32,469 bases of DNA from Lachnospiraceae bacterium (GTDB lineage: Bacteria; Bacillota; Clostridia; Lachnospirales; Lachnospiraceae): NCBI GenBank assembly GCA_017618195.1, contig JAFZUW010000014.1, forward strand, positions 1 to 32,469, in the 5' to 3' direction. Within the stretch, counting starts at the first letter, position 1. Every line of letters starts with the position of its first letter. Of the stretch, positions 1-32,469 are shown piece by piece. The position numbers were made by a program, and so were the translations under genes. The notes under the pieces are model-generated. The model was not told the origin of the DNA. It did not search any database and was given only the letters and a program-made list of their open reading frames with translations.

Positions 1-2
1 AC

Positions 3-89
3 CGGCTGGCGGCGGAGTTTTACCCCGCGTATAAAGACCAAAGCGCGGATTTCTTCGCGATTTGGGAGTGCTATGACAAGAATAGGTGA
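3..89 (+). CDS. C-terminal fragment of an unidentified protein (possibly GyrI-like/AraC effector-binding domain)
   Basis: An open frame enters from the left edge and stops at TGA 87-89, giving 28 residues that include EFYPAYKDQ and FFAIWECYDK. The pattern of an aromatic-proline motif followed by an acidic stretch and a final Phe/Ile-Trp strand resembles the end of GyrI-like small-molecule-binding domains, which often follow AraC or MerR DNA-binding domains. That assignment is inference from a very short piece. The next gene starts about 35 bases downstream on the same strand, so this may be the preceding member of the same array. Confidence 0.4.
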   Translation, partial: RLAAEFYPAYKDQSADFFAIWECYDKNR

Positions 90-124
90 CAGCAGGCGTA
101 AGCCTCATGGTCACGGGAGTGAAT

Positions 125-922
125 ATGGATGATGTGATAAATAATCTTCCGGAATCCATCCGGAGTTTAACAGAGGGCAAGCCCTACGAAACCAATGATT
201 TCGGCAAATCGGGCTCGCTTGTGCGAATCTACGACGACTTTGTTTTGAAGGTTGAGAAGGAACGCCCGCACATAGCGCAGATGGTCGAAGTCATGAAATG
301 GCTTGACGGGAAGCTGCCGGCACCGAAGGTTCTTGCGACCGAGGTGAAGGACGGCTACCGGTACCTTGTGATGAGCAAGGCGCGCGGTAGAATGGCTTGC
401 GACGAGTATTATATGACGCGTCCGGAGGAGCTGGTAACGCTTCTTGCGGAAGCATTGAAGATGCTTTGGAGTGTGGACATTACGGACTGTCCGAAGACCT
501 TTGATCTTAAGGCGGAACTCGAGGAGGCAAAGTACCGTATCGAGCATAACCTGGTGGACCTTGAGGACGCGGAGCCGGAAACCTTCGGCGAAGGCGGATT
601 CAAGAATCCGGAGGAACTGCTGCAGTGGCTGTATGACCACAAGCCGGTGTCGGATCCGGTATTCGCGCACGGCGATTTCTGCCTGCCGAACGTCCTTTTC
701 GAGGACGGCAAAGTGAGCGGCTTCATCGATCTCGGTGACGCCGGAATCGCAGACCGCTGGTACGACATCGCACTCGGTTACCGGAGCCTGAAGCACAACG
801 CCGACGGCACGTACGGCCATTATTACGCGGACGTTCACCCGGAAGACCTCTTCAAAAAGCTCGGGATTGAACCGGATTGGGAGAAGATTAAGTATTACAT
901 CCTTCTGGATGAGCTGTTCTAA
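125..922 (+). CDS. APH(3')-type aminoglycoside phosphotransferase homolog
   Basis: A 265-residue kinase-fold protein of the size of APH(3') enzymes, which phosphorylate the 3'-hydroxyl of kanamycin-type aminoglycosides using ATP in the cytoplasm. Visible motifs are the ATP-binding lysine (VLKVEK, K42), a candidate helix glutamate (E55), the catalytic loop HGDFCLPN (D184, N189) and the metal-binding aspartate in FIDLGDAG (D202). The C-terminus ends in DWEKIKYYILLDELF, which from memory matches the end of the mobile enzyme APH(3')-IIIa, whose terminal Phe carboxylate contacts the drug. ATG 125 is preferred over an in-frame ATG at 86 because GGGAG at 115-119 is correctly spaced. It heads the long co-directional run. 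The family call is firm; activity on aminoglycosides is inferred. Confidence 0.9.
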   Translation: MDDVINNLPESIRSLTEGKPYETNDFGKSGSLVRIYDDFVLKVEKERPHIAQMVEVMKWLDGKLPAPKVLATEVKDGYRYLVMSKARGRMACDEYYMTRPEELVTLLAEALKMLWSVDITDCPKTFDLKAELEEAKYRIEHNLVDLEDAEPETFGEGGFKNPEELLQWLYDHKPVSDPVFAHGDFCLPNVLFEDGKVSGFIDLGDAGIADRWYDIALGYRSLKHNADGTYGHYYADVHPEDLFKKLGIEPDWEKIKYYILLDELF

Positions 923-929
923 GGATGAA

Positions 930-952
930 CCGGCAGAACTCACTTCGGCCGG
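930..952 (+). other. Intergenic hairpin without T-tract
   Basis: CCGGC (930-934) can pair with GCCGG (948-952) across a 13-base loop between the APH-like and the first GNAT gene. No run of T follows, so it is not a classical terminator. It could be an mRNA processing or stability element, or chance. Confidence 0.35.
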
Positions 953-983
953 ATAAAGGATTGACATAGGGACGGAAAATGTT

Positions 984-1451
984 ATGGCTATCACGTTTAA
1001 AAAGATGACCGAAGCGGAGCTCGGCACGTTTATCCAAATGCGGATCACGCAGCTTACGGAGGAATACACCTCGGAAGGCAATGTTCCGCCGGAGGTTGAC
1101 CTTGAGGCGGCGCTTTGGGACTTCTATCACCGCCATATGGCCGACGGCACATTTGTCTCGTGGCTTGCGATGGACGGGGATAAGATTGTCGGAACGAGCG
1201 GCATGTCATTTGTCGAAAAGCCGCCGTATTTCAGCTGCCCGACGGGACGGTTAGGGCTGCTTTCGAGCATGTATACCGACCCGGCGTACCGCCGCATGGG
1301 CATCGCGAAGGAGCTTCTGCACCGCGTGGAGGAGGAGGCGAGAGCGTACGGCTGCGGAGCGGTGCAGATTACGGCGTCCGACATGGGTGTGAAGCTGTAC
1401 ACCGCGTACGGTTTTACGCACAACGGCAATTTCATGCAGTACAAGTTATAG
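984..1451 (+). CDS. GNAT family N-acetyltransferase
   Basis: This 155-residue protein has the single-domain GNAT layout: an N-terminal strand-helix (residues 3-30), a central beta hairpin around WLAMDGDKIVGTSG, the acetyl-CoA pyrophosphate loop RRMGIA (103-108) preceded by the strand LLSSMYTDPAY, and a C-terminal KLYTAYGF strand-turn typical of the family. It would transfer an acetyl group from acetyl-CoA to an amine on a small molecule or protein; the acceptor cannot be predicted. It lies 61 bases after the APH-like gene on the same strand. The ribosome site before ATG 984 is weak (GGGACGG), so translation may depend on upstream coupling. Confidence 0.88.
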   Translation: MAITFKKMTEAELGTFIQMRITQLTEEYTSEGNVPPEVDLEAALWDFYHRHMADGTFVSWLAMDGDKIVGTSGMSFVEKPPYFSCPTGRLGLLSSMYTDPAYRRMGIAKELLHRVEEEARAYGCGAVQITASDMGVKLYTAYGFTHNGNFMQYKL

Positions 1452-1457
1452 AAAAGG

Positions 1458-1520
1458 CCCGCGGACACATCAGCGGGGAAGAATGAATAGGAAAGGACCC
1501 CCGTGCCATTCCGGCGGGGG
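1458..1520 (+). other. Two consecutive leader hairpins; the second covers a Shine-Dalgarno
   Basis: CCCGC (1458-1462) pairs with GCGGG (1473-1477), and CCCCCG (1498-1503) pairs with CGGGGG (1515-1520). The 3' arm of the second hairpin is part of the only Shine-Dalgarno (GGGGGGAAAG) for the gene starting at 1530, so folding could hide it. Both hairpins follow a similar GAAAGG sequence, hinting at duplication. A regulatory effect is inferred from the pairing only. Confidence 0.45.
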
Positions 1521-1529
1521 GAAAGAATC

Positions 1530-2744
1530 ATGAAAGTTAAGAAGTTAGAGGGTGAGGAGCGGTTCGCCGCGTACCTGACCGCAGTATATTGCTTCCACAT
1601 GCGTGTAGACGACGTGGAAGAAAAGCGCGAGCGTCAGCTGAACGCCAAGGTTGAGGACTGGGGCGCATTTGACGACAACGATACGCTGATGGCGCGGATC
1701 ATCAACAACAAGTTCGAATTTTACGTGGACGGAACGGCGGTGAAGGCCGGCGGTATCGGCGCCGTGGCGACGCTTCCGGAGTACCGCAATTCGGGTGCAA
1801 TTCGCGAGATCTTTAAGGAATTGCTGCCCGAAGCGTACAGAAACGGCGAAGTGATTTCGGCGCTTTATCCGTTCAAGCATGAGTTCTACCGGAAGTTCGG
1901 TTACGAGACCGTAATCGGCTGGAGCCAGTACAGTCTCACGCCGGGGCTTCTGTGCCGCTACCGCTTTGACGGTGAAGTCGTAAAATGGAACCCGGGCGAG
2001 CCGGTCACCGATTTTATGACTGTCTACAACAGGTTTGCGCCGCAGTTGAACCTGGCGTACGCGCGCACGGAAGAGAAGATGGAGGAGCATCTGCACGTCG
2101 ATAAGCCGTATATCGACCGGAAGTTTTCGTATGTTTTGAAGCAGAACGGTGAGCCGATTGCGTATATTATCTTCACGGACGTTAAGAACAATCCGGCAGC
2201 CATCCTGAAGGTGGAGGAGTGCGCCTGGACGTGCCGCGACGGCTTCCGCGCACTGCTCGGTTTCTTGGCAAGATTCGAAGCGGATTACGGCACGATTGAG
2301 ATGCAGCTTCCTGCGGGAATTGACCTTCTTAGGATTATTGTTACGCCGGATGCGTACGCAATCAAAGAGACGGTGTTCCCGAACTTCATGCTTCGCGTCA
2401 TCAATGCAAAGAAGCTTCTTGAGACAATCAAAAAGCCTGTGGATTGCGACTTTACGATTAAAATATCTGACGAAATGATAGAGGAGAATAATCGTACCTA
2501 TCGTGTATTATCCGACCGCGTCGAGCTGGTCGGCGAACGGTTCACAGCGGACGGCGAAAATGCCGCGGACATTGCGTCGAAAGCAAACCTCGAGGTTAAC
2601 GTACGTGCCCTCGGGCAGCTCGCAATCGGAGCGCTTAACATGGACGAGGCAATGCTTCGCACGGATGTGACCGTGAACGCGAAGGAAGAGATGCTTCGGC
2701 GCGTTTTCATTCCGAAGAACATTTTCGTCGGAGAGCATTTTTAG
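1530..2744 (+). CDS. Eis-like multi-acetylating N-acetyltransferase (GNAT pair plus SCP2-like domain)
   Basis: This 404-residue protein has the architecture and length of the Eis family (mycobacterial Eis is about 402 residues). An N-terminal GNAT domain carries the acetyl-CoA loop at RNSGAIREIF (86-95). It is followed by HEFYRKFGY, whose Y125 fits the position of the Eis catalytic Tyr126. A second degenerate GNAT region and a C-terminal SCP2-like sterol-carrier fold follow (about 300-404). The chain ends in Phe, as in Eis, where the terminal carboxylate acts as general base. Eis acetylates several amines of aminoglycosides and some peptides. ATG 1530 is chosen over ATG 1503 because of the GGGGGGAAAG ribosome site, which sits inside a hairpin. 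Family is confident, substrate unknown. Confidence 0.88.
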   Translation: MKVKKLEGEERFAAYLTAVYCFHMRVDDVEEKRERQLNAKVEDWGAFDDNDTLMARIINNKFEFYVDGTAVKAGGIGAVATLPEYRNSGAIREIFKELLPEAYRNGEVISALYPFKHEFYRKFGYETVIGWSQYSLTPGLLCRYRFDGEVVKWNPGEPVTDFMTVYNRFAPQLNLAYARTEEKMEEHLHVDKPYIDRKFSYVLKQNGEPIAYIIFTDVKNNPAAILKVEECAWTCRDGFRALLGFLARFEADYGTIEMQLPAGIDLLRIIVTPDAYAIKETVFPNFMLRVINAKKLLETIKKPVDCDFTIKISDEMIEENNRTYRVLSDRVELVGERFTADGENAADIASKANLEVNVRALGQLAIGALNMDEAMLRTDVTVNAKEEMLRRVFIPKNIFVGEHF

Positions 2745-2768
2745 AGACTGTATTTAAGAGGCAATACC

Positions 2769-3911
2769 ATGTTCAATCATCACGACATCCAAAGAAATGC
2801 GTTTATGCTTCACGGACCGCTTGCACACCTCGGGTATGACTGGTGGTGGCATTCCTTTACGGCGCAGGACACGGAGACCGGTGAGGACAAACCGTTCTTC
2901 ATCGAGTATTTCATCTGCAATCCGGCGCTTGCTGAGGACGAGCCGGTATTCGGTCAGCTTCCGGCCAATCGGGAAGCAAAGAAGAAGCCGTCCTATCTGA
3001 TGGTCAAAGCCGGCTGCTGGGGCGAGGATCATTGCCAGCTGCATCGGTTCTTTCCCCTTGGGCAGGTACGGATTCACGGAGATGCTCCGTACGAGGTCGA
3101 GGCGGACGATTGTTATGCGTCCGAGACGCTGCTTCGCGGAAGCGTCACCGTTAGCCGTGAAGAGGCAGATGCGCATCCCGAGTGGATGTGTGATTCGGGC
3201 AGCATGTCGTGGGATTTGAAGCTGGATAAGCAGATTGCATTTAATGTCGGCTACGGCGCGAGCAAGCCGCTGCGGGTCGCGGAGGCATTTGCCATGTATT
3301 GGCACGCCGAAGGCATGAAGACCCTGTACGAGGGCACGATTACCTGTAACGGAAGGAAATTTATCGTGACGCCCGAGCGCAGCTACGGTTATGCGGACAA
3401 GAACTGGGGACGCGATTTCACGAGCCCGTGGGTCTGGCTCTCCTCAAACTGTCTTGTCAGTAAAAAGACAGGGAAGCAGCTCATGAACAGCGTGTTCGAC
3501 ATCGGCGGCGGACGCCCGAAGATTTACTTTGTCCCGCTCGACCGGAGACTGCTCGGCGTATGTTATTACGAGGGGAAAGAATACGATTTCAACTTCTCGA
3601 AACTGCATCTTCGCGTAAAGACACAATTCTCTTTCGAGGAGCAGGACGAACTCGTAATCTGGCATGTCCGGCAGGAAAATGTGCACGCGGTCATGGAAAC
3701 CGAGGTGAAATGCCGAAAGAAGGACATGCTTCTCGTGCAATACGAGGCGCCGGACGGACAGAAGCGCCACAACCGCCTTTTTAACGGCGGCAATGGTTGG
3801 GGAACGGTTAAACTATACGATAAAGACGGTGAGAAGCTGATATTGGTCGATGAGATTGAGGCAACGCACATCGGGTGTGAGTACGGGGAGTATTGCGAAT
3901 CGGCCGATTGA
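2769..3911 (+). CDS. Tocopherol cyclase-like / CrtC-type lipocalin-fold protein
   Basis: A 380-residue protein without signal peptide or membrane segments. The block YGYADKNWGRDF (206-217), followed by WVWLSSNCL, matches the conserved core of the tocopherol cyclase/hydroxyneurosporene synthase (CrtC, AttH) superfamily, two consecutive lipocalin-like beta barrels. The N-terminal LGYDWWWHSF element also fits the family. In plants and cyanobacteria members cyclise prenylquinols; anaerobic Clostridia do not make tocopherol, so here it more likely binds or modifies some hydrophobic metabolite. It starts 24 bases after the Eis-like gene with an AGAGG ribosome site. The fold assignment is good; the reaction is unknown. 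Confidence 0.75.
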   Translation: MFNHHDIQRNAFMLHGPLAHLGYDWWWHSFTAQDTETGEDKPFFIEYFICNPALAEDEPVFGQLPANREAKKKPSYLMVKAGCWGEDHCQLHRFFPLGQVRIHGDAPYEVEADDCYASETLLRGSVTVSREEADAHPEWMCDSGSMSWDLKLDKQIAFNVGYGASKPLRVAEAFAMYWHAEGMKTLYEGTITCNGRKFIVTPERSYGYADKNWGRDFTSPWVWLSSNCLVSKKTGKQLMNSVFDIGGGRPKIYFVPLDRRLLGVCYYEGKEYDFNFSKLHLRVKTQFSFEEQDELVIWHVRQENVHAVMETEVKCRKKDMLLVQYEAPDGQKRHNRLFNGGNGWGTVKLYDKDGEKLILVDEIEATHIGCEYGEYCESAD

Positions 3912-3932
3912 AGAAAGCATAAGGTGTTTCGA

Positions 3933-4724
3933 ATGGAAACAGCGAGTTGGGATGGACAGTGCAGGAACCTGACAGACGAATTCGTCCGGGAATCGAAACA
4001 GATTCTCGGCGATAACCTCGTCGGCATCTACCTGCACGGCTCGGCGGTCATGGGGTGCTTCAACCCTTTGAAAAGCGACATTGACCTGCTGGTCGTAACG
4101 GCAAATGACATGCCTGACGAGACAAAGCGAGCGTTCATGGATATGATTGTATCCCTGAACGCGCAGGCTCCCGCAAAAGGCATTGAGATGAGCGTCGTGA
4201 AGCGCGAGGTTTGTAAGCCTTTCGTGTATCCGACGCCGTTTGTGCTGCATTTTTCGGCGATGCATCTCGGGTGGTACCGGGACAATCCGGACGATTATGT
4301 AAAGAAGATGAACGGTACCGACAAGGACCTCGCGGCGCATTTTTCCGTGATCCGCGCAAGAGGCGTGTGCCTGTACGGCGCGCCGGTTTCGGATGTATTC
4401 GGAGAGGTGCCGGCCGAAAACTATATGGATTCGCTTTGGTACGATATCGCCGATGCTGAGGACGATATCGCCGAAGATACGATGTACCTTACCTTGAACC
4501 TTGCGCGCGTGCTTGCCTGGCAGCAGGAAGGAAAAGTCCTTTCGAAGCAGGAAGGCGGCGAGTGGGGGCTTATGAACCTTCCGGAGAAGTATCACGAGCT
4601 TCTTCGGAAAGCACTTTCGGAATATCGCGGCGAAACGCCGGGGTATGATATAGGCGCTGCGAAAGAATACGCAGGCGCTATGTTACGTCTGATCGGAAAT
4701 AATATGCAGCCGCAGAACGAGTAG
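3933..4724 (+). CDS. AadA/ANT(3'')-ANT(9)-like aminoglycoside nucleotidyltransferase
   Basis: A 263-residue protein with an N-terminal nucleotidyltransferase domain of the DNA polymerase beta fold. The signature HGSAVMG (35-41), followed by SDIDLLVV with D49 and D51, gives the GS...DxD metal-binding motif. The C-terminal half (about 130-255) is helical, as in the DUF4111-type domain of AadA enzymes that adenylate streptomycin and spectinomycin. An alternative GTG start at 3924 exists, but AAGGTG at 3921-3926 is better placed for ATG 3933. It follows the tocopherol-cyclase-like gene by 21 bases. Family is clear; whether it confers resistance is not known. Confidence 0.87.
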   Translation: METASWDGQCRNLTDEFVRESKQILGDNLVGIYLHGSAVMGCFNPLKSDIDLLVVTANDMPDETKRAFMDMIVSLNAQAPAKGIEMSVVKREVCKPFVYPTPFVLHFSAMHLGWYRDNPDDYVKKMNGTDKDLAAHFSVIRARGVCLYGAPVSDVFGEVPAENYMDSLWYDIADAEDDIAEDTMYLTLNLARVLAWQQEGKVLSKQEGGEWGLMNLPEKYHELLRKALSEYRGETPGYDIGAAKEYAGAMLRLIGNNMQPQNE

Positions 4725-4738
4725 GAGAGCATGACTCC

Positions 4739-4757
4739 CGCGTGTAAAGAGCACGCG
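4739..4757 (+). other. Intergenic hairpin without T-tract
   Basis: CGCGTG (4739-4744) and CACGCG (4752-4757) form a 6-base-pair stem with a 7-base loop in the 76-base gap between the nucleotidyltransferase and the peptidase E homolog. A second small TTTCG/CGAAA stem follows before the ribosome site. Neither looks like a terminator. Confidence 0.4.
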
Positions 4758-4800
4758 ATGCGGATTTCGGACGACGAAAGACCTATCAAGGAGAAGAAAA

Positions 4801-5475
4801 ATGAATACGAATATGAACGCAGCCCTTCTCGGGCTTTTCAGCGGCTTCCCCGACCGTCGTTTTAACGACGCGCTCGCGGAGGTCTTAAAAGAGAACCTTC
4901 CGAAACGGGACCTGATTGTATTTATCAGCGCCGATCCGGAGAATTTTGAGCAGAATGATGACGACCGGGACGGCATGCACCGGATGCTTGCGGAATTCGG
5001 CATGGCATTTGCCGTAAAGCACGTGATTGACCGCCGTACCACATCGGAGGAGGCTGTAAGGCTTATCCGTGAAGCGGACTGCATCTGGCTCATGGGCGGC
5101 GAATCGACGTTGCAGATCGAGTTGATCCGCGACCTCGGGATTGATACGGAACTTCATAAGAGCAAGGCCGTAATCCTCGGCGTGAGCGCGGGCTCGATGA
5201 ACCTCGGCCGCAACGTCGCTTATATCTGGGACAATCCGCACTGGTATGAGGCGCTCGGCCTTACGAACATTACGATTAAGTCGCACTATGAAGAAGGCGA
5301 ATGGTTCGTTCCGAGACTGAAGGAAATGTCCATGACGCATCCGATTGTTGCGATGGAGGACATGAGCGCAATCTATGTGAAAGGCGACAGGATCTTTAAA
5401 GTCGGAAATATGCATCTGATCGATCATGGTGAGATCGGTCCCCTTACCGACAAGGATCTGGAGGCGATTAGATAG
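4801..5475 (+). CDS. Peptidase E (S51 family, class I glutamine amidotransferase fold) homolog
   Basis: A 224-residue cytoplasmic protein of the S51 family, whose founding member PepE cleaves Asp-Xaa dipeptides. The nucleophile elbow GVSAGSMNL (S129) is clear, preceded by the conserved WLMGGES turn at about 96-102. Likely partners are D144 (YIWDNPHW) and H162 (IKSHYEEGEW), placed like the PepE triad. Start ATG 4801 follows AAGGAG with good spacing. In this neighbourhood it may act on a peptide-type compound or in general peptide turnover. Related cyanophycinase-like proteins share the fold, so the exact substrate is open. Confidence 0.85.
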   Translation: MNTNMNAALLGLFSGFPDRRFNDALAEVLKENLPKRDLIVFISADPENFEQNDDDRDGMHRMLAEFGMAFAVKHVIDRRTTSEEAVRLIREADCIWLMGGESTLQIELIRDLGIDTELHKSKAVILGVSAGSMNLGRNVAYIWDNPHWYEALGLTNITIKSHYEEGEWFVPRLKEMSMTHPIVAMEDMSAIYVKGDRIFKVGNMHLIDHGEIGPLTDKDLEAIR

Positions 5476-5501
5476 CGGATGGTATTCTATCAACTATCCG
5501 C
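5475..5501 (+). other. Intergenic hairpin beginning at the peptidase stop codon
   Basis: GCGGAT (5475-5480), whose first base is the last base of the stop codon, pairs with ATCCGC (5496-5501) across a 15-base loop. No T-tract follows, and the ribosome site of the next gene lies just downstream. Confidence 0.4.
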
Positions 5502-5527
5502 AAAGAAAAATGAAAAGGAGACCCGAA

Positions 5528-6040
5528 ATGGAAAAGGGAAAGATTATATTTCTAAACGGAGTCACAAGCTCCGGCAAGACATCGATCGTCGAAGCGCTTC
5601 AGGAGCGCAGAGACCAATTCTTTTATGTTGTTGCGAACGATCTGTTCCAGGAGATGGTCGGCGAGCAGTATCTCGAGGAGAACTACTGGAAGTACCTTTC
5701 GGAAGTGATCATCCTGATGTATCACACCGCGAAACTGTATTCCGACCTTGGGAAAAATGTGCTGATCGACGGCATCCTTGTCGAGCGCGACGAGATCAAG
5801 CCGCACTATGAGCAGCTTATGGAAATCATGAAGGACAGCCCGTTAAGTATCGTCGAGGTATATTGCCCGCTTGACATCTGCAGGCAGCGAAACATCGAGC
5901 GCGGCGACCGTTATGAGAGCCAGTCGGACGAGCAGGCGGAGCTGATGAGCAAGGATATCAAATACGCGATGCGTGTGGACACGAGCGTGAGCTCTCCCGC
6001 GGAGTGCGCGGAGCAGATCGTGAAGAAAATATTTGCATGA
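5528..6040 (+). CDS. Chloramphenicol phosphotransferase-like (CPT family) P-loop kinase
   Basis: A 170-residue P-loop kinase. The Walker A motif GVTSSGKTS (11-19) is followed by ANDLF with D38, at the position of the catalytic Asp37 of Streptomyces venezuelae CPT. The lid region RNIERGDRYES (121-131) and the final DTSVSSPAECAEQI segment are typical of this family. CPT phosphorylates the 3-hydroxyl of chloramphenicol, but most homologs in other bacteria have unknown substrates. Upstream in-frame ATGs (5426, 5510) lack a good ribosome site; AAGGAG at the right distance selects ATG 5528. It is the third gene in this run from a family known for antibiotic inactivation. Confidence 0.85.
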   Translation: MEKGKIIFLNGVTSSGKTSIVEALQERRDQFFYVVANDLFQEMVGEQYLEENYWKYLSEVIILMYHTAKLYSDLGKNVLIDGILVERDEIKPHYEQLMEIMKDSPLSIVEVYCPLDICRQRNIERGDRYESQSDEQAELMSKDIKYAMRVDTSVSSPAECAEQIVKKIFA

Positions 6041-6052
6041 TTGAAAATGAAG

Positions 6053-6074
6053 CGGGACGCCCGACGGCGTTCCG
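6053..6074 (+). other. Stable intergenic hairpin with 4-base loop
   Basis: CGGGACGCC (6053-6061) pairs with GGCGTTCCG (6066-6074), nine pairs including one G-T, closing a CGAC loop. It lies between the kinase stop and the GGGAGG ribosome site of the isochorismatase-family gene. No T-tract follows, so a translational or mRNA-stability role is more likely than termination. Confidence 0.5.
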
Positions 6075-6094
6075 TAATAAGGGAGGAAACCATT

Positions 6095-6610
6095 ATGGTA
6101 TTATTGGCAATCGATCTTCAAAAGGCTTTGGTAGTGGAAGATCTTTATAACTTTGAAGGTTTTGTGGAGAATATGAAGAAGCTTCTTTCGGAAGCGAGAA
6201 AGCGCGGCGTGGAGGTCATCTACGTGCGTCACGACGCGGGCGAAGGAAGCGGCATGACTTACGGCGACGAGGACTTTGAAATCTACGACGAGCTTGCCCC
6301 GAAGGCAGGCGAGAAGGTTTTCGTAAAGACCGTCAACAGCAGCTTCAGCAACAAGGAACTTTGTAAGTATCTGGAGGAAAAGGGCGAGGATACCGTTATC
6401 ATCGCGGGACTTCAGACCAATTACTGCATTGACGCGACGATCAAGTCCGCATTTGACCGCGGCTATAACGTGATCGTTCCGGAAGGCTGCAACTCCACAT
6501 TTGACAATGACTACATGACCGGCGAGACAACGTACCGCTATTACAACGAGGACGTGTGGGATTCGGTCGCGGATGTGGTCGCAATGGACGAGGTGTTTGA
6601 GACAGCATGA
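6095..6610 (+). CDS. Isochorismatase-family cysteine hydrolase
   Basis: A 171-residue protein with the Asp-Lys-Cys triad of the isochorismatase/nicotinamidase superfamily: D7 in LAIDLQKA, K78 in EKVFVKTVNSSF, and C111 in GLQTNYCIDAT. The cis-peptide region before the cysteine (VIIAGLQTN) is also conserved. Members hydrolyse nicotinamide, N-carbamoyl compounds, or isochorismate vinyl ethers; the short N-terminus and lack of an extra carrier-protein domain argue for a small amidase, not a siderophore enzyme. ATG 6095 has a GGGAGG site; the upstream in-frame ATGs do not. Its stop overlaps the next start in ATGA (6607-6610), so the two are translationally coupled. Confidence 0.87.
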   Translation: MVLLAIDLQKALVVEDLYNFEGFVENMKKLLSEARKRGVEVIYVRHDAGEGSGMTYGDEDFEIYDELAPKAGEKVFVKTVNSSFSNKELCKYLEEKGEDTVIIAGLQTNYCIDATIKSAFDRGYNVIVPEGCNSTFDNDYMTGETTYRYYNEDVWDSVADVVAMDEVFETA

Positions 6611-7521
6611 TTACAACAAAACAATTTCAGATATTGACGGACATCGATCTCGTGTGGAAACTGATGACGGACGTCTATAACCACGAAGAGACCAACGGCC
6701 CCGCGGCTCCGTTCTTCGAGTACGCGATTACGTCGCCGTGGCATGACCGCAGTTATGACCGTCTGGACCGGTTCTGGATGGACGGGGATGTGCCGGTTGC
6801 ATTTGTCTTCTATGAGACATCGGCGGACGAGCTCTATTTCGTGCTGCGGCCCGGCTATGAGGCGCTTGCGGACGAGATGATCGAATATGCGGACACGGCG
6901 TTTCCGAAGTTTGAAGAACCGACGGAGTTCGTGCTCGGAAGCCGCCAGACGGCGCTGATTGAAGCAGCGAAAAGGCGCGGATATCAGCTTATCTATGAGG
7001 ATTCGGACCTGTATTTCGATTTCCGGACCGGGACGCTCGATTACCCGCTCCCAGAGGGGTATCATTTTACGAACCCGAAGGACAACGACCCGCTGAAGGT
7101 CGCAAAATGCCTGTGGGACGGCTTTAACAAGGCGGAACACGGCGAATTCAGGGACTGGGAGACGCCGGTGAAGAACGGCGGAATCAGCCCGCACGAGCTT
7201 TATCAGAATGTGCTCGGCGCAACGATCGCGCCCGCACCGCATGCAACTTATGACTATACCACCGTCATTGCGGATGAGAACGACAACTACGTCTGCTTCT
7301 CCGGAATGTGGTGGGTACCCGAGAATAAGCTCGCTTACATGGAACCGCTGTGTACGGTGCCGGAGCATCAGCACAAAGGACTCGCGGCGGCAGCGCTTGC
7401 GCACCATGAGAAGATCCTTCGCCCGCTCGGTGCCGAAGTCATCACCGGAGGCGGCAACGATTTCTATCGGAAGATCGGATACAAGGGCGTCCATGTAACC
7501 GGGCACTATCAGAAGCAATGA
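6607..7521 (+). CDS. GNAT family N-acetyltransferase (two-lobed, 304 residues)
   Basis: A long GNAT protein. The C-terminal half (about 140-304) has the recognisable core: FSGMWWVPENKLAYMEPL, the acetyl-CoA loop after TVPEHQHKGLAAAAL and a final DFYRKIGY turn. The N-terminal half (about 1-135) looks like a degenerate GNAT or substrate-binding lobe. Similar two-lobed proteins are common in Firmicutes and have unassigned acceptors. Translation is coupled to the isochorismatase-family gene through a 4-base overlap. The last codons are duplicated just downstream (7543-7574). Confidence 0.83.
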   Translation: MITTKQFQILTDIDLVWKLMTDVYNHEETNGPAAPFFEYAITSPWHDRSYDRLDRFWMDGDVPVAFVFYETSADELYFVLRPGYEALADEMIEYADTAFPKFEEPTEFVLGSRQTALIEAAKRRGYQLIYEDSDLYFDFRTGTLDYPLPEGYHFTNPKDNDPLKVAKCLWDGFNKAEHGEFRDWETPVKNGGISPHELYQNVLGATIAPAPHATYDYTTVIADENDNYVCFSGMWWVPENKLAYMEPLCTVPEHQHKGLAAAALAHHEKILRPLGAEVITGGGNDFYRKIGYKGVHVTGHYQKQ

Positions 7522-7574
7522 GCCCGTGGGACGGGGTTAGTGGTCCATTACCGGGCACTATCAGAAAAAGTGAG
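7489..7574 (+). repeat. Imperfect direct repeat duplicating the 3' end of the GNAT gene
   Basis: Bases 7489-7522 (last codons and stop of the GNAT gene) recur at 7543-7574 with two bases deleted. The core ACCGGGCACTATCAGAA is identical in 7498-7514 and 7550-7566. The second copy is not in a conserved frame and lies just before the ribosome site of the methyltransferase gene. It looks like a scar of tandem duplication or of gene insertion. Confidence 0.85.
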
Positions 7575-7583
7575 GAAAATGAT

Positions 7584-8348
7584 ATGGATTTTTTGAAAGA
7601 AAACAGTAAAATCTGGGATGACCGGTCTGCCAACGCAGACCGGTGGTCCGTTCCTGTTTCGAGCGAGGAAGTGGCGCTTGCGAGACAGGGGAAATGGAGC
7701 ATTCTGCTGACACCGACGAAGCCGGTCCCGCGTGATTGGTTTCCTGAGGAGCTGGCAGGAAAGAATGTGCTTTGCCTTGCGAGCGGAGGCGGCCAGCAGG
7801 GACCGATTCTTGCGGCTGCGGGAGCCGAAGTGACCGTTCTCGATTACAGCAAAACACAGCTCAGTAAGGATATCATGGTCGCGGAAAGAGACGGGCTTAC
7901 AATCCGGACCGTGCAGGGCAATATGAAGGAACTGCCCATGTTCGCTGACGAAAGCTTTGACCTTATCGTTCATCCGTGGTCGAACAGCTATGTCGACGAC
8001 GTGCTGCCGGTCTGGAAAGAGTGTGCACGCGTGCTGAAGAAGGGCGGCATTCTGATTTCCGGATTCAGCAACGGAGTCGAGTTTATCTTCGACCCGGTGA
8101 AAGTGGAGCAGGGCTTGCTCAGCGTGGAGTACAAACTGCCTTACGCGGATGTTGACCATCTGGACAATCCGGACATAAAGCGGATTGCGGAGGCCGAGGG
8201 ATACATCTGGGGGCACACGCTTACGGACCAGATCGGCGGCCAGATTGACGCCGGATTTGCAATCGTCGGTTTCTACGAGGACCGTGGCGGTACCCCGCTT
8301 GACGGTTACATGAGCGGCTCCATCGCGACAAAGGCATTGAAAATATAA
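7584..8348 (+). CDS. Class I SAM-dependent methyltransferase (UbiE/Methyltransf_11 type)
   Basis: A 254-residue class I methyltransferase. Motif I is VLCLASGGGQQGP (63-74), an unusual glycine-rich loop seen in a Firmicutes subgroup where ASGGGQQ replaces the common LGCGTG. The acidic residue closing motif II is D87 (VTVLDYS). Motif IV (FDLIVHPWS) and the post-core ARVLKKGGILIS strand follow. It should methylate a small molecule using S-adenosylmethionine; the acceptor is unknown. ATG 7584 is chosen because GAGG precedes it and upstream in-frame codons cross the duplicated scar. Confidence 0.87.
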   Translation: MDFLKENSKIWDDRSANADRWSVPVSSEEVALARQGKWSILLTPTKPVPRDWFPEELAGKNVLCLASGGGQQGPILAAAGAEVTVLDYSKTQLSKDIMVAERDGLTIRTVQGNMKELPMFADESFDLIVHPWSNSYVDDVLPVWKECARVLKKGGILISGFSNGVEFIFDPVKVEQGLLSVEYKLPYADVDHLDNPDIKRIAEAEGYIWGHTLTDQIGGQIDAGFAIVGFYEDRGGTPLDGYMSGSIATKALKI

Positions 8349-8363
8349 CGGGAGAGGTTTATC

Positions 8364-8813
8364 ATGGACAGAACGGAACGTGTGGAACTTGCGGTGCTTT
8401 GCCTGATTAAGGACGGCAGCCGCGTGCTTTTACAGAACCGCGTAAAGAAGGACTGGCAGGGCTATACGCTGCCGGGCGGACACGTGGAGAAGAACGAGTC
8501 ATTCATCGACGCAGTTATAAGGGAAATGCAGGAGGAGACGGGTCTTACGATTGAAAATCCGAAGCTCATCGGGATCAAACAGTTTCCGATTGACGGCGGA
8601 CGGTATATTGTGCTTCTGTTTGAGGCTACGGAGTTCACGGGAGAGGTTGTTTCCTCGGAAGAGGGCGAGATGGAATGGATTGAGCGGGAGGAACTCGCGA
8701 AAATCCCCGCAGTCGACGATCTGCCGGAGCTTTTGAAGGTGTTCGATGATCCGGACCTTACGGAGTTTCAGTATATCGTGGACGACGGGAATTGGACTAT
8801 ATCAATCAAGTGA
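8364..8813 (+). CDS. Nudix hydrolase
   Basis: A 149-residue MutT/Nudix protein with a complete Nudix box G39-x5-E45-x7-R53-E54-x-x-E57-E58-x-G60, seen as GGHVEKNESFIDAVIREMQE followed by ETGL. Family members hydrolyse nucleoside diphosphates linked to another moiety, with Mg2+ bound by the glutamates. The overall form (strand LAVLCLIKDGSRVLLQNR before the box) resembles 8-oxo-dGTP-type or general NTP pyrophosphohydrolases, but substrate is not predictable. It starts 15 bases after the methyltransferase with a GGGAGAGG ribosome site. Confidence 0.92.
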   Translation: MDRTERVELAVLCLIKDGSRVLLQNRVKKDWQGYTLPGGHVEKNESFIDAVIREMQEETGLTIENPKLIGIKQFPIDGGRYIVLLFEATEFTGEVVSSEEGEMEWIEREELAKIPAVDDLPELLKVFDDPDLTEFQYIVDDGNWTISIK

Positions 8814-8817
8814 TCGG

Positions 8818-8847
8818 TTGACACATTTGCCGAACAAACTGTTACGT
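8818..8847 (+). promoter_or_regulatory. Weak promoter candidate upstream of the lipoprotein gene
   Basis: A perfect TTGACA lies at 8818-8823, but the best -10 at 16-18 bases (TGTTAC or TTACGT, 8840-8847) is poor. It is the only internal promoter candidate in the array and sits before the one gene whose style differs from its neighbours. Confidence 0.3.
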
Positions 8848-8893
8848 ACAGCAGGTGACCTTGGGTTTTTGTCTTCAATAACGGAGGGGTGAA

Positions 8894-9736
8894 ATGATGA
8901 AAAACAGGACAGATGGGAAGGTTTCGGGAAAGAGAAGACTGTTTCTGAAAGCAGTAACCGTAATGATTCTTCTGATATTGTCATGCAGTCTTACAGGCTG
9001 CTCATCCAGAGAAAAGAAAAAAGCAGAGAAAACAGCAAAAGGATATGCAAAACAGTACAAAGGCGATTTTGAGAAGGCGGTTTCGCAGACTTTCGGGTCC
9101 GATGCCGAGCTGACGAATGTGGAAGGGAAAGTTAAAAGATGGATCGGAGAACTTTCGTTTACTCCCACATATGAAGCGTTAACGGAATTAAGCGGAATCA
9201 TGAAAAAAGACGGCGGCATATACCATGTCACATACAATTTCAAGAGCAAGGTTCTGTTATCGGATTACTATAACGCGGCGATTATGGACAGCCTGATAGA
9301 TACCCTCGGACTTGACCGGTCCAAGATTATTTACACAAAGTGCTACGACAGTTTTAATAAGACGAATTGGATTGAGTATCCCGCCGAGGTCGTGTCAATC
9401 AGAGAAGCATTGGATGACCGCTATTATGTGGAATTCTATATAGCCACATCGGAGCCTCTGGCGGATAAGACCTTTGATGTGTATTTTATGCAGTGCGACG
9501 CGCATAACAGATTACTCGAAGTAAATATATTCAGTTCCGAGGAGTTCAGCAATCTGGATCATTTTAAGTCAAATTGTCAGACACTCGAAATATCGAATAC
9601 GGGAGGCAACTCCACAGTCAGATTTGAGAAAGAGACCAAAGACATCTTTTCGCTATATAATCTCAAAGACTTTGCCGCGCTCCGCGGGCACTTCGAGAAC
9701 GACAGCGGTGACGGCGGTACAGTGATAAGAAGATAA
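8894..9736 (+). CDS. Putative lipoprotein of unknown function
   Basis: A 280-residue protein with a type II signal peptide: a basic start (KNRTDGKVSGKRR), a hydrophobic stretch (about 20-34) and a lipobox LTGC with the lipidated cysteine at about residue 36, followed by SSREKKK. The mature part is mixed alpha/beta with no motif I recognise, so it should sit on the outer face of the membrane. It has its own GGAGGGG ribosome site. The base composition is visibly more AT-rich than flanking genes (AGA, AAA and ATA codons are frequent), and it is the only exported protein in the array. Both facts suggest a later insertion. Confidence 0.75.
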   Translation: MMKNRTDGKVSGKRRLFLKAVTVMILLILSCSLTGCSSREKKKAEKTAKGYAKQYKGDFEKAVSQTFGSDAELTNVEGKVKRWIGELSFTPTYEALTELSGIMKKDGGIYHVTYNFKSKVLLSDYYNAAIMDSLIDTLGLDRSKIIYTKCYDSFNKTNWIEYPAEVVSIREALDDRYYVEFYIATSEPLADKTFDVYFMQCDAHNRLLEVNIFSSEEFSNLDHFKSNCQTLEISNTGGNSTVRFEKETKDIFSLYNLKDFAALRGHFENDSGDGGTVIRR

Positions 9737-9778
9737 GACTTGCATGCGGAAATACAAGGAAAATGGGGAGGTAACCGG

Positions 9779-10726
9779 ATGGAACTCTGGGATTTGTATG
9801 ACAGTGAAAGAAAGCCCCTCGGGCGTACGCATGTGCGCGGCGAGGCATTTGGCGAAGGCGAATACTATGTATGCGTCGAGGTGTGGGTTCGGAACTCGAA
9901 GGGCGAGTTTCTGATTCAGAAGCGTCACCCGAACAAGAAGGCGGGCAACCAGTGGGAGTTCGCGGGCGGCGGAACGCTTGCGGGCGAGACCACGCTTCAG
10001 TCGGCTGTCCGGGAGATCGGGGCGGAGACCGGCATCGTCTGCAAAGGGCATGAACTCACATATTTCGCAACTTATCAGCATAAGAACTATTTCCTCGACC
10101 TGTATCTGCTTCGAAGGGATATGGATTGTAAGGATTATGTGCCTCAGCCCGGGGAGACTACCGAGGCGCGCTGGGCAACGGAAGAGGACATTCTGAAGCT
10201 GATGGAAAGCGGAGAGTTCGTATACTCGGTCGGCGCCCGGTTCGGAATGTACCGGGATATTGTCCGGGAGCTTCCGGCGGAGCCCACGTTTCTGGATGTA
10301 AGCGACCTTAAGTCGGATGAGATATTCCTGAAGCTTACCCGTCTCGGCGAAGCAAAGCCTGAGAAGCAGTGGGTACCGGCGTACTATTTTGAAATCTGTC
10401 TTTTAGACGGAACGAAGATCGGAATCTGTGACCTTCGGATCGGTCATAACGATAAGCTTTATGTCGGCGGAAACATCGGCTATGAAATCGACGGGCCGTA
10501 CCGCGGGCATCACTATGCGGCAAAGGCGTGCGAACTGCTCTTTAAACAGGCGCGGAAGCACAATCTTAGTTATGTGATCATAACCTGCGTTCCGACCAAC
10601 GACGCGTCTGCGCGCACCTGTGAGCTGGCCGGCGGAACGTATCTTGAGACCGTTAGTATCCCGGAGGATAACGAGATGTACGCGGAAGGCAAGCGTCAGG
10701 TGAAGGTGTACCGGTTTGAACTGTAA
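9779..10726 (+). CDS. Nudix hydrolase-GNAT acetyltransferase fusion
   Basis: A 315-residue two-domain protein. Residues 1-165 resemble the Nudix domain of isopentenyl-diphosphate isomerase-like proteins (start ELWDLYDSERKPLG). The Nudix box runs from G64 with E70, R78 and E79, but the signature reads REIGAETG, so A82 stands where the first glutamate of the EE pair is expected; E83 is kept. Residues about 170-315 form a GNAT domain with YEIDGPYRGHHYA (acetyl-CoA loop 241-247) and CVPTNDASARTCELAGG. ATG 9779 follows GGGGAGG. The fusion suggests sequential or alternative modification of related substrates, which is inference. Confidence 0.85.
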   Translation: MELWDLYDSERKPLGRTHVRGEAFGEGEYYVCVEVWVRNSKGEFLIQKRHPNKKAGNQWEFAGGGTLAGETTLQSAVREIGAETGIVCKGHELTYFATYQHKNYFLDLYLLRRDMDCKDYVPQPGETTEARWATEEDILKLMESGEFVYSVGARFGMYRDIVRELPAEPTFLDVSDLKSDEIFLKLTRLGEAKPEKQWVPAYYFEICLLDGTKIGICDLRIGHNDKLYVGGNIGYEIDGPYRGHHYAAKACELLFKQARKHNLSYVIITCVPTNDASARTCELAGGTYLETVSIPEDNEMYAEGKRQVKVYRFEL

Positions 10727-10741
10727 AGGCGTCTGCCGTGA

Positions 10742-10792
10742 AAGCTTTCCGATAACATGACGGGGTGATGTCATGTTCGTTATGGTAAGCTT
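10742..10792 (+). other. Long imperfect inverted repeat between genes
   Basis: AACATGAC (10754-10761) pairs exactly with GTCATGTT (10770-10777) around an 8-base loop. Outer arms AAGCTT (10742-10747 and 10787-10792) and partly matching CCGATAA/TTATGG sequences extend the stem with a bulge. It lies between the Nudix-GNAT stop and an AGGAGG ribosome site. There is no T-tract. Confidence 0.55.
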
Positions 10793-10818
10793 AACGGAAA
10801 TATCAGGAGGTTATGACG

Positions 10819-11181
10819 ATGAACTGCGACTGGGTTGATGAGTATCTTTTAAAAAAGCGCGGAGTGACAAAGGATCTTCAGGCGGAATGGAACTGGGAAC
10901 GTTACTATGTCGGAGGGAAAATGTTCGCTGCAGTCTGCAGCGACAATGACAACAAGCCCTATTACATCACGCTCAAACTGGATCCGCTCGAAGGGGAAAT
11001 CCTACGGAAGCAGTACGAGGACGTTATCCCGGGTTACTACATGAATAAGACGCACTGGAACTCGATCAAGGTGAACGGAAACCTGGCGGACGACACGGTT
11101 CGGGACATTCTGGATCACTCCTATGACGTAGCGTTCGGAAGTCTCACCAAGAAGAAGCAGAAAGAGATCCTGGAAGGGTAG
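10819..11181 (+). CDS. YjbR/MmcQ (CyaY-like fold) family protein
   Basis: A 120-residue protein matching the MmcQ/YjbR family by size and by motifs: an N-terminal helix (WVDEYLLKKRGVT), the strand pair around WNWERYYVGGKMFAAV, YYITLKLDPLEGEILRKQY, and the characteristic GYYMNKTHWNSIKV segment before a final helix. The family has a CyaY-like fold and was annotated as DNA-binding, but its biochemical role is not settled. It is often found beside methyltransferases and acetyltransferases. The ATG at 10819 is eight bases from AGGAGG (10805-10810); ATG 10813 is too close to be used. Confidence 0.85.
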   Translation: MNCDWVDEYLLKKRGVTKDLQAEWNWERYYVGGKMFAAVCSDNDNKPYYITLKLDPLEGEILRKQYEDVIPGYYMNKTHWNSIKVNGNLADDTVRDILDHSYDVAFGSLTKKKQKEILEG

Positions 11182-11212
11182 AAATTGAAAATATTGGGAT
11201 GGAGGAAGAACA

Positions 11213-11977
11213 ATGGAATACCGTAAGATTTTTGACACGATACCGGAGCAGTTTGACAGGTTTCGTCCGCGCTACAGCCCGGAGCTGTTTGCGGACCTGA
11301 TCGCGTATGCGGGGATCGGTCCCGATAAGACGGTTCTTGAGCTCGGACCGGGAACGGGACAGGCGACGGAGCCGATTTTGAAGACCGGCTGCGATTACCA
11401 CGCGATCGAACTCGGAGAGAACTTCTATGCGAAGATGAAGGAGCATTTTGACTCCTACCCGAATTTCCATATCGTGAACGATGACTTCATCACGCACGAT
11501 TTCGGAGAGCAGAAGTTCGACATGATCTATTCCGCGGCAACGATCCAGTGGATTCCGGAGCGGATTGCTTTTCCGAAGACGCTTTCCCTGTTAAAGCCCG
11601 GCGGAACGCTTGCGATGATGCTCACGAACGGAGATTACAAGTCTCCGAATGAGAACCTGTATAACAAGATTCAGAAGGTTTACGACGAGTACTATAAGCC
11701 CGTGACGAGTTACAAGGACATGAAGGAGCCGTTTGATTACAGGCATGCGACGGACTACGGTTATGTGGATTTCGAGCGGCGCGATTTCTACGGAAAGCGT
11801 GTCTTCAACGCGGACGATTATGTATCATACTGCGGCACCCACAGCGACCATATTGCAATCCCGGAGCCTACCAGGACGAAGTTCTTCGAGATGTTACGAA
11901 AGACGGTTAAGGACAACGGAAACAAGGTCGAGTTTTGGGATACCTATATCCTTTTTCTCACAAAGAAACCGCTGTAA
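11213..11977 (+). CDS. Class I SAM-dependent methyltransferase
   Basis: A 254-residue methyltransferase. Motif I VLELGPGTGQATEP (41-54), the motif II acidic residue E68 (YHAIELGENFY), motif IV FDMIYSAATIQWIPE and post-motif LLKPGGTLAMML are all present. Proteins of this type methylate small molecules; the N-terminal DTIPEQFDRFRPRY start is common in Firmicutes members. It lies 31 bases after the YjbR-like gene with a GGAGG ribosome site. The end of the gene overlaps the first unit of a short tandem repeat. Confidence 0.88.
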   Translation: MEYRKIFDTIPEQFDRFRPRYSPELFADLIAYAGIGPDKTVLELGPGTGQATEPILKTGCDYHAIELGENFYAKMKEHFDSYPNFHIVNDDFITHDFGEQKFDMIYSAATIQWIPERIAFPKTLSLLKPGGTLAMMLTNGDYKSPNENLYNKIQKVYDEYYKPVTSYKDMKEPFDYRHATDYGYVDFERRDFYGKRVFNADDYVSYCGTHSDHIAIPEPTRTKFFEMLRKTVKDNGNKVEFWDTYILFLTKKPL

Positions 11978-12048
11978 GCGGGGATGGAAAATGACAGAAA
12001 ACCGCGGTAAGCGGAAAGGATAACTGACACGGAAACCGCGGTAAGCGG
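11966..12048 (+). repeat. Three tandem units spanning the methyltransferase stop codon
   Basis: AAACCGCTGTAAGCGG (11966-11981), and AAACCGCGGTAAGCGG at 11999-12014 and 12033-12048, recur at 33- and 34-base spacing. Unit 1 includes the last codons and stop of the upstream gene; units 2 and 3 are copies of that stop region. Each unit can form a small CCGC/GCGG hairpin around GGTAA. Confidence 0.85.
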
Positions 12049-12095
12049 AAATGATATTCGTTCGCAGCTGCGGCTGTGGACGGAAAGCGGGAACT

Positions 12096-12722
12096 ATGAT
12101 CATCAAAGAAGAAATCAACGGAACCGAAGTCGAATGCGAAACCGGGGAGTACTATTTTTCGCCGAAGGGCGTCGACAGGGGTACCCGGCTCATGCTCGAA
12201 ACCGTGCCGGCAGCGGACGGTGACAAGGTGCTCGATCTCGGATGCGGCTACGGCGTTGTCGGAATCTACGCGGCGAAGAAGCTCGGCGGAGAGCATGTCG
12301 TTATGTGTGACGTCCTCGAAGAAGCCGTGACGTTATCGAAAGCCAATCTTACGCGAAACGGAATCGAAGGCGTACGCGTGCTGCAGAGCGACGGTCTCAG
12401 AAGCATCGAAGACCGTGATTTCACATTGATTCTGTCAAACCCGCCTTACCACACCGACTTCTCGGTCGCCAGGGAATTCATCGAGGACGGTTTTAAGAAG
12501 CTTAAGATCGGCGGACGCATGGCGCTTGTCACGAAGCGGCTCGACTGGTACCGAAACAAGCTGAAGACCGTGTTCGGCGGCGTGAAGGTATTCGAGAAAG
12601 AGGACTATTATATCTTCTTAAGCGAGAAGCGGACGCCGCGTGTTGAAAAAGAGAAGAAAACGAAGACGTTGTCGAAGAAACTGCAGCGCAAATACGGAAA
12701 CAAAGGAAAGAATGGAAAATGA
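12096..12722 (+). CDS. RsmC-like N-methyltransferase (NPPY type)
   Basis: A 208-residue class I methyltransferase with motif I VLDLGCGYGVVG (45-56), acidic motif II residue D72 (VMCDVLEEA) and the exocyclic-amine motif IV SNPPYHT (114-120). NPPY marks N-methyltransferases, and the pattern best fits the C-terminal half of RsmC, which makes m2G1207 in 16S rRNA; single-domain RsmC-like proteins are common in Firmicutes. The last 30 residues are very lysine-rich (from KRTPRVEKEKK), which suits RNA binding. An upstream in-frame ATG at 12051 lies inside the tandem repeat and is less likely. The stop overlaps the next start (ATGA, 12719-12722). Confidence 0.82.
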   Translation: MIIKEEINGTEVECETGEYYFSPKGVDRGTRLMLETVPAADGDKVLDLGCGYGVVGIYAAKKLGGEHVVMCDVLEEAVTLSKANLTRNGIEGVRVLQSDGLRSIEDRDFTLILSNPPYHTDFSVAREFIEDGFKKLKIGGRMALVTKRLDWYRNKLKTVFGGVKVFEKEDYYIFLSEKRTPRVEKEKKTKTLSKKLQRKYGNKGKNGK

Positions 12723-13246
12723 CGACATATTATGAAGACGAGAGCATCCGGATCCGAAGTATGATCCCCGAGGACGCAAAGATAATCTTTGATACCTACC
12801 AATCCTACGGCTGGCATCCGGATATGGCCAATTACGAAAACTATTATAAAGAGCAGGAATCGGGAGACCGCATCGTATTTGTCCCCGAGTATAAGGGAGA
12901 GGTTGCAGGCATCTGCACGCTCGTACTGTGCCCGACCGAGGGACCGCTTGCCGACAAAGGCTGGCCGGAGATTGTGGACCTGTGCGTGTTCTTCCACCTG
13001 CACAACAAAGGAATCGCGAACAGGCTTTTAGACGCAGCGGAGAGGGAAGCGTCAAAGCTTACGGACCACGTGTACCTTGCCGTCGGCGTGCATTCCGGAT
13101 ACGGTCCGGCGCAGCGCATCTACGTGAAGCGCGGCTATATGCCCGACGGAAGCGGCGTATGGTATCAGGGAAAGCAGCTTGACCAGTACGCGCCGTGCGT
13201 CAACGATGACGACCTGCTTCTGTTCTTCTACAAGAAAGTGAGATAA
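12719..13246 (+). CDS. GNAT family N-acetyltransferase
   Basis: A 175-residue GNAT. Visible are the N-terminal IRIRSMIPEDAKII strand-helix, YKGEVAGICTLVL, the motif A region EIVDLCVFFHLHNKGIANRL with the acetyl-CoA loop HLHNKGIA, and the C-terminal PAQRIYVKRGYMPDG typical of the family. The acceptor is unknown. It is translationally coupled to the RsmC-like gene by a 4-base overlap, which could mean the pair is one unit, but nothing in the sequence shows a shared substrate. Confidence 0.88.
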   Translation: MTTYYEDESIRIRSMIPEDAKIIFDTYQSYGWHPDMANYENYYKEQESGDRIVFVPEYKGEVAGICTLVLCPTEGPLADKGWPEIVDLCVFFHLHNKGIANRLLDAAEREASKLTDHVYLAVGVHSGYGPAQRIYVKRGYMPDGSGVWYQGKQLDQYAPCVNDDDLLLFFYKKVR

Positions 13247-13264
13247 GGAGAATTACCCCAAAGA

Positions 13265-13966
13265 ATGATACTGATATTCGACTATTTCGAAACAATCGTC
13301 ATCAGCAAAACGCATGATTTCAACCGTGCGCTCCGCGTGTTCTGGGAGAAATACTATCAGGACCGGTGCACCTTTGAGGAAATGAAGGAACTCGGCGAGG
13401 AACTCTTCGTTGAACTGATGGATCTTCATCATCAGGGCATTGAGTTCCCGTTCGTAAAGGAGGAACTTCCGCGTTATGCGGAGCGTTTCGGCGGCGAAAC
13501 CGTTCCGATGAGCATAGACGAGGAAGCCGATTTGCTTATGACGGCAAATGCCATGGAACCCGCCCCGGGTGTTGCGGAGATGCTTTCAAAGCTTCAGGCA
13601 AAGGGAATCCCGATGTACGTTCTTTCGAACAGCAGCTTCAGTTCAGATGCGCTTTCGTGCATTTTAAACAGGCTCGGAATCGGACAGTACTTTACGAAAG
13701 TATGGTCAAGCGCCGAATACGGCCGCACCAAGCCGGACCGGGGTTTCTTTGAGCAGGCGATTGCGACGGCGCTTTTGGAGCATCCGGAAGAGAAACGGGA
13801 AGATATTACATTTGTCGGAGATATTTATGAAACCGACGTGACCGGCGCATTCAACGCGGGAATCAGGGCCGCGTGGATTGACCGCGATGGCGCGCGCGAC
13901 GAGGCGCACCCGGCGACGTACGTGATCTCCGAAACAAGCGAATTAACCGACATATTAGGAGTATAG
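13265..13966 (+). CDS. HAD superfamily hydrolase with Phe at the acid/base position
   Basis: A 233-residue HAD hydrolase. Motif I reads IFDYFET: nucleophile D6 is kept, but the usual second Asp (general acid/base) is F8. Motif II is S121 (YVLSNSSF), motif III K156 (YGRTKPDRG), and motif IV GDIYETD (D186, D191). A helical cap lies at about 17-95. Haloacid dehalogenases and phosphonatases also lack the second Asp, so this may be a non-phosphatase member or a slow phosphatase. The start is fixed by motif I being at residue 6; the AAGGAG at about 13245 is rather distant (14 bases). It is followed by a GNAT gene after two bases. Confidence 0.85.
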   Translation: MILIFDYFETIVISKTHDFNRALRVFWEKYYQDRCTFEEMKELGEELFVELMDLHHQGIEFPFVKEELPRYAERFGGETVPMSIDEEADLLMTANAMEPAPGVAEMLSKLQAKGIPMYVLSNSSFSSDALSCILNRLGIGQYFTKVWSSAEYGRTKPDRGFFEQAIATALLEHPEEKREDITFVGDIYETDVTGAFNAGIRAAWIDRDGARDEAHPATYVISETSELTDILGV

Positions 13967-13968
13967 AG

Positions 13969-14553
13969 ATGAATTATGAAATTGTGCCGCTCCCGAAGGA
14001 GGAGTGGAAAGGAGTACCCGTTCCGCTTGATTACACGACGGAATACTATTATGACATGGAGCTTACGACCGATGAAACCGGTTTCCATGCCGAGATGAAA
14101 TTAAAGAAGTTTGACGAGCCCGTGACGCACCTTTCGACGGATTATGATTTTCCGGATACGCTGTACGCGGACCATTGGGAAGGTGCCGAGGCGTTCGGCG
14201 TTGTAGCTGAGGAAGACGGTAAGAAGGTCCTCAAGGCATGCATCGAGTGCTGGAGCGAGGAATGGAGCAACCGTCTTATCGTAACGGAGCTCTGGGTTGC
14301 GGACGAGCTGCACCGTCAGGGCATCGGAACAAGACTTATGAACCGCGTCAAGGAGCGGGCAAGGGAGCTGGGACGCCGCGCAATCATACTCGAGACGCAG
14401 TCCTGCAACGTGCGTGCAATTGCGTTCTATAAGGCAATGGGCTTTGAGATGATCGGATTTGACACCTGCTGCTACACGAACTGCGACATCGAACGTAAGG
14501 AGGTCCGCTTCAATCTCGGATTCTTCCTTGATAAGAGAAACGCCAGATGGTAG
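13969..14553 (+). CDS. GNAT family N-acetyltransferase (streptothricin-acetyltransferase-like)
   Basis: A 194-residue GNAT with VTELWVADELHRQGIGTRLM (acetyl-CoA loop HRQGIGT), followed by AIILETQSCNVRAIAFYKAMGF and GFDTCCYTNCD. The ETQ...NVRAI.FY..MGF and GFD..CY pattern resembles streptothricin acetyltransferases (Sat/YyaR type), which acetylate the beta-lysine amine of streptothricin. That comparison is from memory, and close relatives have other or unknown substrates. It begins two bases after the HAD stop, with an AGGAG ribosome site inside that gene, so it is likely coupled. Confidence 0.85.
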   Translation: MNYEIVPLPKEEWKGVPVPLDYTTEYYYDMELTTDETGFHAEMKLKKFDEPVTHLSTDYDFPDTLYADHWEGAEAFGVVAEEDGKKVLKACIECWSEEWSNRLIVTELWVADELHRQGIGTRLMNRVKERARELGRRAIILETQSCNVRAIAFYKAMGFEMIGFDTCCYTNCDIERKEVRFNLGFFLDKRNARW

Positions 14554-14577
14554 ATATTTCGAACGGAGAGAATATGC

Positions 14578-15315
14578 ATGCGTTATGAAATAACGGAAAC
14601 ACACAGAAATATGTCCAAAGCGAAGCGGAAGGCGCTCGAACAGTTCTTCCGGGAAGTAAAGGGTATCCCTGCGGATATCGACTGCTCCTGTCAGATTGAT
14701 TTCTGCACGGATTACGAGCGTCAGTTCGCCGTCAAATGGTTCGAAGTCCTTTCGTGGGACGAGGGTAAGATTGTCGGCTACCTAAGATGCATGCGAGACC
14801 CGGAATCGGTCACCCGCTGGTATGTAGGCGACGTTCACGTCCGTAAGGCATATTGGCAGCAGGGCATTGCGACGCAGATGTATGCGGAACTTTTTGCCGT
14901 TCTGCAGGATTACGATTCGACGGAAAAGGTGGTCGTTGCCATTCATAAGGACAACGTGAAATCCATCGGTCTTCATACGAAGCTCGGTTTCCGCGATACG
15001 AAGGAGCCTTGCGTATTTGCGGACTTCTACGCGGCTCCGGACGAGACCTGCTACGAAAAGCTTCTGTTTTCGGTAATGGCTCCGCCGCGGGATGTTGAGG
15101 TCGGGGTGAAGTATATCCTGCCGGTGTGGACCGAATGGAAGAAGGAGTGCGGCGCATGGTCCTGCGAGGAAGAGGCGAAGAGCAGCCTTATCGAAGTTCT
15201 GAAAAAAGCGCAGGACGGAGCCGTCCGGTTTGAGGTAATCTGGAACGGAATGAATCTGTGCGGCTTCCGCTTTAACGACGGAACGGAGCACGTTTATAAC
15301 CGGCTCAAGGCATAA
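14578..15315 (+). CDS. GNAT acetyltransferase with C-terminal extension
   Basis: A 245-residue protein. Residues about 20-155 are a GNAT domain: KIVGYLRCMRDPES, WYVGDVHVRKAYWQQGIATQ (loop WQQGIAT), VVVAIHKDNVKSIGLHTKLGF. The remaining 90 residues (about 160-245) form an extra domain with FEVIWNGMNLCGFRFNDGTE that I do not recognise. ATG 14578 follows GGAGAG. It is the last gene of the long + strand run; the next gene has its own promoter. Confidence 0.82.
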   Translation: MRYEITETHRNMSKAKRKALEQFFREVKGIPADIDCSCQIDFCTDYERQFAVKWFEVLSWDEGKIVGYLRCMRDPESVTRWYVGDVHVRKAYWQQGIATQMYAELFAVLQDYDSTEKVVVAIHKDNVKSIGLHTKLGFRDTKEPCVFADFYAAPDETCYEKLLFSVMAPPRDVEVGVKYILPVWTEWKKECGAWSCEEEAKSSLIEVLKKAQDGAVRFEVIWNGMNLCGFRFNDGTEHVYNRLKA

Positions 15316-15380
15316 GGCACCGGAAGGGAATAAAACCGGATCCGTAAGACTCCGGAAACGGATATTTAAAGGAATTCAGC

Positions 15381-15411
15381 CGGAAAATGGTACAAAACGG
15401 CCCATTTTCCG
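15381..15411 (+). other. 10-bp inverted repeat after the enzyme array
   Basis: CGGAAAATGG (15381-15390) and CCATTTTCCG (15402-15411) pair perfectly around an 11-base loop. It is the first strong hairpin after the last array gene and could end the transcript, but A bases rather than T follow, so factor-independent termination is doubtful. Confidence 0.45.
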
Positions 15412-15424
15412 CGGAAAAACGTCC

Positions 15425-15494
15425 AATGTAAACTGCCATGTTACATTTTGCACGAGCTGTTTTCTTGATAAAGCAGAAGCACAGGGGATAGAAT
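15425..15494 (+). promoter_or_regulatory. Promoter and possible operator of the XRE-ldhA operon
   Basis: TTGATA (15465-15470) and TAGAAT (15489-15494) are 18 bases apart and sit 30 bases before the XRE start. Upstream, AATGTAA (15425-15431) and TTACATT (15441-15447) form an inverted repeat with a 9-base centre, a plausible XRE operator. Autoregulation is inference. Confidence 0.55.
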
Positions 15495-15524
15495 TCAGGT
15501 ATCAAATGAAAGGAGTTCGCGAAG

Positions 15525-15971
15525 ATGAACGAATTGGGTAACAAGATAGCTAAGAAGAGAAAAGACCTTGGACTGACGCAGGCGGAATTTGCCGAGGAGA
15601 TGTCCGTAACGAGACAGACCGTAAGCCGCTGGGAGGCGGGGACGGTAATGCCCGATATCGACAAAATCGGAGATATCGCGTCTTATCTGGGAGTATCCTG
15701 TGATTATCTGCTGAAAGACGGCGTGACCGATGAAACCGGTACGGTCGTAAAGAATGTAGGAAAGATGCTTTCCATGATGAAAGGAAAGACGGTCAAGTTC
15801 CGTTTCTTCGACGGCGAGGCGGATATCGATCTGTATGACGCGCGCTGCAAAGTACTGGATTTCGAAGGAAACTGGGTAAAGGTTTCCGGAACAACGAAGA
15901 AGGGAATCATCGAGAAACTGATTCCTCTGTCCTCGGTGTTGGCGATCGAGATATGTGAGGAGGAAGCATAA
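15525..15971 (+). CDS. XRE-family transcriptional regulator with C-terminal beta domain
   Basis: A 148-residue DNA-binding protein. Residues 5-64 are a Cro/CI-type helix-turn-helix (LGLTQAEFAEEMSVTRQTVS, then RWEAG). Residues about 84-144 form a second, beta-rich domain (GKTVKFRFFDGEADIDLYD ... VLDFEGNWVKV ... EKLIPLSSVLAIEI) that looks like a small Sm-like barrel. The same pattern occurs in the protein of the next gene, which starts on the last base of this stop codon (TAATG). The gene has a clear AAAGGAG ribosome site and its own promoter. With the downstream D-lactate dehydrogenase 21 bases further on, it may respond to a metabolic or membrane signal. Confidence 0.88.
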   Translation: MNELGNKIAKKRKDLGLTQAEFAEEMSVTRQTVSRWEAGTVMPDIDKIGDIASYLGVSCDYLLKDGVTDETGTVVKNVGKMLSMMKGKTVKFRFFDGEADIDLYDARCKVLDFEGNWVKVSGTTKKGIIEKLIPLSSVLAIEICEEEA

Positions 15972-16336
15972 TGGAATACGTTGCATGGATTTTCGGTTTT
16001 CTGGGATTTATAGGTTTTATCGAAGCTATGGAACTTAAGAAAAAGGTTAACTCGCTTGAGGCCGCGCTTGCGAAGATGGAGGGAAGCCCGCTTTACGAAG
16101 AACGAAGAGACCTGATCCGGGCAGCCGGTTCCTATATCGGCAGGCAGGTTAAACTGGAGTTGAAGGAAGACTATATGGATGCGGACGTGGTTACGTACGG
16201 GAATACGAAATACGGCTCCAATATGATTCTTGACATGGATGACGACTGGATGCTTGTGCGGATCACCGGTCCGAAGGGAAGCAAAGATAAGCTGATCCGG
16301 TTAGAGGCAATCGAACGGATCAGTGAGGTTCAATGA
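15971..16336 (+). CDS. Small membrane-anchored protein sharing the regulator's C-terminal domain
   Basis: A 121-residue protein. Residues 3-19 form one hydrophobic segment (VAWIFGFLGFIGFI). A short charged coiled-coil-like stretch follows (20-38), then a soluble domain (57-120) with GRQVKLELKEDYMDADVV, MILDMDDDWMLVRI and DKLIRLEAIERI. That domain aligns by eye with the C-terminal domain of the upstream XRE protein: G(K/R)xVK, hydrophobic-LD-acidic-W-V, and KLIxL-x-I. Its ribosome site (GAGGAGG) lies inside the XRE gene. The protein could tether or compete for the regulator at the membrane; this is inference. I do not recognise a named family. Confidence 0.75.
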   Translation: MEYVAWIFGFLGFIGFIEAMELKKKVNSLEAALAKMEGSPLYEERRDLIRAAGSYIGRQVKLELKEDYMDADVVTYGNTKYGSNMILDMDDDWMLVRITGPKGSKDKLIRLEAIERISEVQ

Positions 16337-16357
16337 CTTTAAAGGAGGAATAGGAAG

Positions 16358-17398
16358 ATGGGAACGGTCAGGATTGCATTTTTCGACGCAAAGGATTATG
16401 ACAGAAACTCGTTCGTGCGTGCGAGCGAGAACCTGAATTATGAGATTTCGTATTTCGAAACGCGTCTGACGGAACGTACGGTAAGGCTTGCGGAAGGATA
16501 CGACGTCGTATGCGTATTTGTCAACGATGACATCAACCGCGCCGTGATCGATGCTCTTGTAAGCATGAATGTAAAGCTGATCGCGCTCCGCTGCGCCGGC
16601 TACAATAACGTTGACGTGGAGTATGCTTATCAGAAAATACATATCGTGCGCGTTCCCGCTTATTCTCCTTATGCGGTTGCGGAGCATGCAATGGCTCTGC
16701 TGCTGACGTCGATACGCCGGATCCACAAGGCGTATATCCGTACAAAGGATTTCAACTTCAGTCTGAACGGGCTGACCGGATTTGATCTGCACGGGAAGAC
16801 CGTCGGCGTAGTCGGAACCGGTAAGATCGGACGGATCTTTATCGATATATGCCGCGGCTTCGGAATGAATATCATTGCTTATGACAAATTCCCCGCGGAA
16901 GGCTCGGGAATCGAATACGTTACGCTCGATGAACTGTGGAAGAGAAGCGATATCATTTCCTTCCATTGCCCGCTGACCGACGAGAACTACCATATGGTCG
17001 ATACGGAAAGCATCGCGAAGATGAAGAAGGGCGTTGTGCTGATCAATACGTCCCGCGGAGCGCTGATCGATGCGGAGGCTTTGGTTGAAGGAATTAAGCA
17101 GCGGAAGGTCGGAGCAGCTTGCCTCGATGTATACGAGGAGGAATCCAACGTATTCTTCCATGATTATTCGAACCATATCGTAGATGACGATACGCTTGCC
17201 AGACTGATTTCGATGCCCAATGTTATCGTAACCTCGCACCAGGCATTCCTCACGGAAGAGGCGCTTACGAATATTGCGGATACGACGCTTCGGAACGTGG
17301 AGGATTTCTTCCGGGACGAGTACTGCCAAAATGAAGTCTGCTACAAATGCCCTCAGGTTGACACATGCCGTCAGAAACACGACCGCAAATGCTTCTGA
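16358..17398 (+). CDS. ldhA: D-lactate dehydrogenase (D-2-hydroxyacid dehydrogenase family)
   Basis: A 346-residue NAD-dependent dehydrogenase that would reduce pyruvate to D-lactate, regenerating NAD+ in fermentation. The nucleotide fold GVVGTGKIGR (about 148-157) is followed by the NAD-selecting acidic residue in YDKFP. The catalytic Arg (NTSRGALID), Glu (DVYEEE) and His (TSHQAFL) are all present, and the VYEEESNVFFHDYS segment is typical of the LdhA branch. The last 25 residues are an unusual cysteine-rich tail (C323, C328, C331, C337, C345). It has an AAAGGAGG ribosome site, lies 21 bases after the membrane protein and ends before a strong terminator. A different 2-hydroxyacid substrate is possible but less likely. 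Confidence 0.92.
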   Translation: MGTVRIAFFDAKDYDRNSFVRASENLNYEISYFETRLTERTVRLAEGYDVVCVFVNDDINRAVIDALVSMNVKLIALRCAGYNNVDVEYAYQKIHIVRVPAYSPYAVAEHAMALLLTSIRRIHKAYIRTKDFNFSLNGLTGFDLHGKTVGVVGTGKIGRIFIDICRGFGMNIIAYDKFPAEGSGIEYVTLDELWKRSDIISFHCPLTDENYHMVDTESIAKMKKGVVLINTSRGALIDAEALVEGIKQRKVGAACLDVYEEESNVFFHDYSNHIVDDDTLARLISMPNVIVTSHQAFLTEEALTNIADTTLRNVEDFFRDEYCQNEVCYKCPQVDTCRQKHDRKCF

Positions 17399-17488
17399 CC
17401 GGCGGTTATGATCCGAACCATCGAAAGAAAGCGCAGGGAAGCGTAGAACCTGCGGATTGGCAAAACGGAATACACGGATAATCAAAAA

Positions 17489-17520
17489 GGCAAAGTGAGC
17501 GGATCACTTTGCCTTTTATA
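17489..17520 (+). terminator. Bidirectional terminator between ldhA and tRNA-Leu
   Basis: GGCAAAGTGA (17489-17498) pairs with TCACTTTGCC (17504-17513) around a 5-base loop and is followed by TTTTATA. A run of A precedes the stem, which serves as the T-tract for the convergent tRNA on the - strand. Confidence 0.9.
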
Positions 17521-17521
17521 A

Positions 17522-17601
<80 letters not shown>

Positions 17602-17613
17602 CTGCGACGATTT

Positions 17614-17642
17614 ATTCTAACATTGCTGGGGAAGATTGTCAA
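17614..17642 (-). promoter_or_regulatory. Promoter of tRNA-Leu
   Basis: On the - strand TTGACA (17642-17637) and TAGAAT (17619-17614) are separated by exactly 17 bases, placing transcription start about 6 bases before the tRNA 5' end. The -35 abuts the terminator of the ECF gene. Confidence 0.8.
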
Positions 17643-17646
17643 TTAA

Positions 17647-17678
17647 GAAGGGGGATTGCCGGTTGACAATCCCCCTTC
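17647..17678 (-). terminator. Terminator of the ECF S-component gene
   Basis: GAAGGGGGATTG (17647-17658) and CAATCCCCCTTC (17667-17678) form a 12-bp stem. Read on the - strand it is followed by TTAATT, a modest T-tract, 25 bases after the gene's stop. Confidence 0.7.
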
Positions 17679-17702
17679 CTTACAGCAGATAAGATATACG
17701 GA

Positions 17703-18233
17703 TCAAGCTTCTCTTTGGAGAATCTTGTTGAAAGCTTTGTGAATTCCGAAATGCCAGCAGAGGGCAAATCCTACGATGACACCGAGGAGACCTTGAAGAA
17801 TTTCGTACGGAAGCTTCATCATCGCGTACTCAAAGGTGCTGTAAACGTAGATTTTGCCGAGCGTGTAGCCGGTAACCATGATGGCTGCACCGATTACCGC
17901 ACCGATTCCGGAAGCGATTCTCGGATGCTTCTTCAAAGTGTAATGTGAGATTACCGAAATTGCGACAGCCTGCAAACCGTGTGCGACGAGCGATACGTAC
18001 ATCGCAACCGGATAGAACATCAGGTCGCCGAGGAAGGATCCGACGCCGCCGACGATAAATGCTTCCCACGGATTCAGCAGGATGGAAGCAAGGACGATTA
18101 CCGCATCGCACAGATACAGGTGACCTCCGGGAACCGGAATACTGAACAGAGATAAGGACATTACTATATTCATCGCCATAAAGAGGGCGGTAAGGGTAAG
18201 CCGGATTGTTAAATTATGATTATTGCGTGCCAT
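17703..18233 (-). CDS. ECF transporter S component (candidate vitamin B6 / pyridoxine importer, PdxU-like)
   Basis: A 176-residue integral membrane protein with about six hydrophobic segments. It has the S-component hallmarks: an N-terminal LTLTALFMAMNIVMS helix, then GGHLYLCDAVIVLASILLNP followed by WEAFIVGGVGSFLGDLMFYP, the substrate-side loop and helix seen in thiamin-precursor, riboflavin and pyridoxine S units. It needs the shared ECF ATPase module, which is not in this window. The adjacent divergent MocR-type regulator makes pyridoxine a reasonable substrate guess, because PdxR-type regulators control B6 uptake; hydroxymethylpyrimidine is an alternative. ATG at 18233 is selected by AAAGGAG; a longer in-frame ORF would extend through the intergenic promoter region. 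Confidence 0.82.
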   Translation of the reverse strand: MARNNHNLTIRLTLTALFMAMNIVMSLSLFSIPVPGGHLYLCDAVIVLASILLNPWEAFIVGGVGSFLGDLMFYPVAMYVSLVAHGLQAVAISVISHYTLKKHPRIASGIGAVIGAAIMVTGYTLGKIYVYSTFEYAMMKLPYEILQGLLGVIVGFALCWHFGIHKAFNKILQREA

Positions 18234-18325
18234 TTTCGTGAGCTCCTTTACAAATCGTTGTGCGTAGTTTAATATAATACTGGGCATATAAAAATAACCA
18301 GAAAGGGATTGTTTGATATAACCAG
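18234..18325. promoter_or_regulatory. Divergent promoter region with repeated ATAACCAG boxes
   Basis: The 92-base gap holds ATAACCAG at 18294-18301 and again at 18318-18325, directly before the MocR start codon, spaced 24 bases apart. A partial inverted copy, CTGGGCAT, is at 18280-18287. TATAAT (18273-18278, + strand) and overlapping TATTAT/TATATT (- strand) are -10 candidates, each without a good -35. MocR-type regulators usually bind direct repeats, so these are likely operators. Confidence 0.55.
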
Positions 18326-19483
18326 ATGAATTACCGGATTGAACGGTCGGCGGAGGAGCCGGCATATATTCAACTGTACAGACTGCTTGTCCGCGATATC
18401 GTTTCGGGCGTATACGGGTACGGTACCAAGATGCCTTCGAAGCGGATCATCGCGGCGGAAACAGGGCTCAGCGTCATTACGGTGGAGCATGCGCTCACGA
18501 TCCTTACGGAAGAGGGATACATCGACAGCCGCCAAAGGAGCGGGTTCTTCGTTACGTACCGGGATGAGGACTTTGTGACAAAGGGCAAGACTGCCGCAAA
18601 GGTTACCGCATCGAAGGCGCCTTCCGGATCGGATGACGCGGATGATGAGGACGCACAGGAACCGGCCGAAGAAGAGTCACCGGATTCCGGAGGGAGTGCG
18701 GAAGGAGGGCGGTCGGATTTTCCGTTCTCGGTAATGACGAAGACGATGCGGCGCGTGATCCTGGATTACGGAGAGAAGATTCTTGTTAAATCCCCGAACC
18801 ACGGCTGCCAGGAGCTTCGGGAAGAGGTGTGCCGGTATCTTGCCAGAAGCCGCGGCATTAACGTGAGGCCGGTTCAGGTTGTCATCGGGTCCGGTGCGGA
18901 ATATCTGTACGGAATGATCGTGCAGCTGCTTGGAACCGGACGGACATATGCAATTGAAAAGCCTTCTTATCAGAAAATCCGTGAAGTTTACGAGGCGATG
19001 GGCGTGACGGTCGAGCAGCTTCCGATGGGATCGGACGGAATCGCTTCGGACGCATTGCGGCGGACGGGAGCGCAGATTCTGCATGTTACGCCGTTCAACA
19101 GTTATCCGAGCGGAGTTACGGCAGATATATCTAAGAAGAAAGAATATCTGCGCTGGGCGAAGATGCGCGGCGGCGTTTTGATCGAGGATAATTACGATTC
19201 CGAACTGACCGTATCCAGAAAGCCGGAGGAACCGCTTTTCAGCATGGCGGACGGTGTGGACGTGATCTATCTGAACACATTTTCCGGAACGGTTGCGCCG
19301 TCCATGCGTATCGGATACATGATCCTGCCGGAGAGCATGGTGCAGACGTTTAACCGGAAGCTCGGGTTCTATTCGTGCACCGTGCCGATTTTTGAGCAGT
19401 ACGTCCTTGCGGAACTGATCCGGAGCGGAGACTTTGAGAGACATATTAACCGCGTAAGGCGGGAGAAGAGGATGCGTTTATGA
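18326..19483 (+). CDS. MocR-family (GntR HTH-aminotransferase) regulator, lacking PLP lysine and C-terminal part
   Basis: A 385-residue regulator. Residues 8-78 are a GntR-type winged helix (PSKRIIAAETGLSVITVEHA), 85-130 an acidic linker, and 130-385 a class I aminotransferase-like domain (HGCQELREEVCRYL, ILHVTPFNSYPSG, IEDNYDSEL). In normal MocR/PdxR proteins a lysine in TFSKTLAP binds pyridoxal phosphate; here the motif is TFSGTVAP with G321 (codon GGA). The protein also ends about 80-100 residues early, just after GDFERHINRVRR, and its stop overlaps the next gene (ATGA). It probably senses its ligand without a Schiff base, or has lost effector response. The start has no strong ribosome site. 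Confidence 0.85.
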   Translation: MNYRIERSAEEPAYIQLYRLLVRDIVSGVYGYGTKMPSKRIIAAETGLSVITVEHALTILTEEGYIDSRQRSGFFVTYRDEDFVTKGKTAAKVTASKAPSGSDDADDEDAQEPAEEESPDSGGSAEGGRSDFPFSVMTKTMRRVILDYGEKILVKSPNHGCQELREEVCRYLARSRGINVRPVQVVIGSGAEYLYGMIVQLLGTGRTYAIEKPSYQKIREVYEAMGVTVEQLPMGSDGIASDALRRTGAQILHVTPFNSYPSGVTADISKKKEYLRWAKMRGGVLIEDNYDSELTVSRKPEEPLFSMADGVDVIYLNTFSGTVAPSMRIGYMILPESMVQTFNRKLGFYSCTVPIFEQYVLAELIRSGDFERHINRVRREKRMRL

Positions 19484-20343
19484 AGATTCGCGAAGTAAAA
19501 TATTCGACGACCAACACTTATCTGATCGAGGGTTCCGCGGGAATGGTTCTGTTCGATACCGGGTGGGCCGGAACAACAGGCGCCTTCCGAAAGGCAATGG
19601 GAGAATTCGGGATTCCCGTGCAGAAGATCGATGCGGTGATGGTGTCGCATTTTCATCCGGACCACATGGGAATCGCGCAGGAAATCGCGGATTACGGCGC
19701 GGAAATATGGGTTGCGGACGTGCAGAAGGACTATGTGCACGCAGCCGATGCGGTATTCGCGAAAGGCGATGTACCGTTTTCCCCGATCAATGAGGAAAAT
19801 GTGAAGTACTACACCGTCAGCGAAAGCCGTGCGATGCTTAAGAAACTCGGAATAGACGGGGAAGTGCTGCATACGCCCGGGCACAGCGAGGACAGCATTT
19901 CGCTTGTACTGGACAGCGGCGACATTCTGGTCGGAGATCTGAATCCGTTATATGAACTCGAGCTGCACGCGGGTACGCAGATCGGAAAGAGCTGGGAGAT
20001 GCTTTTAGCGGGGAAGCCGAAGCACGTTTATTACGGGCATGCGAAGTCGGCGGTGCTTGGAGAGGGGCAGGAGCGCTCCGCGCAGCAGACGGTGAGCGGA
20101 GAGGGAAAGGAGCGCTCCGCACAGGCTGCAGTACCGGAGGAAGAGCAGGCAGCGCAGAAGGATCTGTACGCGCTTGTGAAACGGATTCTGAAGTATATCG
20201 ATAAAAGGATGCCGTTAGACGCGATTGCGCGGAAGACGGGCGCCGGGCGCGGTTTCGTCGAGGATGTTGCCAGAATGTATCTGACGCACCAAAACGTCGG
20301 CGTGCAGGGAATCCTCGACAGGATAGAGATTAAGAACCGGTAG
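19480..20343 (+). CDS. Metallo-beta-lactamase-fold hydrolase with helical C-terminal domain
   Basis: A 287-residue MBL-fold protein. Metal ligands are seen in SHFHPDHMG (H57, H59, D61, H62), HTPGHSEDS (H135) and LVGDLNP (D153), with a later YYGHAKS histidine completing the site. The C-terminal part (about 225-287) is helical, like the DNA-binding-like tail of related RNase Z/glyoxalase-type hydrolases. Between them is a linker (194-219) of two 13-residue repeats beginning GEG(Q/K)ERSAQ. The gene starts inside the MocR stop codon, so the two are coupled. Substrate is unknown; thioesters or phosphodiesters are the common options. Confidence 0.87.
   Translation: MKIREVKYSTTNTYLIEGSAGMVLFDTGWAGTTGAFRKAMGEFGIPVQKIDAVMVSHFHPDHMGIAQEIADYGAEIWVADVQKDYVHAADAVFAKGDVPFSPINEENVKYYTVSESRAMLKKLGIDGEVLHTPGHSEDSISLVLDSGDILVGDLNPLYELELHAGTQIGKSWEMLLAGKPKHVYYGHAKSAVLGEGQERSAQQTVSGEGKERSAQAAVPEEEQAAQKDLYALVKRILKYIDKRMPLDAIARKTGAGRGFVEDVARMYLTHQNVGVQGILDRIEIKNR
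20059..20136 (+). repeat. In-frame 39-bp tandem duplication inside the MBL gene
   Basis: Bases 20059-20097 and 20098-20136 are two 39-base units, nearly identical over the first 29 bases, each containing the palindrome GGAGCGCTCC. Because 39 is a multiple of three, the linker is lengthened by 13 codons without frame change. Confidence 0.8.
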
Positions 20344-20392
20344 GGTTTGCGCGAAGGTCCGAACGAACCGCAAAAGATTCCTTGATTCTCTC

Positions 20393-20453
20393 TTGACAAA
20401 TCCTTCGAATCATGTATAATACAATTAAACATATGAACAATCATTCATATGTT
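20393..20453 (+). promoter_or_regulatory. Promoter and ArsR/SmtB-type operator of the metal-efflux genes
   Basis: TTGACA (20393-20398) and TATAAT (20415-20420, preceded by TG) are 16 bases apart. Just downstream, AACATATGAA (20428-20437) and TTCATATGTT (20444-20453) form a perfect 10-base inverted repeat with a 6-base centre. This matches the TGAA-N6-TTCA core of ArsR/SmtB/CadC operators, which are released by Zn, Cd or Pb. Its position overlaps the transcription start, ideal for repression. Confidence 0.85.
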
Positions 20454-20463
20454 AATGCAAAAA

Positions 20464-20515
20464 GCACATTCGGATTTGCAAAACAGGGCAGAATGTAATG
20501 CAGACAAGAATGTGC
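20464..20515 (+). other. Leader inverted repeat before the HMA gene
   Basis: GCACATTC (20464-20471) and GAATGTGC (20508-20515) can pair over a 36-base loop in the untranslated leader, ending close to the AAGGAA ribosome site. Function unknown. Confidence 0.35.
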
Positions 20516-20530
20516 GGAAAAGGAAAGAAT

Positions 20531-20749
20531 ATGAAGAAGAGTTACAAGATCGAAGTTGACTGCGCAAACTGCGCGAATAAGATGGAAGCGGCTGCTAAGA
20601 AGACCGAGGGCGTAAAGGATGCGGTTGTTAATTTCATGGCGCTTAAGATGAATGTGGAATTTGAAGAGGGCGCGGACGTGAAGGCGGTTATGCAGAACGT
20701 TCTTAAGAACTGCAAGAAGGTCGAAGACGACTGCGAGATTTACCTGTAG
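20531..20749 (+). CDS. Free-standing heavy-metal-associated (HMA) metallochaperone
   Basis: A 73-residue ferredoxin-like HMA protein. The metal-binding CxxC motif is at residues 11-14 (VDCANCANKME), and the usual hydrophobic VKDAVVNFMALKMNVEF core follows. The acidic residue before the first Cys (DCANC) resembles Zn/Cd/Pb-binding HMA domains such as that of ZntA more than copper chaperones. It ends nine bases before the P-type ATPase gene, whose protein lacks its own HMA domain, so it probably delivers metal to the pump or regulates it. An in-frame upstream ATG at 20498 is possible, but AAGGAA favours 20531. Confidence 0.88.
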   Translation: MKKSYKIEVDCANCANKMEAAAKKTEGVKDAVVNFMALKMNVEFEEGADVKAVMQNVLKNCKKVEDDCEIYL

Positions 20750-20758
20750 GAGCCTTTT

Positions 20759-22699
20759 ATGAATAAAAAGCAAAAGAAGTTGCTGTTTCGGATCGTCCTC
20801 GCGTCGGTCCTTTTGATCGGGATCAGAGTCATGCAGGAGTTCCTTTCGGACAGCGGCATAAAAGAACCCGTATGGTTTCTTCTCTATCTGATTCCTTATC
20901 TGGTGACCGGATACGATATTTTGAAGAAGGCGGGCAAAGGAATCGTGAACCGTCAGGTTTTCGACGAGAATTTTCTGATGGCGATCGCCACGGTCGGTGC
21001 CATCGCGATTGCGCTTGTCGGAAAGACCGGAGACTATGTCGATGCGGTTGCCGTAATGCTTTTTTATCAGATCGGCGAACTGTTCCAGAGCTACGCGGTC
21101 GGCAAGAGCCGCCGCAACATCAGCGCTCTGATGGACATCCGTCCGGATTATGCGAACCTCGAAGAGGACGGCGAAGTGCGTAAAGTCGATCCCGACGAGG
21201 TCGCACCGGGAAGCATTATCCTTGTGAAGCCCGGCGAGAAGATACCGCTTGACGGAACGATCGTTGAAGGCAGGACGACGTTAAATACGAGCGCCCTTAC
21301 CGGAGAGAGCATCCCGCGTGAAGTAAACGCGGGCGACGAAGTCATCAGCGGCTGCATCAATATGACCGGCGTGATCCGCGTGAAGACGAGCCGTGAGTTC
21401 GGCGAATCAACGGTTTCGAAAATTCTCGAACTGGTGGAGAATTCGTCCTCGCGGAAATCCCGTTCCGAAAACTTCATCTCCAAATTTGCAAGATATTATA
21501 CGCCTGCGGTATGTATCGGCGCTTTGGCGCTTGCGGTACTCCCGCCGGTTGTTTCCCTGATCATGGGAAATCCCGCCGCATGGGGACGCTGGATCTACCG
21601 TGCGCTTACATTCCTTGTTATCAGCTGTCCGTGCGCGCTTGTGATCAGTATACCGCTCACATTTTTCGCAGGAATCGGCGGCGCGAGCCGTGCCGGCATT
21701 CTGGTAAAAGGTTCGAACTATCTTGAGCAGCTTTCGAAGACCGGCATCGTTGCGATGGATAAGACCGGAACGATGACCAAAGGCGTATTCGAAGTAAGCG
21801 GAATCCACCACAGTTCTATGGAAGACGAGCGGCTGCTTGAAATCGCTGCGCACGCCGAATGCTTCTCGACGCATCCGATTGCGAAGAGCATCCGTGACGC
21901 TTACCTGAGCGGGCGGTTCCGCAAGGAAGAGAGTGCAGCGAAGCCGGTAATCGCGGCGGAACGCGTAACGAGCGTCGAAGAGATCGGCGGAAACGGCATT
22001 TCGGCAATCGTGGACGGAAAGCAGGTTCTTGCCGGTAACGGGAAACTGATGGAGCGCTTCGGCATTGAACCGATCGCCTGTCATCACGTCGGAACGATCG
22101 TGCATGTGGCGGTGGACGGCTCTTATGCGGGACATATTCTGATTTCCGATATGGTAAAGCCGACTTCCAAGGAGGCAATCCGTAAGATCCGCGCGGCAGG
22201 CGTCAGCCGTACGGTCGTACTGACCGGCGACGCGGCCAATGTGGCGCAGAAGGTTGCCGCGGAACTCGGAATCGATGAGATCCGTGCGGAACTCCTTCCG
22301 GCGGATAAGGTAACCGAGGTAGAGCGGCTTTTACAGCAGAAGAAGGACGGGGAGACGCTCGTATTTGTCGGCGACGGAATCAATGACGCGCCGGTACTTT
22401 CGCGGGCGGACATCGGTATCGCGATGGGCGCGCTCGGTTCGGACGCTGCAATCGAAGCGGCCGATGTCGTTCTGATGGACGACGATCCGGTGAAGATTGC
22501 GAAGGCAATCGGTATCGCGCGCAAATGCATGCGCATCGTATATGAGAACATCGTCTTCGCCATCGGCGTCAAGCTGCTGTGCCTGGTTCTCGGCGCACTC
22601 GGCATGGCCAACATGTGGATGGCAATCTTCGCGGACGTCGGAGTCATGGTGCTTGCGGTGCTGAACGCAATCAGGGCGCTGTTTGTGAAAAGGGTGTAA
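20759..22699 (+). CDS. P1B-type ATPase, Zn2+/Cd2+/Pb2+ exporter (ZntA/CadA type)
   Basis: A 646-residue heavy-metal pump. Visible are the actuator TGES (181-184), the transmembrane metal site SCPCAL (289-294), phosphorylation loop DKTGTMT (334-340), the THPIA nucleotide-domain motif (371-375) and GDGINDAP near residue 540. The last membrane segments contain FADVGVMVLAVLNAIRAL, where the ADVG aspartate is the hallmark of the P1B-2 (Zn/Cd/Pb) subgroup. There is no N-terminal HMA domain; that function is on the preceding gene. It uses ATP to export divalent soft metals across the cytoplasmic membrane. A hairpin terminator follows. Confidence 0.94.
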   Translation: MNKKQKKLLFRIVLASVLLIGIRVMQEFLSDSGIKEPVWFLLYLIPYLVTGYDILKKAGKGIVNRQVFDENFLMAIATVGAIAIALVGKTGDYVDAVAVMLFYQIGELFQSYAVGKSRRNISALMDIRPDYANLEEDGEVRKVDPDEVAPGSIILVKPGEKIPLDGTIVEGRTTLNTSALTGESIPREVNAGDEVISGCINMTGVIRVKTSREFGESTVSKILELVENSSSRKSRSENFISKFARYYTPAVCIGALALAVLPPVVSLIMGNPAAWGRWIYRALTFLVISCPCALVISIPLTFFAGIGGASRAGILVKGSNYLEQLSKTGIVAMDKTGTMTKGVFEVSGIHHSSMEDERLLEIAAHAECFSTHPIAKSIRDAYLSGRFRKEESAAKPVIAAERVTSVEEIGGNGISAIVDGKQVLAGNGKLMERFGIEPIACHHVGTIVHVAVDGSYAGHILISDMVKPTSKEAIRKIRAAGVSRTVVLTGDAANVAQKVAAELGIDEIRAELLPADKVTEVERLLQQKKDGETLVFVGDGINDAPVLSRADIGIAMGALGSDAAIEAADVVLMDDDPVKIAKAIGIARKCMRIVYENIVFAIGVKLLCLVLGALGMANMWMAIFADVGVMVLAVLNAIRALFVKRV

Positions 22700-22737
22700 A
22701 CCCAAACGGACAGGAATCAGAACCGTTTAACGAATAC

Positions 22738-22766
22738 AAAAGGGGGCGGAAACGCCTCCTTTATTG
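22738..22766 (+). terminator. Terminator of the metal-efflux operon
   Basis: AAAGGGGGCG pairs with CGCCTCCTTT (one G-T pair) around a GAAA loop at 22749-22752, followed by ATT. It lies about 40 bases after the ATPase stop. Confidence 0.75.
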
Positions 22767-22821
22767 CACTTTCCTGACGGAACCCGGCTCCGTAATTCAT
22801 GGATAATTGAACTGTATTTCT

Positions 22822-22850
22822 TTGACTTTCACCATATAAAACGATATAAT
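22822..22850 (+). promoter_or_regulatory. Promoter of the patatin-like gene
   Basis: TTGACT (22822-22827) and TATAAT (22845-22850) are 17 bases apart, about 74 bases before the start codon. Confidence 0.75.
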
Positions 22851-22923
22851 GGGGAAAATGCCTGCAGGCGGGGGCCGGCGGATCAAGCCGCGGCGTCCTG
22901 ACTGCGGAAGTGTGGAGGATAGT

Positions 22924-23772
22924 ATGAAGACAGGTTTGGTATTAGAGGGCGGCGGAATGCGCGGCCTTTTCACGGCAGGAATTCTGGATGTATGGATGGA
23001 GCGCGGGCTCACATTTGCCGGCGCGGTCGGCGTTTCGGCGGGAGCATGCTTCGGCTGCAACTATAAGTCCGGACAGATCGGCAGAGGAATCCGCTACAAC
23101 GTAAAGTACGCGGGAGACTGGCACTATAAGAGCTACCGTTCGCTCTTTGTGACCGGAGACATCTTCGGCGCGGATTTCTGCTACCGCAAGCTGCCGAAGG
23201 AACTGGACATTTTCGACGAGGAGGCATTTGCCTCCAACCCGATGGAATTCTATGCGGTTGCAACCGATGCGGCAAAGGGCATACCGGTTTACAAACTGCT
23301 GAAGGACGGCGGGGAAGCGGACATGCAGTTTGTACGCGCTTCCGCATCGCTGCCGATCGTTTCGCGCGTCGTGCCTTACGGCAGGAGAGGACTTCTGGAC
23401 GGCGGAATCACCGATTCCATCCCGCTTAAGTTTATGGAGGGACGCGGATATGAGAGAAACGTCGTGATCCTGACGCAGCCGGAAGGCTATGTGAAGGAGA
23501 AGACCGGCCTTGTTCCGCTGGCGAAGGTTGTGCTTCGGAAGTATCCGAAGATGATCGAGTGCCTGGCAAACCGGCACGTGATGTACAATAATCAGACCGC
23601 TTATGTAAAGAAGCGGAAAGAGGAAGGTGCGGTTTTCGTGATCGCTCCCGAAGAGGCGCTTAACATCAACAACATGGAGAAAAACGGCGATGAACTGACG
23701 CGCGTATATCAGGCAGGCCGCGATGCGGCGGAGAAGACTTGGGACGCACTGCAGGAGTTTCTTGCGGGATAG
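22924..23772 (+). CDS. Patatin-like phospholipase
   Basis: A 282-residue patatin-family lipid acyl hydrolase. The oxyanion hole EGGGMRGLF (8-16), nucleophile elbow GVSAGA (S38 in GxSxG) and catalytic aspartate motif LLDGGITDS (D159) give a complete Ser-Asp dyad. The form is close to the RssA/YjjU group of cytoplasmic patatins found in most Firmicutes. It probably hydrolyses phospholipid or lysophospholipid acyl chains. ATG 22924 follows GGAGG; an in-frame ATG at 22849 overlaps the promoter and is unlikely. It is a single-gene unit with its own promoter and terminator. Confidence 0.92.
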   Translation: MKTGLVLEGGGMRGLFTAGILDVWMERGLTFAGAVGVSAGACFGCNYKSGQIGRGIRYNVKYAGDWHYKSYRSLFVTGDIFGADFCYRKLPKELDIFDEEAFASNPMEFYAVATDAAKGIPVYKLLKDGGEADMQFVRASASLPIVSRVVPYGRRGLLDGGITDSIPLKFMEGRGYERNVVILTQPEGYVKEKTGLVPLAKVVLRKYPKMIECLANRHVMYNNQTAYVKKRKEEGAVFVIAPEEALNINNMEKNGDELTRVYQAGRDAAEKTWDALQEFLAG

Positions 23773-23784
23773 TTTTGATCAGAG

Positions 23785-23812
23785 GCACGGAGGATGACTC
23801 CGTGCTTTTTGT
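23785..23812 (+). terminator. Terminator after the patatin-like gene
   Basis: GCACGGAG (23785-23792) pairs with CTCCGTGC (23798-23805) around GATGA, followed by TTTTTGT. Confidence 0.9.
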
Positions 23813-23849
23813 ATTTTCCCGTAATCTTTTTGATAATTCATGAATAAAG

Positions 23850-23888
23850 TGAAAAACAGTCGATTTTTCATTCAGTTTATGATATAAT
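23850..23888 (+). promoter_or_regulatory. Promoter region with inverted repeat before the two-domain hydrolase gene
   Basis: TATAAT lies at 23883-23888, 31 bases before the start codon; no good -35 is visible. TGAAAAA (23850-23856) and TTTTTCA (23864-23870) form an inverted repeat covering the -35 zone, a possible activator or repressor site. Confidence 0.5.
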
Positions 23889-23918
23889 ATTCTATATTCT
23901 TTTCTGAGGAGGATAACT

Positions 23919-25517
23919 ATGGGAATTATGGAGAGACCTGCCGTTTCGATACTGAGTAACGGCGGAAAGTATTGGGAGCATAAGTACGATCAGTTCTTTT
24001 TGAAGGCTTATGTACCGAAATCGGATATCGACGGTGAGGCACTGAACTACACGTTTCGCGCGCCGCTGCTGCTCGTGTTTGAGGAGAAGCCGAAGACGGC
24101 CGAGGAAGCGGTCGCATTTGCCGAGGAAAGCGGCCTTGCGGGAATCGCTTCGGCAGTGGATTCGAGCGTTCTGTTCGTTTACCCGACCTGCGGGAATGGC
24201 TGGGCGGGCGCAGACGAGAGCCTGTACGCTTCTCTGATCGCCGAGATCAAAATGAATCCGTTCTATAAGGACGGCATCGTTGAGATTCAGAATTTCTTCA
24301 CCCGTGAATTCCAGGGTTATTATGTTCGCGGCGCGATATTCCGTGCGGATATCTACAGCTACGGCGCATCGGCCGACTATGTCGCCAAGTACCTTTTGAA
24401 GACCCTTCAGGGCGAGTACCTGTGGGGACCGGGCGAGATTACGCCCGCCATGTGCTCGATGGAGCGGCTGAGCATCGTTCCGAAGCCGGAGCGCAAGGAC
24501 ATCGGTATCCTTTCCGTCGCGAACAGCGACGAGGTGAACGCCGCATTTGACGGCTGCGAGAACCTGCTTGTGAAGGACCGCGCGGATTACCCGGCGGATT
24601 TCAAGGCATTTGTCCGCAAGTTTAAGATGTGGTGCGGCAAGATGGAATACGAACCGGATTTCGACGCGCTCGGCATGAACGAGGATCCCGGCATCGTAAC
24701 CGTTAAGACGAGCCCCGATAACCGCGGCATGTACAAGGACACCGAGACGCATAAGGTCGGCTACTTCGCGTACTACAATAAGGACGCGTTCGACAAGGGA
24801 CCGGCGCCTTTGATGATCGGTTTCCACGGCGGCGGAGATTCCTCGATGTATCTGACGTTCGTTGCGGGATGGTGGGAAGTATGTCACAAGTACGGCTTCC
24901 TGTTCGTTTCGATCGAGAACCATCAGAACGTTACCGCGACCGAGGTCGTTCAGGTTTATGAGGAACTGAAGAAGCGCTATAAGATTGACGAGAGCCGCGT
25001 ATACGCGAGCGGTTTCTCAATGGGTAGCGGCAAGACCTGGGATATGTTCCAGGAGTACCCGCAGCTGTTCGCAGGGCTTGCTCCGCACAGCGCGCTGTTC
25101 CCGGTTCGGAACAATCCGTTCGGCATGTCCATTGACGATCCGCGCATGAACAAGGACGTTGCGGTTCCGGTATTCTATTCGGGCGGAGAGAAGTCTCACC
25201 TTCCGGAGCTTCCGTTCCAGGCAGAGACCGGTCTTGACCGGATTCAGTATCTGGCTTCCGTTAACAAGCTTGTGAAGAAATTCGATGTTTCCTTCGCGGA
25301 TAAGGATCGGTGGGCCGATCCCGTTTACGGTGAGGCAGCGGACCGCGTTGAGAAGGTTCCGGATGAGTCCCGCGGAAGCATCCTGACGATCCGTTACTAC
25401 AACAGCGAAGACGGCGTATGCCGCACGGCGCTTTCGAGTATCGACAACCAGATCCACGAGTGCCGTCAGCACACCTGCGAGAACGCATGGAAGTTCCTGT
25501 CGCAGTTTACGAGATAA
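23919..25517 (+). CDS. Two-domain alpha/beta hydrolase (PHB-depolymerase/feruloyl-esterase-like)
   Basis: A 532-residue protein without signal peptide. The C-terminal half (about 280-532) is an alpha/beta hydrolase with oxyanion strand MIGFHGGGDSS (299-309), nucleophile elbow ASGFSMGSG (S367) and a late histidine region (IDNQIHECRQH). It resembles the PHB-depolymerase/esterase D group. The N-terminal half (about 30-210) seems to repeat the same fold: VLFVYPTCGNGW parallels the oxyanion region and IYSYGASADY (S151) the elbow, but the final glycine is Asp, so it may be inactive. The GAGGAGG site supports ATG 23919. Substrate is unknown; a cytoplasmic ester is likely. Confidence 0.8.
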   Translation: MGIMERPAVSILSNGGKYWEHKYDQFFLKAYVPKSDIDGEALNYTFRAPLLLVFEEKPKTAEEAVAFAEESGLAGIASAVDSSVLFVYPTCGNGWAGADESLYASLIAEIKMNPFYKDGIVEIQNFFTREFQGYYVRGAIFRADIYSYGASADYVAKYLLKTLQGEYLWGPGEITPAMCSMERLSIVPKPERKDIGILSVANSDEVNAAFDGCENLLVKDRADYPADFKAFVRKFKMWCGKMEYEPDFDALGMNEDPGIVTVKTSPDNRGMYKDTETHKVGYFAYYNKDAFDKGPAPLMIGFHGGGDSSMYLTFVAGWWEVCHKYGFLFVSIENHQNVTATEVVQVYEELKKRYKIDESRVYASGFSMGSGKTWDMFQEYPQLFAGLAPHSALFPVRNNPFGMSIDDPRMNKDVAVPVFYSGGEKSHLPELPFQAETGLDRIQYLASVNKLVKKFDVSFADKDRWADPVYGEAADRVEKVPDESRGSILTIRYYNSEDGVCRTALSSIDNQIHECRQHTCENAWKFLSQFTR

Positions 25518-25555
25518 GAAGCAGAAGCCTATAAATGACAGATGACTTAACCGAA

Positions 25556-25580
25556 GGGCCCCGGAAACGGGGCCCTTTTA
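25556..25580 (+). terminator. Terminator after the two-domain hydrolase
   Basis: GGGCCCCG (25556-25563) and CGGGGCCC (25568-25575) form a stem with a GAAA loop, followed by TTTTA. Confidence 0.92.
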
Positions 25581-25685
25581 GGTGCGGTAAAGCAGGAAGG
25601 ACGTGCCTGCAGCCGCGATACAAGAAAGCATGATCCGCAGTATTCCCGTCGTAAATCTCAATAGCAAAAATCATTTCAGAGAAGA

Positions 25686-25730
25686 TTTTTGTAAAATATA
25701 CTTGACAAAAAGAATTAAAAGGTATACAAT
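25686..25730 (+). promoter_or_regulatory. Promoter and possible operator of the membrane protein/XRE pair
   Basis: TTGACA (25702-25707) and TACAAT (25725-25730) are 17 bases apart. TTTTTGT (25686-25692) and ACAAAAA (25705-25711) form an inverted repeat overlapping the -35, suitable for control by the XRE protein of the same operon. Confidence 0.75.
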
Positions 25731-25779
25731 CCGTTTCAGAAGGACGGCAGTGAAGCCGCTCGGGAAAGGATGAAAGAAT

Positions 25780-26301
25780 ATGGATATCATGATGTATGTT
25801 GTAATTGCGGCTGCCCTGGCTCTGGTCGTGCTGATCATTTTGGCAACGAAATACACGAGTAAAGGAAAGGGCTTCGACGAAATGCAGCTTGTAAAGCGTG
25901 CGGATGCATTCCGTGCCGGGTTCTTCACAATGCTCGGATGCGTAGTAATGCTGCTGATCTTAGAAAACTGGAGACCGTGGACCGAGAGGGTGACGAGTTC
26001 ATTTTCCCTCGTAGCGATCATTATGATTACGATGGCGGTATTCGGAATTCACTGTGTTATTCATGATGCATTCTTCCGGATGCAGGAGAGCAGGAAACTC
26101 TACCTCGGCCTCTGCGCTGCCGTGATATTCGGAAATGCCATGCAGGTCTTCAGTTATTACAGGGACAACGGAACGCTCCTGCAGAACGGAAAGGTTACGC
26201 TTGACCCCTGCGGCAATCTTGTGACCGGATCCGTGTTCCTGATCCTGGCCGCTGTCATCATTATTAAGATGATCGCCGACAGGAAGGAGGAGAAGGAATG
26301 A
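25780..26301 (+). CDS. Small integral membrane protein of unknown function
   Basis: A 173-residue protein with about five hydrophobic segments: roughly 5-23, 46-62, 73-92, 107-125 and 144-164. A short basic/acidic loop (KYTSKGKGFDEMQLVKRAD) follows the first helix. The FDEMQ element recalls small DUF2178/DUF3796-type membrane proteins that are commonly encoded beside tiny XRE regulators in Firmicutes; the family name is uncertain. Its stop overlaps the XRE start in ATGA (26298-26301), so the two are produced together. A role as membrane sensor or as target of the regulator is inferred from this pairing only. Confidence 0.75.
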   Translation: MDIMMYVVIAAALALVVLIILATKYTSKGKGFDEMQLVKRADAFRAGFFTMLGCVVMLLILENWRPWTERVTSSFSLVAIIMITMAVFGIHCVIHDAFFRMQESRKLYLGLCAAVIFGNAMQVFSYYRDNGTLLQNGKVTLDPCGNLVTGSVFLILAAVIIIKMIADRKEEKE

Positions 26302-26492
26302 AGAACCTGAAGTTAAAGGCCGCGCGTGCGGCAAAGGATATGTCTCAGGAGCAGCTGGCCGATGCCTGCGGCGTATCGAGGCAGACGATCAGCGCCATTG
26401 AAAAGGGTGATTACAATCCGACGATCAATCTGTGCATCGCAATCTGCAAAGTGCTCGGAAAAACACTTGATGATCTGTTCTGGGGAGATTAG
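26298..26492 (+). CDS. Minimal XRE-type transcriptional regulator
   Basis: A 64-residue protein that is almost entirely a Cro/CI helix-turn-helix (KDMSQEQLADACGVSRQTIS, then AIEKGDYNPT, ending in TLDDLFWGD). It has no ligand domain. This matches the YozG-like group of small regulators paired with membrane proteins. An AGGAGGAGAAGG ribosome site lies inside the upstream gene. It probably represses its own promoter. Confidence 0.9.
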   Translation: MKNLKLKAARAAKDMSQEQLADACGVSRQTISAIEKGDYNPTINLCIAICKVLGKTLDDLFWGD

Positions 26493-26602
26493 AATAGAAA
26501 GTGCGTAATGACCCGCCGGGAACCTGAGGAACGGATGCCGATGCAACATGGCAGACGGCTCCGAAGGAATTCAAAAAAGGCGGGCGGAATGGAGAGGATC
26601 GG

Positions 26603-28492
26603 ATGGAGTTTTATGCGGAATGGCGCCTTAGGGGCGACCGGTATGACAACGGGTACGGAAACGGCATGACGCTCTCGAACGGAGAGTCCGTGCAGGAGAT
26701 GACCAAGGTCAGTGAGAATGAGAAGGAAACGGTGTTCCGGGGAAAGAACGGACATGTGCTCACCTGCCTCCGTAAGAAGCAGGGAGATGTGACGGTGTGC
26801 AGAACGGTCTTCAGGAATGAGACGGATCGGCCGGCGGTGCTTGAAATGCTCGCGAGCTTTGCGCTGAAGGGCATCAAGGCGGACCGGATGCACCGCGCGA
26901 CATCGTTCTGGAGCGCGGAAGGAAAGCTGCTTTCCCAGTCGTTTACGGAACTCAACATGGAGGAGTCCTGGGCGGGACACGGCTACCGCGTTGAGCATTT
27001 CGGTCAGACGGGTTCGCTGCCTGTTCGAAAATGGTTCCCGTTCCTCGTTTTAGAGGACAGTGAGGCGGGGCATTTTCTGGGAATACAGTTATATTGCGCC
27101 GGCTCCTGGCAGATGGAGGTTCTTCACGGCTACGGCGATATTCGCGTGCTCGGCGGTCTTGCGGATCGTGATTTCGGTGCATGGACCAAGACGATCGCGC
27201 CCGGCGAAAGCTTTGAAACGCCCCGTGCATTGATCGCCGAAGGAAGTTCTTTAGAGGAAGTCTGCGACCGGCTGGTGAAGGCGCAGAAGCCGCGCATCGC
27301 GGAAGCGGACAGGGATATGCCGGTAATCTTCAACGAGTATTGTTCCACGTGGGGCAATCCGTCCGAGGATCTGATCGAGAAGATGGCGGCGCGTCTTAAG
27401 GGAAGCGGCGTAAAGTATTTCGTGATCGACTGCGGCTGGTACCGCCAGCGCGACGGCGAGAACTGGTTTAACTCCGCGGGAGACTGGAAGGTAAGTCCGA
27501 TCCTTTTCCCGAGCGGACTTAAGAAGACATGTGATACGATCCGGGCAAACGGGCTGATCCCCGGCATCTGGTTCGAGATGGAAGACTGCGGTGTGGATTC
27601 AGAGACTTACTCGGAGACGGACCTGCTTGTAAAGCGGGACGGCATCCCGGTTACGGTCGGAACGAGGCGGTTTCTTGACATGCGTAAGAAAGAAGTGTGG
27701 GAGCGGCTTGACCGGCGCGTGCTCGGACTTCATAAAGACAACGGGTTCGGCTATCTGAAGGTCGATTACAATGAGACGATCGGTGTCGGAGTCGACGCGT
27801 TAAGCGGTGCGGCTTATGACGGAGCGGATATTACGATCTGCCCGGAGGACGGCCCCGGCGAAGGGCTCAGACAGTGTATTGAAGGGACGCAGGCGTATTT
27901 TCGGCACCTCGCTGCGGAAATGCCCGAGCTGGTCATTGAAAACTGCGCGAGCGGCGGGCACCGGCTTGAGCCTTCCATGATGGAACTCGTTTCGCAGGCA
28001 AGCTTTTCGGATGCGCATGAGTGTACGATCATTCCGCTTGTCGCAGCCAACCTGCACCGGCTGATCCGCCCCGAACAGAGCCAGATCTGGGCGGTAATCC
28101 GCGAAGATTCGGATATCGACCGGATTTATTACCTTATCACGTCGGCGCTTCTCGGAAGGCTGTGCCTCTCCGGAGAAATATTCGCTCTGCCGGAGGAACG
28201 GTGGAATGCGGTAACGGAGGGCGTCGCATTTTACGGCGAGGTGAAGGAGATCATCCGGAGCGGATTCACGAAACTGATCCGCACGACGGTAGAGGATTAC
28301 AAGAATCCGGCAGGCTATCAGGCAGTGCTCAGAACGTACGGCGATGAGGCGCTTCTGATCGTTCATACGCTCGAAAAAGGAGCCAATCCGCCGATCGGTG
28401 ATATCCTTAACGGATATGACGTGATCAAAGCGTACGGCTCCGAATTGGACGCGGATTTCCGCGGCAAAGCGTTTCTGCTTCGTAAGAAATAA
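26603..28492 (+). CDS. GH36-type alpha-galactosidase
   Basis: A 629-residue glycoside hydrolase of clan D without signal peptide, so cytoplasmic. The N-terminal beta-sandwich (about 1-235) precedes a TIM barrel with FVIDCGWY (273-280), nucleophile D388 in YLKVDYNE, ENCASGGHR (446-454) and acid/base D470 in SFSDAHE; a C-terminal beta domain follows. These are the standard GH36 alpha-galactosidase/alpha-N-acetylgalactosaminidase motifs. It would release terminal alpha-linked galactose (or GalNAc) from imported oligosaccharides such as melibiose or raffinose. No transporter or sugar regulator is adjacent. The GGAGAGG site supports ATG 26603. It may be read through from the XRE pair 110 bases upstream, since I see no clear promoter in that gap. 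Confidence 0.9.
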   Translation: MEFYAEWRLRGDRYDNGYGNGMTLSNGESVQEMTKVSENEKETVFRGKNGHVLTCLRKKQGDVTVCRTVFRNETDRPAVLEMLASFALKGIKADRMHRATSFWSAEGKLLSQSFTELNMEESWAGHGYRVEHFGQTGSLPVRKWFPFLVLEDSEAGHFLGIQLYCAGSWQMEVLHGYGDIRVLGGLADRDFGAWTKTIAPGESFETPRALIAEGSSLEEVCDRLVKAQKPRIAEADRDMPVIFNEYCSTWGNPSEDLIEKMAARLKGSGVKYFVIDCGWYRQRDGENWFNSAGDWKVSPILFPSGLKKTCDTIRANGLIPGIWFEMEDCGVDSETYSETDLLVKRDGIPVTVGTRRFLDMRKKEVWERLDRRVLGLHKDNGFGYLKVDYNETIGVGVDALSGAAYDGADITICPEDGPGEGLRQCIEGTQAYFRHLAAEMPELVIENCASGGHRLEPSMMELVSQASFSDAHECTIIPLVAANLHRLIRPEQSQIWAVIREDSDIDRIYYLITSALLGRLCLSGEIFALPEERWNAVTEGVAFYGEVKEIIRSGFTKLIRTTVEDYKNPAGYQAVLRTYGDEALLIVHTLEKGANPPIGDILNGYDVIKAYGSELDADFRGKAFLLRKK

Positions 28493-28500
28493 GTTGTATG

Positions 28501-29727
28501 TTATCGGGTCCCTTGCTTTTCGGGCAGCTTCTGGTCGATCAGCATGCGGACCCGATTGTAGTAATTGAGTTTGGAACCGCTCGAGTCGGTCTCGGTGACG
28601 ATGATCGCGGAGTTCGGATACTCCCGACGGATCCGCGGGTAAACGCCGCGGCCCGCGCACACATTTGCCATACAGCCGAACGGCGCGATGCAGAGTACCT
28701 TGCGGATGCCTCCGCGGATAAATCCGATCGTTTCCGTCCCTAAAAGCCAGCCGTCGCCGATGGTCAGATTGCGGGAGATGAGCGGGCGCGAATAACGGTC
28801 GATCGTGTCATAGCGGTTCATACAGTGGAAGCCGTTTTTACGGATCGTGCGGATCATGGCGTCCTGTACGTGCTCCATGAGCTTCTTCGCGGCCTCAAAC
28901 GCAAGCCGCTCCGGATTGTGCTTCTGCGGTTTGTGGGAATCGATGTAATAAAGGCCGTACCACGACGCGCCGTTGACAACCGCTTCGCAGTTGTTCTCCT
29001 CAAGGAAGGGGATAATATTCCAGTTCCCGAGCGCGCAGTATTTGACATAGAACTCCGCAACGACGGCAATCTTCTGGCGCTTTTCTTTCTTACGCGGGAT
29101 TTCGCGGAACGACTGCGCGATCAGCTCGAAATTCCGCTTCATCTTCCGAAGCGTTAGGTTGCGGCCGAGCCGGATATCTTTCGAAAGGCGTTTCATCCAG
29201 AGTCGGTACAGAGCATCGGTATCGCCTTTGTTGACTTCATACGGACGCGTCTGGTTTGCGAGAATCATCAGAATGTCCCCGTAGAACAGACCGAACAGCC
29301 CGCGGATCGCCATCGAAGGGCCGATCTTCAGGTTGACTTCACCGTCGACGTGCCGCACGTTGATGGTCATGATCCTTACGTCCGGAAAATGCGACCGCAT
29401 AAGCGAGTACCGCATCAGCCCGAGATAGCACGCGCCGCGGCACGCATCACCCGCGGTCGGCATCAGTATGAACGTCTTCTTCGGATCGTAGCGGCCGGAT
29501 TTCAGCGCCCGCACGACCTGACCGGTCATCAGTACGAACGGGTAGCAGATATCGTGATTGACGTATTTGAGTCCTTCCTCGCGCACGGCAAATTCATCGC
29601 TGTCCGTAAGCGGAACCACGCGGTAGCCCTTCGACCAGAACATGAACCTTATCAGCGGAAAATGGTCATCTAACGTGGCGGGAAGAAGGATGGTATGTTC
29701 TTCTTTATTGGTCCTTATCTTGTACAT
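28501..29727 (-). CDS. CoA-dehydratase/activase-type iron-sulfur protein (DUF2229/HgdB-like)
   Basis: A 408-residue cytoplasmic protein related to the C-terminal half of large 2-hydroxyacyl-CoA dehydratase activases. The N-terminal domain shows HTILLPATLDDHFPLIRFMF, NHDICYPF (C61) and PTAGDACRGACYLG (C96, C100). The end carries IAPFGCMANVCAGRGVYPRI and TETDSSGSK, which match HgdB-like subunits. Such proteins bind a [4Fe-4S] cluster. No ATP-binding activase domain, dehydratase partner or CoA-transferase gene is nearby, so the reaction is unknown. GGGGGTG selects ATG at 29727; longer in-frame starts lack a ribosome site. It converges on the alpha-galactosidase gene with only eight bases between stops. 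Confidence 0.78.
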   Translation of the reverse strand: MYKIRTNKEEHTILLPATLDDHFPLIRFMFWSKGYRVVPLTDSDEFAVREEGLKYVNHDICYPFVLMTGQVVRALKSGRYDPKKTFILMPTAGDACRGACYLGLMRYSLMRSHFPDVRIMTINVRHVDGEVNLKIGPSMAIRGLFGLFYGDILMILANQTRPYEVNKGDTDALYRLWMKRLSKDIRLGRNLTLRKMKRNFELIAQSFREIPRKKEKRQKIAVVAEFYVKYCALGNWNIIPFLEENNCEAVVNGASWYGLYYIDSHKPQKHNPERLAFEAAKKLMEHVQDAMIRTIRKNGFHCMNRYDTIDRYSRPLISRNLTIGDGWLLGTETIGFIRGGIRKVLCIAPFGCMANVCAGRGVYPRIRREYPNSAIIVTETDSSGSKLNYYNRVRMLIDQKLPEKQGTR

Positions 29728-29764
29728 GCGTCGCACCCCCATAATGCAGAACTGACATCTTAAA

Positions 29765-29783
29765 GAAGCCCGTAAGGGCCTTC
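29765..29783 (-). other. Leader hairpin upstream of the CoA-dehydratase-type gene
   Basis: On the - strand GAAGGCCC and GGGCTTC pair around TTAC with one bulged G, followed by TTTAA. It sits between the promoter and the start codon and could be an attenuator, but the T-tract is short. Confidence 0.35.
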
Positions 29784-29796
29784 GGATCATACCTGT

Positions 29797-29825
29797 AAAG
29801 TACCATAATCGGGAAAATGTGTCAA
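29797..29825 (-). promoter_or_regulatory. Promoter of the CoA-dehydratase-type gene
   Basis: On the - strand TTGACA (29825-29820) and TACTTT (29802-29797) are 17 bases apart, about 70 bases before the start codon. Confidence 0.7.
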
Positions 29826-29911
29826 CCGAGCAGGGGCTGCTGACCGGCCCCGGTACGTTACAGCCGCGGGACTCGGATTGCAAATCATGCCGTGCCCGAT
29901 TGCCGTTTCGC

Positions 29912-29990
29912 TTGTGCACATTTGCCCTCATATGGTATAATCTTAAAAACTTTTCAGTGCGTAAACGAACCGCCCCGGCGCCCGGGCGCC
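29912..29990 (+). promoter_or_regulatory. Promoter and GC-rich palindromic leader of the alpha/beta hydrolase gene
   Basis: TTGTGC (29912-29917) and TATAAT (29936-29941) are 18 bases apart. The transcribed leader contains the perfect palindrome GGCGCCCGGGCGCC (29977-29990), about 35 bases before the start codon. Confidence 0.65.
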
Positions 29991-30024
29991 CGCGGAAGGA
30001 AGAGGGTTTCGGAAAGGAGACACA

Positions 30025-30855
30025 ATGGGGTACATTTCAACGGAGGACGGATTAAAACTATATTATGAGGAGTACGGCTCGGGAGACGAAGTGATCCTCT
30101 CGGCTCAGGTCGGGTTCTACCCGAAGGGGATGCAGCAGGAACTCGCAAGGCGCGGCTATCACGTATACTGCCTGACGCTCCGCGGATTTGCCCCTTCGTC
30201 GTTTGTGAGTGAAGACTACGGCGATGCCTGGTACGATAAGTTCGCGGACGACGTCGTATGCCTCGCGGACGCGATCGGAGCGGGCCGGTTCAGCTACATG
30301 GGAGCCTCGCACGGCGCAGGAGTCGGCTGGCACCTGATGCTTAGGCATCCCGAACGGGTGAAGGCATTCATCGCGGTCGTACCCGGACCGCACAGTCTTG
30401 CGGCGGGCGTCATGTCCTACCGGCAAATGCTCCTGCAGGGCATCATTTCCTCCCCGCCGCCGTTCGATCCGCCGATCGATTCGGACGAAGCGCGAAAGAA
30501 GCGCCGTAAGGAACGGGAGGAATGGCTGTCAAAGCTTCCCGAAGCGGATCCGAGAGAGAAGAAGGTCGACTACGGACGTCCTTTGATGCGGCTTGGGTCC
30601 GAGGAGAATCTCTGCGAGGCGCTCAGATCCGTAAAAACGCCGACATTGATCCTCGGCGGAGCGGAAGATCCGATCAGCACGCCCGAACTTATGATGCGCA
30701 CCGCGAAGTGCCTGCCGCACTGCAAGCTTGTCATGTACTCAAACTGCGGCCACAATATCGATACGGACTTAACCGAAGAACTCTCGGACGAAGCTGAGAG
30801 TTTCCTGAAAAAAGCCGCACAAGACGGCCGCTGGTACGCTCCGGTGGAAGATTGA
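30025..30855 (+). CDS. Alpha/beta hydrolase
   Basis: A 276-residue single-domain alpha/beta hydrolase. The N-terminal GLKLYYEEYGSG start, LTLRGFAPSS turn, nucleophile elbow MGASHGAG (S95 in GxSxG), an acidic residue in LGGAEDPIS (about 220) and histidine in NCGHNID (about 244) form a complete triad. The cap between about 125 and 195 is rich in charged residues (SDEARKKRRKEREE). The family includes esterases, peptidases and haloperoxidase-like proteins; substrate is unknown. It has an AAGGAGA ribosome site, its own promoter and a terminator, so it is a single-gene unit. Confidence 0.88.
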   Translation: MGYISTEDGLKLYYEEYGSGDEVILSAQVGFYPKGMQQELARRGYHVYCLTLRGFAPSSFVSEDYGDAWYDKFADDVVCLADAIGAGRFSYMGASHGAGVGWHLMLRHPERVKAFIAVVPGPHSLAAGVMSYRQMLLQGIISSPPPFDPPIDSDEARKKRRKEREEWLSKLPEADPREKKVDYGRPLMRLGSEENLCEALRSVKTPTLILGGAEDPISTPELMMRTAKCLPHCKLVMYSNCGHNIDTDLTEELSDEAESFLKKAAQDGRWYAPVED

Positions 30856-30904
30856 TCATCCGGGCGCTTGGGAGAAAACGGCATATGTCCGCCTGAAAGA
30901 ATAC

Positions 30905-30944
30905 GAAAATGCCCGGTTCGGAGCCGTCCGATTCGGGCATTTTC
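30905..30944 (+). terminator. Terminator after the alpha/beta hydrolase
   Basis: GAAAATGCCCG (30905-30915) pairs with CGGGCATTTTC (30934-30944). The T-tract is part of the stem, as in many symmetric A/T-flanked terminators that work in both directions. Confidence 0.8.
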
Positions 30945-31005
30945 CCATATAAAGCGTAAGATTTTAACCGAATTTCGTGCGGACTGTGAAAATCGGAAAA
31001 GGTTA

Positions 31006-31034
31006 TTTACAAATCACGGCAAATCTTATATAAT
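31006..31034 (+). promoter_or_regulatory. nifJ: Promoter of nifJ
   Basis: TTTACA (31006-31011) and TATAAT (31029-31034) are 17 bases apart and about 70 bases before the start codon. The region around it is AT-rich, consistent with a strong promoter. Confidence 0.8.
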
Positions 31035-31105
31035 TCTAATGTTAATGACCGAACTTTCCGAAAGTGGGAGAGCTTGGCTTATATAAATTAAGGAGGACGC
31101 TTCAC

Positions 31106-32469
31106 ATGGCTAGAGAAAAACAGTCAATGGATGGTAATACCGCTGCGGCTCACGTTGCGTATGCATTTACCGAAGTAGCAGGTATCTATCCGATTACCCC
31201 TTCCAGCCCGATGGCCGACTATGTTGACCAGTGGTCCGCGGAAGGCCGTAAGAACATCTTCGGCAACACCGTTAAAGTTGTCGAGATGCAGTCTGAAGCA
31301 GGTGCAGCAGGTACCGTTCACGGTTCCCTTGCAGCAGGTGCTATCACAACCACATTTACCGCATCCCAGGGTCTTCTTCTGATGATCCCCAATATGTACA
31401 AGATCGCAGCAGAGCAGCTGCCCTGCGTATTCGATGTATCCGCTCGTTGCGTAGCAACGCAGTCCCTGAACATTTTCGGTGACCACAGCGACGTTTATGC
31501 ATGCCGTCAGACCGGTTTTGCAATGCTTGCTGAGTCCAACCCTCAGGAAGTTATGGATCTGTCTCCGGTTGCTCACCTTGCAGCAATCGAGGGTAAGGTT
31601 CCTTTCCTGAACTTCTTCGACGGTTTCCGTACTTCTCACGAGATCCAGAAGATCGAGAAGTGGGATTACGAAGATCTCAAGGAAATGACCAACATGGATG
31701 CCGTTAAGTACTTCCGTGAGCACGCTCTGAATCCTGAGCATCCCGCAATGCGTGGTTCTCACGAGAACGACGACGTATTCTTCCAGCATCGTGAAGCATG
31801 TAACTCCGTATACGACGCCCTTCCGGCAGTTGTTGAGAAGTACATGAAGAAGGTTAACGACAAGCTCGGAACCGACTATGATCTGTTCAACTACTACGGC
31901 GCAAAGGATGCCGATCGCGTAATCATCGCCATGGGTTCCGTTTGTGACGTTGCAGAAGAAGTTATCGATTACCTTACCGCAGCAGGAGAGAAGGTCGGCC
32001 TTATCAAGGTTCGCCTGTATCGTCCTTGGGTTTCCTCCGCACTGCTTAAGGTTCTCCCGAAGACCGCTAAGAAGGTTGCCGTTCTTGACAGAACGAAGGA
32101 GCCCGGTTCTCTCGGTGAGCCTCTCTACCTCGACGTAGCTACCACGCTTCGTGAGGCGGGACTTGACAGCATTATCCTTTCCGGCGGCCGTTACGGTCTC
32201 GGTTCCAAGGATACCGCTCCGTCCTCCATCTTCGCTATCTACACCGAGCTCGCTAAGGACGCTCCGAAGAGCCGTTTCACGATCGGTATCGTAGATGACG
32301 TTACCAACCTTTCCCTTCCGGAAGTTAAGCCCGCTCCGATTACCTCTGCAAAGGGTACCGTAGAGTGCAAGTTCTGGGGTCTCGGCGGTGACGGTACCGT
32401 TGGTGCGAACAAGAACTCCACCAAGATCATCGGTGACCATACCGACAAGTACATCCAGGCATATTTCCA
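31106..32469 (+). CDS. nifJ: Pyruvate:ferredoxin (flavodoxin) oxidoreductase, N-terminal part
   Basis: The first 454 residues of PFOR, open to the right edge. The start MAREKQSMDGNTAAAHVAYA, then YPITPSSPMADYVDQW, VEMQSEAGAAG, ASQGLLLMIPNMYKI and DVSARCVATQSLNIFGDHSD, are the conserved pyrimidine and pyruvate-binding parts of domain I. LDRTKEPGSLGEPL and LGSKDTAPSSI follow in domain II-III. The enzyme oxidises pyruvate to acetyl-CoA and CO2 with thiamin diphosphate and Fe-S clusters, reducing ferredoxin. The AGGAGG site is nine bases before ATG 31106. Codon choice (GCA, GGT, GTT, CGT) differs from the CGG/GGA/CCG-rich neighbours and suggests very high expression. Confidence 0.97.
   Translation, partial: MAREKQSMDGNTAAAHVAYAFTEVAGIYPITPSSPMADYVDQWSAEGRKNIFGNTVKVVEMQSEAGAAGTVHGSLAAGAITTTFTASQGLLLMIPNMYKIAAEQLPCVFDVSARCVATQSLNIFGDHSDVYACRQTGFAMLAESNPQEVMDLSPVAHLAAIEGKVPFLNFFDGFRTSHEIQKIEKWDYEDLKEMTNMDAVKYFREHALNPEHPAMRGSHENDDVFFQHREACNSVYDALPAVVEKYMKKVNDKLGTDYDLFNYYGAKDADRVIIAMGSVCDVAEEVIDYLTAAGEKVGLIKVRLYRPWVSSALLKVLPKTAKKVAVLDRTKEPGSLGEPLYLDVATTLREAGLDSIILSGGRYGLGSKDTAPSSIFAIYTELAKDAPKSRFTIGIVDDVTNLSLPEVKPAPITSAKGTVECKFWGLGGDGTVGANKNSTKIIGDHTDKYIQAYF

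Follow-up and report, generated by a model that had tools for sequence, protein, structure and literature searches.

Gene content of the array

The window, as we call the whole stretch of 32,469 nucleotides that was analysed, comes from a Lachnospiraceae bacterium. Open reading frame calling places 20 genes, all on the plus strand, between 86 and 15315, the first starting at 86 or 107. With the starts chosen by the script, their intergenic gaps range from -4 to 118 bp, 10 of the 19 being 50 bp or shorter and two being overlaps. An earlier, sequence-only reading had described about 20 one-strand genes with short gaps or overlaps at 125..15315; the description and the right end at 15315 hold, whereas 125 is a later in-frame ATG of the APH gene. 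The 15 kb do not make up the whole array. Bases 3-89 belong to one more array gene, of which they encode the end, and the window is the right-hand part of a larger array, whose head and further genes lie on contig C71 of the same genome in the order leader, ABC-F gene and seven more array genes. An unsequenced gap separates the C71 part from the window. The genes are given below, with their occurrence among seven arrays of the genus or among its genomes.

3..89, plus: C-terminal part of array gene c7_267, truncated where the contig begins; without Pfam family; frame 3 matches the c7_267 C-terminus of relative G001
107..922 (alternative starts 86, 125), plus: APH(3')-like aminoglycoside O-phosphotransferase; NCBIfam NF033068
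984..1451, plus: GNAT GN1; PF00583 (1.4e-14); 7/7 arrays
1530..2744 (longest frame from 1503), plus: Eis-like three-domain GNAT; PF13527, PF17668, PF13530; weak PDB Eis2 match; 7/7 arrays
2769..3911, plus: tocopherol-cyclase-like protein, this array only; PF14249 (30.5 bits versus 26.6)
3933..4724 (longest frame from 3924), plus: AadA-like nucleotidyltransferase; PF13427 (1e-27); 5/7 arrays
4801..5475, plus: peptidase S51 (PepE-like); PF03575; 6/7 arrays
5528..6040 (longest frame from 5426), plus: chloramphenicol phosphotransferase (CPT)-like kinase; PF07931 (1.8e-28); 5/7 arrays
6095..6610 (longest frame from 6041), plus: isochorismatase-family hydrolase; PF00857; 7/7 arrays
6607..7521, plus: GN2, a 304-aa protein with a C-terminal GNAT domain; PF00583; 12/22 genus genomes
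7584..8348 (longest frame from 7518), plus: methyltransferase MT1; PF08241; 7/7 arrays
8364..8813, plus: Nudix hydrolase; PF00293; 4/7 arrays
8894..9736, plus: lipoprotein-like protein of unknown family, this array only (1/7); signal-like start and LTGC read from the sequence; no Pfam or NCBIfam match
9779..10726 (longest frame from 9740), plus: Nudix-GNAT fusion; PF00293 and PF13302; 6/7 arrays
10813..11181, plus: YjbR/MmcQ-family protein; PF04237; 2/7 arrays
11213..11977, plus: methyltransferase MT2; PF08242; weak KsgA/Erm similarity below cut-offs; 3/7 arrays
12096..12722 (longest frame from 12051), plus: RsmC-like small-domain methyltransferase; PF05175 (2e-39); 6/7 arrays
12719..13246, plus: GNAT GN3; PF00583; 6/7 arrays
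13265..13966, plus: HAD hydrolase; PF13419; 3/7 arrays
13969..14553, plus: streptothricin-acetyltransferase (Sat)-like GNAT; PF00583; family in 7/7 arrays, elsewhere in the gene order than in the window
14578..15315, plus: GNAT GN5, the last gene, followed by a 209-bp gap; PF00583; 2/7 arrays

Pfam thus finds APH, AadA_C, CPT, the Eis-like three-domain GNAT, further GNATs including the Nudix-GNAT fusion, three methyltransferases, two Nudix proteins, an isochorismatase, a HAD, a peptidase S51, YjbR and, weakly, a tocopherol cyclase, and by these predicted domains the majority of the window array genes is in small-molecule-modifying families. Ten of the 36 Acetyltransf_1 domain matches of the genome (2,751 kb) fall within its ~23.5-kb array (contigs C50 and C71), and this clustering is beyond chance because 0.31 would be expected. 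Within the genus, the tocopherol-cyclase-like protein is found in this genome alone, except for a 26-residue match in G018. As had been stated before, integrases and transposases are absent from the 30 window proteins scanned, with six called genes outside the scan (17703-18233 and five at 26298-32467). Incidentally, the right end of the array is uncertain, as HTH and hypV come next both here and in G018.

Resistance families

Five families known for antibiotic inactivation had been named in the array, of which APH(3') alone passes its curated cut-off (NF033068, 253 bits versus 205). It retains the motifs HGD....N and IDLG, its nearest PDB entries are aminoglycoside 3'-phosphotransferase (2bkk/1j7i), and it occurs in 11 of the 22 genus genomes and in 7/7 arrays. 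It is closest to the plasmid-borne APH(3')-IIIa (46% over 211 residues), from which it differs by its place in a chromosomal-looking, genus-conserved array, its activity being predicted. The AadA-like protein scores 105 bits against the curated AadA/ANT(3'') cut-off of 193, while SDIDLLV, including the active-site SDID, is retained against solved AadA. The CPT-like kinase (57 bits versus 250 for chloramphenicol phosphotransferase), in which a Walker A motif was read from the sequence, the Sat-like protein (41 versus 420) and the Eis-like protein (41 versus 576, with the three-domain architecture present) also fall below theirs.

The ABC-F protein at the head has both ABC domains with intact Walker and signature motifs (LSGGE/LSGGQ and LLLDEP/LILDEP). 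Among solved structures, its best relatives carry the names ExpZ (8buu) and lincosamide-streptogramin A resistance protein (7nhl), which we take to be VmlR2 and Vga(A), respectively. Because the G002 orthologue scores 342 bits, under the curated 380 of NCBIfam ribo_prot_ABC_F, we label the protein as of the resistance kind and not as a certified member.

Leader at the head of the array

The conserved leader consists of a promoter, a Shine-Dalgarno sequence, an uORF of 22-24 codons, a middle hairpin and an intrinsic terminator, followed by an ABC-F gene of the VmlR/Vga kind. On C71, the uORF has its own Shine-Dalgarno and 24 codons, and the ABC-F ATPase behind the hairpin and terminator has VmlR and Vga(A) as its nearest matches. 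A promoter-like sequence is found 273 bases upstream of this uORF, compared with 89-100 bases in relatives. Codons were counted from the ATG after the Shine-Dalgarno (in G007 the script picked a longer frame). The uORF end is mostly [AT]SRRx[AV]x, and all gaps in the uORF alignment are multiples of three.

Sixteen copies of the leader were found in 15 genomes, namely 13 of the genus (G013 twice), G382 and G398. Behind fifteen of them comes an ABC-F gene or the beginning of one; the remaining copy, in G018, is cut off from the ABC-F by contig ends. When the genus was searched with the leader pattern, exactly the 13 genomes with the ABC-F matched, plus one chance match in G002, and the backward control of the pattern gave 0 matches. 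An uORF with Shine-Dalgarno and a terminator precede ABC-F in 12/12 readable genus heads and in 2/2 of other genera; in the G013 head a run of N hides the terminator end. An Rfam search with the leader copy of this genome returned no match.

Folding of the leader

When the ribosome is placed upstream in the co-transcriptional fold, the top of the terminator is blocked by CCTCCCGG with P 0.75-0.87 in 11/11 leaders; the two other genera give P 0.86 and 0.87. The real value is reached by 35 of 2,200 shuffles, and complementing CCTCCCGG lowers the block to 0-0.03. The switch pairing is retained in 116 of 117 cells. On the other hand, when the whole leader is folded at equilibrium, the terminator has P 0.76-1.00 at every ribosome position, and the switch, which does not show in this fold, therefore needs co-transcriptional folding. 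In truncated folds, the terminator left arm is paired upstream with 0.28-0.63 when the ribosome is in mid-uORF, 0.00-0.20 when it is at SRR and 0.09-0.51 when it is at the stop, making the predicted off state not a clean one. Covariation gives the antiterminator no support (0 two-sided changes) and supports SL-1 and the terminator weakly, their scores being reached by 80 and 58 of 500 shuffles, respectively.

We conceived the following course. Without drug, the ribosome would reach the uORF end and cover CCTCCCGG, the terminator would form and transcription would stop. If the uORF is untranslated, CCTCCC would pair with the uORF's own Shine-Dalgarno, again leaving the terminator to form and end transcription. 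A ribosome stalled by a drug in the early part of the uORF would leave CCTCCCGG free to pair with CCGGAAGG, which lies at the top of the emerging terminator, and this pairing would enclose the middle hairpin; the terminator would be delayed, and the polymerase could read through into ABC-F and then the array. Ribosomes would be freed of the drug by the ABC-F protein, and the enzymes encoded further along (kinases, nucleotidyl-, acetyl- and methyltransferases, hydrolases) would modify drugs or repair metabolites.

Conservation in the genus and beyond

The genus consists of ruminant-gut bacteria. Leader, ABC-F, APH and GN2 are all present in 9 of its 13 good genomes, and not one of them was found in the other 4. 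Among incomplete genomes, G010 has the head and no APH or GN2 match, and G018 has no APH match. Any pair of the seven genus arrays has 18-27 single-copy families in common, 14-26 of them collinear, as against shuffled maxima of 10-13. The core gene order is thus kept across species, with lineage-specific genes interspersed, gained or lost singly, and this supports the proposal that modifying enzymes are stored here in a cluster that gains and loses genes. Scattering of these genes in related genomes, which would have spoken against that proposal, was not found in the seven arrays, yet contigs C49 and C31 of this genome hold additional one-strand runs with homologues of other species' array genes. 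The idea of a fixed site found no support: on the left, the same cluster of genes recurs near 6 of 12 readable heads, at a distance of 1-12 genes, and the right flanks fall into several different groups.

In two other genera, the same leader and ABC-F stand before short arrays that draw on these families in different subsets. Orthologues of the CPT-like, Eis-like and GN2 proteins come after this head there, the CPT-like one being the fifth gene behind the leader in one genus. Other genera also have array genes without the leader.

Extent of transcription and alternative explanations

Strong terminators lie at 1 of 261 junctions inside the seven arrays, compared with 12 of 121 in the flanks (P 6.5e-6) and 7 of 114 at other junctions of this genome, and gaps of 50 bp or less make up 62% in the arrays against 46-48% in controls. 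These values disfavor an explanation in which control by the leader reaches no further than ABC-F and possibly a few genes next to it, what follows being a co-directional neighbourhood of conserved order with several promoters of its own and not one transcript. So do the all-or-none occurrence of head, APH and GN2 among the good genomes and the position of CPT-like, Eis-like and GN2 genes close behind the same head in other genera. The explanation draws on gaps above 150 bp in all seven arrays (a 624-bp gap and one strong internal terminator in G011, gaps up to 311 bp in the others), on a 10-of-12 promoter-like site at 8337-8365 upstream of the Nudix gene, and on GNAT-rich one-strand runs without leader in the same genome. 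Promoter-like sites in the window number 15 on both strands, against a shuffled mean of 12.0 (sd 4.0). We consider this limited control rather unlikely. Alternatively, the enzymes, such as the Nudix, isochorismatase, HAD, YjbR and RsmC-like proteins, could be metabolite-repair and housekeeping modifiers grouped for growth under translation stress and not for drug inactivation, with the resistance flavour a family resemblance. Many members do belong to general families and four of the five resistance families score far under curated cut-offs, but the APH(3') score and motifs, a head ABC-F nearest to VmlR and Vga(A), and the presence of APH, Eis-like and Sat-like genes in all seven arrays and of AadA-like and CPT-like genes in five make it improbable.

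One-strand single-gene units with variable content are also shared with integrons and CALINs, and a gene-cassette array (an integron without integrase) or another mobile resistance island would look similar in this respect. attC sites measure about 57-141 bases, for which the short gaps and overlaps at half of the window junctions leave no room. Moreover, of the repeat families listed, which number at least 60, the 20 largest include no element common to many gaps, no integrase was seen among the scanned genes, gene order is conserved across species, and no near-identical plasmid DNA was found, so that we give this origin hardly any credence. If the genes served a natural-product pathway, in self-resistance or in tailoring, the methyl- and acetyltransferases and the tocopherol-cyclase-like protein would be accounted for. 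However, neither the 20 window array genes nor 30 scanned array and flank representatives of relatives include a biosynthetic core enzyme, and content differs by single genes between species; such a pathway is very unlikely.

We therefore favor, with a probability of roughly 0.58, the reading that the window covers the right-hand portion of a long operon, co-directional throughout and answering ribosome attack, with a leader switch and gain and loss of cargo behind a fixed head. More tentatively, at somewhat under even odds, a single ribosome-stalling attenuator would control a superoperon of 24-37 kb and about 28-46 genes, comprising the ABC-F protector and a growing, genus-specific collection of drug- and metabolite-modifying enzymes, new ones being put under antibiotic control by insertion behind the fixed head. 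The cargo would have changed by single-gene gain and loss. Co-transcription of the array, its induction and the substrates of its enzymes are what we infer from sequence.

Discussion

The layout of the leader resembles that of vmlR in Bacillus subtilis, tested there by mutation (PMC9226507). The leaders of vmlR and of CplR in Clostridioides difficile (PMC10201436) have an uORF inside a first stem-loop acting as anti-antiterminator, a pause hairpin, an intrinsic terminator and an antiterminator whose apex carries the pause hairpin, and an ARE-type ABC-F gene comes next; the present leader is predicted to follow this plan. The vmlR uORF encodes the tripeptide MIN, whereas here it has 22-24 codons with a conserved end, and unlike vmlR and CplR the present head precedes a 24-37 kb array, with induction predicted. 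In the literature, this leader type is known for single ABC-F genes, and we found no report of such a leader heading such an array.

In Actinobacteria, the WblC/WhiB7 regulon senses translation inhibitors with uORF-mediated attenuation, and among the genes it governs are Eis and Eis2, 16 GNATs, 7 methyltransferases and ABC ATPases (PMC7157823). There, a transcription factor links the genes in trans, whereas the present ones would be linked in cis, within one array. By this analogy, the array can be read as a ribosome-stress-inducible superoperon of detoxification enzymes, a putative cis-linked Lachnospiraceae counterpart of the WblC/WhiB7 regulon. The head, leader plus ABC-F, which lay outside the sequence available to the earlier reading, is the best clue to array function, and the shared detoxification role that we infer, as the sequence-only reading did, now has regulatory support. 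One ribosome alarm may switch on the whole enzyme store.

If so, a single short RNA would set the time at which an entire collection of modifying enzymes is produced, and VmlR-kind attenuators could drive very long operons. Array position would then predict function, making genes without an assigned activity behind the head, such as GN2, c7_267, c4_371 and c6_374, candidates for new antibiotic-modifying or ribosome-repair activities. Variation between species would show the building of a chromosomal resistance store in ruminant-gut bacteria, and the array would be a natural shelf of still unknown antibiotic-modifying activities.

Array composition and gene order

The window array consists of 20 genes, all on the plus strand (86-15315), and family scans bore out the gene families that the sequence-only reading had named there. 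Its picture of a one-strand store of modifying enzymes stands, whereas its resistance flavour stands only in part, as only APH(3') scores above its NCBIfam cut-off (253 vs 205 bits). The other four of the five resistance families named by that reading (AadA-, CPT-, Sat- and Eis-like) are kin of resistance enzymes with scores under their cut-offs. When Acetyltransf_1 matches are counted as domains rather than genes, the array (about 23.5 of 2,751 kb) holds 10 of the 36 in the own genome, against an expected 0.31. Three genes of the window array are the following.

2769-3911, plus strand: tocopherol-cyclase-like gene (30.5 bits, cut-off 26.6)
8894-9736, plus strand: gene for a lipoprotein-like product, without family match
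From 9779, plus strand: Nudix-GNAT fusion gene

The tocopherol-cyclase-like gene has no counterpart in the six other arrays compared, and elsewhere in the genus only a 26-residue match was found, in G018. The lipoprotein-like product stands amid cytosolic-looking enzymes and is also missing from the other six arrays. Fused enzymes are abundant in the arrays (window 9740-10726; L049:747-1922, 3061-4029 and 11933-13447 and L048:12843-14834 in fetched loci), their kinds being multi-GNAT, HAD-GNAT, uracil-DNA-glycosylase-like with Nudix, tyrosine phosphatase-HAD and Nudix-GNAT. The GNAT half of the HAD-GNAT fusion is free-standing in G018 and in G382, a genome of another genus.

The window contig is a piece of a larger array. 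Window 1-20000, used as a DNA query against the genus, matched pieces of all 22 genomes, and among the matches listed, many sat together on a small number of contigs in each genome. Close relatives with named records are Lachnospiraceae and Lachnoclostridium metagenome-assembled genomes (MAGs), several of them from rumen or omasum samples. Array surroundings of relatives were fetched, genes were called by a codon-based script, and families were assigned by Pfam and NCBIfam scans. A recurrent order emerged that starts from an ABC-F gene of the VmlR/Vga kind and runs through eight families to APH(3').

c1: no Pfam family
c4: double GNAT
c5: histidine phosphatase
c6: GNAT
c8: PRK06761-like
c9: APH-like
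c17: GNAT
c7: no Pfam family

APH(3') is followed by GN1 (a GNAT), Eis-like, AadA-like, PepE-like, CPT-like, isochorismatase, Sat-like, GN2 (another GNAT) and MT1 (a methyltransferase) genes, to the right of which lie more variable Nudix, HAD, GNAT, RsmC-like and Nudix-GNAT genes. Genes of one or few species are interspersed between the core genes, and the Sat-like gene is displaced in the own genome, standing after the HAD gene. Own contig C71 carries ABC-F and the seven next array genes and ends inside c17, while the window starts inside c7. Judged from the order in relatives, the two contigs are neighbours with an unsequenced gap between them.

Conservation and chromosomal setting

Seven arrays were compared (own, G001, G002, G005, G007, G008 and G011). 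The own array has 28 families, 11 of which occur in all seven: ABC-F, c4, c5, c6, APH, GN1, Eis-like, isochorismatase, GN2, MT1 and Sat-like. Any two arrays have 18-27 single-copy families in common with 14-26 of them co-ordered, against maxima of 10-13 after shuffling. One-strand runs from ABC-F in the six other genomes hold 29-46 genes over 23.9-37.0 kb, that of G007 reaching the end of the fetched stretch.

Among the 13 good genomes (completeness at least 90%, contamination at most 5%), the leader preceding ABC-F, ABC-F itself, GN2 and APH are all present in the same nine, and none of them was found in the remaining four (G004, G006, G017 and G019). In G019 the RsmC-like gene nonetheless has a match, and the Nudix-GNAT gene a partial one. 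Array pieces are also present in the incomplete G020 and G021, where the head (leader plus ABC-F) was undetected; of incomplete genomes with a head, G010 gave no APH or GN2 match and G018 no APH match.

A fixed chromosomal site, at which the sequence-only reading proposed comparing relatives, did not hold up: the left-flank cluster d1-d5 is not constant among 12 heads. Its distance to the left of the head is 1-7 genes in G005, G009, G011, G014 and G015 and 12 in G002; none was found in the left flank fetched for G000 (the own genome), G001, G007, G008 and G010, and the G013 contig begins at the head. A pair of a heavy-metal-domain protein and a P-type ATPase flanks the array on the right in the window (20531-22699) and in G008, whereas in G001 (contig C21) the head has the pair on its left side. 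The second leader copy of G013 (contig C11, L134) has a more distant pair to its left.

An integron was rejected in view of the gap sizes, the conserved order and the lack of an integrase among scanned genes. A plasmid-borne island was likewise rejected, as a near-identity plasmid search, which reports near-identical DNA only, gave no match. Three further features were observed in the window.

7498-7574: 25-base direct repeat (88%) spanning the GN2 end and MT1 start, possibly a gene-insertion scar
11966-12056: 24-base direct repeat in three copies, spaced by 33-34 bases, in the gap between MT2 (a methyltransferase gene) and the RsmC-like gene
17522-17601, minus strand: tRNA-Leu a little to the right of the array

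At gathering level, Rfam gave nothing in the window except a tRNA.

A leader with an upstream open reading frame

All 12 readable heads of the genus have, ahead of the ABC-F gene, an upstream open reading frame (uORF) that is 22-24 codons long (MIVTKRFTKTHLYIAVASRRNAE is one example) and has a strong Shine-Dalgarno sequence. G018, split between contigs with the leader at one contig's end and ABC-F near the start of another, was left out of this count, and the G007 uORF was counted from the ATG behind the Shine-Dalgarno sequence instead of the longer frame taken by the script. An intrinsic terminator lies 49-56 bases past the uORF stop in these 12 heads, its end in G013 being hidden by a run of N. 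Of the 11 aligned leaders, 10 have a TTGACA...TATAAT promoter 89-100 bases upstream of the uORF. The own genome has a similar sequence 273 bases upstream, and the G013 promoter was not located.

When the leader pattern was searched, matches were found in 13 of the 22 genus genomes, exactly those with ABC-F, besides one chance match in G002; the backward-control pattern had zero matches in the 22. G013 has two copies of leader and ABC-F on two contigs (L134:1-698, the second before the ABC-F start; L059:506-2418), and the second copy possibly comes from a second strain, as this MAG is 4% contaminated. The own leader has no Rfam match.

The uORF end CCTCCCGG would have three mutually exclusive partners: the uORF's own Shine-Dalgarno sequence (96% of alignment cells pair), a ribosome that has reached this end of the uORF, and the terminator-top sequence CCGGAAGG (99%). 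G382 has CCTCCTGG instead, which changes the peptide from SRR to SWR yet retains the pairing as U-G; CCTCCCGG therefore seems to be conserved at the RNA level. In computed folds of a transcript just past the terminator loop with the ribosome upstream, the CCTCCCGG/CCGGAAGG pairing blocks the terminator top with P of 0.75-0.87 in 11 of 11 leaders. The real value was reached by 35 of 2,200 shuffles, and G382 and G398, from two other genera, give 0.86 and 0.87. The terminator left arm is paired upstream at 0.28-0.63 with the ribosome mid-uORF, 0.00-0.20 at the SRR codons and 0.09-0.51 at the stop. An equilibrium switch was not seen, the complete leader favouring the terminator throughout (P 0.76-1.00), so timing would have to decide, as in other attenuators. 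Covariation for the proposed leader pairings is absent or weak. The leader is likely an attenuator of ABC-F.

The head in other genera

A covariance model of the leader was run over 299 family genomes (298 genera) with filters that lose weak matches. Full-length strong matches came from the own genus (two genomes in the sample), G382 and G398, where the adjacent gene is an ABC-F orthologue (87% and 78% identity, respectively). After ABC-F, G382 has c4, c5 and c6 (78-82%), a CPT-like gene (84%) and, as its sixth array gene, a free GNAT (79%) that resembles the latter half of the HAD-GNAT fusion c11. G398 has Eis-like (66%), GN2 (80%) and a gene distantly related to PepE (29%), and two genes beyond the latter a long protein with a stretch resembling the window HAD. 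Nothing points more strongly to head and cargo belonging together than the occurrence of the same head before cargo orthologues in both genera. Two weak model matches were false, one at the end of an unrelated gene on own contig C26 and one in genome G493 with a terminator but without such a uORF.

Further one-strand runs of modifying enzymes lie in the own genome at G000:C49:1-40000 (L120, L121) and G000:C31:78000-117999 (L125, L139). They hold homologues of array-locus genes of G013 or G001 (c13 triple GNAT, d12, c22) or other relatives (c19), and no leader was found in them. Homologues of Sat-like, GN2 and c7 genes are near one another in L127 (G301), as are those of c9, c24 and GN2 in L132 (G258), both of other genera, and the stretches fetched contain no leader match. 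Ten loci around Eis homologues of Treponema and other Clostridia showed no such array when read with a gene caller that was adjusted to this genus and overlooks genes where the genome is low in GC; c5_235 homologues occur near Eis in L040 and L041.

Extent of transcription and relation to known systems

Of 261 same-strand junctions within the seven arrays, one has a strong terminator, compared with 12 of 121 flank junctions and 7 of 114 on four further contigs of the own genome. Array gaps have a median of 35 bp, 62% being at most 50 bp. The rarity of internal strong terminators and the short gaps favour a single transcription unit. When both strands of window 1-16400 were scanned less strictly, terminator- and promoter-like sites occurred near the shuffled rate. 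The leader more probably than not governs the whole array.

The vmlR leader layout was established with mutants (PMC9226507), and the layout proposed for the array leader is the same. For cplR, transcriptional and translational attenuation are reported to act jointly (PMC10201436). By analogy with the VmlR and CplR leaders, the head would work alike. WblC/WhiB7 offers a known case of a single translation alarm serving many modifying enzymes: Eis proteins, 16 GNATs and 7 methyltransferases belong to its regulon, and its own gene is under uORF attenuation (PMC7157823). No account of such an array was found in open-access papers. What is new here is the putative attenuator sequence without an Rfam match, the physical array, and its open-ended growth behind a fixed head.
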